Assembly: GCF_019753045.1 (NCBI RefSeq)
Contig: NZ_JAIELN010000002.1
Location: 248,001 to 312,000, forward strand
Direction of reading: 5' to 3'
Source of the DNA: Hyphomicrobium sp.
Lineage (GTDB): Bacteria; Pseudomonadota; Alphaproteobacteria; Rhizobiales; Hyphomicrobiaceae
DNA: 64,000 bases
Of the stretch, positions 1 through 64,000 are shown piece by piece. The notes beneath the pieces are model-generated. The model ran no database searches. It had not been told where the DNA came from and worked only from the letters and a program-made list of their open reading frames with translations. How positions within the stretch are numbered: the stretch's first letter is position 1; the number at the start of each line of letters is the position of its first letter. Position numbers and translations under genes: made by a program.

Positions 1-144
1 CAGACGCATACTGTCCTTGTCCACGCGGACGGCGTCGAGTGGTGCGGCAAGCGTTACAGGTCACTGTCGGTCGTCGCGCGGGAAATCACTGGCGCACACT
101 GGTCCGGTCCGCGCTTCTTCGGTCTGGAAAGACGCACCAAATGA
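1..144 (+). CDS. DUF2924 family protein, C-terminal part (5' end outside window)
   Basis: Reading frame 1 is open from the first base and ends at TGA 142-144. The 47 visible residues include the segment WSGPRFFGL, which closely matches the end of the complete DUF2924 protein at 62498-62941 (WNGPRFFGI). DUF2924 proteins are small, function unknown, and are typically encoded just before a large serine recombinase in alphaproteobacterial islands, as seen here. The stop overlaps the recombinase start by four bases (ATGA), so the two are translationally coupled. The N-terminal two thirds lie outside the window. Confidence 0.85.
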   Translation, partial: QTHTVLVHADGVEWCGKRYRSLSVVAREITGAHWSGPRFFGLERRTK

Positions 145-1838
145 GACGACTGAATTGCGCGATCTATACCCGCAAGTCCTCGGATGAGGGGCTTGAAAAG
201 GAGTTCAACTCCCTCGATGCTCAGCGGGAGGCCTGTGCTGCATTTATCCAGAGTCAAAAGCATGCCGGGTGGGCGGCGCTTCCAGACCTGTATGACGACG
301 GAAGGCTTTCGGGTGGCACGATGGAGCGACCGGCGCTTCAACGGCTGCTGGCCGATATAAAGGGCGGCAACGTCCAAATCGTGGTCGTTTACAAGGTCGA
401 CCGGCTGACACGATCGCTCGCCGACTTTGCTAAGATTGTAGACGTGTTCGACGCGCATGGTGCGTCGTTCGTCTCGGTGACGCAGCAGTTCAACACCACA
501 ACCTCTATGGGGCGCCTCACGCTCAACATGCTGCTCTCGTTTGCACAGTTCGAACGTGAGATTGCCGGCGAGCGCATTCGCGACAAGATTGCGGCATCCA
601 AGGCCAAGGGCATGTGGATGGGCGGAAACGTCCCGCTCGGATACGACGTCAAGGATCGCAAGCTGATCGTGAACCAGGTCGAGGCTGAGACTGTGCGCTT
701 GATCTTTCGGCGCTATGCGGAACTCGGATCGGTCAGGGCGCTTGGACAGGAACTGGATCGGCTTGGCGTCGTCAGCAAACGCCGCGAGGGCGCAGGCGGG
801 GTCCTGGCAGGTGGAAACCGCTTCTCTCGCGGGGCCCTCTATACGCTGCTCCAGAACCGACTTTATCGGGGCGAGATCGCGCACCAGGGCAACATCTATC
901 CGGGCCAGCACGGGGGGATTATCGACGTTGAGCTCTGGGAAGTCGTTCAAGAGAGGCTGTCTGGTAACCGGCAGGCCCGGGCGCTCGGCGCTGCTGCCGA
1001 GGGGCCCAGCCTGCTTGCGGGATTGATCGTGGACGGTGAAGGACAGCGGATGACGCCGACCCATGCTGTCAAGAAGGACCGCCGCTTTCGGTACTATGTC
1101 TCGACCTCGCTGATCACAGGCACACGTTCGGACCATGCGAAGGGCTGGCGCATTCCTGCGGGCGACATCGAGACTTTGGTCCTTGATCGGCTCCGCGCAT
1201 TCTTTGCCTCGGAGCAGGAGGTTGGAGCAGCATTGTCCTGCTTCGAACTCGAGGCCTCGAAGCTTCGGTCCGCTCTTTCGAAGACAATGCAACTTGCCGA
1301 AAGCATGACGAGCCTGTCGTCCATCAAGGTACGAGAGCTTATCCGATCGGTTATCGATACTGTCGAGATCCATGATGATGAGATCATCACGTCACTGAAG
1401 CGAACGGAGATCGCATCTGTCCTGCTTGGCAATACCTCCAGTCTGCCAGCGATGAGCGAACCCGATACATTCGCACTGCCTATCGAAGCCAAACTGCGCC
1501 GTGCAGGAAAGGGAATCCGGTTGGTGGTCGGCGGCGGCATTGCCGAAAAGCCTGACGGACAAATAGTTACTTTAATGCGCGCCGCATACGCAACACGTGA
1601 GGCTCTGATGACTGGCCGCGACGCGACCATCGAAGCGATGGCGCAGCGGCTCGGCATCAAACGAGACTATTTGTCGGCCCACATGCGCGTGACCTACCTC
1701 GCGCCGGACATCGTCCGCGCATTCGTATCAGGTCACCATCCACCGGAGCTGACACCGGCGCGTCCTCTCTCTTTGTGCAGAGACCTTCCGCACGACTGGC
1801 AGCTCCAGCGCGCAGTCCTCGGGTTCGAGACGCGGTAG
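141..1838 (+). CDS. Large serine recombinase (site-specific integrase)
   Basis: 565-residue serine recombinase, predicted to integrate or excise the element. The N-terminal resolvase domain (about residues 6-155) carries YTRKSS, whose serine (S13) is the expected nucleophile, and the helical stretch FEREIAGERIRDKIAASKAKG. A recombinase domain follows (about 170-280, with RGALYTLLQNRLYRGEI), then a basic C-terminal region with an HTH-like end. An upstream in-frame start at 39 is possible, but ATG 141 overlaps the DUF2924 stop by four bases and gives the canonical N-terminus, so it is preferred. About two thirds of aligned N-terminal positions match the second recombinase at 62934. No frameshift is seen, so it may be active. 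Confidence 0.92.
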   Translation: MRRLNCAIYTRKSSDEGLEKEFNSLDAQREACAAFIQSQKHAGWAALPDLYDDGRLSGGTMERPALQRLLADIKGGNVQIVVVYKVDRLTRSLADFAKIVDVFDAHGASFVSVTQQFNTTTSMGRLTLNMLLSFAQFEREIAGERIRDKIAASKAKGMWMGGNVPLGYDVKDRKLIVNQVEAETVRLIFRRYAELGSVRALGQELDRLGVVSKRREGAGGVLAGGNRFSRGALYTLLQNRLYRGEIAHQGNIYPGQHGGIIDVELWEVVQERLSGNRQARALGAAAEGPSLLAGLIVDGEGQRMTPTHAVKKDRRFRYYVSTSLITGTRSDHAKGWRIPAGDIETLVLDRLRAFFASEQEVGAALSCFELEASKLRSALSKTMQLAESMTSLSSIKVRELIRSVIDTVEIHDDEIITSLKRTEIASVLLGNTSSLPAMSEPDTFALPIEAKLRRAGKGIRLVVGGGIAEKPDGQIVTLMRAAYATREALMTGRDATIEAMAQRLGIKRDYLSAHMRVTYLAPDIVRAFVSGHHPPELTPARPLSLCRDLPHDWQLQRAVLGFETR

Positions 1839-2908
1839 CGCGCCCGAAAGCGCCTCAAGACCATGCGAGTCTGACCGGCCGAAAAATGCCGACAGAGATA
1901 AATAGGCCCGGAAGCCCGAAAACCATCTCCCAGAGACGCGGCCAGTTGCGCGAGAGCCAAATGCCCATTGACAAGGCGCGGATTTTGCGACGAAATTCCG
2001 CTCGCAGAAATCAAATAATATACAGCTATATCAATAGCTTGGTCGCTGGCTGGGGGACTAACATTAGCACTTCCGCGTCAAGTGATTGATTTAAAGAAAT
2101 AAAAACGGCTCGAAAATTGAAAATGTAAGACCGTATGTAAGAATAATTTTTTGTGTGAGAATTCGCCTCCCGACGCGAATATTTGAATTAGTTTCTAACG
2201 AGAAACCGTTCTGTCCTGAATTGAAAATGGAATTACGCGCAAATATGCCAAGCTCTCGACCATTCCGCGGAGCCCATTTTGAAGCGCCGACTGAATGAGC
2301 AGTCGAGGGATGTGAAATCTAGGAACGGTAGTCGAACCGATGGCTCTAACGGTGCTGTTGTTCACGTATTCTAAGGCGAATATCTCCCGTGGGGCGACCA
2401 AACTCCGCATCGACTTCCATTGCGCTTCTCGCTCGGAAATCGACGTTCCCTCAAAGCTTTTCAGCCTTAGTGCAGGCCATGAAGCGTTTCGTTGGCCCTT
2501 GAAAACGGAATTGGGAGCGATCGGGCGACGAACATTTCGTTCGCAAGAACAGTGACATAAGTTCACGCCATGCGATTAGCGCATGGGTTGGCAGCGGGTG
2601 CGTTGGAATCCGTGCAATAAACATCAATGCCATGCTTTGGCGTGGACCGTTTGCGGCGTCATTTTCGAGATTGTGGCGCTCGATTTAAGTGCCTGCAGTG
2701 TGGGGTTGCCCCCATCGGGTGTCTCGCGGCCACACACTCCCTAGTTTTTGTGCAGCCATTCGGCATGAGTAACGTCAGCGGTGTCGATATCACCGTGATC
2801 GCGCTCATCGGCGAAGGCGTCCGGCACAAAGTCAAATGACCAGCGAACGTTGGCGGCGCACGGTGTCGTTGCGGCACGCATCTCCGGGATTGAATGACGT
2901 CCGATCTA
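1839..2908. other. Intergenic region with no supportable gene
   Basis: About 1.07 kb downstream of the recombinase. The part from about 2000 to 2200 is clearly more AT-rich than its surroundings and contains a tandem ATGTAAGA (2123-2130 and 2135-2142, 12-bp spacing). A 123-codon open frame on the minus strand (2195-2566) and shorter ones are not recognisable and show no convincing ribosome site. An attachment site for the recombinase could lie here, but no core repeat could be matched to the right-hand module. Confidence 0.5.
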
Positions 2909-3349
2909 TCATTGACGGCTACACTCGAGAGGGTGGCCGAAAAGCAATTTTAGCGAGGATGTCCCGCGTATAATCCAGCGGATAGCTTTCACTACCAACC
3001 CGATGTGCAACGCGCGCAGGTGGTAAAGCATCGCGCCCAATAGCCAAGGAGATTGGACCCAAGATAGCATCGGAAGCGTCAAGCAGATCACCAGAGACGC
3101 GACCGTAAGCACGGTTCGGCAGCCCAGTCGTTCCGACAATGCTCCTGCCATGGGCATGGCAACGAGCGAACCGCAGCCTAGGCACAAAAGGGTCAGCCCC
3201 AAACTGGCATCATCCAATCCCGCACGCTGCTTGGCCAAAGGAACCAGAGGTGCCCAAGAGGCAATAGCCAAGCCTGGTATAAGAAAGCATGCCCGCGTCG
3301 CGTGGTGCTGAGCGCGGAGAGAACTAGTGCGCGTCATGAGAGTAAACAC
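2909..3349 (-). pseudogene. Truncated MFS transporter (YbjJ-like), N-terminal third only
   Basis: The first ~105 residues resemble the start of a major facilitator superfamily protein of the YbjJ type: helix 1 followed by GLDDASLGLTLLCLGCGSL and the A-motif-like GALSERLGCRTVL. After LLGAMLYHL the sequence stops looking like a transporter, and the frame ends at 146 codons instead of the usual ~380-400. No continuation was found in other frames before the intergenic region. I read it as a decayed gene cut on its 3' side. Regulation and original substrate cannot be told. Confidence 0.6.
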
Positions 3350-3386
3350 TTTAATCTGAGGGAATTGAATTGTTTACGTCGACTGT

Positions 3387-4292
3387 TCATGGCGCCAGTG
3401 TGACATTCGGCGAATTGGATTTCGTTGCCCGCGCTAAAGACGCCATGCTGCCTGCGGAAGCGGTGATGACGCATGCAATAGCGGTCCATTGCTGCACGGT
3501 CAGATGCTCGTCCAGAAACGCAAGGCCCGCGAGTGCGCAAATGACCGGTTCAAGGCTTAGAAGCACCCCGAACGTCTGACGCGGCAGGTCACGCAAGGCA
3601 ACCATTTCCAGAGAGTAAGGGAGCGCGCTTGATAGGATGGCGACGCCGACAGACTGCAGTAGCAGCCTCTTATCGTCCAGCGCCACGCTCGCATTGATTG
3701 CGCCAAATGGTGCCACAACCAGCGCCGCCACGACCATACCGAGCGCAACGGCTTGACCGCCGTTCGCCTTCCCCACGCGTTGACCTGTGACGATGTATAG
3801 TGCCCAACAGACGCCTGCCCCGAGTGCGAAGGCAATACCGACCGGGTCCAATTTTGACGTCGGACCAGAAATTGGCATCAGAAGGGCCAAACCCAACACA
3901 GCGAAGCCGATCCAAACAAAGTCCTGGGCACGGCGAGATGCGAGAAGGGCGACGGCGAGGGGGCCGATGAATTCGATCGCAACTGCCAGGCCGAGTGGAA
4001 TAGTGCGTAACGCGCAATAGAATAAGAAGTTCATAAAACCAAGCGTCGTGCCATATACCGCGATGAGGACGCCGCGGCCGCGGTCGAGTGGTTTAGTCCA
4101 GGGACGGTACAGCGCCAACAGTATGATTGCCGCGAAACCAACGCGAAGAACGGTCGTGCCTTCGGCACCCACCACTGCGAAGAGGTGCTTGGCCAACGAC
4201 GTACCAATTGCCAGCGATACCATGCTGGCCAAAAGTGCCAACACGCACAGTAGAGTGGCCAATGGTCGAGCACGCGCCGTGAAGTTCATCAT
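3387..4292 (-). CDS. rhtA: EamA-family inner-membrane exporter, RhtA-like (threonine/homoserine efflux type)
   Basis: 301 residues made of about ten hydrophobic segments arranged as two EamA repeats. The sequence style matches RhtA: TSLAKHLFAVVGAEGTTVLR early, GFMNFLFYCALRTIPLG, and SSALPYSLEMVALRDLP in the second half. RhtA exports threonine, homoserine and other amino acids across the inner membrane by proton antiport. The start overlaps the stop of the upstream diol-dehydratase fragment by four bases (ATGA), so translation is probably coupled. It lies beside amino-acid catabolic genes, which fits amino-acid export, but the exact substrate is inferred. Confidence 0.8.
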   Translation of the reverse strand: MMNFTARARPLATLLCVLALLASMVSLAIGTSLAKHLFAVVGAEGTTVLRVGFAAIILLALYRPWTKPLDRGRGVLIAVYGTTLGFMNFLFYCALRTIPLGLAVAIEFIGPLAVALLASRRAQDFVWIGFAVLGLALLMPISGPTSKLDPVGIAFALGAGVCWALYIVTGQRVGKANGGQAVALGMVVAALVVAPFGAINASVALDDKRLLLQSVGVAILSSALPYSLEMVALRDLPRQTFGVLLSLEPVICALAGLAFLDEHLTVQQWTAIACVITASAGSMASLARATKSNSPNVTLAP

Positions 4293-4603
4293 GTATGGTT
4301 TCTGAGGCCCGTCGCATGAGCGAAATCGCGCACCGCGACGGCGTCCATCGATTCGACGCGACCGTTCGCGAATGACACGGCAGGTTTAGGATCATTGGGA
4401 TGGGCGAACGCCACGAACCCATGATCGGCCACTTCGGTGGCAAATTTGTCAAGTCTTAAGAACCGCTCATCCCAGTCGGAAAAGCGTTTCCAGCGATTGG
4501 GGGATGTGCGCGGCTCATCGTCAAAGGCGGTTCTCCCACGCGCATCAGGCGGCACTCGCCACAGCGACGACGTCATGCCTAATCCATTCGTCGAGCCGAG
4601 CAT
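4289..4603 (-). pseudogene. N-terminal fragment of a B12-dependent diol/glycerol dehydratase large subunit (PduC-like)
   Basis: 104 codons. The middle part, RWKRF...DKFATEV..GFVAF..PNDPKP...NGRVESMDAVAV.DF, follows the first ~60 residues of PduC/DhaB large subunits (KRF, DGFV, GFIAMESPNDPKPS, NG.V.ELDG..V.DF). The normal protein is ~550 residues, and the whole catalytic barrel is missing. What follows is the RhtA start, overlapping the stop by four bases. No medium or small subunit genes are present. Most likely a decayed remnant that now only provides translational coupling to the exporter. The N-terminal ~35 residues do not match the family. Confidence 0.6.
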
Positions 4604-4678
4604 CCTTTGATCGAATTTCTTGAGACCTTAATAGGCCAATCCCTTGCGGGTGTCCAAGGTGGGTGTTTGCGGAACTCG

Positions 4679-6220
<1,542 letters not shown>

Positions 6221-6242
6221 TTTTCCGTTTCCCATTACGATA

Positions 6243-7592
6243 TCAGGCATCCGGGCTAGTAACACTGCGGATCACGTTGCCGAGTGTTTCGCACATGGAC
6301 GCGAGTTCCTGCTTGGTCGAGATGAAGGGCGGACCGACAGCGATGGTGTCGCCGGTGAAACGAACCAGCAGGCCATTGTCGAGCGCGCGCTCGAAGACGC
6401 GCAAGGCACGCAGCCCCGGACGTCCTTCGAAAGGCTCCAGGTCAATTGCGGCGGCTAAACCGAAGTTGCGGATGTCGAGGATACCCGTCGTGCCTCTCAG
6501 CGCATGGATGCCATTTTCGAGAGCGGGCTCGAGCGCGCGGGCACGGACTATGAGCCCTTCCTTCTCCATGATGTCCAGCGTCGCATGCCCTACGGCGGCG
6601 GCCAGCGGATGACCGGAGTATGTGTAGCCATGGAAGAATTCGACACTCTCCTCGGGCCCGGTCATGAACGTCTCGTAGATCTCCTGCGAGGCAATTACGC
6701 CCCCCATGGGAACGGTGCCATTGGTCACGCCCTTGGCGAACGTCAACAGATCTGGCCTGACGCCGACACGCTCGGCCCCGAAGTTGGTGCCGAGACGGCC
6801 GAACCCGGTGATGACCTCATCGAAGATCAAGAGGATTCCGTGTCGGCTGCAGATATCGCGCAGACGCTGCAGATAGCCAACCGGCGGCACAATGACGCCG
6901 GCCGATCCCTGTAGCGGCTCGACGATGACGGCGGCGATGGTCGAGGCGTCATGGAGTGCCACGAGGCGTTCCAGATCGTTCGCGCGATGGGCCCCCCAAG
7001 TGGGTTGTCCACGCGAGAATGCCATGTGCTCACGGCTGTAGGTATCCGGCAGGTGATCGACGCCAGGCATCATAATCGGTGCGAACGCTTTCCGGTTGGC
7101 CACCATGCCGCCCACGGAGATGCCGCCCATACCGACGCCATGATAGCCACGCTCGCGGCCTATGATGCGGAAACGCTGGCCTTCGCCGCGCGCGCGATGA
7201 TAGGCGATCGCCAACTTGATGGCAGTATCGACCGACTCGGAACCAGAGTTGGTAAAGAATACCTGATCGAGCCCTTTCGGCGCCATCGCCGCAACGCGTG
7301 CGGCAAAGCTCAACGTGACCGGGTTGCTGATCTGGAAGGCGGTCGCATAGTCGAGCGTCTCGGCTTGGCGCTTCAAGACCTCGGCGATATGCGGATGGCC
7401 GTGCCCGAGCGGGCAGCACCAGAGGCCCGACAGGCAGTCGAACAGACGACGTCCGTCCTCCATGGTGAAATAGGCGCCTTTGGCCGACGCGATGATCTTG
7501 GGATGGCGCTTGAAATAACGGTTTGCAGTGAAGGGCAGCCAATAGTGCCGCAAGCCTTCTGACACGCCCGAATTGTGAAGCTGGACATTCAT
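6243..7592 (-). CDS. Class III omega-aminotransferase, beta-alanine--pyruvate type
   Basis: 449 residues, PLP-dependent fold type I class III enzyme. Features: N-terminal [13 protein letters not shown] typical of omega-amino acid:pyruvate transaminases, [45 protein letters not shown] and the PLP-lysine motif [11 protein letters not shown]. Expected reaction: beta-alanine (or another omega-amine) plus pyruvate gives malonate semialdehyde plus L-alanine. It sits between alanine dehydrogenase, which can recycle the alanine, and mmsA, which can consume the semialdehyde; this supports beta-alanine over other amines. Starts 18 bp after the ald stop, same operon. Confidence 0.88.
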
Positions 7593-7610
7593 GGGATCAC
7601 TCCACGAGGA

Positions 7611-8726
7611 TTAACTGGCGAGTGCCTTGTGTGGCTCGACGTATGTACGGTTGAGAGCGGATGCCACCGCATCGTTGGTCACAACGCCCTTGTGGACGTT
7701 GAGGCCGTTCAAGAAATGCGGATCGCGTTTCAAGGCGTCGACGCCATGATTGGCCAACGCAAGGACGAACGGCAGCGTGGCATTGTTCAGGGCGTGCGCA
7801 GATGTGCGTGGTACGGCGCCGGGCATATTGGCCACACAATAGTGGATCACATCGTCGACCACATAGGTGGGTTCGTCGTGCGTTGTGGGACGAGATGTTT
7901 CACAACAGCCGCCCTGATCTATCGCCACGTCGACGATGACGGAGCCGGGTTTCATGCGGCGCACGATTTCGCGGGAGATGAGCTTCGGTGCGGCCGCACC
8001 TGGCAACAGTACACCGCCGATCACCAAGTCAGCGGTGGTGCAATGGTGCTCGATAGCATCCCGAGTCGAGAATACCGTATTCAGCGGGCGGCCGAATTGT
8101 TTCCAGAGGTTTCGAAGCACATCCACATTGCGGTCGAGGCACCAGACCTCTGCTGCCATGCCTAGCGCGATATGGATCGCGTGCGTTCCAACCACGCCGC
8201 CACCGATAACGACGACCTTCGCCGGGTCAACGCCGGGAACACCGCCGAGAAGGGTGCCAAGACCTCCATGCGCCTTCTCAAGAAAGTACGCTCCGGCCTG
8301 GATCGACAAGCGGCCTGCCACCTCCGACATGGGAGCGAGCAACGGGAGCGTGCCATGCTGGGAGGTTACGGTCTCATACGCAATGCATGTTGCGCCACTG
8401 TCGATGAGATCGTTCGCTTGATCGGGATCCGGCGCGAGATGGAGGTAGGTGAATAGGATTTGGCCGGGCCGGAGTTGCTTGCGTTCGATAGCTTGGGGCT
8501 CTTTCACCTTCACGATCAATTCAGCCTTGGCGAAGACTTCGGCTGCGGTCTGGACGATGGTTGCTCCGGCGGCTTCATAATGAACATCGGTCGCGCCGAT
8601 GCCGGCTCCCGCGCCAGCTTCAACGAGGACCGTGTGGCCGCGTTCCGTCAGTTCGCGCACGTTCGCAGGTATGAGGCCCACGCGGTACTCCCGCACCTTA
8701 ATTTCCTTGGGAACACCAACGAGCAT
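7611..8726 (-). CDS. ald: Alanine dehydrogenase
   Basis: 371 residues, full length for NAD-dependent L-alanine dehydrogenase, which interconverts L-alanine with pyruvate and ammonium. Family hallmarks: N-terminal [18 protein letters not shown], substrate-binding IVKVKEPQ and FTYLHLAPD, Rossmann loop [18 protein letters not shown], and [12 protein letters not shown] with the catalytic aspartate. First gene of the leftward operon ald-aminotransferase-mmsA. Divergent from the MocR regulator across a ~200-bp region with repeat motifs, so probably controlled by it. In this setting it would regenerate the pyruvate used as amino acceptor. Confidence 0.95.
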
Positions 8727-8829
8727 CGGGGCCTACCTCTTGTTTTTTCGCGCTTTTTGTAAGTAAAGGCCGCTCTAATGACGGCGATGAAACCTGCTCC
8801 CCTTTTAGCGGCGACGGGCGTTGCGACCA

Positions 8830-8879
8830 ATACACTTTACCGATACACTCATCACAATTGCAATAAACTGTATTGCAAT
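8830..8879. promoter_or_regulatory. Candidate MocR operator region: two pairs of direct repeats
   Basis: Between ald and the MocR gene lie ATACACT at 8830-8836 and 8843-8849 (13 bp apart) and the self-palindromic octamer ATTGCAAT at 8857-8864 and 8872-8879 (15 bp apart). MocR-family regulators such as GabR and PdxR are known to bind direct repeats in divergent promoters. The second octamer overlaps a possible upstream start (8878), which argues for the later start at 8929. Binding is inferred only. Confidence 0.45.
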
Positions 8880-8928
8880 GCATGTCGCAGTGTACAGGTT
8901 CGAATCCCTAGACGGATTGGATGGCGGT

Positions 8929-10416
8929 ATGGCTGAGAGCCCCGAGAGATACGCTAAGTCGAGATCCGGCCCGGCGTCACGACAGTTTGCCGTTGAAATC
9001 GACCGATCGAGTGGCGTGGGGCTGGTCGAGCAGATCGCGAGCAAGCTAAGCGAGGCCGTAGCCAACGGGCATTTGACGCCGGGGTCAAAGCTACCTTCGG
9101 TGCGCAAGCTCGCCGAGCAACTTGGCGTAAGTGCTTTTACGGTGGCCGGCGCATACGATCTTCTGACGGCACGTCACGTGGTTTCGGCGCGACGAGGGGC
9201 GGGATACTTCGTCCCTCAACGCGGAAGCTTGGTGTCGCTGGTTCCGGAGGAAGCCCGAGCGGAAGCAAGCAGCATCAGCGACTTCTGGCTATCATCAGAT
9301 GTCTTCGCACATGGCCGGCTGCTTGCTTCACCCGGATGCGGATGGCTTCCTTCTGACTGGTATTCCGATCGAACGGTCATCAGCAACGCTATCAGGCGCG
9401 TCGCCCGATCAAAACCCGAACAACTTGTAAGTTACGGGCATCCCGCTGGCTACCATCGTCTGCGCCAACATATCGCTCGCGAACTAAGCGAACGCTCACT
9501 CACAATCACCCCAGACCAGATCGTGCTCACGCATGGCGTCACGCATGCGCTGGATCTGGTTGTCCGGACCTGTTTGCAGCCCGGCGACGCGGTGCTCGTG
9601 GAAAGCCCGGGATATTCTAATCTGAATGGTTTGATTGCTCGACACGGCTGCAAGCTGTTGCCCGTCGCCCGCGGACAAGACGGCTTGGATCTCGATGCGG
9701 CGGCTCAGCTTGCACAGATGCATCGGCCAAAGGCCATGTTTGTGACGACGGTGTTGCACAACCCGCTAGGCACGACATTACGGCCAACAGACGCGTATCG
9801 GCTGCTGGCCTTAGCAGAACGGTTCCACTTTCTCATCATCGAAGATGATATCTGCCGCAGGTTCGGAACGGATTTTGACCCGTGTCTGGCTGCAATGGAT
9901 GGGTTGTCGCGCGTCATCTCTGTGAATGGCTATTCGAAAACGATCGCACCATCGCTTCGGTCTGGATACGTCGCCTGCAACAGGAATATGGTCGAGGACA
10001 TTTTGCGCACCAAGATGGTGACAGGTCTCACCACGTCGGAAGTGAGTGAGCGCATCGTCCTGGAGGTCTTGTCCGATCCGAACCATCGGCGGTCCGTCGA
10101 GCGCATCTCCACTCGCATGACACAAGCCCGCGAGGCCTACCGCTCGGTCTTGGAAGAGGCGGGCCTTTGTCTTCTTGCAGTTCCTGACGGCGGGATGTTC
10201 CTCAGCGCAGGCTGGCCGGTGGCGCCGACCAAGACTTGCGATGCGCGGCACATTGCCGAGGACGCTTTGAAGGAGGGTTTGATATTGGCGCCGGGAAACT
10301 TCTTCCATGTCTCGCCGCCGGATCGTATTTGGTTCCGGTTCAACGTAGCGCATCAAGACACGGAGCGATTGCAGACATTCTTGCGCCGCGTACCTCAACG
10401 TTACGGCTGGCATTGA
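8929..10416 (+). CDS. MocR-type transcriptional regulator (GntR winged helix fused to aminotransferase-like domain)
   Basis: 495 residues from ATG 8929. The N-terminal GntR winged helix (about residues 20-95) contains GLVEQIASKLSEAVANGHLTP and GSKLPSVRKLAEQLGVS followed by the recognition helix. The rest is a class I aminotransferase-like domain, with YSKTIAPSLRSGYVA holding the presumptive PLP lysine, and LHNPLGTTL. MocR proteins sense PLP-linked amines or amino acids and control adjacent metabolic genes. It is divergent from ald-aminotransferase-mmsA, the likely target. Earlier in-frame starts (8821, 8878) are possible but would place the candidate operator inside the coding sequence. Confidence 0.85.
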   Translation: MAESPERYAKSRSGPASRQFAVEIDRSSGVGLVEQIASKLSEAVANGHLTPGSKLPSVRKLAEQLGVSAFTVAGAYDLLTARHVVSARRGAGYFVPQRGSLVSLVPEEARAEASSISDFWLSSDVFAHGRLLASPGCGWLPSDWYSDRTVISNAIRRVARSKPEQLVSYGHPAGYHRLRQHIARELSERSLTITPDQIVLTHGVTHALDLVVRTCLQPGDAVLVESPGYSNLNGLIARHGCKLLPVARGQDGLDLDAAAQLAQMHRPKAMFVTTVLHNPLGTTLRPTDAYRLLALAERFHFLIIEDDICRRFGTDFDPCLAAMDGLSRVISVNGYSKTIAPSLRSGYVACNRNMVEDILRTKMVTGLTTSEVSERIVLEVLSDPNHRRSVERISTRMTQAREAYRSVLEEAGLCLLAVPDGGMFLSAGWPVAPTKTCDARHIAEDALKEGLILAPGNFFHVSPPDRIWFRFNVAHQDTERLQTFLRRVPQRYGWH

Positions 10417-10689
10417 CAGTTAGGCCGATGGTTCGAACGGCGGTGGGAGCATAAAATGGAAGATCAGCGTCGTCAGATTGCTCGATCCCCCCCACCTTCG
10501 ATGCTCTCATCGAACGCTTCTGGAAGATCAAAGTCTAAGGGAACTGCCTCGGGATCGGCGCAGCTCGCTGAATGGTGTGATCGGTTGCTTCAGCTTTTCT
10601 GCCTCGTGCCGACCTTCATAGTCGCTTGTCTCGCGGTGCTCTGTCGCCGCCGCGACGCGAGGACTTTTCGGATCGAGAAGCTCGAATGG

Positions 10690-10827
10690 ATGCGCGTCAC
10701 GCCCGGCAGCCTCGTCGAGATCATCGGTTCGCACCAGACACTGGATACGCTGGCGGCCGATGCCGGAACGATCTCCTACGAGATCCTGACCCGGCTCGGC
10801 CATCGTTACTGTCGTCACTATTGCTGA
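10690..10827 (+). pseudogene. C-terminal fragment of alanine racemase (dadX/alr remnant)
   Basis: The last ~45 residues of an open frame beginning at 10456 read EWMRVTPGSLVEIIGSH...[22 protein letters not shown], matching the C-terminus of PLP alanine racemases (VEIIG-H, AGTI-YEILT-LG-RY). The upstream ~240 bp in the same frame are not racemase-like, and the catalytic domain is absent. Its position 31 bp before dadA mirrors the usual dadA/dadX pairing for alanine catabolism, so a dadX-dadA operon was probably cut here. The open frame may still be translated, but racemase activity is not expected. Confidence 0.6.
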
Positions 10828-10858
10828 GTGCGCACGAGATCCAAACGAGAGGCTACCC

Positions 10859-12112
10859 ATGAAAATCGTCATTCTCGGCGCAGGCGTCATCGGCGTGACG
10901 TCTGCCTACTACCTCGCCAAGGCCGGTCATCATGTGACCGTGCTCGACCGCCAATCGGGTTCGGCCCTCGAGACCAGCTTTGCCAACGCGGGCGAGATCT
11001 CGCCGGGCTACGCCGCGCCCTGGGCCGCGCCGGGCCTTCGGATGAAGGCGGTCCGATGGCTGTTCATGAGGCACGCGCCGCTCGTTATTCGTCCGACAGC
11101 GGTTCCGGGTGCTTGGCGCTGGATGGCCGGCATGCTGCAGAACTGCTCGGCTGCCCGCTATGGCGTGAACAAGGCGAGGATGGTGCGCCTTGCCGGGTAC
11201 AGTCGCGATTGCCTGATCGCGCTGCGTCATGAGACAGGCATTGCCTACGATCAGCGGTCTCTCGGGACCCTGCAGGTCTTTCGCACACAGAAGCAGCTCG
11301 ACAGCGCCGGGAAGGACATCGACGTGCTTCGCCGGAGCGGCGTGTCGTTCGAGCTCTTGGACCCGGCCGGCTGCGCCACCGTCGAGCCAGGGCTCGCACC
11401 CGTGCAGCACAAGATCACCGGCGGCCTGCGCATACCGCACGACGAGACGGGCGACTGCTTCAAGTTCACGAGCGAGCTGGAAAGAATGTGCCGCGAACTC
11501 GGCGTCGCATTCCGCTTCGGCCTCGAGATCCGGCGCCTGCGTGCCGACGGCAGACGCATCGCCGCTGTCGAAACGTCCACAGATGTCCTGGAAGCCGACG
11601 TCTTCGTCGCCGCGCTCGGCAGCTACACGCCGGCCCTGTTGCGGTCCCTCGGCCTGCAGCTACCGGTCTACCCCGTGAAGGGGTACTCGATCACGCTGCC
11701 GATTGTCGACGAGACCCGCGCGCCGGTCTCGACCGTGATGGACGAAACATACAAGATCGCAATCACGCGCCTTGGCGACCGCATCCGGGTCGGCGGCATG
11801 GCAGAGATCGCGGGCTTCAATCGTGACCTTCCGGACGCGCGGCGTGCAACGCTGCGCCACTCCGTCGAGGACCTCTTCGGCGGTGCCGGCGACCAGGCGG
11901 CGAGTACGTTCTGGACCGGTCTGCGTCCAATGACTCCGGACGGCACGCCGGTGATCGGCGCTACCCGCTACGCGAACCTCTTCCTCAATACCGGCCATGG
12001 AACGCTCGGCTGGACGATGGCATGCGGGTCCGGCCGCGTGCTGGCAGACCTGATCGGCGGCAGCAAGTCGGAGATCGAGACGAAGGATCTCTCTCTTGAA
12101 CGTTACCGTTAG
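10859..12112 (+). CDS. dadA: D-amino acid dehydrogenase (FAD, DadA)
   Basis: 417 residues, DAO/DadA family. Starts with the FAD Rossmann motif [20 protein letters not shown], then [24 protein letters not shown], which is diagnostic for DadA. It ends with [17 protein letters not shown] and [16 protein letters not shown]. Oxidises D-alanine and other D-amino acids to 2-oxo acids, passing electrons to the respiratory chain at the inner membrane. Start ATG preceded by GAGAGGCTACCC. The adjacent racemase is truncated, so it would act on exogenous or otherwise supplied D-amino acids. It fits the alanine theme of the neighbouring block. Confidence 0.93.
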
Positions 12113-12419
12113 CAGAGTCGCCCAATTGGCTTGCGCGCTTAAAGCTGAATCACGCTGAGGCGGCGCGTCAGGACTGTCCAAGCTCGATCAGTTCATGTCC
12201 ACCCGGAGAAATTGCCGGAAATACTCGTGCTGAGGCACCAGGCTGAGCATGTTCGACGTGGCGTAGCAGCCAAATCGGACACCTGTGCAGGGCAGCACGT
12301 TCGGCACGCTAAGCTTTAGGCTCGCGATCACCCGCTTACTCACAGAACGCGGCGCTAAAGTCATTGCCAAGGACATCTCACAGCCGCACCGGTTGGCCGA
12401 ACGAGGCCGGCAACGACCA
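12113..12419. other. Intergenic; possible trace of a short-chain dehydrogenase
   Basis: No intact gene. In the + frame at about 12308-12376 the translation LAITRLLTERGAKVIAKDI resembles the first Rossmann helix and second strand of SDR proteins, but stops follow quickly. The match is short and may be chance. Confidence 0.25.
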
Positions 12420-12464
12420 TTGACGTAGGAGCCTGCCGTCACTATAATTTCAACAAATGTCCAA
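12420..12464 (+). promoter_or_regulatory. Sigma70-like promoter and TetR-type operator for the flavin reductase
   Basis: TTGACG (12420-12425), 17-bp spacer, perfect TATAAT (12443-12448), directly followed by the site TTCAACAAATGTCCAA (12449-12464). The same 16-mer pattern TTCAACAnnTGTCCAA occurs in the promoters of the APC permease and of the luciferase-like monooxygenase. A repressor bound here would cover the transcription start. Confidence 0.65.
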
Positions 12465-12503
12465 ATTACAATTGGATCGCCGCAGCATGAGTTGGGGTCT
12501 GAG

Positions 12504-13055
12504 ATGACGGCGTTGGCAAGCTATGATGACCGGGCGCTCGGCGTATTGCGTGAAGCGAACTGGCCAGATGTCTCCGAACAGGACTTCAAGACAGCCGTGG
12601 GGTCGTTCCCCACCGGTGTAGTAATTGTAACCGGAGAAGACGAAGACGGCCCCTTCGGGCTGACAATCCAGTCCTTCATGTCCTTGTCGATGGTCCCGAG
12701 GCTGGTACTAATCTCTGTTGCCAGGACATCGGCAACGCTGCCCCGGATTCAACGGGCAGGGCGATTCTGTGTCAACTTGCTCGACGACACTCACTCCGAG
12801 CTCGCCCTCCACTTCGCCAAAAGTGCCCGCGGGGTCAACAAGTTCGATGGCATCAACTACTCGAGGAAGGGTACGGACGGCTCTCCGGTCTTTCCGGGCT
12901 CGCTCGGATGGATTGAGTGCAGCGTGTTGCGGACGCACCTCGAAGGCGATCACGTGCTCCTGGTCGGTGCGGTAAAGGAAGCCGCGGTCAGCGAAGAGCC
13001 GACAGTTAGACCTTTGATCTTTTGGCGTTCCAGCTTCGTGTCGGTCGATCCCTGA
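12504..13055 (+). CDS. Flavin reductase family protein (HpaC-like, reductase component of a two-component monooxygenase)
   Basis: 183 residues from ATG 12504 (a TTG start at 12492 would add four). Flavin reductase-like FMN-binding split barrel: GSFPTGVVIVTGEDEDGPFGLT, SFMSLSMVPRLVLISVARTS, RFCVNLLDDTHSELALHFA, and a C-terminal LEGDHVLLVGAVKEAA. Such proteins reduce FMN or FAD with NAD(P)H and supply reduced flavin to a partner oxygenase. The partner here is probably the luciferase-like monooxygenase at 16509, whose promoter carries the same operator. Probably repressed by the TetR protein encoded next. Confidence 0.85.
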   Translation: MTALASYDDRALGVLREANWPDVSEQDFKTAVGSFPTGVVIVTGEDEDGPFGLTIQSFMSLSMVPRLVLISVARTSATLPRIQRAGRFCVNLLDDTHSELALHFAKSARGVNKFDGINYSRKGTDGSPVFPGSLGWIECSVLRTHLEGDHVLLVGAVKEAAVSEEPTVRPLIFWRSSFVSVDP

Positions 13056-13227
13056 GGCATCGCTTTCGGCCAGACATTCCTACGCGGGCGATCCACCATG
13101 ATGGTTTGTCGATGACCGCGACATAAGGATCTCATCCAGATTGCCGCCGCCCCTCCCGGATTGTCCTGCAATATTGTACTGTGGCCCGCCGTAGCGGTTC
13201 ATCGTCAATAGAGAGGGAGATGCAGAA

Positions 13228-13902
13228 TTGGGGTCTGAGGTTGAGGAGTCAGAGTTGCCTCGAACGAAGCGCGCGCACAGCAAGCGCGGTAGTGATGCGG
13301 AGCGTTCACTGCTCGAAGCGACGCTGCGTGTCGTCGCGCGCGATGGCGTCAAGAGCGTAACCCACCGCAAGGTCGTCGCGGAGGCCGGTCAAGCGTTGGG
13401 CAGCACCCACTACTATTACGAAGATCTCGACGACCTGATCCTCACGGCCTTCGCGCACTACGTCGAGCTGATGGTGGAGAAGTACTCGCACACGCTCGAC
13501 GCTGTGACCAAGGAGGAAGAGCTGCTGGATGCCATTTTGGTTCTCCTCGATGCTCTCCGGACCGACCAGCAACTCTCCACCTTGATGTACGAGCTGTACG
13601 CCCAGGGTGTGCGCGACGAGCGTTACCGGCGGCTGGTCATGCACTGGTCGGGAGAATCGAAGAAGGCCCTCAAGAAGTTCTGCACTGCACAGACGGCGAA
13701 CGAGATCGAAGCGATCTGGGATGGCATGGCGGTCCAGTCGCTACTCACCCTGTCGGTGCCCGCTGACCGCGAGATCAAGCGCCTGTTGCGCGCGGTTCTG
13801 GAACACGGGCGGGCGAAGAGCTCGGTCGCGCGTCGCCCTGCTGCACGCAAGGCGGCGACGCGAGCCACGAAGGACGACGTGAGAATCTCCGGGCGCCGGT
13901 AG
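13228..13902 (+). CDS. TetR/AcrR-family transcriptional regulator
   Basis: 224 residues with an N-terminal TetR HTH: LLEATLRVVARDGVKSVTHRKVVAEAGQALGSTHYYYEDLDDLI (about residues 27-70), then a helical ligand-binding domain. The start is TTG 13228: no ATG or GTG lies before the HTH in this frame, and AGGGAG sits about 10 bp upstream. The bases TTGGGGTCTGAG at this start are also found at the flavin reductase start. Likely repressor of the three promoters that carry TTCAACAnnTGTCCAA within 4 kb. The operator is not obvious at its own promoter. Confidence 0.88.
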   Translation: MGSEVEESELPRTKRAHSKRGSDAERSLLEATLRVVARDGVKSVTHRKVVAEAGQALGSTHYYYEDLDDLILTAFAHYVELMVEKYSHTLDAVTKEEELLDAILVLLDALRTDQQLSTLMYELYAQGVRDERYRRLVMHWSGESKKALKKFCTAQTANEIEAIWDGMAVQSLLTLSVPADREIKRLLRAVLEHGRAKSSVARRPAARKAATRATKDDVRISGRR

Positions 13903-13910
13903 AGGCTGAG

Positions 13911-13936
13911 CCGACGCGGACAGGGGTCCGCGTCGG
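13911..13936. terminator. Hairpin between convergent TetR and APC permease genes
   Basis: CCGACGCGGAC (13911-13921) and GTCCGCGTCGG (13926-13936) form a perfect 11-bp stem with an AGGG loop, 8 bp after the tetR stop. It is followed by ATTTGT, so the U-tract is poor. Position between two converging genes suggests a bidirectional terminator. Confidence 0.6.
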
Positions 13937-14068
13937 ATTTGTCGGTGCGTGAGGTGAAAACGCGGGGTCGCCGGGCAAGTGCTATACGGTATGACGTGAT
14001 CGGCCGGCTACCTATTCACCCCGGACCGGTCACGCCATAACGTCAACCTTGACTGCACCGCGATCAGA

Positions 14069-15577
14069 TCACGAGCGAGCGAAGCGTTCCTTGCGCAGTC
14101 GCTCGGCGACCTCGATTGCGTCGCCCTCCGCTCCGCTTGAGTGTCCGTACGGCTGAGCGATGACCATGTAGAGAACGCCGGACCCGGTGACAACGGCTAG
14201 TCCGATGAGTACGATCCAACGGTCAACGAAGTTCAGGCTAGCATTTCCCGGCCACGCGAGGAGCACCATCGCGATGATGCCGTAGACGAGCGCGAGTACG
14301 TTGACAATTCCGCCCGCCCATCCCAGCGTCCACGGTCCAGCGGGGGACCAGCCCTTGAACCGCTGCCGCAGCGCTGCGAGGACGACCATCTGGAAGCACA
14401 CGTAGATGCCGATGACGGCGAACGAGGTCACCTGGACCACGCTATCGGGCTTGAAGTAGAGCCAGCTGTTGATCACCATCGGAACGCTGCAAGCGACGAT
14501 CATGGCGTTGCGCGGGACGGCTCCGCCGCCGGCGACCTCCTCGTGCAGGCGCGAGAGCCAGCGTGAGCCGGGGACCATGTTGTCGCGAGCGAAGCTGTAA
14601 AGCAGCCGGCTCAACGCTGCCTGCTGGGAGAGCGCCGCGGAGAGGAAGATCGTGGCAGCGACGATGAGGAACAACTCGATCCCAAGTCGACCGGTGCTGG
14701 CTTCGACGATGGCAGGAATGGGATCTGTGACCTCGCCGTTGACGATCTGTTGAAGGTTCGGTGCTGCGAGGATGAAGCCCGCATAGGACACCACGGCGCC
14801 GATCAGGCCGACGACGATGGTCATGATCATCGCCACCGGAATCTTGCGTTCCGGCTCCTCGACTTCTTCGGCGACGTCTCCACACGCTTCGAATCCGTAG
14901 AACTGCCAAAGGCCGACCAATGCCGCCAGCAAGAACGCGGCGAGGTAGGAACCTTCCTTTGCGACACCCATGCTATCGAAGAGCACGCTGAAGGGGTGGT
15001 GACGTTCGAATGCCAGGAGGTAAAGGCCGAGTGCCAGTACGCCGACAAGCTCACAGATGAACCCGATCTTGGCCACCATCGCGAGTGTTTTGGTGCCCAT
15101 GCTATTGAGCGCGAATGCGAATAGGCACAGGCCCTGAGCGATCAGGAGTGTCCGCAGGCTGCCGGCATGGTCGATTCTGAACAGCTGGCCGAGGAATGGG
15201 ACAGCGAACTGGACAACCGCTGTCGTAGTGACAGCCAGGGACCACATGTAGATCCAAGCGGCCAGCCAGGCGAACTTGCGGTCCCACAGACGGCGCGCCC
15301 ATGGGTAGATGCCGCCTGTGATTGGGTATTGCGAGACGATCTCGCCGAAGACGAGGGCGACGAGGAGTTGCCCCGCGGCGACGATGAAGAACCACCAGAT
15401 CGACGGTGGACCAGCGATCGCGAGACCGACCGCGAAAATCGACAAGACGCCCGCTCCTGGCGAGAGATAGGTGAAGCCCAGGGCGAAGTTCGAGACTAGG
15501 CCGATCGAACGTTTGAACCGCGTCGAACCGGCGTTCGACCGCTCCGTGACTGTGGTGTTCGGTATGATGCTGGTCAT
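14069..15577 (-). CDS. APC-superfamily amino acid/amine permease
   Basis: 502 residues, about 12 hydrophobic segments. Typical APC start (IGLVSNFALGFTYLSPGAGVLSIFAVGLAIAGPPSIWW), FGEIVSQYPITGGIYPWARRLW, and FYGFEACGDVAEEVEEPERKIPVAM before a loop and helix. The start MTSIIPNTTV at 15577 is set by GGAGGG seven bases upstream; an open frame continues to 15685 but without a better site. Inner-membrane importer of an amino acid or amine. Its promoter holds the shared operator, so it is probably co-induced with the monooxygenase module, and its cargo may be the module's substrate. Confidence 0.88.
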   Translation of the reverse strand: MTSIIPNTTVTERSNAGSTRFKRSIGLVSNFALGFTYLSPGAGVLSIFAVGLAIAGPPSIWWFFIVAAGQLLVALVFGEIVSQYPITGGIYPWARRLWDRKFAWLAAWIYMWSLAVTTTAVVQFAVPFLGQLFRIDHAGSLRTLLIAQGLCLFAFALNSMGTKTLAMVAKIGFICELVGVLALGLYLLAFERHHPFSVLFDSMGVAKEGSYLAAFLLAALVGLWQFYGFEACGDVAEEVEEPERKIPVAMIMTIVVGLIGAVVSYAGFILAAPNLQQIVNGEVTDPIPAIVEASTGRLGIELFLIVAATIFLSAALSQQAALSRLLYSFARDNMVPGSRWLSRLHEEVAGGGAVPRNAMIVACSVPMVINSWLYFKPDSVVQVTSFAVIGIYVCFQMVVLAALRQRFKGWSPAGPWTLGWAGGIVNVLALVYGIIAMVLLAWPGNASLNFVDRWIVLIGLAVVTGSGVLYMVIAQPYGHSSGAEGDAIEVAERLRKERFARS

Positions 15578-15643
15578 TGGGTAACCCTCCCTCGGTCCGG
15601 ATTTAGCTGCGGGCACTGCAGTCCCTGAGTGGGCGCCCGAAAC

Positions 15644-15698
15644 TTGGACACTTGTTGAAGATTTGGCGAATGTAGGTCGCCGCATATCACGCCGTCAA
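15644..15698 (-). promoter_or_regulatory. Promoter and TetR-type operator of the APC permease
   Basis: On the minus strand: TTGACG (15698-15693), 18-bp spacer, TACATT (15674-15669), then the operator TTCAACAAGTGTCCAA (15659-15644). Same arrangement as at 12420 and 16417. Transcription would start close to the operator, about 70-80 bp before the ATG at 15577. Confidence 0.6.
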
Positions 15699-15745
15699 TA
15701 GGTGGATTCAACGTGAGCATCGTCTGCGCTGGACGGCGGCTCGTC

Positions 15746-16330
15746 GTGATTGCAATGTCGGCGGGCGGTGTACGTCCTATTTGGCGATGGGGCCGACCGA
15801 CATGAGAACGGGCTCAAACGACCTCTCGGTTCCTGGCGCCGGACACACTGAATGGCAACACTGAATCAGGACTCGTTCGCCAGGCACCTGTTCGTGTTCC
15901 ACGGCAAGTTCGGCGATCTCGTCATGATCCTCGACTGGGACGGCCAGGGCTTCTGCCTGTTCGCGAAGCGGTTGGAAAGGGCCGCTTCGTTGGCTGATTA
16001 CGAAAGAAGGATCGATGACGCTGACGCCGGCATAGTTTGTCGATGTTGCTGGAAGACATCGATTGGCGGGCTCCACAGTCGACGCTCGCTGGATGAACCC
16101 GAAGCAATTTAGGTCAGCGGCTTGCGGACGGCTGCCGATCTTCCCGGCGACATTGAAACCTCGCAGGCGCTGATCGCGTGCGACGACAAGCTTGCCGTTG
16201 CGAAATCGACGTTCGTTGCCAAGACGCTGAAAGCCAAAGAGCTCGAGCTATCGCGGTTGAAGCGCATGCACTTTGGCCAGTCGTCCGAGCGCATCGAGCG
16301 CGAGATTGTGCTGCGGAAGTTAAAGAGGTC
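15746..16330 (+). pseudogene. Decayed IS66-family element: tnpB and start of tnpC
   Basis: Frame pieces match IS66 TnpB: YLAMGPTDMR (near 15778), then LNQDSFARHLFVFHGKFGDLV..LDWDGQGFCLFAKRLER (15855-15977), and LLEDIDWRAPQSTLAG in a shifted frame near 16043. TnpB is broken by at least two frameshifts. It is followed by the N-terminus of TnpC: LPGDIETSQALI ... LSRLKRMHFGQSSERIEREI (16140-16310). The TnpC catalytic region is lost. The tnpC frame stays open and runs into the downstream monooxygenase, giving a spurious longer open frame. Terminal inverted repeats were not located. Confidence 0.75.
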
Positions 16331-16416
16331 ACCTGACCACAGCCGTCAGAAGGCGCTTGCGATTCAACAAGGCAACAAGCGCGCTTGTTACGACCTCGCT
16401 TCGCGATCGACGCCCC

Positions 16417-16460
16417 TTGACAGTGAACGAACGACGGACCTATTTTCAACATCTGTCCAA
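16417..16460 (+). promoter_or_regulatory. Promoter and TetR-type operator of the luciferase-like monooxygenase
   Basis: TTGACA (16417-16422), 18-bp spacer, TATTTT (16441-16446), with the operator TTCAACATCTGTCCAA (16445-16460) overlapping the -10 end. It lies just after the IS66 remnant. A second inverted pair, CCAACTTTTTGGTTGG, begins in the operator. Same layout as the promoters at 12420 and 15698. Confidence 0.6.
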
Positions 16461-16508
16461 CTTTTTGGTTGGCAGAGGGAGTCGAGACAAGAAGGAGGGA
16501 AAGCCCCC

Positions 16509-17603
16509 ATGCAGTTTGGAATCTTCAACATCCCCTACTCCAGGGGATACGCGCACGGCAGCAGGACCGTTCGAGACGTGATCGAATGGGACCTTCAGAT
16601 CACCAAGTGGGCGGATGCGTACGGCCTCGACGAGGCCTACTTCGCCGAGCATTTCACCTTGGGCGGTGAGCCCAGTCCCTCACCTGAAGCCATGATCGCA
16701 GCGGCATCTCAGGTCACGCAGAAGATCAAGCTCGGTGCGGCAGCGCACCTGCTCGCCTACCACAATCCGATCGCCCTTGCGCATCGGATGATGTGGATCG
16801 ACCACATGACCGGCGGCCGCTACATCGCCGGCTTCGCGCCCGGAGCGTTCCCCAGTGACGCGCAACTATTCAACACCGGGAAGAACAATCCACAGATGAT
16901 GGTCGAGGCTCTCGACATCATTGACGCGGTCTGGAACCGTAAGGGACCGTATCGCATCGAGCGCACGTACTGGACCGTCGATATGCCCGCATACTGCGAG
17001 GACATTCACGGCCCGCACTTGACCCCCAAGCAGGAAAAAATTCCGGTCATCATGACAGGGATGCAGCCGAAGTCGCCGACGCTGTCGGTGGCTGGCCAGC
17101 GTGGCTACTCGCCGATGAGCCAGCAGGTGCACGCAGGCGTCCTGCGCGAGCACTGGGCGACCTTCGCCGAGGCTGCCAAGAGCGAGGGCTACACGCCGTG
17201 CCGCTCCGAGTGGCGTATCTGTCGCGACGTGTTCGTCGCCGACACCGATGCCGAGGCCCGCGTCGGCTACCTCAACGGCTCAATGGGCGACCTCTGGGGG
17301 AACTACAACATCCCGACGTTTATCAAGCTGGGGATCGGCAAATACATCTCCGGTGATGCGATCGCCGAAGAGGATTTGTCGGCGGAGTGGATGGCCGAAA
17401 ACTTCCACATCGTCGGTTCGCCAGAGACCGTCGCGCAGAAGATCGAGACCCTGTACCGTGAGGTCGGCGGTTTCGGAACCCTGATCTCTTTCGGCCACGA
17501 GTACGTGGACAACCCGGAGATCTACCGCCGTAACTTCGAGCTTCTCGGAACGAAAGTCGCGCCGCTCCTGGCCCACCTCGATGGCAGGGAGTGCAACGCG
17601 TGA
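16509..17603 (+). CDS. LLM-class FMN-dependent monooxygenase (LimB/alkanal monooxygenase-like)
   Basis: 364 residues, bacterial luciferase-like TIM barrel. Seen: AYFAEHFTLGGEPSPSPEAMIAA, IKLGAAAHLLAYHNPIALAHRM, DHMTGGRYIAGFAPGAFPSD, and a C-terminal VGSPETVAQKIETLYREVGGFGTLISF. The start is set by AGGAGGG eight to ten bases before ATG 16509; the frame is open to 16122, but that part encodes IS66 TnpC residues. Family members use FMNH2 and O2 on terpenes, aldehydes or similar small compounds; the real substrate is unknown. Reduced flavin likely comes from the reductase at 12504. Overlaps the SDR start by four bases, so they form an operon. Confidence 0.85.
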   Translation: MQFGIFNIPYSRGYAHGSRTVRDVIEWDLQITKWADAYGLDEAYFAEHFTLGGEPSPSPEAMIAAASQVTQKIKLGAAAHLLAYHNPIALAHRMMWIDHMTGGRYIAGFAPGAFPSDAQLFNTGKNNPQMMVEALDIIDAVWNRKGPYRIERTYWTVDMPAYCEDIHGPHLTPKQEKIPVIMTGMQPKSPTLSVAGQRGYSPMSQQVHAGVLREHWATFAEAAKSEGYTPCRSEWRICRDVFVADTDAEARVGYLNGSMGDLWGNYNIPTFIKLGIGKYISGDAIAEEDLSAEWMAENFHIVGSPETVAQKIETLYREVGGFGTLISFGHEYVDNPEIYRRNFELLGTKVAPLLAHLDGRECNA

Positions 17604-18394
17604 GCCAACCCCGGAAAAAACAAAACGTAAGGGCTGGCCGGGTCGCGGGCAAGATCATACTCGTCTCGGGTGGCGCCAGCGGCATGGGCGCCGCCCACGT
17701 CACTCGTCTCTCCGAGGAAGGCGGGACGGTCTACCTAGCCGACCGCGACGTGGAACGGGGTAAACAACTCGCCGCGGAACTCGCCGCGCGCCAGCTCGAC
17801 GTCCGCTTCGTTGAACTCGACGTCACGGACGAGACCAGCTGGCGCGCTGTTGCATCGCTCATCACCAACGAGAAAGGGCGACTGGACGTGCTGATCCATA
17901 ATGCCGGCGTTCTCAGCCTCTCCTCGCCCGAGGAGGCCACCGACGAAGAGTGGGAACGAACGATCGCGATCAATCAGACCGGCATCTTCCGTGGCACGCG
18001 GGCACTGATGCCGCTGGTGCGGCTCGGGCGCTCACCTTCGATCATTAACATCTCCTCGATCTTTGGTCTAATCGGGGCCGCGGGCTACTTCGCCTATATG
18101 GCCTCGAAGGGCGCAGTCACTCTGATGACCAAATCAATGGCCGCGACCTATGGGCCCGAGGGAATTCGGTGTAACAGCGTGCACCCCGGATACATCTCCA
18201 CTCCGATGCTCGAACAGGAGATGCGCGGACTGCCCGCGGGGTCCGCTGAGGCGATTCACGGGCAGATCCCCCTGCGTCGGTTCGCCGACCCGAGTGAGGT
18301 CTCGGCGGCGGTGCTGTTCCTTGCGTCGGATGAGGCCTCGTACGTCTCGGGAGCAGAGATCGTCGTCGACGGCGGCCTGCTCTGCTGCCGCTGA
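17600..18394 (+). CDS. Short-chain dehydrogenase/reductase (SDR)
   Basis: 264 residues from GTG 17600, which overlaps the monooxygenase stop (GTGA). Classical SDR: cofactor loop SGGASGMGAAHV, HNAGV, catalytic Ser in NISSIF and YMASK, and C-terminal LASDEASYVSGAEIVVDGG. NAD(P)-dependent oxidation or reduction of an alcohol or ketone, presumably a product or precursor in the monooxygenase route. Codon use is very GC-rich and similar to the genes from 12504 onward, suggesting they arrived together. Confidence 0.88.
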   Translation: MSQPRKKQNVRAGRVAGKIILVSGGASGMGAAHVTRLSEEGGTVYLADRDVERGKQLAAELAARQLDVRFVELDVTDETSWRAVASLITNEKGRLDVLIHNAGVLSLSSPEEATDEEWERTIAINQTGIFRGTRALMPLVRLGRSPSIINISSIFGLIGAAGYFAYMASKGAVTLMTKSMAATYGPEGIRCNSVHPGYISTPMLEQEMRGLPAGSAEAIHGQIPLRRFADPSEVSAAVLFLASDEASYVSGAEIVVDGGLLCCR

Positions 18395-18474
18395 GAGCGC
18401 TCCTTCCGAGATCTGCGGCCGGTCGTGAGGGCCACCCTCGCTATCGGCCGCACCAACATCACAGCCCAGACGCC

Positions 18475-18672
18475 ATGCGGGCAGCCATCATCGTCGTCGG
18501 CAGCTTGGCGCGCGAGGAAAAGCTCGAGGCGATCTGGAACACCACCCGTCCCGACTTCAAGAGGATCGCCAGCGATGCAAATCCTGGTACCTAGCCGATC
18601 GAACACCGCAGCGAAACTCTCATCGGCCGCTCGGTCGCGCCCAACTTCATCAAAGGGAGATGACGATGAATA
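18475..18672 (+). pseudogene. Unrecognised decayed coding remnant
   Basis: From ATG 18475 the frame reads MRAAIIVVGSL then REEKLEAIWNTTRPDFKRI, meets a TAG at about 18592, and continues as PIEHRSETLIGRSVAPNFIKGR to a TGA near 18662. The two halves look like one protein interrupted by a stop. The family is not recognised. It sits between the SDR and the cupin gene. Confidence 0.35.
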
Positions 18673-18688
18673 TCGCTCGTAAGACACC

Positions 18689-19033
18689 ATGAGTTCACTT
18701 GTTGCTCTTCGGCACGTTGCCGTCCGCGCAGCCAATCTTGAAAATCAAGCCTCTCTTCAGTCGAGCGCTGGTTCGATCAGCCTGCTTCCCATCTGGCGGA
18801 GAGGTGGCCAGACGCACGGGATATGGCAAATGACTCCTGGAACTCTGACCGGTGTGTCTGGCCCTGAAACCGTAGTGGTCCTCGAAGGCAGGGCGGAGGT
18901 AACGGTGCAGCCAGGTGGCAGAACATTTCACCTGAATCCCGGCGACTTGTTCGTTCTAGACGAGAACGAAACAGCCACATGGAAGGTGTCAGAAACCATC
19001 CGCAAATTTTATGTCACGAACCGGGATCCGTAG
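18689..19033 (+). CDS. Small cupin-domain protein (cupin_3/DUF861-like)
   Basis: 114 residues, single beta-barrel. The C-terminal half TVVVLEGRAEVTVQPGGRTFHLNPGDLFVLDENETATWKVSETIRKFYV is typical of cupin_3 proteins (ureidoglycine aminohydrolase-like). Usual metal-binding histidines are largely absent, so a binding or regulatory role is as likely as catalysis. Starts at ATG 18689 with no strong ribosome site. Follows the decayed remnant and precedes an SDR. Possibly an accessory of the preceding oxygenase operon, but its lower GC suggests a separate origin. Confidence 0.75.
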   Translation: MSSLVALRHVAVRAANLENQASLQSSAGSISLLPIWRRGGQTHGIWQMTPGTLTGVSGPETVVVLEGRAEVTVQPGGRTFHLNPGDLFVLDENETATWKVSETIRKFYVTNRDP

Positions 19034-19184
19034 ACCCGAGATAGGGAGGTGCCAGTTCCTCCATGTTTGTACCGCGATAATTTAAACCGACTGCGTAGTG
19101 CTCGTTGAGCAACAATCGGCTGGCACGTTCCGCTCGTGCGTTGTTCGCAGCAGCGTCTGTGCAGAAAGTGGTCAAGAAAGGAAC

Positions 19185-19946
19185 ATGCAGATGAGGCTTG
19201 AAGGCAAAGTTGCTGTTGTTACGGGGGCCGCTCGCGGACAGGGTGCCGCTGAAGCTGAGCTTTTTGCGAAGGAAGGCGCAAAGGTAGTTGCGACTGATGT
19301 CAATTTTGATCTGCTTGAATCTGTAGTTCAGGAAATACGCAAGAAATATCCAAATAGCACGATTGGGCTAAAGCACGATGTGACAAGCGAGACGGACTGG
19401 AAACAAGTTGTTTTGGCCGCTGAAAGTGCATTTGGTCCGATTACGGTCCTCGTGAACAATGCTGGCATTCTGAGAACCAAGCACTACTCAGACGTGACGT
19501 TTGACGAATGGAGCATCACGATGAATGTGAATGCTTGGAGTCAATTTGTCGGCATCAAAACCGTTTCCGAGTCAATGAAGAAAGGCGGCGGTGGCTCTAT
19601 AGTCAACATCGGGTCAATTGCGAATCATATGAATACTGACGGCTTGAACGCGTACGGCCCCAGTAAAGGTGCGGTCGAAGGCTTGACGCGAAATGCTGCG
19701 GCGGAACTAGCGCCGCTGAATATACGCGTCAATTCAATTCATCCGGGTGAGGTGGCAACTCCAATGCTGTTTGAAGTTGTCACAGAAGAGGATATTCAGG
19801 CTCGCGTTCATATCATTCCGTTGCGAAGGCTTGGGCAGCCCATTGATATCGCGAACCTCGCGCTGTTCCTGGCCAGCGATGAGTCGAGCTATATGACGGG
19901 GTCGGGAATTGTTATCGATGGTGGCGTCAGCGTGGCCTATACATAG
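19185..19946 (+). CDS. Short-chain dehydrogenase/reductase (SDR), second
   Basis: 253 residues from ATG 19185, preceded by AAGAAAGGAAC; a longer open frame from 19098 lacks such a site. Classical SDR with VVTGAARGQGAAEAELFA, LVNNAGIL, catalytic NIGSIAN and AYGPSKGA (Ser, Tyr, Lys), and SYMTGSGIVIDGG. Function resembles 3-oxoacyl-ACP reductase or cyclopentanol-dehydrogenase-like oxidoreductases; substrate unknown. Its third codon positions are visibly less GC-rich than in the SDR at 17600, so it was probably acquired separately. Confidence 0.88.
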   Translation: MQMRLEGKVAVVTGAARGQGAAEAELFAKEGAKVVATDVNFDLLESVVQEIRKKYPNSTIGLKHDVTSETDWKQVVLAAESAFGPITVLVNNAGILRTKHYSDVTFDEWSITMNVNAWSQFVGIKTVSESMKKGGGGSIVNIGSIANHMNTDGLNAYGPSKGAVEGLTRNAAAELAPLNIRVNSIHPGEVATPMLFEVVTEEDIQARVHIIPLRRLGQPIDIANLALFLASDESSYMTGSGIVIDGGVSVAYT

Positions 19947-20000
19947 CGCATAAGCTGATACTCAGCATTTGCTTCAATCGTTCTGTATTTAGCCCTTGGA

Positions 20001-20050
20001 GCCTGATCCACTCGAAAAGTGGATTGGGCTCTTTAAATCGGGCTCTTTAA
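20001..20050 (+). terminator. Hairpin and tandem repeat after the SDR gene
   Basis: ATCCACT (20006-20012) pairs with AGTGGAT (20018-20024) and is extended by GCC/GGC, followed by TCTTTAAA. The 11-mer GGGCTCTTTAA is repeated at 20026-20036 and 20040-20050. Likely the transcription terminator of the SDR, about 55 bp after its stop. Confidence 0.55.
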
Positions 20051-20141
20051 GATGACTAACGAAAATGACCTCACCGCTGCCATAGAATCCAAATATCACG
20101 TGCGTATTGACATTCTCCACAACCACGTCGGCACTCAGGTC

Positions 20142-23119
20142 CTACGCACCCAGTACAATGCCGAAGGCAGCGGAAGCAGAAGGTTCCGTATAGAATCCGG
20201 ATGGGTCGAGAGAGCCAGCAGGGTCCCATGCCGCTTGTATCTGGCCTCCAATTGAAGGTCCAAGTGTAGGGCCTAGGTAAAACTGTACGGCCCAAGGATC
20301 AGTAGAGATATCGGCACCCACCGTCGCGCCCGCGTACCATGTGCCCATACTTGCGCTTCCTTCGAGCGTACTCCGCCCAGTTGGGTCTTTGCCGACTATC
20401 GGATTGTCATTGCCATATGCATAGCTGTTCAAGCTCTGCGGATTCTCTAACGCGTGCTTCCCATCCTTCGTCAGCCCAATTTCCCAGAACACTGGATCTT
20501 CGCTCGTGAACTGCCCACGCGCCGGATCGTAGTAGCGGGCATTGAGGTAGGAGAGTGATGTCGGGCTGTCGGCGAATTGGCCGATGTACTGCCGGCTCTC
20601 GATCGGTGTGCCAGAGTTCACGCGCGCCGCACCGTAGGGATAGTAGTCGAGCGTCTGCGCCGGCGTGCCGCTCGCATTCGTGACAATCGCCGTCGACCCG
20701 AGTTGATCAGCATGCACATAGGAAACAGTCGGGGATAGCGTCGTGGTCGCCGCCTTAAAGGCGACCGCTATCATGGACCAGTTCGCGCTTGCGCTCCCGG
20801 TGTAGGTGTCGGTGTAGGCCGTCGAGCTTGTGGCGAGCGTGTAGCTGCCGGCGCCCAGGATGCCGTTTCGGAGCTTGTAGAGCGCAGTGCGGCTTGTCGT
20901 GGCGTCTGTGGAAGCTAGGCGCGTGAGCGCCGTCACGATGAGGTCGCTCGTAACGGTCGTGGTGGCAGTAACGGCGGGATTGCCGGTTGACCCAAGTTTG
21001 CATGACATGACGTCGATTGGATTTGTCTGCGAGATGCCGGAAAGGAGCGTAGCGGCGAGCTTGAACTCGGTCGTTGTGCCGACGAGGTTACGGTGATCGT
21101 CGAAGATGCCGACGAAGGATTGATCAGATACCAGACCTCGGTGCGGGCGGTGGACTGGCGCGTGGTCGTCGCGAAGGTGAGCGAGGTCGTGCCGGAGCCA
21201 GTGATGAGGTAGGCGCTCGCGATCGAGCCGATGCCCGCCGTCGCCTGCTGGATATTGGCGGTGAGGACAAGAATCGTATTCGAAGCGGTTGATGTCGCGA
21301 TGAGCCATTGCCGTGTGGTGGTGCCGGTGGTCGCTGTCGAGTATTTGGTGGTCGTACCCACAACTGCCGGGATCGCGGTCGCGAAGAGGGAAGGGGGCGT
21401 GTCGATAGTCGCGAGCAAGAGATCGCCGAGGAACACATAATCGGTGCTCGTCGCGGTCGTCGTGCCCACGAGCATGCGCGAGAAGTAGCGGCTCGGATAA
21501 TGGATGATGGCGGTGCCGGTCTGCTGGAACATGCGGGCACCGGAGGCGTCGTAGCCGTAGGTCGTGGTAGCACCGCCGACAATCGACTGATTCATGCGGT
21601 TGAGGTAATCGTAGGCGTAGTTTGTCGTGCCTTGCGACGTGACATTGCCGTTGTTGTCGTAAGTGTAGGAGACGCCGCCGACGGAAGTCGGCGCGTCAGG
21701 ATTCGCGTATCGCGTCTGCGCGTAGCCGTAACTCGTCGTCGTAGCACCTACGACGCTCGTGATGTTACCGAGCGCATCGTACGCATAGGTGAGCGAGTAA
21801 GGTGAAGTCGACGAAGCCGTTGTGGATGCTGTTAAGAGGCGATCGAGGTTGTCGTAGGTATAGGCAGCGCTGCGAGGGGGCGTTGTCGATCCGTTGTCAG
21901 TGATGCTCGTGATGTTGCCGACGGAATCGTAGGAATAGTTCAGATCCAAGAGGGGATAGACGAGCGTCGTAGTAGCGGTCGTGGTCCCTGTTTGTGTGAC
22001 CGTGAAAGTTCCGCTCGAAGTAAACGTATGAATTGTATCCGAGGTGGTCGTAGAAATAGTACCGCCGGTCGCGACGACGGAACCCGTCGGGTAGCGAATA
22101 ATGACAATGCCTGAGCCGCCGTTTCCGCCCGATGCGATACCGCCGCCAGAGCCACCGCCACCGCCGCTTCCAGAATTCGCCGTGGCATTCCCACCTATTG
22201 AGCCGCCGTTTCCGCCGCCCGCCTGACCGAGTCCTGAAGCCGTGCATGAGCCAGAAGCAGAACAACCACCGCCTCCACCACCCGCATACGCAGTGCTCGA
22301 CCCAGATAACGATGAGAGCGTGCCTGAGCCGCCGTTCCCACCGTTATTAGTGCCGCCGTTCGAGCCCGTTCCCCCGTTTCCGCCTCCGCCTGTAAGATAC
22401 GGCGACGTGCCGCTCTGGCTTCCACCGGCATTCGAGTTACCGCTCGCGCCGCCGGAAGATGTGCCCTGCGCCCCGCCTCTAGCGGTCGACGTGGCAAAGC
22501 TGCTGCTTGATCCAGCAGCGCCATCGTTTCCACCGGTGCCACCCGCACCACCGGCGCCAGCTGTGATGGCATAGGCTTGTGGAGAAACGTAATTTGTAGA
22601 TGAAGCGACTTGACCGCCGCCGCCGCCGCCTCTTCCTGCAAAGGGGCTATTTGAAGAGGCACCGCCTCCACCACCGCCGACTGCGAGATCATAGACCGGT
22701 TTGCTTACAGGCACCTGGATTTGGACCGTCGAGCTGGTCGCGGTGAGGAGACGCGAGAGCCGATAGAGATTGGCAGCGTCGTATGTGTAGGAAGTGATGA
22801 TACCGGAGGGATAAACGATCGAGCTGATTTTGCCGTTCGGTGCGTAGTCGATAAATGACGCGATTGAGCTCGTCGCGCCGTTCGCTGCAGTCGAGGTCAC
22901 CCCATTGATAAGACCACCCGATCCGAAACTGTAATCGGCGCGCGAACCGCTCGGATATTTAATTTCAGTCGTGTTTCCCTGCAGATCATATGTACTAGTA
23001 ACCGGGTAGCTGATGCCAGCGATTGTCGTCGTTGCCACCGAGACGCGACCCAGGATGTCATAGCCGTCAGTTGTCTTTGCTGACGTGGAAGAGGCGGCGC
23101 AGAGATAGGCGCCCCACAA
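20142..23119 (-). pseudogene. Rhs/YD-repeat protein with internal glycine-rich domain, frameshifted and 5'-truncated
   Basis: Two overlapping minus-strand frames join into one ~990-codon Rhs protein. The first (23119 to about 21130) has YD repeats (YTYDNLDRLLTAS, YAYDALGNITSV, YDASGARMFQQTGT). The second (from about 21130 to 20142) holds the core end YLNARYYDPARGQFTSEDPVFWE and a ~95-residue tip after GNDNPIVGKDPTGR. The sequence passes from ARTEVWYLI in frame one to NQSFVGIFDDHRNLVGTTTE in frame two. A ~230-residue Gly/Ser-rich insert (about 22050-22690) ends in GGSGIVIIRYPTG, like tail-fibre glycine-rich domains. The usual N-terminus is missing at 23119. The tip is short and matches no toxin I recognise. 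Confidence 0.8.
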
Positions 23120-23560
23120 CGCCTAACGTGACGCACCGCGCGTCCGATGCCCCGCAGTCGAGGGGGCGTTCGGCGGTGCCGGCCGACCTCGTGCCGTCAG
23201 CCGAGCCCGCGATCGGCGCTCCACGTGCGCGAAAATGAGCGCTCTGTTTGACCGCACGGAAGAGCACCACCAAACGCGGGCGAGTGCCGCCAGTTCCGTC
23301 GTTAGTGTGGTGTTGCGCAAGCTTACACACACTCGACGGAATGGCGGCACGAGGTCGGGCGGCAGCCCGACAAAGGGGGTGGGGGGAAATGCGCGCATTT
23401 GCAGTCTCTTGCGCTTCGCGAGGCCTCTCGCCGGGCCTACAAACGCGCGTAGGGGCGCTTGTAGGGGCAAAAAGATATCGGACGCGTTCGATACCGCGTA
23501 TCGCGACGTGTTCGATATCTGAGAATTGCAGCTTGAAATGCAATTCAGCCTTAGAAAATG
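23120..23560. other. Non-coding stretch upstream of the Rhs remnant
   Basis: No supportable gene; several overlapping frames on both strands are arginine-rich and look non-coding. It holds an imperfect palindrome described separately and short runs such as GGGGGTGGGGGG near 23378. GC is higher on the Rhs side and falls toward 23560. Confidence 0.4.
23474..23519. repeat. 46-bp imperfect palindrome
   Basis: It begins GATATCGGACGCGTTCGATA and ends TATCGCGACGTGTTCGATATC around a CCGCG centre, giving near-mirror arms; TTCGATA also occurs as a direct repeat. Such sites serve as recombination, partition or repressor-binding sites. Its closeness to plasmid-type genes favours a replicon function, but this is inference. 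Confidence 0.45.
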
Positions 23561-23762
23561 GGGGTTATTGACGAGTGCGGGTGAGCGTTGCGTAATGCGT
23601 CGCACAATAACTTTTTTGCGACACGCAAAATGCGTTCTGTCAAGTCAGCTGCTTTACTTGGATCGGCTGGGGGGTGAATGTCACCCTTGAAATGCAACAC
23701 AACCGTCGCTGCCTTCATTGATGGATTTTGCATTTCGTATCCATTTTAAAAAGACGGGTCCC

Positions 23763-23893
23763 CATACTGGGTGTTTTTAATATGGGTCTTTTCATACTGG
23801 GTATTCTTATAAGGAGAGACCGGAAGAATTGGCCGCTCTAGAGCGGCAATTTCTGCCGGTCTGGTGTGGCCACCGTTGCCGGTCTGGTGTGGC
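23763..23893. repeat. Iteron-like repeats, perfect palindrome and 17-bp direct repeat
   Basis: CATACTGGGT occurs at 23763-23772 and 23793-23802 with a degenerate AATATGGGT between (23779-23787); their ends are 15 bp apart. Then comes the perfect 16-bp palindrome GCCGCTCTAGAGCGGC (23832-23847) inside a longer imperfect hairpin (about 23820-23860), and the exact 17-mer TGCCGGTCTGGTGTGGC twice (23854-23870, 23877-23893). The second copy abuts the end of the HTH gene. The layout recalls a plasmid origin or partition region. Confidence 0.5.
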
Positions 23894-23896
23894 AGC

Positions 23897-24253
23897 TCAT
23901 TTTCCCGTCCCTTTCTTGAGGGTGATGTGGAGCTTGTAGAGGTTCGTTTGTCCTAAGCCCCGCTGCTCGACTTCGAGGAAGCCGGCGGCCTCGAGCTCTT
24001 TAAGGTAAGTTCGGATGCTCCTCTCCCCTGCTCCCATATCGATCGCGAGCTTTTGTTGGCCTGGAAAGCACGCGTCATCGCTCCACGCGTACTTGAGCAG
24101 CATGGCGTACGCGAGCTTGGCACCCACAGAGAGCTCCTTGTTCGTTAGTACGAAGTTCGGAACCTGGGTGAAGCCATAGCGCGTCGCGGGATCGGCGCCG
24201 ATGATCTCGATGTTGCGTTTGAGCTCTGTGAGGCGGCTGCTGATGTGCTCCAT
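23897..24253 (-). CDS. Helix-turn-helix protein, plasmid replication-initiator type
   Basis: 118 residues. GFTQVPNFVLTNKELSVGAKLAYAMLLKYAWSDDACFPGQQKLAIDMGAGERSIRTYLKELEAAGFLEVEQRG is the winged-helix domain used by many plasmid RepA-like initiators and phage replication proteins, where it binds origin DNA. Only this domain is present; a full initiator would continue further. Flanked downstream by iteron-like repeats and upstream by a broken plasmid-type DNA-binding gene. Probably a small plasmid-derived regulator or initiator remnant. Start ATG at 24253 has the AT-rich GGGGGGCGCT leader and no clear alternative. Confidence 0.7.
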   Translation of the reverse strand: MEHISSRLTELKRNIEIIGADPATRYGFTQVPNFVLTNKELSVGAKLAYAMLLKYAWSDDACFPGQQKLAIDMGAGERSIRTYLKELEAAGFLEVEQRGLGQTNLYKLHITLKKGTGK

Positions 24254-24326
24254 AGCGCCCCCCCCATTATACCCCTTAGCGCTCGCGCAATGGCGTTATC
24301 AACAGAGCCGGTGGCACGCTTCGCTA

Positions 24327-24935
<609 letters not shown>

Positions 24936-25187
24936 ATGTCCAGAGTATAGCGCGTCGGGCACGGCGCTTTGCGTCTATCCACACCACGCCGAAGGCTCGC
25001 GCCGTGCGTACCGCGCGCACCCGGCCGATAGTCGGAAGGGCCCGCGCGAGACGGAGCGCGTGGGAACGTGCGAGCTCATCGTTTCCGAGGCAGTGATGAG
25101 GCACTAGGAGAAAGTGGGGTGGATCTCAATTCGGTAAGTTGCTGATTTTATTGGCTGTGCTGGCAGTCTGCGGCGAACCCGTCTCTC

Positions 25188-25324
25188 CAGGAAATTCCCT
25201 GATATGGGCTGATTTACAGGGAATTCCGCATAAAGCGGCCTCCGGATAGTTGGAACTGCATTCAATAACCGCTGATCCACGGGCATTTCTGAAAAAAATT
25301 CCCTACTGGAGCTAGCAGGGAATT
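25188..25324. repeat. Two inverted-repeat pairs with core AATTCCCT / AGGGAATT
   Basis: Pair one: GGAAATTCCCTG (25190-25201) and CAGGGAATTCC (25217-25227). Pair two: AATTCCCT (25297-25304) and AGGGAATT (25317-25324). The surrounding 25108-25566 has no gene. These hairpins lie about 240-380 bp before the ParB/methyltransferase gene and could be binding sites for its ParB-like domain or a regulatory leader. Confidence 0.45.
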
Positions 25325-25566
25325 CACGACCAGCATCAGAGCAATTCGTCTTTGGAACAGGTTGACGCGCAAATGCGTACCTAATCCGGTGGGATATCCA
25401 AAATTCAAAAAAATGGCCGAGAACATTTCGGCCAGCTGGAAGCTTACTACAGAGTGACGTTGTTCGCCGGAGCGTTTGGAAGAGTTCGCCATCCCGGTCT
25501 TAGTTGCGTTTGCGCATCACTCATTGACGATACACGGGGCGCGCGAGAACTTCGCGCTGGGGATAT

Positions 25567-26940
25567 ATGGCGCGAACTTCTCGAGACAAAATCCGGGCGA
25601 CTGCATTCGAACATCCAAGGATTGAGCTGCGGACTCTCCGGGCGTTGAAGGCCGCGCATCGAAATGCGCGGACGCATTCGGCGAAGCAAATCCGTCAGAT
25701 CGCTGACAGCATTGATGCCTTCGGTTTCGTCAATCCCGTACTCATCGATGCCGAAGACCGCATTGTCGCCGGGCACGGGCGGGTTGAGGCCGCTCGCAAA
25801 TTAGGCTTGGCGACAGTGCCGGTGATCTGCCTCGACCACCTGACCGAGGCAGAGTTGCGCGCCTATGCGATTGCAGACAACCGGCTCGCGGAGCTGTCCG
25901 GCTGGGACAAAGACGTTCTCGCGATTGAATTGGCAGATCTCGTCACGATTGACAGCGATTTTGATGTGTCGGTGACGGGCTTCGACCATGCCGAGATTGA
26001 TTTGGCGATCCAACGACAGCCCGACCCTCCAGATGTCATGGATGAGCTACCAAAGGTTCCATCGGCTGAGGAAGCTATTACGCGCGTCGGAACGCTGTGG
26101 TGCCTCGGCGAGCATCGCATCATTTGCGGCGATGTCCGCGATCGAGATGTAGTCGCGCGTTTGATGGACGGCGATCGAGCAAGAATGGTTTTCACCGATC
26201 CGCCCTATAACGTGCCGATTGATGGTCATGTGTCGGGCCTCGGCCGGCAGCGTCACAAGGAGTTCGCCGTCGCCAGCGGAGAAATGAGCCCCAAAGAATT
26301 CACCGAGTTTTTGGAAGTCGCCTTGGGCAATCTTGCGTCGGTAAGCAGCGATGGGTCACTCCATTATGTGTGCATGGATTGGCGGCATCTCGGCGAACTC
26401 ACGGATGCAGGAAAGCGTGTCTACGCGGAACTCAAGAACCTCTGTGTTTGGAATAAAACGAATGGAGGAATGGGCTCGTTCTATCGATCGAAGCACGAGC
26501 TTGTCTTCGTCTACAAATTGGGGCGCGCTAGCCACACGAACAACATCGAACTTGGGCGTTTTGGACGTTACCGTTCAAACGTCTGGGAATACGCCGGCGT
26601 CAACACGTGGCGGAAGGGCAGAGACAACGATCTGTCTGATCATCCGACGGTGAAGCCGGTGTTGTTGGTGGCTGACGCAATCCAAGATGCCAGTAACCGC
26701 GGCGATATCGTGCTCGACGGTTTTGGTGGTGCTGGCACGACACTGATGGCCGCTGAAAAAGTCGGCAGACGAGCACGAGTCATTGAATTGGAACCGCGGT
26801 ATGTCGACGTCACGGTCCTGCGTTGGCAAAAATTGACCGGGCAACAAGCGACCGACGCCGTCACGAGCCGCCCGTTCTCCGAGATCCAAGCGGGCGGCCG
26901 TTCGAACAGCATGAGGAAAAGAAGGTCGTCCCGATCTTGA
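25567..26940 (+). CDS. ParB-domain DNA methyltransferase (N6-adenine/N4-cytosine type)
   Basis: 457 residues. The N-terminal ParB/sulfiredoxin-like domain (about residues 20-115) has GFVNPVLIDAEDRIVAGHGRVEAARKLGL and LRAYAIADNRLAELSGW. The methyltransferase domain has MVFTDPPYNVP (catalytic motif IV), then HPTVKPVLLVADAI and VLDGFGGAGTTLMAAEKVGRRARVIELEPRY (SAM-binding motif I), the motif order of beta-class amino-methyltransferases. Such fusions are common in prophages and gene-transfer-like islands, often just before DUF5681 and terminase genes, as here. It would methylate adenine or cytosine in DNA; no cognate restriction enzyme is nearby. Confidence 0.9.
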   Translation: MARTSRDKIRATAFEHPRIELRTLRALKAAHRNARTHSAKQIRQIADSIDAFGFVNPVLIDAEDRIVAGHGRVEAARKLGLATVPVICLDHLTEAELRAYAIADNRLAELSGWDKDVLAIELADLVTIDSDFDVSVTGFDHAEIDLAIQRQPDPPDVMDELPKVPSAEEAITRVGTLWCLGEHRIICGDVRDRDVVARLMDGDRARMVFTDPPYNVPIDGHVSGLGRQRHKEFAVASGEMSPKEFTEFLEVALGNLASVSSDGSLHYVCMDWRHLGELTDAGKRVYAELKNLCVWNKTNGGMGSFYRSKHELVFVYKLGRASHTNNIELGRFGRYRSNVWEYAGVNTWRKGRDNDLSDHPTVKPVLLVADAIQDASNRGDIVLDGFGGAGTTLMAAEKVGRRARVIELEPRYVDVTVLRWQKLTGQQATDAVTSRPFSEIQAGGRSNSMRKRRSSRS

Positions 26941-27305
26941 AGAAGAGCAAATATCGTGTCGGGTACGGCAAGCCACCCAAACATTCGCGTTTCAAGCCCG
27001 GTCAGTCAGGCAATCCCAAAGGACGACCGAAAGGTGCTCCAGGGTTTAAGGCTGAACTTGAGAAGGAGCTACGACAGCTCATTACCGTCACGGAGGGAGG
27101 CCGAACGCGAAAGCTCAGCAAACAACTAGCCATGATCAAGGCATTATGTGCAAAGGCGCTGAAGGGAGACGTGAGGTCCGTTCAGCTGATCCTTGGCCAC
27201 TGCAGTGATCGCAACGAACGCGCAGCACTGCAGCCTAACGAACTCGATGCGTTGGACCAAGCGATCATCGAAGCGTTTAGGCGCCGATCCGGACAGGAAG
27301 AGTAA
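26937..27305 (+). CDS. DUF5681 family protein (phage-associated)
   Basis: 122 residues from TTG 26937, which overlaps the methyltransferase stop by four bases (TTGA). Open frame extends back to 26823, so the start is uncertain. The N-terminal RVGYGKPPKHSRFKPGQSGNPKGRPKGAP is the signature of DUF5681, followed by a helical domain. These proteins precede terminase large subunits in alphaproteobacterial prophage-like regions and may act as small terminase or DNA-binding partner. The stop overlaps the terminase ATG (TAATG). Confidence 0.8.
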   Translation: MKKSKYRVGYGKPPKHSRFKPGQSGNPKGRPKGAPGFKAELEKELRQLITVTEGGRTRKLSKQLAMIKALCAKALKGDVRSVQLILGHCSDRNERAALQPNELDALDQAIIEAFRRRSGQEE

Positions 27306-28716
27306 TGGCTTCGCTGAACAACGGAGAAATTTTCGACGCCATACTGCGGCAGGATTTGGCCTCCTTCATCGCCAAAGCTTTCGCGACGGTCGATGGCAGT
27401 CAGCCATTCACACCGAATTGGCATATGACCTTATCGCGGATCGGCTAATGCGCGCCTATCGTCGCGAAATTAAGCGCCTGATCATCACGCTGCCGCCACG
27501 AAATCTAAAATCTATCTCCGCGTCCGTTGCCTTCCCGGCGTGGGCGCTGGGAAAGAACCCCGCTCTGCGTTTTATTTGCGCGAGCTATTCTCAGGATCTT
27601 TCGAGCAAGTTGGCAGGCGATTGCCGGACGGTCATGATGGCGCCGTGGTACCGGCGGGCATTTGTTGCCGGCGGTCTCAATCCTCACAAGCAGGCCGAAA
27701 GCGAGTTCGAAACCGTCGCCGGCGGCTATCGGTTGTCAACGTCTGTGGGCGGTACGCTCACGGGGCGTGGCGGCAACTTCATCATTATCGATGATCCGAT
27801 TAAGCCACAGGACGCGCAATCGGAGCCGCGCCGTCACTCCGTCAAGCAGTGGTACGATTCCACTCTCTACTCACGGCTCGACAACAAAAAGGATGACGTG
27901 ATCATCCTCATTATGCAACGCGTGCACGTTGATGATCTCGTGGCCCATGTCATGGAAAAGGAACATTGGGAGCATCTTCGTCTTTCGGCAATCGCTGAGG
28001 AGGATGAGAGCTATGTGTTGTCGGACGGGCGGATGGTGGGACGTCGAGAAGGAGAACCCCTGCATCCGGAACGCGAGCCATTGAAAGTTCTGAAGCAGCT
28101 TCGGGCCTCAATGTCGTCTTTCCAGTTTTCAGCGCAATACCAGCAGGCACCGGTCCCCGCCGAAGGCAACCTCCTCAAATGGCGCTGGTTTCAAGTCTGT
28201 GATTCTCTGCCCTCGCGGGCGGCCAACGATCGAATTGTGCAGAGCTGGGACTTGGCGACGACGTCCGGTGAAGCATCGGATTGGTCGGTCTGCACAACCT
28301 GGCTTATTCAGAATGGCAAATATTTTCTTCAGGACGTGCTGCGTGTGCGGATGGAGTTTCCCGATCTGAAGCGCAAGGTCGTGAACCACGCGCGCGCTTT
28401 TGCGGTCAACACGGTCCTGCTCGAAGAGGCAGGCGTTGGACTCGGCCTGATTCAGCAATTGCGCTCTGAGGGCCATGGCATTCGATGGATAGGGTTGCGT
28501 CCGGAAGGATCGAAGGCAGATCGCGTCGTAGCTCAGTCGGCAATCATTGAGGCGGGAGCTGTATTTATTCCACGAAACGCCCGATGGCTTGATGCCTTCC
28601 GAAATGAGCTGCTGGCCTTTCCAATCGGCCGCAACGACGATCAGGTCGACAGCGTGTCGCAATTTCTGAACTGGGCCGAGAACCGATCCCGAAAAAGAGT
28701 CGGTGCCCTGTTCTGA
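27305..28716 (+). pseudogene. Phage terminase large subunit, frameshifted near 27424
   Basis: Translation from ATG 27305 gives MASLNNGEIFDAILRQDLA ... QPFTPNWHM, then stops at a TAA near 27446. The next frame continues exactly where expected: DLIADRLMRAYRREIKRLIITLPPRNLKSISASVAFPAWALG. One missing base around 27424 explains this. The remainder is a complete TerL: ATPase motif LPPRNLKS (usually LPPRHGKS), GNFIIIDDPIKP, nuclease start IVQSWDLATTS and C-terminal DDQVDSVSQFLNW. It would package DNA, but no portal, capsid or tail genes follow. Either a true frameshift mutation or a sequencing error; the isolated context favours decay. Confidence 0.8.
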
Positions 28717-29149
28717 GGCGACGGCGCCTGGGCAATATCCGCTAATAATGATCGAGGCATCAAGTGTAGGCTCGCGACCGCAACGTGCTCAAGGCGTTCC
28801 CGTGCCCAAGACCGGTGTTCCTTCGTCGAGCGCTTCAAAAATAGCGGCCACGAGATCGCTGACTTGATCACGCCTGGATTATCGAAGGCGAGGCCGGCGG
28901 AAGTGTCAGGTCAAAGTCATCGGACGAGGAATTACGCTTGCTAATTGCTCGATCTGGAACCACGGATATCTTGAAGGCCGGAGGCTGGAACAAGAAGGAC
29001 GCGGGTTGTGAATGACGACGGGAGAGTAATTGCAGAGTTGGCTAAAATATCGAATGTCGACTGCACCTCACACGATTAGGCATAATATTTACGTTCCGAC
29101 GAACGAGCTTGCCAAATCGTCGTGCTGCTCCACCATTGCTCATCGTCCC
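28717..29149. other. Intergenic boundary between phage remnant and sulfur cluster
   Basis: 433 bp with no recognisable gene or RNA. It separates the rightward terminase from the leftward ExbD gene. GC falls in the part near 29000-29110. A junction of two islands is likely here, but no repeat or target duplication was found. Confidence 0.45.
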
Positions 29150-29809
29150 TTATTGCGGGTTCACAGCAGGACCTACTTCGGAAGTCGTCGGCGGTGCAAC
29201 CGCAGGGGCTACGCTCTGCGATCCTTGCGCAGGCGCGACGGCCGGTGCTGCTATCGCTGGCGTCGGGGGAGCCGGTGTCGGCGAGGCAGGTTGTGCCGTG
29301 TCAACCGGCGTTGTCGGAGCCGAAGCCGCCGTTGTGCCGGGTCCCGGGGGTTGAGCCGCCGCTGGCGCTGGCAAAGGAAGCTGTGCGCCTGGCGGTGGAT
29401 TTGATACCAGCGCCACCTTGGTGAACCCCGCGGAGGTGATCTTACCCATCACCTCGAGAATGACTCGATATGGAAGGTCCTTGTCTGCACGGACGTGGAT
29501 GCGCTGATCGAGCCCGTTCTCGGCTTGGTTCAACAGGACAGCAAGCAATTGATCCGGCTGAACTTCAGTCGAGCCGACGAAGTACTTGCCTGCGGCATCG
29601 AGCGAGACCGCTATGGGCGGTTTTTGATCGTTGAGCGGTTTCGCCTGCGTCTTGGGCAGATCGACGGGAATGCCACTCGTCATCAAAGGGGCGGCGACCA
29701 TGAAGACGATAAGAAGAACTAGCATGACGTCGACCAGCGGCGTCACGTTGATGTCGCTCATCGGCGGGTCGTCGAAATCTTCGTCATGCTTACGCAGCGC
29801 GACGGCCAT
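29150..29809 (-). CDS. exbD: ExbD-type biopolymer transport protein with Pro/Ala-rich tail
   Basis: 219 residues from MAVALRK (an ATG nine bases earlier is possible). ExbD hallmarks: MSDINVTPLVDVMLVLLIVFMVAAPLM, one transmembrane helix with the conserved aspartate, then a periplasmic domain VDLPKTQAKPL ... IHVRADKDLPYRVILEVMGKITSAGFTKVALVS. After about residue 140 comes an unusual ~80-residue tail rich in proline and alanine, absent from typical ~140-residue ExbD. Forms the proton-driven motor with ExbB to energise TonB. Its start overlaps the exbB end by 20 bp. Confidence 0.92.
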   Translation of the reverse strand: MAVALRKHDEDFDDPPMSDINVTPLVDVMLVLLIVFMVAAPLMTSGIPVDLPKTQAKPLNDQKPPIAVSLDAAGKYFVGSTEVQPDQLLAVLLNQAENGLDQRIHVRADKDLPYRVILEVMGKITSAGFTKVALVSNPPPGAQLPLPAPAAAQPPGPGTTAASAPTTPVDTAQPASPTPAPPTPAIAAPAVAPAQGSQSVAPAVAPPTTSEVGPAVNPQ

Positions 29810-30533
29810 GGACTTCACCTTTCGAAAGTTGCCGCGATAGTTCGACCTCGTAAATGCCGACGAGGTTCGTCAGGCGCTTGCCGTAGCGGCTGATCCGGCC
29901 GCTGATGTTATTGTAGAAGAGCACCGCCGGAATGGCCGCGACGAGACCGAGGGCCGTCGCAAAAAGTGCTTCCGCGATGCCCGGCGCAACGACGGAGAGA
30001 CTTGTGTTGTTCGTCGCGGCGATGCCCTGGAAGCTATTCATGATGCCCCAAACGGTGCCGAAAAGCCCGACGAACGGCGCGACCGAACCGATGCTCGCCA
30101 ACGACTGCAGGCCGGCTCGCAAATTATCGAGCGCGCTGGTAGACGAAAGTTGCGCGACCCGGTGGATACGCTCCAACAAACTTTCCTGCTGACCCGAGCT
30201 GTATCGCAGCTCCGCTGATCGCGTGTTCTCTTCCACCATGGCCTGGTAGACGTATCGCAGCGGATCGTCTGCCTTCACTTTCAAAAACGCTTCCGAAAGC
30301 TCTGACGTCTGAATGCCGTGCCTCAAACTTTTGAGAAGGCGGTTGGCCCTTCTGTCGACCAGAGTGAGCCGCAGGGACTTCGCAACAATGACTCCCCAAC
30401 TCCATGCAGACGCAAGGATCAGCAGCGCCATCACGACTTTTACGATAATGTCCGCTTGATTGAAGAGCTCCACCGGAGTGGCTATGTGAACCGGGACGCC
30501 GGTACCCGGACTCGAAAGGGCAGGATCAGACAT
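29790..30533 (-). CDS. exbB: ExbB/TolQ-type proton channel protein
   Basis: 247 residues from MSDPALS, preceded by GAGAGGAAC. Three membrane segments: IIVKVVMALLILASAWSWGVIVA, then SVAPFVGLFGTVWGIMNSFQGIA and LFATALGLVAAIPAVLFYNN, which are the ExbB family signature. Builds the inner-membrane motor with ExbD. Order on the minus strand is tonB-exbB-exbD with spacing of 33 bp and then overlap, so one operon. The nearest client is the TonB-dependent receptor at 43505-45901, with the monooxygenase/ABC genes between. Confidence 0.93.
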   Translation of the reverse strand: MSDPALSSPGTGVPVHIATPVELFNQADIIVKVVMALLILASAWSWGVIVAKSLRLTLVDRRANRLLKSLRHGIQTSELSEAFLKVKADDPLRYVYQAMVEENTRSAELRYSSGQQESLLERIHRVAQLSSTSALDNLRAGLQSLASIGSVAPFVGLFGTVWGIMNSFQGIAATNNTSLSVVAPGIAEALFATALGLVAAIPAVLFYNNISGRISRYGKRLTNLVGIYEVELSRQLSKGEVHGRRAA

Positions 30534-30566
30534 TGTTCCTCTCAACTAATGTTGGTGTTCAAGAGA

Positions 30567-31379
30567 TCACCGGACGCGGTAGACGATGCCGCCGGCAATC
30601 CGATAGGAGCTTGCTCCGAGATTGGGCGGTGGCGGAAAGGGAGCCGATTGGGCGAGAGCTTGCGCGACGGCATGGTCAACGGCGGCAACGCCCGACGGCG
30701 AAATTGACTTCGAAATGAGTTGGCCTGACGCGCCGATGACGATGACATACCCGACCCGCACCGATTTTTGCGTCAGAGCACCACGTGGAAAGGTGTTGGA
30801 CGCGATCCGATTGATGCGCTGAAAGACCTTGTTGGCATAATCGCTCGGAACGGCTCCCGCGGTGCGCGTCGCGCTGGGCTTTCCTTTCGGCTTTTCAGCT
30901 GACCGTTTTGGCGCGGGCTTCTCTTTCACCGGTTCTGGCTTCGGTTCAGGAGGCTTCTCTAGCGCAGGCGGCGGCGGTGGTGGGGGCGGCTGCACCGGCA
31001 AAGCTTCCGCTGCTTCTTCAGGAACTGGCGGCGGCGGTTCGGGTGCAGGCTCAGGAGGCTTCTCGGCTACCGGCGGCGGCGGTTCAGGGTGTTGCTCCGG
31101 AACGGGCGGCGGCTCCGGCGGGGTCTCAGGTTGCGGTGCTTGCTCTTCGCTCTGCTCGAACGCCATCTCGACCGGCGCCTCGAGGGTCATCGGCGCGGGG
31201 CTGAAATCGACGGTCAGGAGTACGGCCAGCACGACAAAGTATGCCCCCATACCTGCCGAAATAAACAAATAGGGCGGCTTGCTCGAAGACATTCGAACAA
31301 GCGTGTCGGCGAAGAATGTTGTGTCATGCTCCTGCGGTGGCGGCGCAGGAATAGAATAGGCTTGCGAAGCTCTAGGCAT
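30567..31379 (-). CDS. tonB: TonB energy-transducing protein
   Basis: 270 residues. One transmembrane anchor (about residues 37-59, LFISAGMGAYFVVLAVLLTV), a long periplasmic linker of PE/PP/PK repeats (about 70-165, including runs of up to eight prolines), and a C-terminal TonB-like domain YANKVFQRINRIASNTFPRGALTQKSVRVGYVIVI ... AAVDHAVAQALAQSAPFPPPP. Spans the periplasm and transmits ExbBD energy to an outer-membrane receptor. Start codon choice is uncertain; MSSSKPPY at residue 30 is an alternative. First gene of tonB-exbB-exbD. Confidence 0.9.
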   Translation of the reverse strand: MPRASQAYSIPAPPPQEHDTTFFADTLVRMSSSKPPYLFISAGMGAYFVVLAVLLTVDFSPAPMTLEAPVEMAFEQSEEQAPQPETPPEPPPVPEQHPEPPPPVAEKPPEPAPEPPPPVPEEAAEALPVQPPPPPPPPALEKPPEPKPEPVKEKPAPKRSAEKPKGKPSATRTAGAVPSDYANKVFQRINRIASNTFPRGALTQKSVRVGYVIVIGASGQLISKSISPSGVAAVDHAVAQALAQSAPFPPPPNLGASSYRIAGGIVYRVR

Positions 31380-31551
31380 TGATCTGCCCCCAACCAGTGG
31401 CTTGGGTAGACGTCAATCTTGCCATCAGCGTTCTATGACGACTGTTGGTCATCGAAATTTCACGCCCTATCCATCTCAACATGTCTCCTCGGCTCTCATC
31501 GCTATTGGAATGTTCCATGCGCTTTCGCGCATAAGTTGGCTTCTTCCAATT

Positions 31552-32268
31552 TCAGACTGGCTCAGAATAAGCTCCCTGGCTTGCCTTCTTCCCCGACAAG
31601 CGCAGCGCGTCGAGGATCGCCGGCGTCTCGGTTCTGATGATCCAGTCTGGCGAGATATCGGCGAAACGGACGACGCGGTGCTGATCGATGATGATGACGG
31701 CCGGTTTGGGCAACTCCCAGGATGATGTTCCGTTCAGCGCCTGACTCGTGCCGCCGTTCGCCTCAGACGACTTACGGGATGCATCATTGAAGACATAGGT
31801 GATACCCAGAGCGCGCGAGAGACCAAGGTTCTCGTCGGAGGCGATCGGGAAAGGAAGCTGATGCCGCTTTACGATCTCGTGCAGCAGCGTAATCGGCTGC
31901 GGGGAAATGCCGATGAGCGGGACTCGCGCTGCCGAGAGGGCGGGCCACAGCGTGTCACGATAATAAGGAAGTGCGATGTTGCAGGCTGGGCATCCCGCGA
32001 AGCGGAAGAAAATCAAGACGGCCGGGCCGGCGGTCGCGACAGCATCGAGAGAGATCGGTTTTCCGTCCGTGCGGACCAGTGTCACGTCGGGGAGGGTGTC
32101 GCCTAAGCCGACGAACGGGTGCTTGCTATGCTCGCGCACAAGCTCTGCGCGCTGATTATCGTAGACGGCCAAAGCGTCTGGCGTCCATGTCCGCCGGCGC
32201 TCAGAGTCGAGTTCTTGGAAACGCGAGTTCAGAGAAAAGGCAATATTTCGATGCTGATCAGATGACAT
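31552..32268 (-). CDS. Peroxiredoxin-like (AhpC/TSA, thioredoxin-fold) protein
   Basis: 238 residues from MSSDQHRN. Thioredoxin-fold domain from about residue 55: LGDTLPDVTLVRTDGKPISLDAVATAGPAVLIFFRFAGCPACNIALPYY, with a CPAC motif at the helix start, then PLIGISPQ and PAVIIIDQHRVVRFADISPDW. The family reduces peroxides or acts as thiol oxidoreductase. In a sulfur-compound cluster it may protect against peroxide from flavin monooxygenases, or reduce disulfides. Same strand as its neighbours, 139 bp before the LysR stop and 172 bp after the tonB start, so possibly its own unit. Confidence 0.8.
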   Translation of the reverse strand: MSSDQHRNIAFSLNSRFQELDSERRRTWTPDALAVYDNQRAELVREHSKHPFVGLGDTLPDVTLVRTDGKPISLDAVATAGPAVLIFFRFAGCPACNIALPYYRDTLWPALSAARVPLIGISPQPITLLHEIVKRHQLPFPIASDENLGLSRALGITYVFNDASRKSSEANGGTSQALNGTSSWELPKPAVIIIDQHRVVRFADISPDWIIRTETPAILDALRLSGKKASQGAYSEPV

Positions 32269-32407
32269 ACCGTCCGTCCTGCAAGTCAATATCGGTTACT
32301 GGGAACTTTCCGCGTAACCCGCTTATTCGACGTCGGAGAGCAGTATGCCTTCAGTCGTGACAGAGAGACCAAGGAATTAGTCTCAATGGAAATCTTGTGA
32401 AAACTCA

Positions 32408-33316
32408 TCAATCGGCGGCGGCCTGCTCGAGCAACTCGGCCAGATCATGTGCGGTATCGGAAAGTCCGTTGCGACGCACGAGCACTGTTTCGACTTCCGG
32501 CAGTGGCGGTAGCACGCCTGCCGGTAGCAGAGGCAAGCCTTCAGAGGTCGCGAACCGCCGCGTCCGGCAGCTCACGCCGAGGCCGCCGCGCACTCCTGCG
32601 CCCAGAGCGGGCAGATTGGGCGTTTCCAAAACAATTCGATAGGCGCGCTTGCTTTCGCCAAGCGTATGCAATGCCGTGTCGCGAAAACGGCACGGAGATT
32701 CCAGGAGTACGAGCGGAAGCTCTTCCAAATCGGCGCTATCGGGTTGGCCGAGCCAGACCATCCGGTCATGGCCGACCGTTTTCAGGCTCGATCCGACACG
32801 ATCGCCATGCTGGCCGAGGCAGAGGACGAGGTCGAGACGGGACCGATCGAACATGTCGAGCAACTCGACCGATCCACCGACACGGATGATGATGCGCGCG
32901 CGCGGATGCCCGAAATGGAAGCGGCTCAGGACATCCGTAAGGATCGTGTCGGCAAAGTCCTGCACCAAGCCGAGTGTGATCGGCTCCGGATCGAAATCCT
33001 GACCAAGTGCCGATACGATTCGGTCGTTCAGCGCCAGGAGCTGGCGCGCATGTCCGACTAACTCCTCGCCTGCGGGAGTGAGCGAAAGCTTGCGCCCGTC
33101 ACGTCGGAACAGCTTTTGTTGCAGCACATCCTCCAGCCGTTTCATCTGAAGGCTGAGTGCTGACTGCGTCAGCAGAATGGTTTCGGTAGCCTGAGCCAGG
33201 GAGCCCGCTTCGACGATTGCAATGAAGGAGCGGAGCAAATCGATCGGCATGTTCGTCGCCATCAGGCGAGGCGGCCGTGTTAAGGCAGGTCGTTGAAGTG
33301 TGGAGACTACGGCCAT
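32408..33316 (-). CDS. LysR-family transcriptional regulator
   Basis: 302 residues. N-terminal winged HTH PIDLLRSFIAIVEAGSLAQATETILLTQSALSLQMKRLEDVLQQKLFRRDGRKLSLTPAGEELV. The C-terminal effector-binding domain has LGLVQDF near residue 115 and LPALGAGVRGGLGVSCRTR. The likely start is MPIDLLRSF (33250) or MATNMPID; the longer frame adds ~20 residues without a clear site. Sits downstream of the monooxygenase/ABC operon on the same strand. Candidate regulator of the sulfur cluster, in the manner of CysB/Cbl in other bacteria, though it is not a close CysB by sight. Confidence 0.88.
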   Translation of the reverse strand: MAVVSTLQRPALTRPPRLMATNMPIDLLRSFIAIVEAGSLAQATETILLTQSALSLQMKRLEDVLQQKLFRRDGRKLSLTPAGEELVGHARQLLALNDRIVSALGQDFDPEPITLGLVQDFADTILTDVLSRFHFGHPRARIIIRVGGSVELLDMFDRSRLDLVLCLGQHGDRVGSSLKTVGHDRMVWLGQPDSADLEELPLVLLESPCRFRDTALHTLGESKRAYRIVLETPNLPALGAGVRGGLGVSCRTRRFATSEGLPLLPAGVLPPLPEVETVLVRRNGLSDTAHDLAELLEQAAAD

Positions 33317-33733
33317 CTCAAATCCTCAAAGGTTCAAGTGCGGCGAGCGAATGCGCAATGACTTCCTCGCATGTGATCAAGGTCGTCGGGCTGACGACGT
33401 GCAGCCTCGACATGGCGGCGAGGAACGCGTTGCCATTTCCAGTAATGGGCTAGGTGAGGCGGATGACACCGGAAGCCCAGATTCGCAGCTGTGCGAAGCG
33501 CCTTTTCTTTGGGCGCGAACTCTCTGACGCAACTCACTATTTACCCGTTTTCGCAAGTGCAGCTAAGAGCACGGCCAGCGCGGGGTCAAATATGTATTTC
33601 TTCGTTCGATATGAGATTTGCTGGGTCTACCCCAACGACCAATCGGTGTGCCCGGCGTGCCGATTGCCTGCCAGCACTCCTCGCACGCAAGGACCTCGCA
33701 CACTGTTTGATGCGCGCCACGATCCGTAGAGGG
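33317..33733. other. Intergenic region, no gene seen
   Basis: About 415 bp between the molybdoenzyme gene and the LysR gene, both leftward. No recognisable coding sequence or clear terminator. It probably contains the LysR promoter. Confidence 0.4.
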
Positions 33734-36037
33734 TCACACTTCTTTGACAATGATTTCCGGTAACGTGAAAGCAGACACAGGCGGAACAGACCCTGTAAAT
33801 CGTCGGACTTCAATCAGGCAGGTCAGTGCACTGCAACCTTGCGACAAGGAGGAAGTGCCGCGATCCAGCGTCAATGTGTTGGGATTGCCGTGCTTCTCGA
33901 CATCATCGCCGGGATCGAACCAGGCACCTGTCGAAAGCCGCACCACTCTAGGCATAATAGCTTCGCTCAGAATCGCGCCGGCCAGACAGCGTCCACGATC
34001 GTTGAATAGTTCAACCACGTCGCCCTGCGCGATCCCGCGCTGGGCGGCATCCTTTGGATTGAGGTAGACGGGTTCGCGTCCCGAAATCTTGCCGGCGCGG
34101 CTAGAGGGACTTTGATCGAGCTGACTGTGCAGCCGGCGAACCGGCTGATCGGAGAGGAGATGCAGGGGATATCGCTTCGACTCGGCGTGCCCCAGCCATT
34201 CGAATGGTTCTCGCCAAACTGGGTGACCCGGACAATCGTCAAGCTCGAACGATGCGATGCGCTCGGAGAATATTTCGATCTTGCCCGAGGGCGTGGGCAG
34301 CGGACAGGATACGGGATCATGGCGAAAATCGGCGTGCATGACATGGGGCCTGTCATGCCGCGAGTAATCAATGAATCCGGTTTCCCAGAATTCCTCGAAA
34401 TCGGGGAGTTTGATGCCGGCTTCGGCAACTTGCATGCGGTTTTTCTCGTAAAGGCGCCGGAGCCAGCCGAAGACATCAAGCCCCTCTGTATAATCCGGTT
34501 CCACGCCGAGTCGACGGGCAAGCCCGGAGAATATCGCGAAGTCATCTCGCGCGTTGCCATATGGCGCAACCGCGCGCCGCATCGCGATCAGATATCCCTC
34601 GCGCGTGGAAAAGGCGAGGTCCTCGCGCTCGAGGCTGATCGTTGCCGGCAATACTATGTCCGCGTGACGTGCGACGGGGTTCCAATATTGCTCGTGAACG
34701 ATAATCGTTTCCGGCTTTTCCCAGGCCAGTCGTAGACGGTTCAGATCCTGATGGTGATGGAAGGGATTGCCGCCCGCCCAATGCACCAGCCGAATATCAG
34801 GATAACGGTGAAGGCCACCGTTGTAACGAAACGTCTCGCCCGGACGAAGCAGCATATCGGAAAAACGCGCAACCGGAATAAAGGCCGCAACCGCATTCCT
34901 GCCCTGGGGCAGGGTCGGGCCGGGGACGCGCGGATGGCTGCTTCCCATCGTATTCATCGCGCCGTAGCCAAGCCCATAGCCGCCACCCGGCAGCCCAATC
35001 TGTCCCAGCATTGCCGCCAACGTCACGAGCATCCAGAAAGGTTGCTCGCCATGCGCTGCGCGTTGAAGCGCCCAGGCAATATTGAGCATCGTGCGCTTGC
35101 CAAGCATCTCGCGGGCGAGTCGTTCTATTCGTGCCGCGGATACGCCGGTGATACCCGCAGCCCAGGCCGGGGTTTTGGCTATTCCGTCGGCCTCGCCCGT
35201 CAAATAGGGCAGGAAGCGGTCAAAGCCGACCGTGTGAGTCGCAAGGAAGCTACGATCAAAACGTGAGTCGTTCAGCACAACATGCGCTAAAGCGAGCAGC
35301 ATCGCCGTATCAGTATTGGGCTGAATTGGAATCCATTCGTCGGAAGCGCCGTCTTCGAGGCTGTCGTTGACAGGACTGATGTTGACGATCCGAGCGCCGG
35401 CTTCCCGCATCCGTCGCAGGCCGTCACGCGCCCGATGCCGTCCGGCGCCACCTGGCGAGACGCGCGTGTTCTTGAGAGGCATCCCGCCAAAACTCACGAA
35501 TAATTCGCAATGCGCCGCCAACACGTCCCAAGACGTATGAGACACATTGGATTCGTCCATTCCGGCTGCAATGTGGGGCATGAGCACGCGCGCCGCGCCA
35601 AGACTGTAGGAGTCGACGCTGTGCACGTAGCCGCCGACATTATTATAAAACCGATGCAAGTGACTCTGCGCGTGATGAAAGCGGCCGGCGCTCGACCATC
35701 CGTATGATCCGCCAAAGATCGCCTCATTGCCGTGGGCCGCGCGGATTCTTGCAATCTCGCCGGCCGCGAGATCGAGCGCGGTCTCCCAATCGACCTCTAC
35801 AAAGCGCTCTCTTCCTCGTTTCGATGGGTTTGTCCCTGCTCCCGCTTCGAGCCAGCTTTCGCGGATCGCCGGTTGCGCAATCCGCAAGGCGGTGACGGAG
35901 GGGTCGAGTTGGTCTAGCCCAATCGGATTGGGATCGGGGTCGAGCGAGAACGATCGAAGCTTCGGCCGGCCTTCGGCCGGGTCCGGGTCGATTTCATAAA
36001 TGCCCCAATGTGCTGCTGAATATCTATGCTCAGTCAT
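33734..36037 (-). CDS. Molybdopterin oxidoreductase, biotin/DMSO sulfoxide reductase (BisC-like) type
   Basis: 767 residues from MTEHRYS. DMSO-reductase family lacking the N-terminal Fe-S cysteine motif, as in BisC/TorA/DorA. GGSYGWSSAGRFHH (about 109-122) contains the serine that ligates molybdenum in this branch. Further family segments are GGMPLKNTRVSPGGAG, MLGQIGLPGGGYGLGYG, ILPATISLEREDLAFSTREG and a C-terminal molydopterin-binding barrel. No Tat or Sec signal is visible, so it is cytoplasmic like BisC. Probably reduces a sulfoxide (or N-oxide). Last gene of the receptor-ABC-RraA-monooxygenase operon, 18 bp after its neighbour. Confidence 0.85.
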   Translation of the reverse strand: MTEHRYSAAHWGIYEIDPDPAEGRPKLRSFSLDPDPNPIGLDQLDPSVTALRIAQPAIRESWLEAGAGTNPSKRGRERFVEVDWETALDLAAGEIARIRAAHGNEAIFGGSYGWSSAGRFHHAQSHLHRFYNNVGGYVHSVDSYSLGAARVLMPHIAAGMDESNVSHTSWDVLAAHCELFVSFGGMPLKNTRVSPGGAGRHRARDGLRRMREAGARIVNISPVNDSLEDGASDEWIPIQPNTDTAMLLALAHVVLNDSRFDRSFLATHTVGFDRFLPYLTGEADGIAKTPAWAAGITGVSAARIERLAREMLGKRTMLNIAWALQRAAHGEQPFWMLVTLAAMLGQIGLPGGGYGLGYGAMNTMGSSHPRVPGPTLPQGRNAVAAFIPVARFSDMLLRPGETFRYNGGLHRYPDIRLVHWAGGNPFHHHQDLNRLRLAWEKPETIIVHEQYWNPVARHADIVLPATISLEREDLAFSTREGYLIAMRRAVAPYGNARDDFAIFSGLARRLGVEPDYTEGLDVFGWLRRLYEKNRMQVAEAGIKLPDFEEFWETGFIDYSRHDRPHVMHADFRHDPVSCPLPTPSGKIEIFSERIASFELDDCPGHPVWREPFEWLGHAESKRYPLHLLSDQPVRRLHSQLDQSPSSRAGKISGREPVYLNPKDAAQRGIAQGDVVELFNDRGRCLAGAILSEAIMPRVVRLSTGAWFDPGDDVEKHGNPNTLTLDRGTSSLSQGCSALTCLIEVRRFTGSVPPVSAFTLPEIIVKEV

Positions 36038-36055
36038 GGGTTCGACGCACAAAGC

Positions 36056-37336
36056 TCACAGCGCGAGCCTATCCCGCAAATGGACTGGAGCAGCGTCCGC
36101 TTCGGGAAGAAGTCCACGCTTTCGCAGCAATGGCGTCAGAAATTCGAGAAAATCGTCGTAAATCCCCGGCGAACTCGACGAGCTAATGTTGAACCCGTCA
36201 AGTCCCGTCTGCTCGGATATTTCAACCAGCCTGTCCACGACCTCTTCCGGCGTACCGACGACCGTGAATGGAGACTGCTGATTGCGAACGTGATCGATAT
36301 AATCCTGAATGGTGACGTCGTAGCGACCGTTTACTGAGCGCAAGGGCCTCGTCGTTCCATAGGTTTTCAACTCCGAGAGAAGGGTGTCACGCGTATATTG
36401 CCGGATGTCGATGCCGTTCCACGCGAGCACGCTCTCATCCGTTTGAAATTGTGCCTGGCGATCTATTTTCCGTTGCGCCTCCTCGCGTGTCCTCGCGACA
36501 CCGATGGTGACACCCGTAAATATGCGCGGACGACTCCGGCCGGCCGCTGCGGCCAAAAGCTCGAGCTTTTTGATATTGGCGGCCAGCCCTTCCAAGTTTC
36601 CAGCATTCGTATAGAGCGCCTCCGAGTGACGAATGGCGAAATCAAAGCCCGCTTCGGACGCCGTCGCTTGGAAGTAGACGGGTTTGCCTTGCGGCGACGG
36701 TTCGCTCAGGTGAGGTCCCCGGACGTTGAAATACTGACCGCGGTGATTGATCGGATGCACCTTGGCCGGATCGACATAAATTCCCGCATCTTTATCGCGC
36801 ACGAGAGCCCCTGGCTCCCACGACTCCAGCCAAAGCTTTTCCAGCACCTCAATATATTCGTTGGCCCGCTTATAACGTTCGCCATGCGAAATCTGTTCGT
36901 TGAGCCCGAAATTCGCGGCGGCACTGTCAAGATAGGACGTAACGATATTCCAGCCGATCCGGCCTCCGGTGAAATGATCGAGCGTGCTGAAGCGCCGCGC
37001 CAATAGAAAAGCCGGCTCATAAGTGCTCGACGCGGTGACGACAAAACCGAGCTTTTCAGTTACCGAAGCCAAAGCCGAGACGAGAACGAATGGATCGCCC
37101 AAAGGAAAGACATGCGCATCCCGCACTGACAATTCGGGTCCAGTTTCCCGCGTCTCGAATACGCCGAGTATGTCGGCGAAAAAAATTGCATCGAACCCCG
37201 CAGCCTCCAGCAGTTGGGCCTGCTTCTGCCAATAACGTAGATTCGTCGGATCGCGGACGTTGTCGGGATCGCGCCATGCCCCGCGATCTCCGGGACTCAG
37301 CATTTGAAAAGCCGTAAAATGCAGCGCTTTGCTCAT
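36056..37336 (-). CDS. LLM flavin-dependent monooxygenase, NtaA/SnaA/DszA family
   Basis: 426 residues. Diagnostic segments of the nitrilotriacetate/pristinamycin/dibenzothiophene-sulfone monooxygenase branch: GAWRDPDNVRD, AQLLEAAGFDAIFFAD, FVLVSALASVTEKLGFVVTASSTYEPAFLLARRFSTLDHFTGGRIGWNIVTSY and HPINHRGQYFNVRGP. Uses FMNH2 from a separate reductase (candidate at 56823) to oxygenate a substrate, often cleaving C-S or C-N bonds. Lies 25 bp downstream of the RraA-like gene and 18 bp upstream of the molybdoenzyme, so co-transcribed. Substrate unknown; sulfur context suggests a sulfone or sulfonate. Confidence 0.88.
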   Translation of the reverse strand: MSKALHFTAFQMLSPGDRGAWRDPDNVRDPTNLRYWQKQAQLLEAAGFDAIFFADILGVFETRETGPELSVRDAHVFPLGDPFVLVSALASVTEKLGFVVTASSTYEPAFLLARRFSTLDHFTGGRIGWNIVTSYLDSAAANFGLNEQISHGERYKRANEYIEVLEKLWLESWEPGALVRDKDAGIYVDPAKVHPINHRGQYFNVRGPHLSEPSPQGKPVYFQATASEAGFDFAIRHSEALYTNAGNLEGLAANIKKLELLAAAAGRSRPRIFTGVTIGVARTREEAQRKIDRQAQFQTDESVLAWNGIDIRQYTRDTLLSELKTYGTTRPLRSVNGRYDVTIQDYIDHVRNQQSPFTVVGTPEEVVDRLVEISEQTGLDGFNISSSSSPGIYDDFLEFLTPLLRKRGLLPEADAAPVHLRDRLAL

Positions 37337-37361
37337 TTCGTTGATCCTTTGTGGACACCAG

Positions 37362-38009
37362 TCAGGCGCGCGGACCGAATATGTCGAGCAGAGTTTCGCC
37401 GCGCGTTAGTCGCGCGATCGTTGTCTTCTCGTTTTTTTGCCGCCGAAGCGACTCGTCCACGATTGCTTCCAATCGATTGGGTGAGCACACGAAGATTCCG
37501 CTATCGTCAGCAAGCACGGCGTCACCGGGAGAGATGATCACACCACCCACGGAAACCGGCACGTTGATTGCGCCCTCGACCGGCAAATTGCCCTTGACCG
37601 TTATGGGCGAGGCGCCGCTGCACCAGCACGGTATCCCGTGATCCCGTTGCTCCTGCAGGTCGGTTGTTGGACCGTCAACCACGATCCCGACGACGCCCGC
37701 GAGCTTGGCAGCGAAACTCGTGACATAACCCCAGTTGGCATGTTTTGATTCACCGCAGCGATCAACGACGATGAAATCGCCAGGACGGGCATTGGAGATC
37801 AAATAGGAAGACAGGCTGCCGACGATGCTCGGAGCACGCAACGTAATCGCCGTACCCGCGACACGCACGCCCGGCAGCACCGGGCGCAGATGGTTATGGA
37901 GGAAACCCTCATATTCGAAATGCCCGATGGTTCCGGTCTCGCATTGCGCAAACCGCTTGACGAGATCCGCGGATATTTGCGGCGGAAACGGATTTACGAA
38001 CGCAGGCAT
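37362..38009 (-). CDS. RraA-like protein (HMG/CHA-aldolase fold) with altered catalytic motif
   Basis: 215 residues from MPAFVNPFPP; AGGGAGCTTGAA directly before this ATG decides the start over the upstream MSTLRELE. RraA-fold: GTAITLRAP, GDFIVVDRCGESKHANWGYVTSFAAKLAGVVGIVVDGPTTDLQE, and VSVGGVIISPGDAVLADDSGIFV. In 4-hydroxy-4-methyl-2-oxoglutarate aldolases the motif is R-D-x2-E/D; here it reads TTDLQE, with threonine in place of the arginine. Aldolase activity is therefore doubtful, and a related lyase or regulatory role is possible. Between the ABC permease and the monooxygenase in one operon. Confidence 0.82.
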   Translation of the reverse strand: MPAFVNPFPPQISADLVKRFAQCETGTIGHFEYEGFLHNHLRPVLPGVRVAGTAITLRAPSIVGSLSSYLISNARPGDFIVVDRCGESKHANWGYVTSFAAKLAGVVGIVVDGPTTDLQEQRDHGIPCWCSGASPITVKGNLPVEGAINVPVSVGGVIISPGDAVLADDSGIFVCSPNRLEAIVDESLRRQKNEKTTIARLTRGETLLDIFGPRA

Positions 38010-38065
38010 TTCAAGCTCCCTAAGGGTGGACATTCTGGTCGTGCGGTCAAGGACGTTTCGATTTC

Positions 38066-39067
38066 TCAATGTTCGATACGCGGATCGATCCAGACCTGAA
38101 TCAAATCCACGATGATGTTGGCAGCGATTACAAAAAAAGCTGAAAGGACGAGAATCGCCGTCAATACGGTGAAGTCCCGCTTCAGGACAGCTTCGAACGC
38201 CAAACGGCCCATGCCTGGCCAATTGAAAACCGTTTCGATGGTGACGGCGCCGCCGAGCATTGCACCGATACGATTTCCGGCTACCGCCGTAAGCGGCAAC
38301 AAGGCGTTTCTGAGCATGTGCTTCCAGACGATCGTATGACGGTCTAGGCCCTTGGCGATCGCGGTCCGGATATAATCCTGGTTCTGTACTTCGAGCATGG
38401 ATGCCCGAACCAAGCGTGCATCGACTGCGATGTAAAAGAGAGCCAGCGTCACTGCCGGCAAGACAAGATGGCGAAGCCTGTCTCCGATCCGGGCCGCGCC
38501 GGAGAGATCAAGTCCCAAGGACTGAGAACCACCAAGCGGAAGCCAATTCAACCAGACGGCAAAAACTTCGATCAAAAGCAGTCCCGTCCAGAACGCGGGA
38601 ACCGAATAGAGCAAAAGCAGGACAGCGGAGGTCAGTTGATCAAGTGCGCCACCTTTTGCATAGCCTGAAATCACTCCGGCCAGGATGCCAAGGATAATCG
38701 CGACGACAAAGGCCGTTCCCGCCAGCAAGCACGTCGACGGAAGACGTTCCCCGATCAGGCTGGCGACAGGCATGTTATAGATATGCGAATAGCCAAAATC
38801 GAGCCGCGCGAGATTGACGATATAATCGAGAAGCTGTTCGCCGATGCTTCGATCGAGGCCAAGATCGTGACGCCATTTTGCGATATCGCTTTCATTCGAA
38901 AGCGCCACCTGCGAAGCCATGACATCGACCGCATCGCCTGGGATCAATCTCAGCAGCAGGAAACTCACGACGATCGCTGCGAGCAGTGTCGGCAGCGCGC
39001 GAAATGGAATGGATAGAAGTACGCGGCCGGACATGACAAGACCGCGTCGAAGACTAGAGAATTTCAT
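38066..39067 (-). CDS. ABC transporter permease, DppB/OppB type
   Basis: 333 residues, six hydrophobic segments. DppB-like features: LPTLLAAIVVSFLLLRLIPGDAVDVM, a periplasmic loop RHDLGLDRSIGEQLLDYI, and the EAA loop MLRNALLPLTAVAGNRIGAMLGGAVTIETVFNWPGMGRLAFEAVLKRD. Inner-membrane channel subunit for a peptide/nickel/opine-type importer. The start overlaps the substrate-binding protein stop by four bases. Encoded after the other subunits, unlike the usual A-B-C-D-F order. Confidence 0.92.
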   Translation of the reverse strand: MKFSSLRRGLVMSGRVLLSIPFRALPTLLAAIVVSFLLLRLIPGDAVDVMASQVALSNESDIAKWRHDLGLDRSIGEQLLDYIVNLARLDFGYSHIYNMPVASLIGERLPSTCLLAGTAFVVAIILGILAGVISGYAKGGALDQLTSAVLLLLYSVPAFWTGLLLIEVFAVWLNWLPLGGSQSLGLDLSGAARIGDRLRHLVLPAVTLALFYIAVDARLVRASMLEVQNQDYIRTAIAKGLDRHTIVWKHMLRNALLPLTAVAGNRIGAMLGGAVTIETVFNWPGMGRLAFEAVLKRDFTVLTAILVLSAFFVIAANIIVDLIQVWIDPRIEH

Positions 39068-40662
39068 GTTGCACTCGGATCGATGAAGACATCGGCAAAG
39101 TTTCCGGCGAGGCCATCGACGGTCACGGTGTGGTCGCGGACTTTCCGGTGATGGATCGTGTAGCTGTCGAGGGACAAAAGATTGATGTGGGGAAGATCCT
39201 GATCCACCACGAGCTGGAACTCGCGATATTGTGCGATCCGCTTCTCCAGATCGATTTCTCTGGACGCCGCTTCGAGAAGTTCATCTGCGCGCGGGTTATG
39301 ATAGTGGGGGCCATTGGAAAACGGTATTCCGGGGCGAAACATCCGCGACCAATATAATTTGTGTACGCCGACAGTCGGATCGTAATCGTTGGCCACAGAG
39401 ACCTGCGCAAGCCCGAAATCTCGTTGCGTGTAAAGCCGGCGAACATAGGCGCCAAAATCCTGCGCGCGGATCGTCACATGAATGCCCACGTCGGCGAGTG
39501 ACGCGCGAACATACTTCGCAAGCTGATGATACCCGTCTCCATAGGGGAGATAGTCGAAATCCATCCTCAGCCGGATTCCACCAGAACGCCGCGGCAGGTC
39601 CGCCTCGTCCAACAAGGCATTGGCGCGCGCCAGGTCATAAGGATATCCCGGCACATCGGTATGAAAGGGTTTCAGGCTCGGCACGATGGGGCTGCTCGTC
39701 ACGACGCCGCGACCGTACCAGATGATATCCAGCATACGCGGAACATTGATTGCGTGAGCAATCGCCTGGCGTACGGCGAGCTTGTCAAAAGGAGGGCGCT
39801 CGAGATTGAACATGAGAAATGTCAAGGATCCGAGCCACGCATAGCCTCGATTCTCCGAGCGCAAATGCGGTAGCCGCAGAATCCGATTGACCTCATTGGG
39901 TGGAACCGGGGTGGCGCCGATGTCGACATCTCCCGTCTCAAAGGCGGCAACGCGCGCGTTGCCGTCGGCAATGATCTTGAAGATCAGGCGATCGATATAA
40001 GGTTTCGGTTGATCCCAATAGTCCGGATTGCGCACGAGCGTGATGTGGCTTCCGCGCTCCCAATTGAGAAATTTGAACGGTCCGGTTCCAACCGGCGCAT
40101 TGTTGATCGGATTTGTCCGCGGGTCTTTATCCGCGTAGAGATGCTTTGGCACAATCGGCGAGAATTCCGCGCGAAGCGCGCCCAGAAGCGCCGGCGACGG
40201 TGACGACAAATGTATGATGGCGGTATGCTCATCCGGCGTTTCGACGTCGCTTACATTGACGAGCGTCGCTGAACCGTAAGGATGAAACTTCTTCAGCGTC
40301 AGGATGGAATAGGCGACATCAGCCGATGTCAGCGGCTGACCATCGTGCCAGCGCACATTCGGACGTAATGTGAAGCCATAAGTCTTGCGATCCGGACTTA
40401 TCCACCAGCTCGTTGCGAGCTGCGGCTTGGGATTTCCCTCAAGATCGAATGCAACCAATCCCTCCTGAATCTTTGGGCTCACGTTGCGTGTCGGCCCTGA
40501 ATAAGCGATAGCGCTCAGCGCAATAGGTTCGCCGGCCAGAAGCATCGTCAGAACGCCGCCGCGCGCCGGGGTCGCCAACACTCGCTTCGCAGACAGTAAG
40601 CCGGCCATGCCGGCAGTGGCCCCGAGGTTGAATGTCCGGCGCGAGATTCCAGTCATGATCAT
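39064..40662 (-). CDS. ABC transporter periplasmic substrate-binding protein (family 5), Tat signal
   Basis: 532 residues from MIMTGISRRTFNLGATAG, whose ATG overlaps the upstream ATPase stop by four bases. SRRTFNLGA plus a hydrophobic stretch ending ATPARG is a twin-arginine signal. The mature part is SBP_bac_5: PKIQEGLVAFDLEGNPKPQLATSW, VRWHDGQPLTSADVAYSIL, DRLIFKIIADGNARVAAFETGDVDIG and RQAIAHAINVPRM. Binds the ligand in the periplasm and delivers it to the DppBC-like permeases. The family takes up peptides, opines, nickel, glutathione and others; here presumably an organosulfur compound. Confidence 0.92.
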   Translation of the reverse strand: MIMTGISRRTFNLGATAGMAGLLSAKRVLATPARGGVLTMLLAGEPIALSAIAYSGPTRNVSPKIQEGLVAFDLEGNPKPQLATSWWISPDRKTYGFTLRPNVRWHDGQPLTSADVAYSILTLKKFHPYGSATLVNVSDVETPDEHTAIIHLSSPSPALLGALRAEFSPIVPKHLYADKDPRTNPINNAPVGTGPFKFLNWERGSHITLVRNPDYWDQPKPYIDRLIFKIIADGNARVAAFETGDVDIGATPVPPNEVNRILRLPHLRSENRGYAWLGSLTFLMFNLERPPFDKLAVRQAIAHAINVPRMLDIIWYGRGVVTSSPIVPSLKPFHTDVPGYPYDLARANALLDEADLPRRSGGIRLRMDFDYLPYGDGYHQLAKYVRASLADVGIHVTIRAQDFGAYVRRLYTQRDFGLAQVSVANDYDPTVGVHKLYWSRMFRPGIPFSNGPHYHNPRADELLEAASREIDLEKRIAQYREFQLVVDQDLPHINLLSLDSYTIHHRKVRDHTVTVDGLAGNFADVFIDPSAT

Positions 40663-41654
40663 ATCGCTCTCAGATCGTTGACGGCACGACGCGACACTCG
40701 TGCGGAAGCAACCTGCTCTGTCTGCGCATGATGACAAGCGACAAAATGATCGTGACCGGTCACATGCAGATTCGGCTCGATTTCACGGCAAAGGCTAGTG
40801 ACCAGCGGACAACGCTTATGGAACCTGCATCCGGTATTCGCGGTTTCGGTGCCTGAGGCTTCGGTGGAGGGTAGCTCGATGTGCCTGCGCCCCTGTCCCG
40901 GAATCGATTCGAACAAGAGCCGCGTATAGGGATGAAGCGGGTTCGCCTGCAATGCTGCACGGTCGGCCAGCTCGACGATGCGTCCGAGATACAAGACCGC
41001 GACGCGGTCCGACAGGAAATTGACGCTGCGCATGTCATGCGAAATAAAAAGATAGGCGAACCGGTGGCGATCCTGAAGGTCGGCGAGCAGATTGAGAACT
41101 TGCGCCTGCATCGAAATATCGAGTGACGAAACCGGCTCGTCGAGAACCAGGATTTCGGGTTTCAAAAGAAGCACGCGCGCAATTCCGACACGCTGTTTTT
41201 GGCCGCCCGAGAGGGCGTGCGGATAGCGAGTGAGAATACTGGTTGGTAAATTGACCTGTTCTAGCGCTTCGGCGATGCGGGCCAGACGCTCAGGACGCGG
41301 CACACCCCGAATTTTCAGCGGTGTTTCGAGGATACGCTGGATCGTTTGCAAAGGATTGAGGGCGGATCCTGAATCCTGAAAGACCATTTGCATACGGGAT
41401 CTCAGCGCCCTGACGGAGCGGTGCCGCTGCGCAAGATCGACACCATCGAGACGGATCGTGCCCGAGGATATTGGCACAAGCCCGATCGCGGCTTTGGCGA
41501 GCGTCGATTTGCCTGAGCCTGACTCTCCAACCAGCGCGAGGGTTTCTCCTGCCTCTATCGCAAAGGACACGCGATCGAGCGCCTTACGCCGTTCTCGGGC
41601 CTGCCCATAGACGACCTCGACATTTTCAAATGACAGTAGCGGCAAGGGACACAC
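40659..41654 (-). CDS. ABC transporter ATP-binding protein, DppF/OppF type
   Basis: About 331 residues if it starts at GTG 41654, just before [14 protein letters not shown]; the open frame reaches 41762 but would then overlap the preceding ATPase deeply. Walker A GESGSGKS, Q-loop MVFQDSGSALNPLQT, signature ALSGGQKQRVGIARVL, Walker B ILVLDEPVSSLD, H-loop FISHDM, and the C-terminal oligopeptide/dipeptide domain with CRFHKRCPLVTSLC (Fe-S-like cysteine cluster of this family). Drives import together with the DppD-type ATPase. Confidence 0.9.
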   Translation of the reverse strand: MCPLPLLSFENVEVVYGQARERRKALDRVSFAIEAGETLALVGESGSGKSTLAKAAIGLVPISSGTIRLDGVDLAQRHRSVRALRSRMQMVFQDSGSALNPLQTIQRILETPLKIRGVPRPERLARIAEALEQVNLPTSILTRYPHALSGGQKQRVGIARVLLLKPEILVLDEPVSSLDISMQAQVLNLLADLQDRHRFAYLFISHDMRSVNFLSDRVAVLYLGRIVELADRAALQANPLHPYTRLLFESIPGQGRRHIELPSTEASGTETANTGCRFHKRCPLVTSLCREIEPNLHVTGHDHFVACHHAQTEQVASARVSRRAVNDLRAI

Positions 41655-42621
41655 TGGGCTTGACGACAGGACATGCGGCAAGATGCGATCCTGCCCCAAC
41701 GGAGAAAATGGCCGGCTTCGCCGAAAGGCAGCTCGCTTCGGCCCTGTCGCAGCGCGCGGCATAACGACATCCAGCCGCTGACGCTGTCACAACCCCGGCA
41801 GAGGGCCCCTCGAATAGGCGTCCGGTGCGATGCGTTGGACCGCCGCTTAGCGGCGGTATCGACGCCAGCAGGCACTGCGTGTAGGGATGAAACGGAGCCG
41901 AGAAAAGCGATCGCGTCGGTGCGGACTCGCAAATCTGGCCGCCATACATGACGACAACACGATCCGCCCAATCGGCGACAAGGCTGAGATCATGAGTGAT
42001 CAGCAGAATGCTCATCGACAAATCCCGGCGCAGCTTGTCCAGTAGCTCTAGGACCTGCGCCTGAGTCGTGACGTCCAGTGCGGTTGTGGGCTCATCTGCC
42101 ACGAGCAGGCGTGGATTGCAGGAAATCGCCATCGCGATCATCACGCGCTGCCGCATTCCGCCAGAAAACTGATGCGGAAAATCGTCGATGCGCCGATGTG
42201 GGTCGGGGATGGCCACCAGATCCAGAAGGTCGATGGCTTGCCGCCGCGCAGCTTTTGCGGAGATATTGCGGTGCCGGCGCAAGGTCTCGACGATCTGCGA
42301 GCCGATGCTCCAGACTGGATTGAGCGCCGTCGAGGGATCCTGGAATATAATTGATACGGCGCTACCGCGCAGATCATTGAGCTCGTTCTCGGGCACGGTC
42401 AGGATGTCCCGGCCTCCGAGAAGAACTTTTCCGGCGACGGTGCAGCCCTTGTCGGGCAGCAGACGGAGCAGAGACAGTGCCACCGTGGACTTTCCGCAGC
42501 CGGATTCACCAACGAGCGCGAGAATTTCATTCTCTTGAATGGAGAAATCGATTCCGTCGACGATCAGGTGCTCACCGAAGTGCACGGACAGTCCACGAAT
42601 ATCTGCGATAAGCCGACTCAC
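41626..42621 (-). CDS. ABC transporter ATP-binding protein, DppD/OppD type
   Basis: 331 residues. Walker [27 protein letters not shown], signature [18 protein letters not shown], Walker [51 protein letters not shown]. The C-terminus has the cysteine-bearing [16 protein letters not shown] of the oligopeptide/dipeptide ATPase family. Start overlaps the DppC stop by four bases; its 3' end overlaps the DppF gene by about 29 bp. Partner of the DppF-like ATPase. Confidence 0.92.
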
Positions 42622-43448
42622 GACGACGCCCTCGCGTTCAAGACATGATTCAAGCCGTCTCCAACGAGATTGAATGCGAAAACAGTGGCCGCGATGGCGG
42701 CGCCGGGAATGGCGATCAGATACCAGTCAGACCGCATGTAATCGCGCCCTTCAGCGATCATGCTTCCCCAACTCACGACATTCGGATCGCCAAGCCCGAT
42801 GAATGACAATGCCGATTCCAACAGAATTGCGGAGGCAATCATAAGGGAGATGTTGGCGACGATAGGGGCTATCGCATTCGGCAGGATTTCGACGACGATT
42901 ATCCGCGCATCGCTATATCCGAGTGTTCGCGCCGCGAGAACGTAATCACGTTGCCGTAAGGTGCGAAACTGCGCCCTGGTTATGCGCGCGACAGATACCC
43001 ACGATGTTGCAGCAATGGCAGCGATGATAACAACGAGGGACGGTTCAAAGACGCAGACAAGCGCCATGACGAGAAGAAAGGTTGGTACCGTCTGAAACAG
43101 CTCGGTCAATCGCGTCAGTAGATCATCAACAAGACCACCAAAATACCCGCCTATAGCGCCGATTATCGTCCCGACAAAAACACCCACAGTGACCGAGCCA
43201 ATTCCGATCATGACCGATATGCCGGCCCCGTGCATCAGCTCGGCTGTCAAATCGTGACCCAAACCGTCAGTGCCTAGTATATAGCGTGCGTCCTCACCGG
43301 GGCGAATGAGAGCGGGTGCGACCATGCTCTGCGGATCGCCGGGGTAGAGAAATGGCGCGACAATGATGACCGCAGCGAGGACCGACAGCAGCGTTGCTCC
43401 AGAAACAAGTGAATTGTTGAGGTAGGCTTTCTTGAGCAACGCTAGCAT
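42618..43448 (-). CDS. ABC transporter permease, DppC/OppC type
   Basis: 276 residues, five to six membrane segments. N-terminal VAPFLYPGDPQSMVAPALIRPGEDARYILGTDGLGHDL (the DppC cap: ...LGTDxLGRD), VGTIIGAIGGYFGGLVDDLLTRLTELFQTVPTFLLVM, and the EAA loop VVEILPNAIAPIVANISLMIASAILLESALSFIGLGDPNVVSWGSMIAEGRDYM. Forms the channel with the DppB-like subunit. Starts 56 bp after the receptor stop, the first transporter gene of the operon. Confidence 0.93.
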   Translation of the reverse strand: MLALLKKAYLNNSLVSGATLLSVLAAVIIVAPFLYPGDPQSMVAPALIRPGEDARYILGTDGLGHDLTAELMHGAGISVMIGIGSVTVGVFVGTIIGAIGGYFGGLVDDLLTRLTELFQTVPTFLLVMALVCVFEPSLVVIIAAIAATSWVSVARITRAQFRTLRQRDYVLAARTLGYSDARIIVVEILPNAIAPIVANISLMIASAILLESALSFIGLGDPNVVSWGSMIAEGRDYMRSDWYLIAIPGAAIAATVFAFNLVGDGLNHVLNARASS

Positions 43449-43504
43449 TGCGGTCCCGATTTAAGCTGCGCCATCGACGGGTTTCTGTCCTTGGATCCTT
43501 CGAG

Positions 43505-45901
43505 TTAGAACGAATATTTCAAGCTCGTAAATATCGTGCGCGGCTCGTTGTAGTATGTGCCCCTGTAGAGAAGCGTCCCCGTCCCGGGCTGCACGACATA
43601 GTTCGCCCACTGCGGATAACGTTCATCGAGAGCGTTCCGCAGATCGATCCGAAACGTCCAATGAGTGTCCGCCGTTGTGTAGCTAAGGAACCCATTGATG
43701 AGTGTCTGGTCCGGAATCTGGTTGACGCTGTTGTTCAATGCGTCGTTGAAGGTGGCCGACTTGTATTGAACGTTGCCGCCGACGCGATACGTGCCCGGTA
43801 GATCGACGGGAACAGTGTAGGTCAGTCCCAGGAAGCCCTGCCACGTCGGAGCGTTCGGCAAACGGGCGCCGTCAAACGGCGTCGAATTAAGAACGAGACC
43901 ATTCGCATAGGTGACCGTCTTTGCTATGCCCGCAAAATCATCGAGCTGCGCATCGAGATAGCCGCCACTCAGATTGACGTCGAGACCCGGGAGAATATCC
44001 AGAATCGACGATTCCAGCTCAACGCCCTTGGAATGACCTGAACCGGCATTAAAGCGGCGGCTGATCAGCGAAACCGGATCCGTCGTCGTCAATTGCACGT
44101 CATCGATGGCGTCATAAAAGACAGCGCCATTTAACGTGACTTTGTTGTTCAGGAGCGAAGCACGGAAACCTAACTCATAGTTTTTAACGACCTCGGGACC
44201 ATAAGGCAGGCTGCTCTGTAGCCGCGAGCTTGCAAACGGCGTCAAACCGCCGAAGTCAAATCCGCCAGTTTTCTGACCCTTTGAGAAGGTCGCATAAGTT
44301 GAAAATTCGGGTCTCCATTGATATTCGATGGATGCCTTCGGCGTGAACATCTGCCAGGAATCCTTGGCGTTGGCTATCCAGTTCAATGACGTTCCTGCCG
44401 GCACGGAACCGATCGGTTGGTTCGCAGTGCTATAGAGCAGTGCCTGATCCAGAAGCCAGTCCGACGTACGGAATCCTGCTGAGCCGCCCAACGAATAGTT
44501 TTCTACCGTTTGATGTGCCGAATTATAGTTCCAGCGGCCGCCGAGAGTCAGCGACAGCGCGTCCGTCACTTTGAGCGTTCCTTGACCAAAAAATGCAAGC
44601 TCCCTCTCGTCCGTCTTGAGGAGATTATAAACTGGATAATAGACTGAGGCATTTGGATCAGGAGCGAGCGTCGTGCTTCCGTTGTTCCCACCCTGGCGCA
44701 GCCAGTTTTCCTTTGACAGCCAGTTGCCGACGACGAAATTGAAGCGATCATATTGTCCGCTGAGGCGTGTTTCCTGGGTCACCGAGCGATCGTCGTAAGA
44801 GAGCACGCCTATGCCTCTCGCATAGGGATCTCCGGTGTTATCGAATACGGTATCGGACCGGTAGCCGCGATATGCGGTGATTGATTTCAGTTTCAATTCG
44901 TCAGTCAATGCATATGACACGACGTTCGAAGCGCCGAATTGGCGATATTTATTCCAAGGATCGACATTGCTGTAAGCGATGTTCGGATCGGTCGAGCGGG
45001 ATCGATCGCTCCACAAGGTTGCGTCGCTGTTGTCCAACGTGGAGTCGAGCTTCGTAATGATCTCGAGTTTCTCGTTGGGCGTGAAGCGCAGCTTGCCTCG
45101 CAAATCCGTTATGTCGATGTTGTTACCCTCGCGGCCGTTGCTCACGTTATCGGTGTATCCATCACGCTGACGATGTTGGAAAGCCAGACTTCCGTATAGC
45201 AATCCCGGCAGAATCGGACCGCTGAGCGCAGCGCCCGTCTTGACTTCATTGTAGGAGCCATACCCGGTGAGAAGAGTTCCGGTGAATGTGTCAGTCGGCT
45301 CCTTCGTGTGAACACTGATGGTTCCTGCCTCCGCACTATGGCCGGACGTAAAGCCTTGTGGACCGCGGGAGATATCGATCGTATCGAGATCGATAAAATT
45401 AAAATTCGCGCCTTGCGTGCGCGGGATATAGACATCATCGATATAGATCGGAATCGACGGACGGCCTTGCTGATGAAGCTCGCCGAATCCCCGCATAAAA
45501 ACGGTGACGTGTGACGGCGTGATGCCAGTTTGCGGCATAAATACGCCTGGCGTGACTGCGACGATGTCACTGAGTTTGCCGAGTGCCAACGTATCGACCG
45601 TCTTGGCGCCCAATGTTGTGCCAGCCGATGTTGGATCAGGCGGCGGCGGGAGTGCATCGTCCTGCGCCGATACGACGACGTCCTGTATGGTGGTGCCCGG
45701 TAACGTGGATTCCAGCGTCGTGGATCCCTGTGCCGTGGATGGCTGTGTCGTTGCTTGCTGCTTCGTTGTTTGTTGCTTTGTGGCTTCCTGGGCATCGGCC
45801 CGCGACAAGCCCAAATTTGTGACCGCCAATACGGCCACGAGGCTATATCCCAGCGGCTGCCGAATGGATTTCTTACTGAACACGCGATGCGAACCGAACA
45901 T
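43505..45901 (-). CDS. TonB-dependent outer-membrane receptor
   Basis: 798 residues. Signal peptide about 1-37 (GYSLVAVLAVTNLGLSRADA), then a repetitive Q/T/S stretch, and a TonB-box-like segment IQDVVVSAQ near residue 73. The plug domain (about 95-205) has LSDIVAVTPGVFM, VFMRGFGELHQQGRPSIPIYIDDVYIPR and LDTIDISRGPQGFTSG. The rest is a 22-strand barrel ending in ...TIFTSLKYSF with the terminal aromatic. No extended signalling domain. Imports a ligand over the outer membrane using the TonB-ExbBD set encoded at 29150-31379. Heads the operon that continues into the ABC transporter, so the ligand is probably the ABC substrate. Confidence 0.93.
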   Translation of the reverse strand: MFGSHRVFSKKSIRQPLGYSLVAVLAVTNLGLSRADAQEATKQQTTKQQATTQPSTAQGSTTLESTLPGTTIQDVVVSAQDDALPPPPDPTSAGTTLGAKTVDTLALGKLSDIVAVTPGVFMPQTGITPSHVTVFMRGFGELHQQGRPSIPIYIDDVYIPRTQGANFNFIDLDTIDISRGPQGFTSGHSAEAGTISVHTKEPTDTFTGTLLTGYGSYNEVKTGAALSGPILPGLLYGSLAFQHRQRDGYTDNVSNGREGNNIDITDLRGKLRFTPNEKLEIITKLDSTLDNSDATLWSDRSRSTDPNIAYSNVDPWNKYRQFGASNVVSYALTDELKLKSITAYRGYRSDTVFDNTGDPYARGIGVLSYDDRSVTQETRLSGQYDRFNFVVGNWLSKENWLRQGGNNGSTTLAPDPNASVYYPVYNLLKTDERELAFFGQGTLKVTDALSLTLGGRWNYNSAHQTVENYSLGGSAGFRTSDWLLDQALLYSTANQPIGSVPAGTSLNWIANAKDSWQMFTPKASIEYQWRPEFSTYATFSKGQKTGGFDFGGLTPFASSRLQSSLPYGPEVVKNYELGFRASLLNNKVTLNGAVFYDAIDDVQLTTTDPVSLISRRFNAGSGHSKGVELESSILDILPGLDVNLSGGYLDAQLDDFAGIAKTVTYANGLVLNSTPFDGARLPNAPTWQGFLGLTYTVPVDLPGTYRVGGNVQYKSATFNDALNNSVNQIPDQTLINGFLSYTTADTHWTFRIDLRNALDERYPQWANYVVQPGTGTLLYRGTYYNEPRTIFTSLKYSF

Positions 45902-46468
45902 TAAAACGTCCCCCGATTTTAATCCCTACGGGCCTTGCGATCCCCACCACAGGCCATGCGATCCTCAGATGAACACCCTCCAGGGCCGTCAAAAAAAGCG
46001 AGGAATGCAAAGCTGCCAGTTTGAGAAAACTGAAGTCTCAGCGCCGCGAGCAGCTGCTCATGATCTTGCGTGGAGGGAAAAGTGCGACTGAATGCCGAGG
46101 AAGGCGTGGTCGGTACTGTGTGATTAGGTTGGCCGTCTGGCGCGCAGCTGCCCGTGCTTTTCGCGTCATCGAGAGAGAGTGCGCCGCAGGCTCGCGCGCC
46201 CAAGCTGCCACGCCAGCGGCCCTCGTGCTGGCGGAGTTGAGCGAAGCGAATTCATCCAGGGCTGCTACAGGTCCCGAAGCCTGCATTCAATCCGTTACGT
46301 GCGTGCCGCGCAATCGGCTACGCGTGTGCCATGCCGACGCGGAGAGGAAGTGCGATTTCGTTATGATAAAAAATGAAATGTGCCTTGAGCATTCTTAACT
46401 TGCTCATCCCTCTGCCGGTGCGTTTAGTTTTCTGTCGCGGGACGTGCCGCGATATCTGGATTGAGCCC
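45902..46468. promoter_or_regulatory. Divergent control region between receptor and thiol dioxygenase, with shared 15-mer
   Basis: About 570 bp with no clear gene. At 46368-46382 it holds AAAAAATGAAATGTG, found again exactly at 54290-54304 in the other divergent control region of the cluster. In both places ATGAAATGT reads Met-Lys-Cys at the start of a short open frame. Here the frame continues in phase into the dioxygenase (from 46373), giving either an N-terminal extension or a leader. Confidence 0.4.
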
Positions 46469-47068
46469 ATGACCTCCATCGTTCCGTTGCGGGAATTCGT
46501 TGTCCGCTTCACCGGGCTTTTCGCGCGCGATTTGCCGGTCGATGCCGTGCAAAAAGAAGGCGCTGTTTTGCTGCGTGAACTTGTTGCGCACGATAATTGG
46601 TTGCCGGAGCCGTTCGCGCAGCCGAACCCGGAACGTTACACCCAGTATCTGCTTCATTGCGATCCGCTGGAGAGATTCTCGGTCGTAAGTTTCGTCTGGG
46701 GACCGGGACAAAAGACTCCACTTCATGATCACCGTGTGTGGGGTCTCATCGGAATATTGCGTGGCCGCGAGGCTGAGACGCAGTTCGCGCGCGGACCGAA
46801 TGGTCGCTTCGAGCCGCGGGAGACAACCGTACTCACGCCTGGAGAGGTTGCGATCCTTACTCCCGAGGTCAACGATTATCACCAGGTTGCCAATGCGTTG
46901 GCGGACCAGGCGTCAATCTCTATCCACGTCTATGGCGCCAATATCGGAGCGGTGTCGCGCGCGACATACGATCCGGAAAGCGGTCGAGAGAAGAAGTTCA
47001 TCTCTGGTTATTCGAGTTCCGAGATTCCCAATCTTTGGGATCGTTCGCGTGCAGCGGAAGCTGCATGA
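46469..47068 (+). CDS. Cysteine dioxygenase family protein (thiol dioxygenase, cupin fold)
   Basis: 199 residues from MTSIVPLREF; an in-frame ATG at 46373 would add 32 residues with no family similarity. The metal site is visible: H86 and H88 in TPLHDHRVWG and H138 in NDYHQV, the three-histidine iron site of bacterial thiol dioxygenases. Members oxidise cysteine, 3-mercaptopropionate or related thiols to sulfinates with O2. The stop overlaps the rhodanese start by four bases, so the sulfinate or sulfite product may be passed on. The exact thiol is not predictable here. Confidence 0.85.
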   Translation: MTSIVPLREFVVRFTGLFARDLPVDAVQKEGAVLLRELVAHDNWLPEPFAQPNPERYTQYLLHCDPLERFSVVSFVWGPGQKTPLHDHRVWGLIGILRGREAETQFARGPNGRFEPRETTVLTPGEVAILTPEVNDYHQVANALADQASISIHVYGANIGAVSRATYDPESGREKKFISGYSSSEIPNLWDRSRAAEAA

Positions 47069-48675
47069 ACGTGCCGGTTTCGCTCCCCATTACAACCTCC
47101 ACCTCGGAGGAGGTGCGGCGCCGGCTCCGCGGCGGCGAGGAGATCGCGTTTCTCGATTTGCGTGAAGAAGCCCCTTTCGCGCAGGCGCATCCGTTGTTTG
47201 CGGTCAATCTGCCGCTCGGCCGGATCGAAGAGCGCATTGCTGCCCTTGTGCCGCGCCGTACTGCGCCGCTAGTCATCTATGACAATGGCGAGGGACGTGT
47301 GGGCCGCGCGTTGCCGGTGCTCGCCGCGCTTGGCTATAGGAACGTATCGCTTCTCGATGGCGGCCTCGAGGGATGGCGGCAATCGGGTGGCGAAATCTTC
47401 ATCGACGTCAATGTGCCGTCCAAGGCGTTTGGAGAGCTTGTCGAGCACGTTCGACATACGCCGTCGCTACCGGCTCCCGAACTCAAAGAGCGAATCGCGC
47501 GGGGCGACGATCTGGTCATTCTCGATGCGCGCCGCTTCAGTGAATTCAATGTCATGTCAATTCCGGGAGGTCGCTCGGTGCCCGGTGCGGAACTGGCGCT
47601 GCGCGTCCGTGACCTGGCGCCTTCGCCGGCAACCACTGTGGTCGTGAATTGCGCTGGCCGCACGCGGTCGATCATCGGCGCGCAATCGCTGCTCAACGCC
47701 GGCATTCCCAATCCGGTTTTCGCCTTGCGCAACGGTACGATCGGCTGGACGCTCGCGGGTTTCGATCTGGCGCGCGGCGCCTCGGATCGCGCTGGCGAGC
47801 CGGGCGCGGAGAATATCGCAAAGGCGCGGGCGGCGGCCGTGGAACTCGCCGCGCAAACCGGGGTTCGGGGGATCGACGCCGCCGGGCTCTCAGCTCTTGA
47901 AGCCGATCCGGCCCGTACCCTCTACAAACTGGATGTGCGCGCGCCCGAGGACTACGAGTCCGGTCATCTTGAGGGTTTCCGCTCCGCGCCGGGCGGCCAG
48001 CTTGTGCAGGCGACAGACGAATGGATCGGCGTGCGGCACGGCACCATCGTGCTGACCGATGATGATGGGGTGCGCGCACGCATGACGGCGCACTGGCTGC
48101 GCCAGCTCGGCTGGCGGGAGGTCTATGTACTGGACGATCGGTCTGGGCTACCGTCCCAGCGGGGACCGGAGCCGCCGATCCTTGCGGGCTCCTTGCCGGA
48201 GGTGGAAACGGTTGCTCCCCTGGATTTCGCATCCGAGAAGGGCGGCGATCGATTGCTGATCGATCTCGCGACAAGTCCGGAATTTCGCAAGGGTCATGTT
48301 CCGGGGGCAATGTTTGCCATTCGTGGCGATCTCTCCGGTCACCCGCGACTCACTGGCGCGAAGGACATCGTTCTCACCTCGCCCGATGGCGTGGCGGCGC
48401 GGATCGTGGCGCCGGAAATCGCCGCCGCCACGGGCGCCAGACTGCTCGTGATCGAGGGCGGAACGCGAGCCTGGGTTGCGGCAGGATTGCGGGTCGAAAC
48501 GGGGTTCGATTCAGCTGCGGCGCTCTCGGAGCCCATTGATGTCTACAAACGTCCCTACGAGGGCACAGACAATGCCGCGGCGGCCATGCAAGCCTATCTC
48601 GACTGGGAGTTCGGCCTTGTGGCGCAGCTCGATCGTGACGGTACGCATGGCTTCTTCGTATATGCGCCGGCTTAG
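47065..48675 (+). CDS. Four-domain rhodanese-related sulfurtransferase
   Basis: 536 residues from ATG 47065, coupled to the dioxygenase (ATGA overlap). Four rhodanese-like domains can be traced, at about 10-115, 130-235, 270-375 and 390-510. Only the second has the active-site cysteine (C196 in VVVNCAGRTRS). In the others the loop reads VIYDNGEGRVG, VLTDDDGVRAR and VLTSPDGVAAR, with no cysteine. Transfers sulfane sulfur, for example thiosulfate to cyanide or to a thiol carrier. With the dioxygenase it forms a conserved-looking pair for thiol sulfur breakdown. Converges with the ferredoxin gene. Confidence 0.9.
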   Translation: MNVPVSLPITTSTSEEVRRRLRGGEEIAFLDLREEAPFAQAHPLFAVNLPLGRIEERIAALVPRRTAPLVIYDNGEGRVGRALPVLAALGYRNVSLLDGGLEGWRQSGGEIFIDVNVPSKAFGELVEHVRHTPSLPAPELKERIARGDDLVILDARRFSEFNVMSIPGGRSVPGAELALRVRDLAPSPATTVVVNCAGRTRSIIGAQSLLNAGIPNPVFALRNGTIGWTLAGFDLARGASDRAGEPGAENIAKARAAAVELAAQTGVRGIDAAGLSALEADPARTLYKLDVRAPEDYESGHLEGFRSAPGGQLVQATDEWIGVRHGTIVLTDDDGVRARMTAHWLRQLGWREVYVLDDRSGLPSQRGPEPPILAGSLPEVETVAPLDFASEKGGDRLLIDLATSPEFRKGHVPGAMFAIRGDLSGHPRLTGAKDIVLTSPDGVAARIVAPEIAAATGARLLVIEGGTRAWVAAGLRVETGFDSAAALSEPIDVYKRPYEGTDNAAAAMQAYLDWEFGLVAQLDRDGTHGFFVYAPA

Positions 48676-48737
48676 GCGCTAAGTGCAGCCCTGACTGACA
48701 AGCAGGTCATTGACGGCTTTTTGCCGGGATACGCTAT

Positions 48738-49136
48738 CTATTTCGGTAGCTGGTTTTCTTCCGCTCCGGCGTGTGGTCCCGACTTCGCCTCCTCCGAAGC
48801 GGCCGCAGTGGCGCGACGGAATACAACATCCATCAGCCATTGCTCGTTGGGAAAACGATCCGCCCATTCGTCCCAGCCGGAGTGCTTCCGGTATTGGCCA
48901 AGACAACCTGACGCGACCACCTCCTCCGGGCTCACAGCGACCCGGCGGTCGCAATCGGGCGCCACGTAAATCGCATCGGCGCGACAATAGAGCTCGCACA
49001 TAAAGCAGGTCTGACAGTCCTCCACCCGCACCAGAACGGGCAGGCCAGCGTCGCCCTGATCAAGCACGTTCGCCGGACAGACTTCGACGCATGCTCCGCA
49101 ATCAGTGCACCGATCCGCGACAATGAGCTCGATCAT
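48738..49136 (-). CDS. 4Fe-4S ferredoxin-type protein
   Basis: 132 residues. Two cluster motifs, CTDCGACVEVCP (about 10-21) and CQTCFMCELYCRADAIYVAPDC (about 41-62), in a short N-terminal domain. A ~70-residue tail follows (SGWDEWADRFPNEQWLMDVVF). Resembles the small subunit of adenylylsulfate reductase and similar electron-transfer ferredoxins. Its start overlaps the stop of the FAD protein by four bases, so it is probably the electron-transfer subunit of that enzyme. Last gene of the leftward aldolase-monooxygenase operon. Confidence 0.9.
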   Translation of the reverse strand: MIELIVADRCTDCGACVEVCPANVLDQGDAGLPVLVRVEDCQTCFMCELYCRADAIYVAPDCDRRVAVSPEEVVASGCLGQYRKHSGWDEWADRFPNEQWLMDVVFRRATAAASEEAKSGPHAGAEENQLPK

Positions 49137-50740
49137 GATGCTGCCTCGAATTGGCCGGGCCGGGCATTTGTGCTCGTCTCGTCGATCCTCACCCAGGCCT
49201 GGTCCAATCCGCCGCTGAGAAGGCGCACTGCAAATCCGGAATCCTGCAAGGGAAAATCCTCGCGGCGATGGATGCCTCTGCTCTCACGACGCGTCGTTGC
49301 CGTGGCCACCGACCAGCGTGCCGTTGCGAGCAGAGCCGCCGTCTCACGCACAGCAAGCGTGCCTGTGTGTGCGTGATCCGCCAGCTCGGCCCACAGATCT
49401 TCGAGTACGAGCGAGGATGCCTTGAGCCCGGCCTCGGTACGGAAGAGAGTTTTCTCAAACGGATGCATCTCGGCTCGCACACCGCTACGCGCCGCGGCGG
49501 CATCGACCGCTTTTGGCTGCCGACGTGGCCGAAGTCCGGCACGACCGAGCGGCCGAAGATGCGTGCCGTCACGCTGCGTGCCGCGTGCTAAACGCGCTGC
49601 CGCACGTCCGGCAAGGACACCGGATGAAAGCGCCCAGGCCGAATTGACATTGCCGCCACCAGTAACCGCGCCCGCGACCTTCTCGCGGGATGCATTGTCG
49701 CCCGCGACGAACAACCCTGAAACGGATGTCGCGCAATCGGCGTCGTGCACGCGCACGCCGCCGACGCCTCGAATGGTACCGTCATTGTGCAGCGTAACCT
49801 CGAACCGATCACGGTAGGGATCGATGCCCCAGCGGTCAAATACCAGCGGGACGTTCGGGGAGATTGTATGCAGCCTCGCCTTGATGTCGTCCGGCATTCG
49901 GTTCAGCGAACAATAGACGGGACCCCGCTGCAGCGCGCGAGCCAGGGAAACCGTCAAATCCGGGCCCATCTTCGGCAAATCCAGTTCGTGTCCGTCGGCG
50001 CCGTAGTAAGTCGCGAACGAATAGGCCATGCTTCGCGTCATCGTGGAGTGCGCCGGTGCAATCGTGTAGACGGCGGTGAATTCCATTCCGGACATCTCGG
50101 CACCCGCCTCGGCCGCCATGAGGTAGCCATCTCCAGTGTTCGTTCCCGATCCGAGCAAATGAGACAGGAAGCTGGTTCCACCAGCCGCGAGGATCACCGC
50201 ACCGGCATTGACCTGAAACAGCCGGCCCCCTTCTCGCCGTCGCAGGCCTCGTGCTCCGCCGATCGAGCCATCCGATCTCGCCAGCAGCTCAAGGACCGGT
50301 GAATGATCGAGAATGGTGACGCCGAGGCTCAAAACGTGATGACGTAGGGCACGCATATATTCGGGCCCACGCACGGCGCGGTAGTTCACGCGACCTGCCT
50401 CGTCGATGCCGAACGCGTAGTGGCGGGCAAGTGTCGGCAACGTGCGCCAAGTCTGATCAATAATGCGATACATCCACTCGGCCTCACCAAGGCCAAGGCC
50501 GGCGGCAACGCGATTGGCCACCGCGATGTCGCGCGCTTCAGGAGGATTCGGCGGAACCCACCAATGACCAGGTCCTGCCGTGGCTGTGACGCCACTCGTG
50601 CCGCAATAACCCTTGTCAGCCAGAACGACCTTCGCACCGGCCTGCGCGGCGGATGTCGCAGCCCAGGCGCCTGCCATTCCGCCACCCACGATCAGCACGT
50701 CGGTCGTTATCGATAGGTCTTCAAGCGATGAAGAAGTCAT
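49133..50740 (-). CDS. FAD-dependent oxidoreductase, fumarate reductase / APS-reductase-like flavoprotein
   Basis: 535 residues from ATG 50740 (GTG codons lie six bases earlier). FAD-binding TTDVLIVGGGMAGAWAATSAAQAGAKVVLADKGYCGTSG, AVILAAGGTSFLSHLLGSGTNTGDGYLMAAEAGAEMSGMEF, GLFVAGDNASREKVAGAVTGGGNVNSAWALSSGVLAG, and a C-terminal helical domain. This succinate-dehydrogenase-like fold with a paired ferredoxin recalls AprA/AprB, but it lacks evident proof of APS chemistry. A role in sulfite or organosulfur redox is inferred from location. Co-transcribed with the ferredoxin (overlap) and the acyl-CoA-dehydrogenase-like gene upstream. Confidence 0.85.
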   Translation of the reverse strand: MTSSSLEDLSITTDVLIVGGGMAGAWAATSAAQAGAKVVLADKGYCGTSGVTATAGPGHWWVPPNPPEARDIAVANRVAAGLGLGEAEWMYRIIDQTWRTLPTLARHYAFGIDEAGRVNYRAVRGPEYMRALRHHVLSLGVTILDHSPVLELLARSDGSIGGARGLRRREGGRLFQVNAGAVILAAGGTSFLSHLLGSGTNTGDGYLMAAEAGAEMSGMEFTAVYTIAPAHSTMTRSMAYSFATYYGADGHELDLPKMGPDLTVSLARALQRGPVYCSLNRMPDDIKARLHTISPNVPLVFDRWGIDPYRDRFEVTLHNDGTIRGVGGVRVHDADCATSVSGLFVAGDNASREKVAGAVTGGGNVNSAWALSSGVLAGRAAARLARGTQRDGTHLRPLGRAGLRPRRQPKAVDAAAARSGVRAEMHPFEKTLFRTEAGLKASSLVLEDLWAELADHAHTGTLAVRETAALLATARWSVATATTRRESRGIHRREDFPLQDSGFAVRLLSGGLDQAWVRIDETSTNARPGQFEAAS

Positions 50741-50857
50741 CACCACTGCCTTTGAATAACACTGCTTGTTTGCTAGCAGATTTCAAGCTGCTCGCGCGGT
50801 TGTCTTCGATGCCCAGTCAGATGCGTCGACGCACTGAATTCTCGCAATCAAGGTCGC

Positions 50858-52030
50858 TTAGACGCCTAGTGCGGCCCGCCCCGAGGCAGACAGCACCACA
50901 TCCTGCTGCGGCGTGTGAATGCGCCCGCAAAGCACGTCGCGATAGTGCCGTTCCAGCGGATTGCTCTGGGTGAGTGCAGGATTGCCAATGGCGGCCACGC
51001 CTTTGCTTATTGCGGCTATGGCGTTTTCCGTCACCACATGCTTGACGAGCCCTGCATCGGTCGTCGGCTTCTCGCCCGCTTCCTCACGCGAGACGGCATG
51101 CTCGATGAGGGACCGGTTCACTAGCAAAAGCGCCTCTATTTCTCCGAGCAGCGCTTGAAAGCGCGGCTGCGTTGCCAGGGACTTGCCGAGATTGGAAGGG
51201 ATACGGTCCTGCAGAAAGGAGATCAGCCAGGTGCGGGCGGATCGCGCGATGCCGTCATAAAGTGCCGCGACGGCGACCGCATGCCAGCCCGCAAGGGCTT
51301 CCTCCGCTGCTTCGGCTGGCGGCTGCAAATTTACAAGATAGCGCTCGGGCAAAGCCACGTTCTCGAAAATGATCGTGTCGCTGCCGGTCGCACGCATTCC
51401 AAGATGAAACCAGCTTTTCTCGATACGCGTTCCTGGCAGATCGAGCGGCACGATGACCTGGCCGACACGCGGCTCGTCTTCGTCCGTGCGCGTCCAGACG
51501 ACGCCCCAACTCAACGCGCTTGAGCCCGTCGAGAAGATTTTACGTCCGTTGAGGAGCCAGATGTCGCCTTCACGGCGAACCGTCGTTGCCGGCAAACCGC
51601 CCCGCGCGGGTGTCCCGAGTTCCGGCTCGACACGCAAAGCATTGATCAATGCGCCGTCGCGTACGATACTTGAAAGAACCTCGTCTTTGACGACTTCCGG
51701 CCAGATCGTCGAGTGGCCGATCGCGCCGCATTGAAGATATTGCATGATGAGGATCAAGGCCGTCGAGGGATCTCCTTCGCCGATCCGGCCGATGATCTCG
51801 ACAACCTGTCGCAATCCGATTCCATGGCCGCCATAAGCGCGGGGAACGGTTGCAGCCAACAGTCCGGCAGTCTTAAGGTCAGCGATATTGTCGAACGCGA
51901 TCTCTCCAATGCGGTCGTAGTGCGGAGCGCGATCCGCAAAAACAGTCACGATGCGATCGAGCGTCTCGGTGAGATTCAAGTTTGTCGTCAAAGATTCGAT
52001 CCCAACTTTTTTCGCAGCGAGACGGCTCAT
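50858..52030 (-). CDS. Acyl-CoA dehydrogenase family monooxygenase (SfnC/DszC-like)
   Basis: 390 residues. Acyl-CoA dehydrogenase fold: LKTAGLLAATVPRAYGGHGIGLRQVVEIIGRIGEGDPSTALILIMQY, DIWLLNGRKIFSTGSSALSW, GMRATGSDTIIFENVALPERYLV, RDVLCGRIHTPQQD. The catalytic glutamate of true acyl-CoA dehydrogenases is not apparent near the C-terminus, and relatives next to LLM enzymes (SfnC, DszC) are FMNH2-dependent monooxygenases of sulfur compounds. Starts only 8 bp after the NtaA-type gene. Probably acts with the two LLM enzymes and the FMN reductase; substrate unknown. Confidence 0.85.
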   Translation of the reverse strand: MSRLAAKKVGIESLTTNLNLTETLDRIVTVFADRAPHYDRIGEIAFDNIADLKTAGLLAATVPRAYGGHGIGLRQVVEIIGRIGEGDPSTALILIMQYLQCGAIGHSTIWPEVVKDEVLSSIVRDGALINALRVEPELGTPARGGLPATTVRREGDIWLLNGRKIFSTGSSALSWGVVWTRTDEDEPRVGQVIVPLDLPGTRIEKSWFHLGMRATGSDTIIFENVALPERYLVNLQPPAEAAEEALAGWHAVAVAALYDGIARSARTWLISFLQDRIPSNLGKSLATQPRFQALLGEIEALLLVNRSLIEHAVSREEAGEKPTTDAGLVKHVVTENAIAAISKGVAAIGNPALTQSNPLERHYRDVLCGRIHTPQQDVVLSASGRAALGV

Positions 52031-52038
52031 GGCGCGGA

Positions 52039-53376
52039 TCAGGCGCCGCTGCGGGCAAAGCGTTGTGCCCTATAGCGGTTGACGGGAATGTCCAGCCCGA
52101 GATTTTCACGCAATGTGTGGTGCGTGTAATCATTGCGAAACAGACCTCGCTCCTGCAAGCGCGGAACGACATGACGGACAAAAATCTCGAGTTGCCCTGG
52201 AAGAGTTTCGAAGAAAATGAAACCATCTGCGGCTTCGTTCTCAAACCAATATTTCAGCCGGTCCACAATCTCGTCGGGCGCCCCCACGAATTCGCTCCGC
52301 GGCGTTGCGATTTGCTGGGCAATCTGGCGCAAGGTCAGATTACCGGCACGCACAGCTTTCAAGATGCGTTGTGAATTGCTTTGGCTCGAATCACGACCCA
52401 GGACTTCGACGTCGGGAAAGGGACCGTCGAGGTCATACTGAGAAAAATCGTGGTCGCTGAACATCCGAGAAATCATGCCGAGACCCGTTTTCAACGAGCC
52501 AAGCGAAACCAACTCCTGGTATCGCGCTTCGGCATCCTGCGGCGTAAGTCCGATGACGGGATTGATACCAGGGAATACGTAAGGCAGCTTCTCACCACGT
52601 CCGGCATTGCGGGCCCGTTGCTTGACGTCGCGATAAAATTCCTGCGCCTCTTCGAGATTTTGCGGGATAGTAAAAATGACTTCCGCGCGCCGGGCGGCGA
52701 AATTCCGGCCGGTGTCCGAGGCGCCGGCCTGGAAGATCACCGGCTGACCCTGGGGGGAACGGCTGATGTTAAGCGGCCCCCGGACGTGAAAGTATTGACC
52801 CCTGTAATCGAGCCGATGCAGTTTGGCAGGATCGACGAAAGTGCCGCTTTGCTTATCGCCGACAAGCGCATCGTCTTCCCAACTGTCCCAAAGTCCCTGG
52901 ACGACGTCTAGATATTCCGCAGCGATGCGATAGCGTTCGGCATGTTCTGGATGTTTGTCGCGGCTGAAGTTTGCCGCCGTCTCGCCGAGCCAGGATGTAA
53001 CGACGTTCCAGCCCGTGCGGCCACTGCTGATATGATCGAGCGAGGCAAATTGCCGGGCCACGTTGAAAGGCTCTGAGTAGCTCACTGTCACAGTGCCGAC
53101 GAGTCCGATGTAGCGGGTCGCTCCCGCAAGCGCCGACAAAATGGTGATCGGCTCGAAGCGGCTCAGATAATGTGGACTGGATTTTTCGTTGATCGAGAGT
53201 GAATCGGCAACAAAGACGAAATCGAACTTACCTTCTTCGGCGAGCCGCGTCTGATGAAGGTAAATGGGATAACTGGTGCTTGCATGAACGTCACGGTCGG
53301 GATGGCGCCAATCGTCCCAGGTACGGCCGACACCATGAAGGATATGGCCGAGTTTCATTTTGCGAGAGAAGGACAT
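52039..53376 (-). CDS. LLM flavin-dependent monooxygenase, NtaA/SnaA/DszA family (second)
   Basis: 445 residues. Same branch as the enzyme at 36056: KLGHILHGVGRTWDDWRHPD, YIGLVGTVTVSYSEPFNVARQFASLDHISSGRTGWNVVTSWLGETAANF, HRLDYRGQYFHVRGPLNISRSPQGQPVIFQAGAS, and C-terminal FVGAPDEIVDRLKYWFENEAADGF. FMNH2 and O2-dependent oxidation of a bulky or sulfur-bearing substrate is expected. Placed between class II aldolase (59 bp) and the SfnC/DszC-like gene (8 bp), a pairing that mirrors dsz and sfn type operons. Start could also be the ATG six codons later. Confidence 0.88.
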   Translation of the reverse strand: MSFSRKMKLGHILHGVGRTWDDWRHPDRDVHASTSYPIYLHQTRLAEEGKFDFVFVADSLSINEKSSPHYLSRFEPITILSALAGATRYIGLVGTVTVSYSEPFNVARQFASLDHISSGRTGWNVVTSWLGETAANFSRDKHPEHAERYRIAAEYLDVVQGLWDSWEDDALVGDKQSGTFVDPAKLHRLDYRGQYFHVRGPLNISRSPQGQPVIFQAGASDTGRNFAARRAEVIFTIPQNLEEAQEFYRDVKQRARNAGRGEKLPYVFPGINPVIGLTPQDAEARYQELVSLGSLKTGLGMISRMFSDHDFSQYDLDGPFPDVEVLGRDSSQSNSQRILKAVRAGNLTLRQIAQQIATPRSEFVGAPDEIVDRLKYWFENEAADGFIFFETLPGQLEIFVRHVVPRLQERGLFRNDYTHHTLRENLGLDIPVNRYRAQRFARSGA

Positions 53377-53435
53377 TCCAGTTTACTTTTTTTATGGCGA
53401 GGCCGATCACGCTATAAGAATTGATGGCGGCGATT

Positions 53436-54230
53436 TTATCGGTCGAAACCAGGCGAGTGCCGTGTTGCCTTGCGTAAGGAAGCTTCCCAGGCGAGTTCAT
53501 AGGCGCTCTTGCTACCTTCGACAGGCTTGCGGGTGCGATTAATCTGTTGACGCACTTCCACTTGCGCTGTCTCTGGAGCAATCAGAACTTTATCGCGTCC
53601 AATCGATAGCGTCCGTACTTGCGCGGTGCACGCAGATTCGAGCGAATAGATTCGGGTCCACGCGGCGCCGGGCGATGACCCAAGCGCGAGCGTGCCGTGA
53701 TTGCGCAAAAGAAAATAGTTATTGTCGCCGAGATCGGCGATCAGCCGCGCCCGTTCGTCAAGGTTCAACGCTATGCCTTCGTAATCGTGATAGGCGAGCG
53801 AGGGAATGATAGCGAGCGCGCGCTGGTTCAGTGGCAGCAAACCGTCGGCCTGAGCGGAAACGGCGACTCCATCGGCGGAATGAAAATGCGCGATATAAAG
53901 CGCATCTGGCCGAGCGGCGTGAATCGCGGAATGAATCACGAAGCCGGCATAATTGATGCCGTAATCGTTTTCCTCGACGAGATTGCCGTCAAGATCGATC
54001 TTCACCAGGCTGGAGGCGGTGATTTCCTCGAACATCAGGCCATAAGGATTGATGATGAAATGTTCCTCCTTGCCCGGCACGCGCGCGGAAATGTGAGTGA
54101 AGATAAGGTCGTCCCACTGGTAAATCGCTGCAAGCCGATAGAATGCTGCGAGATTAACCCGGACAGACCATTCTTCCGGCGAGATATTCCGCGGGATGCC
54201 TTGAGGGCTAGGGAAGGCAAGGGCTGTCAT
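53436..54230 (-). CDS. Class II aldolase/adducin-family protein
   Basis: 264 residues from ATG 54230, fixed by CGGAGG seven bases upstream; the open frame reaches 54257. Class II aldolase fold: FYRLAAIYQWDDLIFTHISARVPG, EHFIINPYGLMFEEITASSLVKIDLDGN, zinc ligands in AHFHSADGVAVSA and LRNHGTLALG. Members cleave or dehydrate phosphorylated sugars or hydroxyacids using zinc. First gene of the leftward operon aldolase-LLM-SfnC-FAD-ferredoxin, divergent from the SsuD-like operon. Could process the carbon part left after sulfur removal. Confidence 0.88.
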   Translation of the reverse strand: MTALAFPSPQGIPRNISPEEWSVRVNLAAFYRLAAIYQWDDLIFTHISARVPGKEEHFIINPYGLMFEEITASSLVKIDLDGNLVEENDYGINYAGFVIHSAIHAARPDALYIAHFHSADGVAVSAQADGLLPLNQRALAIIPSLAYHDYEGIALNLDERARLIADLGDNNYFLLRNHGTLALGSSPGAAWTRIYSLESACTAQVRTLSIGRDKVLIAPETAQVEVRQQINRTRKPVEGSKSAYELAWEASLRKATRHSPGFDR

Positions 54231-54622
54231 CACAACCTCCGTTACTGAACAAGTCATGTTCTAAGCGCCGGCGGCGGTACGTCAGAATGAAAAAATGAAA
54301 TGTGTGCTTCAACGATCTCTTGATCGCGTGCAGACCCCACAGTTCTCCGTCATGGAAGAGAGTCTCTCCGGCGCTGAGGAACTCTCCCAAAATGCATGGG
54401 AGCCATGCTGCGCATCATGGACGCGGGGAGGACGGCGAATGGGGGAGCGTGCCGCCGGGAATATTGGACAGCCCTCCGGTCAGGGCAGGGGGGAGAAACC
54501 AGGCCCCCCCCGTGAGTTTCTTCAATGCACGGCTTGAAGGATATGAAATGTTTTCCAGGCGTCCCTGCCGATAGAGTTCTTGTGGCAGCCGTTGCCGCAC
54601 AAAAGTTCCCCGGGGGTGTCTC
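54231..54622. promoter_or_regulatory. Divergent control region with shared 15-mer and possible Met-Lys-Cys leader
   Basis: About 390 bp between the class II aldolase and the SsuD-like gene. AAAAAATGAAATGTG at 54290-54304 is identical to 46368-46382. From its ATG (54295) a short open frame MKCVLQRSLDRV runs rightward. Near 54470-54515 lies a G/C-rich stretch (GGCAGGGGGGAGAAACCAGG, CCCCCCC) that could form a hairpin; TGAAATGT recurs at 54545. No gene is called in it. Confidence 0.4.
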
Positions 54623-55732
54623 ATGTCTGTGCAATTCATTGGAATGGTCGTCGCGCAGGAAACTTCGGAGAGCATCGCGCCGAAGGGACCGGCTCTCGAC
54701 AAGAAATATCTTCGTGCCCTCGTGAAGGCGCACGATGCCAGCGGCTTCGACCGGATCCTGATCGCTCATTCGAGCGCCTCTGTCGATGGCTTGCAAATCG
54801 CGGCGGACATCATCCATCAATCCGATCGCATTGCGGTCCTGCTCGCCAACAGGCCGGGCTTCATCTCTCCGACATACGCGGCGCGGGCGTTCGCGACGCT
54901 GGATCAGTTCAGTGACGGCCGACTCGCTATTCACATCATCAGCGGCGGAGACGATCAGGAGCAGCAGCGCGACGGCGATTATCTCGATCACGATCAGCGC
55001 TATGCGCGAAGCGAGGAATATATCCAGATCCTCAAGGAGATCTGGACCAACGATCAGCCGATCGATCACGAAGGCACCTATTACAAGTTCAAAGGTGCGT
55101 TCTCATCGATCAAGCCGACGCAGAAGCCGCATATTCCGATCTATTTCGGCGGCGCTTCTGACGTGGCGATCAAGGTGGCAGGGCGCTTTGCCGATGTTTA
55201 TGCCCTATGGGGTGAATCGCTCGCCCAGGTGCGTGAGACCATCGCGCGTGTCCGCGCCGCCGCCGCGCCCTTCGGCCGCGCCAATCAGATCAAATTCAGT
55301 CTGTCCCTACGTCCCGTTCTCGGCGCGACCGAAGCCAAGGCCTGGGAAAAGGCGGACGAGATTTTGACCAAGGCCAAAGCCGCGGTCGCGCAAAATTCCT
55401 TTTATCAACGCAGCAATCCGCCGGTAAATGTCGGCTCGCTACGGCTGCTTGAAACCGCTGCGACCGGCCGTGTCGTCGATAAGCGACTGTGGACTGAAAT
55501 CGCCGCGCTGACCGGTGCTAAGGGCAATTCCACGTCGCTGGTCGGCACGCCCGAACAGGTCGCTGAATCACTGCTCGAATATTATGATCTCGGCATCACG
55601 ACCTTTCTGATCCGCGGCTTCAATCCGCTTGAGGATACGATCGAATATGGTCGCGAGCTTATTCCGCTTGTCCGCAAGGCCGTGGCCGAACGTGAGGCCG
55701 CTGCGCCCAGAGTGGAAGCCAAGGCCGGATGA
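54623..55732 (+). CDS. LLM flavin-dependent alkanesulfonate monooxygenase-like protein (SsuD type)
   Basis: 369 residues. SsuD/alkanesulfonate monooxygenase style: VSFI-like start MSVQFIGMVVAQETS, YLRALVKAHDASGFDRILIAHSSASVDG, YAARAFATLDQFSDGRLAIHIISGGDDQEQQRDGDYLDHDQRYARSEEYIQILKEIW, PIYFGGASDVAIKVAGRFADVYALWGESLAQV, and LVGTPEQVAESLLEYYDLGITTFLIRGFNP. Cleaves sulfonates to aldehyde and sulfite with FMNH2. The stop overlaps the hydroxyacid dehydrogenase start by four bases, and an FMN reductase follows, so the operon resembles a small ssu/msu unit. Sulfite could enter assimilation. Confidence 0.85.
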   Translation: MSVQFIGMVVAQETSESIAPKGPALDKKYLRALVKAHDASGFDRILIAHSSASVDGLQIAADIIHQSDRIAVLLANRPGFISPTYAARAFATLDQFSDGRLAIHIISGGDDQEQQRDGDYLDHDQRYARSEEYIQILKEIWTNDQPIDHEGTYYKFKGAFSSIKPTQKPHIPIYFGGASDVAIKVAGRFADVYALWGESLAQVRETIARVRAAAAPFGRANQIKFSLSLRPVLGATEAKAWEKADEILTKAKAAVAQNSFYQRSNPPVNVGSLRLLETAATGRVVDKRLWTEIAALTGAKGNSTSLVGTPEQVAESLLEYYDLGITTFLIRGFNPLEDTIEYGRELIPLVRKAVAEREAAAPRVEAKAG

Positions 55733-56709
55733 ACCAAATTATCGATGCCAAGGTGCGGCCTCTCGTTATCGCGAGCCAATTGGGCAAAGCCTTCAACGAG
55801 AGGATTGCCCAACGTGTCCCGGGGCTTGCGTTTGTCGATCTGGCGCGGGGAGACTTCGATATCGCGGCGAGCGATGCTGAAGTGCTCCTCGCCATGCCAT
55901 TGCGTGCGGCGGAAGTCCGGGCATTGAGTGAGACACCTGCGGCATGGCCTGGAGCCATCCGCTGGGTTCAATTGTTCTCGGCGGGCTCTGACGGCTATCC
56001 CCGCTGGGTATTCGACGCACCGCTCGTCACTTGCGCTCGAGGTCCCTCGGCGCAGCCGATCGCCGAGTATGTGTTCGCCACGATTTTAAACGCTGCCCGC
56101 CGGCTGCCCGAGCTCTGGGCGCATAGTCCCGAAGAATGGGAAAGAAATAAATTGCGGACGCGCGATGTCGCCGGCGCCACGCTCGGCCTGATCGGTTTCG
56201 GCGCGATCGGGCGGAGGATCGCCGAACTCGCCCTGCCCTTTGGCTTTCGCGTCGTGGCACACCGACGCACCGACGCGCCACTTGGGATCGACGGTGTCGA
56301 ACGCGCGCCTGACATCGGCGCGCTGTTGGCGCAGTCCGATTATGCCGTTCTCGCGCTTCCCGCGACACCGCAAACCTATCGCATCATCGATAAAGACGTT
56401 CTGGCGCAAGCCAAGCGCGGGCTGCACTTCATCAATGTCGCGCGCGGCTCGCTTATCGATCAAGAGGCTCTGCTCGATGCCTTGAATCGTGAGGTGATCG
56501 GTCTCGCGAGCCTGGATGTCACAGACCCGGAGCCGCTGCCGGAGGGGCATCCCTTCTACACGCATCCTCGCGTGCAGCTCTCGCCGCATATTTCCATGAT
56601 AACTGAGGGAGCTTTCGACAAGCTCATCGACAAGCTCGTCGACAATATCAATCGCTATCGCGAACGACGGCCGTTGCCCGACATTGTCGATCCACATCGG
56701 GGCTATTGA
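55729..56709 (+). CDS. D-2-hydroxyacid dehydrogenase family protein
   Basis: 326 residues. NAD(P)-binding domain VAGATLGLIGFGAIGRRIAELALPFGFRVVAHRR, catalytic Arg in FINVARGSLID, Glu in LDVTDPEPLPEGHPF and His in LSPHIS, all as in GhrA/SerA-type enzymes. Interconverts a 2-hydroxyacid and a 2-oxoacid. Coupled to the SsuD-like gene by ATGA overlap. In a sulfonate context a sulfolactate/sulfopyruvate-like or glyoxylate-type substrate is conceivable, but nothing in the sequence fixes it. Confidence 0.9.
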   Translation: MNQIIDAKVRPLVIASQLGKAFNERIAQRVPGLAFVDLARGDFDIAASDAEVLLAMPLRAAEVRALSETPAAWPGAIRWVQLFSAGSDGYPRWVFDAPLVTCARGPSAQPIAEYVFATILNAARRLPELWAHSPEEWERNKLRTRDVAGATLGLIGFGAIGRRIAELALPFGFRVVAHRRTDAPLGIDGVERAPDIGALLAQSDYAVLALPATPQTYRIIDKDVLAQAKRGLHFINVARGSLIDQEALLDALNREVIGLASLDVTDPEPLPEGHPFYTHPRVQLSPHISMITEGAFDKLIDKLVDNINRYRERRPLPDIVDPHRGY

Positions 56710-56822
56710 GTTGGTGTCGGAAGCTCCGGCGCCATCGTCTACCGCGTCCACTGATCGCCAACGTTTCGCTGAATGGAAAGCGCTCTACTCCATTGAGGCG
56801 GCTCCTATCGAGAACCAGAGAC

Positions 56823-57398
56823 ATGTCAGCACTGCCAACAGTTCCGCTTAACGTTGTCGCCGTCAGTGGCAATATGCATCGTCCGTCCAAATCGAGGGCG
56901 CTCGCGGCTCACGTGAGCGAGGCAATCGCTGCGCGTGCGCGAATTGATGTGCGCTCTTTCGACCTCGTCGATGCGGGGCCGGGCTTAGGCGCGTTCGTGC
57001 GAACAGGGCTTTCTCCGGATGCTCGGAAAGTTCTAGAGGCTATCGAAAACGCTGAAGCGCTTATCGTCTCGGCTCCGGTTTACAAGGGCTCGTATCCGGG
57101 GCTGCTCAAGCATCTTTTCGACTTCGTGGACCCGACAGCCCTTGTAGGCAAGCCCGTCCTGCTCGCTGCTGTAGGCGGCGGTTTGCGTCACGCCCTGGTC
57201 ATCGAGCATCAATTGAGGCCGCTGTTTGGATTCTTCTCGGCTTTGACGGTCCCGACTGCCGTTTATGCCGCGGACAGCAATTTTATCGACGGCGTGATCA
57301 TCGATCCCGTCGTGAAAGAGCGGATCGATCTCGCCGTCTCGCAGTTCGTCGCTCTCTTGAAGACAGTCGATCGGAAAGTCGCCGTCGAGTTGGCCTAG
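56823..57398 (+). CDS. NADPH-dependent FMN reductase (SsuE/MsuE-like)
   Basis: 191 residues from ATG 56823; the open frame extends back to 56706 but without family similarity. Flavodoxin-like fold: PLNVVAVSGNMHRPSKSRALAAHV, LIVSAPVYKGSYPGLLKHLFDFVDPTALVGKPVLLAAVGGGLRHALVIEHQLRPLFGFF, typical of SsuE/MsuE. Supplies FMNH2 to the three LLM enzymes and the SfnC-like protein of the cluster; the only such reductase in it. Third gene of the rightward operon, 113 bp after the dehydrogenase. Its 3' end overlaps the run-out of the truncated helicase on the other strand. Confidence 0.88.
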   Translation: MSALPTVPLNVVAVSGNMHRPSKSRALAAHVSEAIAARARIDVRSFDLVDAGPGLGAFVRTGLSPDARKVLEAIENAEALIVSAPVYKGSYPGLLKHLFDFVDPTALVGKPVLLAAVGGGLRHALVIEHQLRPLFGFFSALTVPTAVYAADSNFIDGVIIDPVVKERIDLAVSQFVALLKTVDRKVAVELA

Positions 57399-59145
57399 CA
57401 GCACCGGCGACATGATGCTTTTGAGCATCCGGGGGTGAACGAAGGGGGAGTGAAGCAGTACTCAAGTTCAGGCAAATAGCCTTAAATCTTCTCATCTTGT
57501 TCGACCTGCTCTTGTGATTGGGAATGACGTCATCATTCATCTCCAAGAGAATAACAGCTCGAAACTCTCGTCCCTTCGCGCTGTGAAACGTCGACAAGTT
57601 CAGCGCCCCCGAGCCCGATGTGTCACCACAAAAGACACCCATGCCAAGCGCGCTTCCCTTTCCGTTCGGCGTAGTTCGCTCGATCATCTCATCGAGATCG
57701 GTCCAATTCTCGCCTATGGTCCGAGCCCGTGCAGACCACGGAGCGACAACCTCGTCTCGAAATTGTCGGAGCCAGTCATGGACCGGTGATTGGGGATCGA
57801 CAGGCTTCAGGAATTTGACTAGTTCAGATTCTAGTTGCTTTCGCTCCTGCTCCTTTGCAGTCGTACCGAATACCAGCGATGTGGCTTCGCGCAGCAGATG
57901 CGCGAATTTGGGGTCCGCGAGCCTCCAGCCGCCGATCGCCCAACGAGCGCAACGTTCCACGAAGCGGGCGACTGGAGAATTTCGTTTGATCAAAGCTTGG
58001 TTGTCCGCGCGAACAAAAGGAATTCCTTTGGCCTCGGCGAGTTCGACCAGGTCTTTGCCATGTTTCGCCCATCGGTATAGAACACCGATTTCGTTCAGGC
58101 TGTAGCCCGCGTCCTGCAGCTGGGAAACCAGGGTATTTAGCACAAACGTCGCTTGAGCGGCGCGGCCGCCCTTTATGGGGTGGAAGCTGATGAGACCTTG
58201 ATGCGCCCCATCTGGTCCTTTGTAATCGCGCTCCTCGCCAAGCGCGGCCATTGAAGCGCGGATAATTCGCGTGCCGCATCGATAGTTAAACTTGAGCTGT
58301 ATCGTACTGACATCTGCACGCATCGACAATTCGTCCAGGAGCGAAGGCTCTGCGCCATTGAAGCCATAGATGGACTGGTCGGCATCTCCGACAGCGAATA
58401 GTCGGATACCGCTCTCAAAGCAGAGCTTCAGCACTAGGAGATGGAGAGCGCGGCCAAGATCCTGGTACTCATCAATGAAGAGAACAGGGTACTTGGCGCG
58501 AATAGAATCGCGGATCCATGCATGATGGGCGACCATGTCGTACGCGAGTAAGGGCATGTCGTCGAAATCGATCTTCTTGCGAGAACGTAGCTCGGCTTCG
58601 TAGGCCTCGATGAAATCCGCGAGTTCTGGATTGCGCCCCCTCCAATCTGGAGCCTCACGGTCAATAATCCTTTTGCGCTTGTCTGAAGCAAACTCCCAAC
58701 GCTTTTTCGGATCGTCGTTGCCACCGATAGTGTTGGCATGGGCGATCGCAATCGCTTCCGCTCGTTCCTCCTCTGTTGCGACGCTTAAGCCGTTGACCCA
58801 ATCAGGCAACACACAGCGGCCGTAAGGGAGAATGATTTGAGTGAGAGCAAAGCTATGAAGAGTTCCGATGAAGGTGCGATCGTCGCGCTCAATTCCAAGC
58901 GCGTTAAGGCGGTCTTCCAACTCGTAGGCGCACTCGTTGTTATATGTGATGCAAGCAACACCACGCGGTTCCTCCACATCCTCAATGAGCGTACGAGCCA
59001 TAGCAGTCGTGAGTGTCTTCGTCTTTCCACTTCCGGGCCCGGCGAGCACGACGGCATTGGTCTTCATACGGGCCGCAGCAGCTTGTTCTTTGTTCTTTTC
59101 AAGCGATTGCAGGCAGGCCTGGAGCCGACGCTTCGAGTTCATGCG
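57298..59145 (-). pseudogene. UvrD/Rep-family DNA helicase, C-terminally truncated
   Basis: From MNSKRRLQACLQSLEKNKEQ (59145). Superfamily 1 helicase motifs: I VVLAGPGSGKTKTLTT, II LFIDEYQDLGR, III FAVGDADQSIYGFNGAE, IV QLKFNYRCGTRIIRA, V NLSTFHSAKGREFRAVILLEMNDDVIPN. After VIPN (about 57515) similarity ends and motif VI (the ..VA-TRA.. block) is absent. The frame runs on through the 3' end of the FMN reductase and stops at 57298. So the sulfur cluster's right edge lies at about 57400-57515 and removed the helicase C-terminus. An ATP-dependent helicase without motif VI should be inactive. Confidence 0.8.
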
Positions 59146-59163
59146 AGCTTCTCGACAACGTGA

Positions 59164-59736
59164 TTGACCGCATCGGCGATGTACTTGGGCGGTGTGAGCG
59201 AGCTGATCCGATCTGCCAGACGCCGAGCGAACCGCCCCTTGCCGGACCATCCCCAAGGGGGCTCCCAAGGGCACTCTCTCGCGGCGCTCAGCCTATCCAA
59301 GGCGGACCGAGAGGATTTGGAAGGCTATCTAGACGCAACGCGCGCGGAGCTACTGTTTTCTCGCGGCGTGATCTTTGTTGAAGGCCCGGCTGCAGAGGTG
59401 TTGTTACCCGGATTCGCGGCGGCAGCCGGACACAATCTCGACGAACGTGGCCTGACGATCTGCAGCGTTGATGGGATCAATTTCGCGCCCTACGTCAGGA
59501 TGGCCGAGCTGCTTTCTCTCCCCTACAGTGTCCTAACCGATTGGGATCCGATCGACGGCAAAGTACCACTGGGGTGGGCGCGCACCCAAGAATTGGTGTT
59601 GGACATCCGTCGGGCGCGGGGCCTCAAAGAGCTTTCCAAAGATCAGCTCAATAAGCTCTCGTCAGATCAGGGCGTCCTTCAAACCGTCGCCGTGAAGTAC
59701 GGAATTTTCCTTAATAGCTCGATGCAGATCTTCTGA
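59164..59736 (+). pseudogene. Fragment of an OLD-family nuclease (TOPRIM domain)
   Basis: From about 59281 the frame reads LSLSKADREDLEGYLDATRAELLFSRGVIFVEGPAAEVLLPGFAAAAG ... TICSVDGINFAPYVRMAELLSLPYSVLTDWDP. This is the TOPRIM nuclease region of OLD ATP-dependent endonucleases (VEGPAE-xLLP, LTDWDP with metal-binding acids). The N-terminal ATPase domain is missing; the first ~40 codons overlap the helicase start region, and the end (GIFLNSSMQIF) is also cut. OLD proteins act in phage defence, sometimes with a UvrD helicase, but here the two are divergent and both broken. Confidence 0.75.
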
Positions 59737-59747
59737 TTTCGCACCGT

Positions 59748-59906
59748 ATGAGTCTGATGGCCCATGCTGCCTGGAAGCGTGAATTGATGTCAGAAGGACA
59801 GCTAGCAGGTCTACTCAAGGTTAGTCGGGTGAAGATCCGAAAAATCGTCGATCAAATTGAGCTTGAGGACAGCGAGGCGAATGACCGGCTCAAGCTTTCT
59901 GATTGA
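59748..59906 (+). pseudogene. Short HTH-like fragment upstream of the PIN gene (antitoxin remnant?)
   Basis: 52 codons: MSLMAHAAWKRELMSEGQLAGLLKVSRVKIRKIVDQIELEDSEANDRLKLSD. It resembles the C-terminal helical part of XRE/ImmA-IrrE-type antitoxin proteins encoded before PIN toxins (ELMSEGQLA-LL-.SR...-RK.VD). The N-terminal part is absent and the OLD fragment abuts it 11 bp upstream. Overlaps the PIN gene by 26 bp. It may be translated as a small protein, or be only the tail of a lost antitoxin. Confidence 0.45.
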
Positions 59907-60528
59907 AGAAGATCGATCACTAGTGCTCGACACGAGCGTGCTCATTAATCTGCATGCTTCACGATGTGGCGAGCGGATTCTCCAGACCATTCCGAACGGC
60001 TTTATCGTGCCGGAAATTGTTGCCCAGGAATTAGAAAACGAGACTAGCCAGGAGAACGGGGAGCATGGCTTCCTTCAAGGGCTCATTGCCCTCGGGCTCG
60101 TGGAAATTGTCGCTATGACAGATGAAGAGCGCGAAGTGTTTACCGACCTCGTTGGCCGCGCGCCGTCTCTTGATGACGGCGAAGCCTCGACGATCGCGAT
60201 TGCATCCAGCCGGAGGCTCTTTCCCATCATCGACGAAAGGAAAGGACGCTCGCGAGCAGTACTTTTGACGTTCGAGGAGCCGGGTTGGACACTCGATCTG
60301 TTCCTGCATCCTCTCGTAAGGGCTGGGCTCAACTCTGCCGAACTTTCCCAGGCTGTGTACCGGGCTCTCCGCGAGGCACGGATGCGCATCGGCGAGCCTC
60401 GGTGTGACCAAGTAGTTGAGTTGATCGGGATCGAGCGAGCACTCGAATGTAGAAGCCTTCCCGCGTACAAGCCACGTTATAGCGAGTGGCAGGCTCGGCT
60501 GATGGCCAAACTGCCTGATAGTTTCTGA
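59881..60528 (+). CDS. PIN-domain protein (putative ribonuclease toxin)
   Basis: 215 residues from ATG 59881. PIN-like fold with acidic sites: D17 in SLVLDTSVLINLHAS, the acidic VPEIVAQELENE, and LDDGEASTIAIASSRRLFPIIDERKGR. The rest is helical, ending in YKPRYSEWQARLMAKLPDSF. PIN proteins are Mg-dependent RNases and often toxins. Overlaps the upstream HTH fragment by 26 bp, as a toxin-antitoxin pair would, though the antitoxin seems truncated. If the toxin were fully active without antitoxin it could not be kept, so it may be weak or silent. Confidence 0.75.
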   Translation: MTGSSFLIEEDRSLVLDTSVLINLHASRCGERILQTIPNGFIVPEIVAQELENETSQENGEHGFLQGLIALGLVEIVAMTDEEREVFTDLVGRAPSLDDGEASTIAIASSRRLFPIIDERKGRSRAVLLTFEEPGWTLDLFLHPLVRAGLNSAELSQAVYRALREARMRIGEPRCDQVVELIGIERALECRSLPAYKPRYSEWQARLMAKLPDSF

Positions 60529-60739
60529 AGGCAGCGAGTCCGCTGGGGTCATCAACTATGGCCCTTAAACTTCAGCACTGTCCCCTTTAGCTGACTGCGA
60601 AAAGTTCGAGACGTTACTCGGCAACGGAGAAGTGGCGAGGTCCGCCAATAAAATCTTGCAGCTTTATCGCATAATGCCGATGCCCAGAAAGGAGGAGATG
60701 CTAAGCCGCTCGCAACAGAAGACGCGATTCACGCGCATG

Positions 60740-61195
60740 CTATTTTGTTAAACGAGATTGCCATGCGTAAAGGTCATTCACAAACTGATCGATAGACCCA
60801 ACGGGCTCCGTGTGACCGCCGTGAGCACAATGATTTCGCGTGGCGTATGCTCTTAGTACCTTGCCATGCGCGGCATCGCGTCGATCCAGCACCAGCGCCA
60901 GTTTGGTTTCAAATGGCACCCGCTTTCCTATATATTCGGGGACATCCCACCCTCTTCTGGTAACCCAGTTGGCTACGGCGCTCCGTTTGTCCCTTACTCG
61001 CTCAAACAGTTGTGTAACCTCCGCCTCAAACTGACCAAACAGTAGGACAAAAAATCCCCTTTCCAATAGGTCGCGGGTACCGTCCAACCTTTCTACAGCC
61101 AATCTATTTCCCGCTGCCATGGCAGTTGCTACCTCAGCAGAGTATGCCTTTATCGCCCAATCATACGCAGCTTTTATTTCCGGCACCTTGTGCAT
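60740..61195 (-). CDS. Putative HEPN-domain protein (RNase-type RNHCAH motif)
   Basis: 151 residues, mostly alpha-helical. The C-terminal half has RRDAAHGKVLRAYATRNHCAHGGHT: R120 to H125 forms R-N-x3-H, the R-x4-6-H motif of HEPN ribonucleases with the usual polar residue after the arginine. An N-terminal helix LERGFFVLLFGQFEAEVTQLFERVRDKR fits the HEPN four-helix bundle. Starts 2 bp after the stop of the upstream gene (TAG-TC-ATG), so the two are a bicistronic unit, the arrangement of toxin-antitoxin or defence pairs. The family as a whole is not one I can name. Confidence 0.6.
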   Translation of the reverse strand: MHKVPEIKAAYDWAIKAYSAEVATAMAAGNRLAVERLDGTRDLLERGFFVLLFGQFEAEVTQLFERVRDKRSAVANWVTRRGWDVPEYIGKRVPFETKLALVLDRRDAAHGKVLRAYATRNHCAHGGHTEPVGSIDQFVNDLYAWQSRLTK

Positions 61196-61197
61196 GA

Positions 61198-61674
61198 CTA
61201 GACCAACTCCGCGAGCTGCGCTGGCGTAAACTTGGTCCTCCTGTTAGATGCCTTCTTACTTTTCTTCTTTGACGGTAACGGCGTTTTGCCGGGTGTGAAT
61301 AGTTCCCAATGTGCCGGTTCAAATTTGTCGGCCGTATCCAACAGCACAAACGCGCCCAACGGCGAATAGATATCGACTCGACCGTTTGCGCCTATCACCC
61401 AAAGCCCTTTGGGCTTAATCCAGATCATATATCCCTGAGGGCTTTGCAGTGAGAGCGTAGGTTGGTCTCGCGGTTCCAAATTGAAGCGGACCATGAGGTC
61501 TTCGAGCATTGGTGCGGGTGCGCCTTGTTCGACAGCCCACCGGTGATCGGCGGCCCATATTTTTATGCTCGCTAGCAGGGCATTTACGCGCTGCAACCAG
61601 TCGTCAATCCGCTTCTCGACATAGGCGCGAGTTATTTCGCTTTCTGACTCGCCACTGGGAACTTCGTCTTCCAT
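61198..61674 (-). CDS. Unrecognised protein coupled to the HEPN-like gene
   Basis: 158 residues from ATG 61674; an open frame with TTG reaches 61704. Acidic N-terminus, then ITRAYVEKRIDDWLQRVNALLASIKIWAADHRWAVEQGAPAPMLEDLMVRF (helical). A beta-rich central part follows: TLSLQSPQGYMIWIKPKGLWVIGANGRVDIYSPLGAFVLLDTADKFEP. The tail is strongly basic, PSKKKSKKASNRRTKF. No family recognised. Directly upstream of and two bases from the HEPN-like gene, so a candidate antitoxin, sensor or partner. Composition resembles neither the sulfur cluster nor the integration module. Confidence 0.55.
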   Translation of the reverse strand: MEDEVPSGESESEITRAYVEKRIDDWLQRVNALLASIKIWAADHRWAVEQGAPAPMLEDLMVRFNLEPRDQPTLSLQSPQGYMIWIKPKGLWVIGANGRVDIYSPLGAFVLLDTADKFEPAHWELFTPGKTPLPSKKKSKKASNRRTKFTPAQLAELV

Positions 61675-61704
61675 CGCACCCGCCACACTGTTCGCCGTAG
61701 GCAA

Positions 61705-62207
61705 TAAACACTATCATGTAACTTGGCGGCTGCCACTATCTGCAATCCGAACAGGCGCTCCAGACGGCGCGGCGCATGATAATCTTGCGAATAGGCAGGG
61801 AACCCCCATCAGCTGAGATTCGCCTGAGTGTTGTGCTGCAGGATGTGTGAGGGCCCGTTCGCCAGGCACTATCGCCTGATAGATTTCTCTCTATGCAGAC
61901 ATCATGTGTAAATCCCAAGTGCGTAAGCGATGATTTTTGAAATCTTTTGATGGAATTTCTTGTCGGCGCACTTCACGCGCCCAAAGAGCGGGCCAGATTC
62001 GGCTCATGGCTCGTCGAGCAATGAGCAAACGACCTCTTAACTGTACTGGACTTTTCGCGGAATTCGACTGGACTTCCAAGGCAAAGGAAGCAGTAGTGCC
62101 GTCGTCGCGGCGCACGCGCGTCTGCCGGCATTTCCTCGGCGAAGTACCGGGGCTTTGGGCAGTGGGAACATCGGCAATTAGGCCGATATTCCAAGGAAAA
62201 AACCCCC
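61705..62207. other. Intergenic region before the right-hand integration module
   Basis: About 500 bp. Open frames on both strands (for example 61937-62230 +) have no recognisable sequence. The module's attachment site and the promoter of the DUF3489 gene are expected here. No tRNA gene or obvious direct repeat with the left end was found. Confidence 0.4.
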
Positions 62208-62489
62208 ATGGCCCGCATAGCCCAATCTAAATCCAGAGCTATCACATTGGCGCAAACTGTAAGCGCGGCAAAAGCAGTACCGCCAGCTCCACGCGTTACG
62301 AAAAGTGCAAGCCTGATCGCGTTGCTTAAAACGAAGCGCGGCGCGACGCTTCCCGAAATGATGAAGGCGACTGGCTGGCAGCAGCATTCCGTGCGTGGCT
62401 TCCTTGCAGGCACGTTAAAAAAGCGTCACGGCCTCGAGGCTATATCGGAAAAACCAGAAGACGGTCCTCGACGTTACCGCCTGCGCTGA
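62208..62489 (+). CDS. DUF3489 domain protein
   Basis: 93 residues. The C-terminal part SLIALLKTKRGATLPEMMKATGWQQHSVRGFLAGTLKKRHGLEAISEKPEDGPRRYRLR is the DUF3489 domain, a winged-helix-like small protein. Such genes regularly precede DUF2924 and serine recombinase genes in alphaproteobacterial islands, and may be a recombination-directionality or regulatory factor (inference). Stop lies 8 bp before the DUF2924 ATG, same transcript. Confidence 0.88.
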   Translation: MARIAQSKSRAITLAQTVSAAKAVPPAPRVTKSASLIALLKTKRGATLPEMMKATGWQQHSVRGFLAGTLKKRHGLEAISEKPEDGPRRYRLR

Positions 62490-62497
62490 GCGTGATC

Positions 62498-62941
62498 ATG
62501 TCGGAAAACAAACTACAACGCGAGCTGATCGACCTCGCTGGCGCATCAAGAGATGAACTCATCGGGCACTGGAGAAGGCTCACGAAACGTGAGCCTCCTC
62601 GTTATGCGAGCATGGAATTTCTTCGCCGGGCAGCCGCATATGCGATGCAGGAGCGCGAGTTGGGAGGTCCTCCCCAGTCTTTAAAGCGGCAACTCCATGC
62701 GGCCGCGCGAGGAAAGACGCTAACAAACCCAGTCGGCTTGGTTCACATCAAACCCGGTGTGAGGCTGCTGCGCGAATGGCATGGAATAACCCACGAGGTA
62801 ATCGTCACCGACAATGGCTACGTTTGGGAGGGACATACCTACAAGAGCCTATCGGCGGTGGCACAAGCCATAAGCGGAGCAAAATGGAATGGGCCCCGTT
62901 TCTTCGGAATTGCGAAGGAGCGGAATACCACGAATGGCTGA
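62498..62941 (+). CDS. DUF2924 domain protein
   Basis: 147 residues from MSENKLQREL (a GTG six bases earlier is possible). DUF2924: LIGHWRRLTKREPPRYASMEFLRRAAAYAMQERELGG, KPGVRLLREWHGITHEVIVTDNGYVWEGHTYKSLSAVAQAISGAKWNGPRFFGI. Function unknown; linked to serine recombinases. The stop overlaps the recombinase start by eight bases. The partial copy at 1-144 is its paralogue (VIVTDNGYVWEGHTYKSLS versus VLVHADGVEWCGKRYRSLS). Confidence 0.9.
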   Translation: MSENKLQRELIDLAGASRDELIGHWRRLTKREPPRYASMEFLRRAAAYAMQERELGGPPQSLKRQLHAAARGKTLTNPVGLVHIKPGVRLLREWHGITHEVIVTDNGYVWEGHTYKSLSAVAQAISGAKWNGPRFFGIAKERNTTNG

Positions 62942-64000
62942 ACGCAAGATCATCCGTTGCGCGATCTACACGCGCAAGTCGTCAGACGAGGGGTTGGACC
63001 AAGACTTCAATTCACTCGACGCGCAGCGGGAAGCTTGCGCAGCCTATGTTGCCAGCCAGAAGCACGAAGGTTGGGTCGAGCTGCCCGACCGCTACGACGA
63101 CGGTGGATTCTCGGGTGGCACTATGGAGCGCCCCGGCCTGAAGCAACTATTAGCCAATGTCCAGGGGAAGCGCGTCGACGTAATCGTCGTCTACAAAGTC
63201 GATCGCCTCACACGGTCTCTCGCAGACTTCGCCAAAATCGTCGAGATCCTTGACGCACAGGCAATCTCATTCGTTGCCGTCACGCAGCAGTTCAACACGA
63301 CAACGTCCATGGGCCGTTTGACTCTGAACGTCCTATTGTCTTTTGCCCAGTTCGAGCGAGAAATCGCGGGCGAGCGTATCCGAGACAAGATCGCGGCATC
63401 TAAAGCCAAAGGCATGTGGATGGGAGGGAATGTGCCGCTCGGCTATGAGGCCAAGGATCGTTCGCTCAAGATCAATACTGGTGAGGCTGAAAAAGTACGG
63501 TCGATCTTTGATCGATATCTCAAACTGGGATCCGTGCATCTACTTGCTGACGAACTCCGAGTACGCCGTGTCTGTTCTCACCGTCGAACCACTTTAGACG
63601 GCAGGATCATCGGCGGTCATCCGATCTCACGCGGCAGCCTCTATTTGATCCTTCGGAATCCCGTTCACATCGGCCAGATAACACATAACGGAAAGGTTTA
63701 TCCGGGACTACATGAACCCATTATCGAGCGAGAGATGTGGGATCGTGCTCAGAGGTTGCTCAATGGAAATCGCGTTATCTATCGCCGTAAAGAACGATCG
63801 CGCGTACCCAGTCCTCTTGCTGGACTTGTTTTCGACGGTGCCGGCGAGCGGTTAACTCCAACCCACACAAGCAAGAGAGGTCTTCGGTACCGGTATTACG
63901 TCTCACAATCGTCTGTCCGTGGCAGGCCGTCCAACGATGACAAGCGCTGGCGAATTCCGGCAACAGAACTTGAACAGATCATCGTCGACGCTCTGAGATC
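62934..64000 (+). CDS. Large serine recombinase, C-terminus outside window
   Basis: 355 residues visible from ATG 62934 to the window edge with no stop. Resolvase domain with catalytic serine in CAIYTRKSSDEGLD, then YKVDRLTRSLADFAKIV, FNTTTSMGRLTLNVLLSFAQFEREIAGERIRDKIAASKAKG. The recombinase domain has ISRGSLYLILRNPVHIGQITHNGKVYPG, followed by SPLAGLVFDGAGERLTPTHTSKRGLRYRYYVSQS. Clearly paralogous to the recombinase at 141-1838 and in the same orientation, but too diverged to be a recent duplication. Predicted integrase of the right-hand island. Confidence 0.92.
   Translation, partial: MAERKIIRCAIYTRKSSDEGLDQDFNSLDAQREACAAYVASQKHEGWVELPDRYDDGGFSGGTMERPGLKQLLANVQGKRVDVIVVYKVDRLTRSLADFAKIVEILDAQAISFVAVTQQFNTTTSMGRLTLNVLLSFAQFEREIAGERIRDKIAASKAKGMWMGGNVPLGYEAKDRSLKINTGEAEKVRSIFDRYLKLGSVHLLADELRVRRVCSHRRTTLDGRIIGGHPISRGSLYLILRNPVHIGQITHNGKVYPGLHEPIIEREMWDRAQRLLNGNRVIYRRKERSRVPSPLAGLVFDGAGERLTPTHTSKRGLRYRYYVSQSSVRGRPSNDDKRWRIPATELEQIIVDALR

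Follow-up and report, generated by a model that had tools for sequence, protein, structure and literature searches.

A Hyphomicrobium gene cluster with its own TonB-dependent receptor and dipeptide-type importer, probably devoted to organosulfur scavenging

The question raised by this locus of Hyphomicrobium sp. is whether the cluster tallied as 24 genes at positions 29150-57398 of the window (the whole stretch of 64,000 nucleotides that was analysed) serves the acquisition of organic sulfur, as an earlier note on this DNA had claimed, and whether its association with a TonB system is an oddity. We consider it likely that these genes form a scavenging cluster for sulfur starvation, probably acquired by horizontal transfer, with a dedicated TonB receptor, a TonB motor and a dipeptide-type ABC importer, and with C-S cleavage inside the cell.

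Gene content of the cluster

Profile searches matched all 24 genes to their assigned families, and every gene named in the earlier note was recovered about where it had been placed. The TonB motor is encoded on the minus strand by an ExbD/TolR-type protein (29150-29818; PF02472, 1.1e-26), an ExbB/TolQ-type proton channel (29790-30545; PF01618, 7.5e-34) and, adjoining them, a TonB-like protein with a proline-rich stretch (30567-31379; TonB C-terminus, PF13103 TonB_2, 2.9e-08). The first two score between TolQR and ExbBD, above the cut-offs of neither: 126.2 bits for TolR (cut-off 127.3) and 109 and 112.3 bits for the ExbD models (cut-offs 152.95 and 216) in the one, 203.4 bits for TolQ (cut-off 221) and 196.5 bits for ExbB (cut-off 206.2) in the other. 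A TolQ above the cut-off is encoded elsewhere in the same genome, separate from the ExbB of the cluster. On the same strand lie an AhpC/TSA peroxiredoxin (31552-32289; PF00578, 7e-19; 57% in the Acetobacter estunensis cluster), an extra gene absent from the earlier list, and a LysR-type regulator (32408-33316; PF00126 and PF03466; 69% in the same A. estunensis cluster). The peroxiredoxin gene adjoins lysR in the relatives also.

Two genes on the plus strand encode a thiol dioxygenase (46373-47068, start uncertain; CDO_I, PF05995, 4.2e-07) and a four-domain rhodanese (47035-48675; four stretches of PF00581) with a cysteine in only one of its domains (NCAGRTRS). The dioxygenase is nearest to the 3-mercaptopropionate dioxygenase group, whose name is borne by 3uss/4tlf (9.3e-63) and 4wvz (1.6e-61). 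Two better matches, 6xb9 (7e-68) and 4qma (3e-65), are titled cysteine dioxygenase type I, although we take 6xb9 to be an Mdo; other cysteine dioxygenase type 1 entries matched at 6.7e-06 or worse. Its HDHRVWG and DYH motifs align with HDHRVWG and DIH, and the aligned histidines are presumably iron ligands.

A flavoprotein with a ferredoxin, which the earlier note had called APS-reductase-like, is indeed present, but the pair is best read as a putative AsfA/AsfB couple for arylsulfonate desulfonation. The FAD flavoprotein (49133-50746; FAD_binding_2, PF00890, 1.2e-14) and the ferredoxin, with two 4Fe-4S-type cysteine motifs (48738-49136; PF13237, 3.4e-09), are encoded by adjacent, overlapping minus-strand genes (48738-50746). 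In a comparison that took in some 220 kb of the Cupriavidus metallidurans CH34 record (2.58 Mb), they matched both members of an asfA-asfB-like pair, with 45% identity over 523 of 537 amino acids (4e-119) for AsfA and 45% over 103 of 132 amino acids for AsfB. We infer that this pair is Rmet_4334/5 of PMC2864759, a source whose accessible part reports AsfA/AsfB in Cupriavidus; asfRABC is required for aromatic sulfonate use according to an excerpt of PMC4267179.

Next to asfA is an acyl-CoA-dehydrogenase-fold flavoprotein (50858-52030, minus strand; PF08028, 2.8e-13; 5gj7, 5e-57). The earlier note had called it SfnC/DszC-like, but its kinship to SfnB/DszC is distant: it reached 106.3 bits for SfnB (cut-off 430.9) and 46.7 bits for DszC (cut-off 850), with no SfnC model among the matches listed. 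It is followed by an LLM monooxygenase of the NtaA/DmoA family (52039-53376, minus strand; TIGR03860, 528.9 bits, cut-off 279.7) whose structure matches were 1tvl (5.6e-154), 3sdo (4e-133), 5tlc (5.9e-83) and 5dqp (7.2e-63), nearest to YtnJ/MoxC. A class II aldolase family protein is encoded at 53436-54257 on the minus strand (PF00596, 1.4e-42; NF005451, 349.1 bits, cut-off 207). Three plus-strand genes complete the cluster. The SsuD/MsuD-like LLM monooxygenase (54623-55732; PF00296, 4e-65) has alkanesulfonate monooxygenases as nearest structures, 7jv3 (1.8e-59; presumably MsuD) and 1m41 (1e-52), and falls below the SsuD equivalog TIGR03565 (234.1 bits, cut-off 518.2). A D-2-hydroxyacid dehydrogenase family protein (55729-56709; PF02826, 2.1e-48) precedes an FMN reductase (56706-57398) that passes the MsuE cut-off (TIGR03566, 223.7 bits, cut-off 212.5), as expected of an SsuE/MsuE-type enzyme, and probably starts at codon 40, about 56823.

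The receptor and its relatives

The TonB-dependent outer-membrane receptor (43505-45901, minus strand) carries both barrel (PF00593, 3.3e-35) and plug (PF07715, 2.9e-08). It shows at most 40% identity to the relatives found and stands on a long branch. In a tree of 57 rows it fell within a 14-row clade (SH-aLRT 100), and most of this clade has a sulfur context: 12 rows, the window receptor counted, bear a sulfur-linked label assigned by us, although four of these are the window and three plasmids fetched for carrying AsfA, without which the count is 8 of 10. None of 500 shuffles equalled the degree to which this label clusters on the tree. The two remaining rows, L047 and L018, lack clear sulfur genes nearby, and L047 is among the five rows nearest to the window receptor. 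One receptor relative, L019, is annotated with siderophore transport.

A scan of genome contigs for receptor relatives kept 80 loci. At least three sulfur-probe matches within 10 kb were present in 6 of the first 9 rows and in 1 of the other 71 (Fisher p 2e-6, with the cut between the two groups picked after inspection). The nearest relative, in genome G436 (38-40% identity), has homologues of seven other cluster genes within 10 kb, and an AsfA homologue lies within 17 kb of each of the three best plasmid matches. The clade member of Phenylobacterium sp. Root1290 (27% identity) adjoins genes for LLM enzymes and a dipeptide-type importer, at a locus that gave no match to asfAB or thiol dioxygenase. 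Conserved co-occurrence, which the earlier note had proposed as a check, was therefore found, with receptor relatives beside asfAB, thiol dioxygenase, rhodanese and SsuD-like genes and, in Phenylobacterium, beside a Dpp importer and LLM genes. With most close receptor relatives in sulfur clusters, the reading as organosulfur acquisition through a dedicated receptor and an extra TonB motor is well supported.

Much of the cluster is conserved elsewhere. A 22-kb stretch of Acetobacter estunensis has, besides a tonB, homologues of 13 of the 24 genes, among which are exbB and exbD; 11 are clustered in Asaia krungthepensis, 9 in Asaia astilbis and 8 in G436 (each count includes the receptor). This shared clustering is beyond chance, and the A. 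estunensis case indicates that the TonB link is no oddity. The statement that TonB and sulfur genes form an unusual combination was not borne out, since a receptor and motor inside a sulfur cluster also occur in genome G368, and a TonB receptor is annotated in the Pseudomonas sulfate-ester cluster in the part of PMC3596284 available. Among 103 genomes of the family, a single one encodes the window receptor, and AsfA was seen within the genus in this genome only, which suggests that the cluster may have been gained by horizontal transfer.

The run from the receptor to bisC and alternative readings

The unusual feature of this region is a tight same-strand run of receptor, dipeptide-type ABC importer, RraA-like protein, LLM monooxygenase and BisC-type S/N-oxide reductase. 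These nine minus-strand genes, with gaps of at most 56 bases, would form one operon. Downstream of the receptor gene are those of a DppC-type permease (42618-43448; PF00528, 4.9e-28), two ATPases (DppD-type, 41626-42621, and DppF-type, 40659-41762, start uncertain; both PF00005 and PF08352), a family 5 solute-binding protein with a Tat-like signal, SRRTFNLG (39064-40737; SBP_bac_5, PF00496, 2.5e-88), which probably starts at about 40662, and a DppB-type permease (38066-39067; PF00528, 3.8e-41). Relatives of the importer and of its binding protein also occur in other contexts. In the RraA-like aldolase/decarboxylase (37362-38222; PF03737, 5.5e-26), NCBIfam matches begin at residue 80, so that the true start is probably near 38033.

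The second NtaA/DmoA-family LLM monooxygenase (36056-37336; TIGR03860, 421.0 bits) is equally near to alkane and dimethyl-sulfide monooxygenases (3b9n, 2.3e-94; 6ak1, 1e-92), with the EDTA monooxygenase 5dqp at 9.8e-41. The molybdopterin oxidoreductase of BisC type (33734-36052, likely start 36037) scored 936.4 bits with TIGR00509 (cut-off 1017.55) and matched DMSO reductase 1dmr at 1e-199, from residue 12 here and residue 52 in 1dmr. No signal peptide was apparent, and one serine aligns with the 1dmr serine that we take to be the Mo ligand.

The run may serve to take up and process a thioether or its sulfoxide. A bolder proposal, unlikely as it stands, is that the genes from 45901 down to 33734 are a single operon whose products would take a thioether S-oxide, peptide-like or amino-acid-like, the whole way from the outer membrane to the cytosol. 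Its receptor would then stand for a TonB receptor clade, so far undescribed, that serves organosulfur compounds in Acetobacteraceae, sphingomonads and Caulobacteraceae. Such a route would comprise the receptor, the Tat-exported binding protein with its importer, a cytosolic BisC-type reductase converting sulfoxide to thioether, and a cleaving LLM monooxygenase; suitable substrates would be S-alk(en)ylcysteine sulfoxides from plants, or the gamma-glutamyl derivatives of these.

It is also quite improbable that two unrelated neighbours are present. In this reading the receptor and motor would belong to a conserved asf/thiol-dioxygenase/SsuD cluster, and a peptide importer-RraA-LLM-BisC operon would have been inserted beside it and serve another purpose, such as the uptake and repair of methionine sulfoxide peptides. 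The 22-kb A. estunensis stretch, where the importer is Ssu-type and neither Dpp nor BisC was matched, agrees with such a division, as do G436, where bisC is on contig C40 and the receptor on C34, and locus L133, which has BisC and a Dpp-type importer without asf matches. The receptor gene, however, heads the same tight run as the importer and bisC, the Phenylobacterium receptor of the same clade adjoins a Dpp importer and LLM enzymes, and Azospirillum carries, within 10 kb, asfAB together with bisC (54%) and the gene of a family 5 binding protein (44%); a TonB receptor annotated near these Azospirillum genes did not match that of the window.

A system for aminopolycarboxylates or metal chelates is very unlikely. 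In it, a metal complex would enter by way of the receptor and the dipeptide/nickel-type importer, and the chelator would be degraded by the NtaA-type monooxygenases. In its favour, iron complexes are the commonest cargo of TonB receptors, both LLM enzymes exceed the cut-off of the NtaA/DmoA family, the binding protein has a NikA match of 155.2 bits (cut-off 393) and 3sdo, second-best match of the LLM enzyme at 52039-53376, is by entry name a nitrilotriacetate monooxygenase. This reading is weakened because that enzyme is far nearer to YtnJ, and the one at 36056-37336 nearer to alkane and DMS monooxygenases, than to EDTA monooxygenase, while AsfAB, the thiol dioxygenase, the rhodanese and the MsuE-type reductase would have no evident role and sulfur clusters house most close receptor relatives.

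Proposed route and comparison with known systems

For the favoured sulfur-scavenging cluster, substrates and order of steps are predicted from gene content, as is control of the cluster by the LysR-type protein. The receptor, energised by TonB-ExbB-ExbD, would import a scarce or bulky organosulfur compound, which the Tat-exported binding protein and DppBCDF would carry across the inner membrane. The BisC-type enzyme would reduce sulfoxide to thioether, and the LLM enzymes, supplied by the MsuE-type FMN reductase, may cleave thioethers, sulfones or sulfonates. Released thiols would be converted by the thiol dioxygenase to sulfinates and then yield sulfite, AsfA/AsfB would supply electrons for arylsulfonate desulfonation, and the aldolase, RraA-like protein and hydroxyacid dehydrogenase may process the carbon part. 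The full route that the earlier note had drawn, ending in sulfite and a carbon skeleton, is putative: several enzymes lie below the cut-offs of named equivalogs (the SsuD-like, SfnB-like, DszC-like, BisC and ExbBD names are all below equivalog or subfamily cut-offs). The accessible text of PMC10863075 names YxeK, DszA, DmoA, SfnG and SsuD/MsuD as C-S cleaving flavoenzymes; in a portion of PMC13352529, DmoA is described as oxidising DMS to DMSO, not cleaving it.

The Acetobacter/Asaia loci L044-L046 share with the window the receptor, the acyl-CoA-dehydrogenase-like protein, thiol dioxygenase, rhodanese, aldolase, hydroxyacid dehydrogenase, SsuD-like enzyme and LysR. The asfA-asfB pair and peroxiredoxin are shared with L044 (A. 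estunensis) and L045, and tonB-exbB-exbD with L044. They differ in the Ssu-type importer parts of L044 and L045 and in having no Dpp importer, RraA or BisC match within 10 kb of the receptor. We know of no description of these clusters. The thiol dioxygenase followed by a multi-domain rhodanese resembles PA2602/PA2603 of Pseudomonas aeruginosa, which we take to be a 3-mercaptopropionate dioxygenase and four-domain rhodanese pair, but here the pair sits in a larger cluster with receptor and importer.

With asfRABC and ssu of Pseudomonas putida S-313 and AsfA/AsfB of Cupriavidus, the window shares the AsfA/AsfB pair, LysR, an FMNH2-dependent monooxygenase, an FMN reductase and an ABC importer. 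It adds the TonB receptor and motor, further LLM enzymes, a BisC-type reductase, thiol dioxygenase and rhodanese, and its importer is dipeptide-type, not Ssu-type. The YtnJ-like LLM enzyme at 52039-53376 recalls CmoJ, presumably YtnJ itself. The CmoO/CmoJ pathway for S-alkylcysteine salvage, as far as the excerpt of PMC10863075 describes it, differs in its N-acetyltransferase and deacetylase, neither of which was among the profile matches of the cluster. Pseudomonas atsACBR-sftR-atsK-sftP shares sulfur scavenging, LysR, an ABC importer and a TonB-dependent receptor (SftP, likened by description only), whereas the 24 genes include no sulfatase and the available part of PMC3596284 names no tonB-exbBD for ats/sft.

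The cluster therefore looks like a variant of known sulfur-scavenging systems, not a new kind of system. More than 95% of soil sulfur is organic, according to the available portion of PMC4267179. A receptor clade tied to organosulfur genes is a concrete candidate set for sulfur uptake, and would alter the annotation of these genes in soil and plant-associated bacteria.

Layout of the cluster and its enzymes

The region that the earlier note proposed as an organosulfur cluster is real and its outline is conserved. Its 24 genes (positions 29150–57398) form five apparent groups, A to E. Group A, on the minus strand (54257–48738), comprises a class II aldolase, a YtnJ-like LLM enzyme, an acyl-CoA-dehydrogenase-fold flavoprotein, AsfA and AsfB, and group B, on the plus strand (46373–48675), a thiol dioxygenase and a four-domain rhodanese. 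Group C (45901–33734, minus strand) encodes the TonB receptor, DppC, DppD, DppF, a binding protein, DppB, an RraA-like protein, a DmoA/LadA-like LLM enzyme and a BisC-type reductase; all gaps in it are of 56 bases or fewer, and several adjacent frames overlap, some of these overlaps being over-long frame starts. LysR, peroxiredoxin, TonB, ExbB and ExbD constitute group D (33316–29150, minus strand), and an SsuD/MsuD-like LLM enzyme, a hydroxyacid dehydrogenase and an MsuE-type FMN reductase constitute group E (54623–57398, plus strand). No tRNA was found in the window, nor any Rfam match at gathering score.

The enzymes were compared with solved structures. YtnJ was the top match of the YtnJ-like enzyme (52039–53376; 5.6e-154), followed by an entry named nitrilotriacetate monooxygenase (4e-133) and DBT desulfurization enzyme A (5.9e-83), and more weakly by dimethyl-sulfide monooxygenase (3.5e-68) and EDTA monooxygenase (7.2e-63). 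The DmoA/LadA-like enzyme (36056–37336) matched best the alkane monooxygenase 3b9n, LadA (2.3e-94), and then dimethyl-sulfide monooxygenase 6ak1 (1e-92); against EDTA monooxygenase the value was 9.8e-41. Because it is so close to an alkane enzyme, its sulfur substrate stays putative. As regards dimethyl-sulfide monooxygenase, PMC10863075 counts it among the C–S cleaving enzymes, which is at odds with the oxidation of DMS to DMSO given in PMC13352529.

The thiol dioxygenase was closest to the 3-mercaptopropionate group: 6xb9 (7e-68) and 4qma (3e-65), both titled cysteine dioxygenase type I, were followed by 3uss/4tlf (9.3e-63) and 4wvz (1.6e-61), named 3-mercaptopropionate dioxygenase, whereas other cysteine dioxygenase type 1 entries gave 6.7e-06 or worse. 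DMSO reductase was nearest to the molybdoenzyme, which lacks the N-terminal extension seen in 1dmr; among solved structures, the acyl-CoA-dehydrogenase-like protein was closest to 5gj7/5z8t. The flavoprotein and the ferredoxin (48738–50746) matched, at 45% each, an adjoining gene pair of Cupriavidus metallidurans CH34; for this strain PMC2864759 describes AsfA/AsfB as a reductase–ferredoxin that may serve aromatic desulfonation. According to PMC4267179, asfA mutants of P. putida S-313 could not use aromatic sulfonates.

Receptors beside sulfur genes in other genomes

The earlier note held the combination of a TonB system with organosulfur genes to be unusual. This did not stand, since the design recurs and tonB-exbB-exbD genes lie in the sulfur clusters of Acetobacter estunensis (locus L044) and of class genome G368. 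In the open-access literature, no title or abstract among the matches listed dealt with a TonB receptor that takes up sulfonates or thioethers. A TonB-dependent receptor is annotated in the Pseudomonas ats/sft sulfate-ester cluster (PMC3596284), and a Novosphingobium comparison treats TonB receptors and ssu genes separately (PMC5443232).

Receptor matches at 1e-40 were present in 14 of 385 class genomes, its own included. In the best other match, genome G436, seven further genes of the cluster have homologues no more than 10 kb from the receptor: those for the acyl-CoA-dehydrogenase-like protein, the rhodanese, the dioxygenase, the aldolase, the hydroxyacid dehydrogenase, the SsuD-like enzyme and LysR. 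Two Sphingobium-type binding proteins are encoded there too. In genome G368, two receptors are accompanied by an arylsulfatase, TauD, Ssu-type permeases and ATPase and an NtaA-type enzyme; where they align, its TonB, ExbB and ExbD show identities of 46, 55 and 64%. No such cluster was found in the remaining class neighbourhoods fetched (L030–L041 and L043); L030 and L038 gave Ssu-type importer matches and L043 an arylsulfatase. Among 526 plasmid records, the three best receptor matches each had an AsfA homologue at most 17 kb away.

A receptor scan of genome contigs was also performed, from which the best 80 loci of at least 597 matching stretches were kept. Sulfur-probe matches no more than 10 kb from the receptor (with a family sometimes matched more than once, and with short flanks at several loci) numbered 8 in L044, 12 and 10 in the Asaia clusters L045 and L046, 0 in L047, 6 in L048, 12 in L049, 2 in Phenylobacterium sp. 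Root1290 (L050), 0 in L051 and 5 in L052. In the other 71 of the best 80 loci, one (L102) had at least three matches and six had at least one. Since 8 of 10 Pfam-scanned frames of L047 were without match and many frames are probably wrong, the absence of sulfur genes there rests on the sulfur probes.

The A. estunensis locus carries an acyl-CoA-dehydrogenase-like gene, TonB, ExbB, two ExbD, a hydrolase, a partial nitroreductase match, AsfA, AsfB and an NMT1-type binding protein, and then the receptor, rhodanese, dioxygenase, aldolase, hydroxyacid dehydrogenase, SsuD-like, LysR, peroxiredoxin and flavin reductase genes and parts of an Ssu-type importer. In Phenylobacterium, a hydantoinase, an acyl-CoA dehydrogenase, a flavin reductase and a family 5 binding protein precede the receptor, DppBCDF, an MFS gene and two LLM-type genes. 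A Dpp importer with acyl-CoA-dehydrogenase-like and LLM genes was found in Caballeronia (L023), and acyl-CoA-dehydrogenase-like, SsuD-like, YtnJ-like and AsfAB genes in a Pararhizobium gei stretch (L027) that has no annotated receptor. Receptor, Dpp importer, RraA, DmoA/LadA-like enzyme and BisC occurred together in no other probed locus. At least two Dpp-type permease or ATPase matches were present in 4 of 13 BisC neighbourhoods (L131, L133, L138 and L141, among L130–L142), a weak co-occurrence because it comes without a base rate. At 1e-90 the DmoA/LadA-like enzyme was found in 2 of 385 class genomes, its own included; the other, G391, showed no further cluster gene match in its 12 kb (L143).

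In L050 and L024, family 5 binding proteins akin to that of the window have hydantoinase/oxoprolinase genes close by, neighbours that could point to substrates of a gamma-glutamyl or glutathione-like kind. Beside the receptor, sphingomonad sulfur clusters carry a recurring set of four small exported-looking and two membrane-like proteins (L020, 19628–23219; L021, 23418–26916; L052, 4195–8700). Four hypothetical genes of L020, a Sphingobium TomTYG65 plasmid, were considered as TonB-ExbBD and rejected: the window TonB, ExbB and ExbD gave no match at 1e-8 and the sequences are unlike, and the plasmid was not counted as motor-bearing.

Receptor tree

The tree contained 57 rows: the window receptor (43505–45901, minus strand), 15 loci from the genome search (L004–L018), L042, which repeats the L015 receptor, the three plasmids, chosen because AsfA is on the same plasmids, and 37 of the 80 scan loci (L044–L075 plus L100, L102, L110, L113 and L114, the last five included because their neighbourhoods had matches). 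The window receptor, on a long branch, fell in a 14-row clade with SH-aLRT 100 (a quick method, without bootstrap). Our sulfur label, assigned by ourselves to receptor neighbourhoods, was carried by 12 of the 14 clade rows versus 3 of the 43 others, two of these three being one G368 receptor; once the window and plasmid rows are removed, 8 of 10 clade rows carry it. L019 is a near copy of L048, the L050 label rests on LLM enzymes and importer alone, and receptors near arylsulfatase only (L110, L113, L114, L016/L043) received no label. The label required 5 changes on the tree against a shuffle mean of 13.4, and 0 of 500 shuffles reached 5.

Surroundings and origin of the cluster

Just upstream of the window (contig positions 228001–248000) lies a second sulfur-scavenging set. 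Its two SfnB genes, its SfnG and its SsuD exceed their cut-offs, its MetQ- and MetN-like importer genes fall short of theirs, and it also has a glutamine-synthetase-like gene. Sulfur genes thus flank window positions 1–29 kb, which hold mostly other genes, on both sides. This set is less private, since 7 of the 22 genus genomes, its own included, have an SfnB match at 1e-80.

Window positions 4679–10416 encode a MocR-type regulator, an alanine dehydrogenase, the omega-aminotransferase AptA and an MMSDH-type aldehyde dehydrogenase, which perhaps serve the use of beta-alanine or a taurine-like amine. By the NCBIfam names (AptA, alanine dehydrogenase, and methylmalonate-semialdehyde dehydrogenase type), the use of beta-alanine is as likely here as taurine dissimilation. 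An LLM-family gene (16122–17603), with no NCBIfam model at 1e-20, adjoins a short-chain dehydrogenase gene (17591–18394), and a protein with glycine-rich and RHS repeats is encoded at 20933–23119. Genes for a UvrD-type helicase, a PIN-like protein that scores under the PIN cut-off and an OLD-like TOPRIM protein adjoin one another at 57298–60528 and are possibly a defence locus.

The receptor at 1e-60 was found in 1 of 103 family genomes and AsfA at 1e-50 in 5 of 103; within the genus (22 genomes) AsfA occurs only here. A close BisC is present in 1 of 22 genus genomes, with two others at 32–33%; across the class BisC is widespread, 78 of 385 genomes having it at 1e-200. G+C does not differ between the cluster (58.5%) and the rest of the window (58.1%). 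A terminase-type, RNaseH-like gene (27193–28716) adjoins the cluster; with a methyltransferase that has a ParB-type N-terminus it perhaps represents a prophage remnant (25567–28716). A large serine recombinase with resolvase and recombinase domains (39–1838) lies 27 kb from the cluster. Together this fits an undated horizontal gain.

The cluster is best read as one for organosulfur scavenging, and its new element is the receptor–Dpp–RraA–LLM–BisC run.
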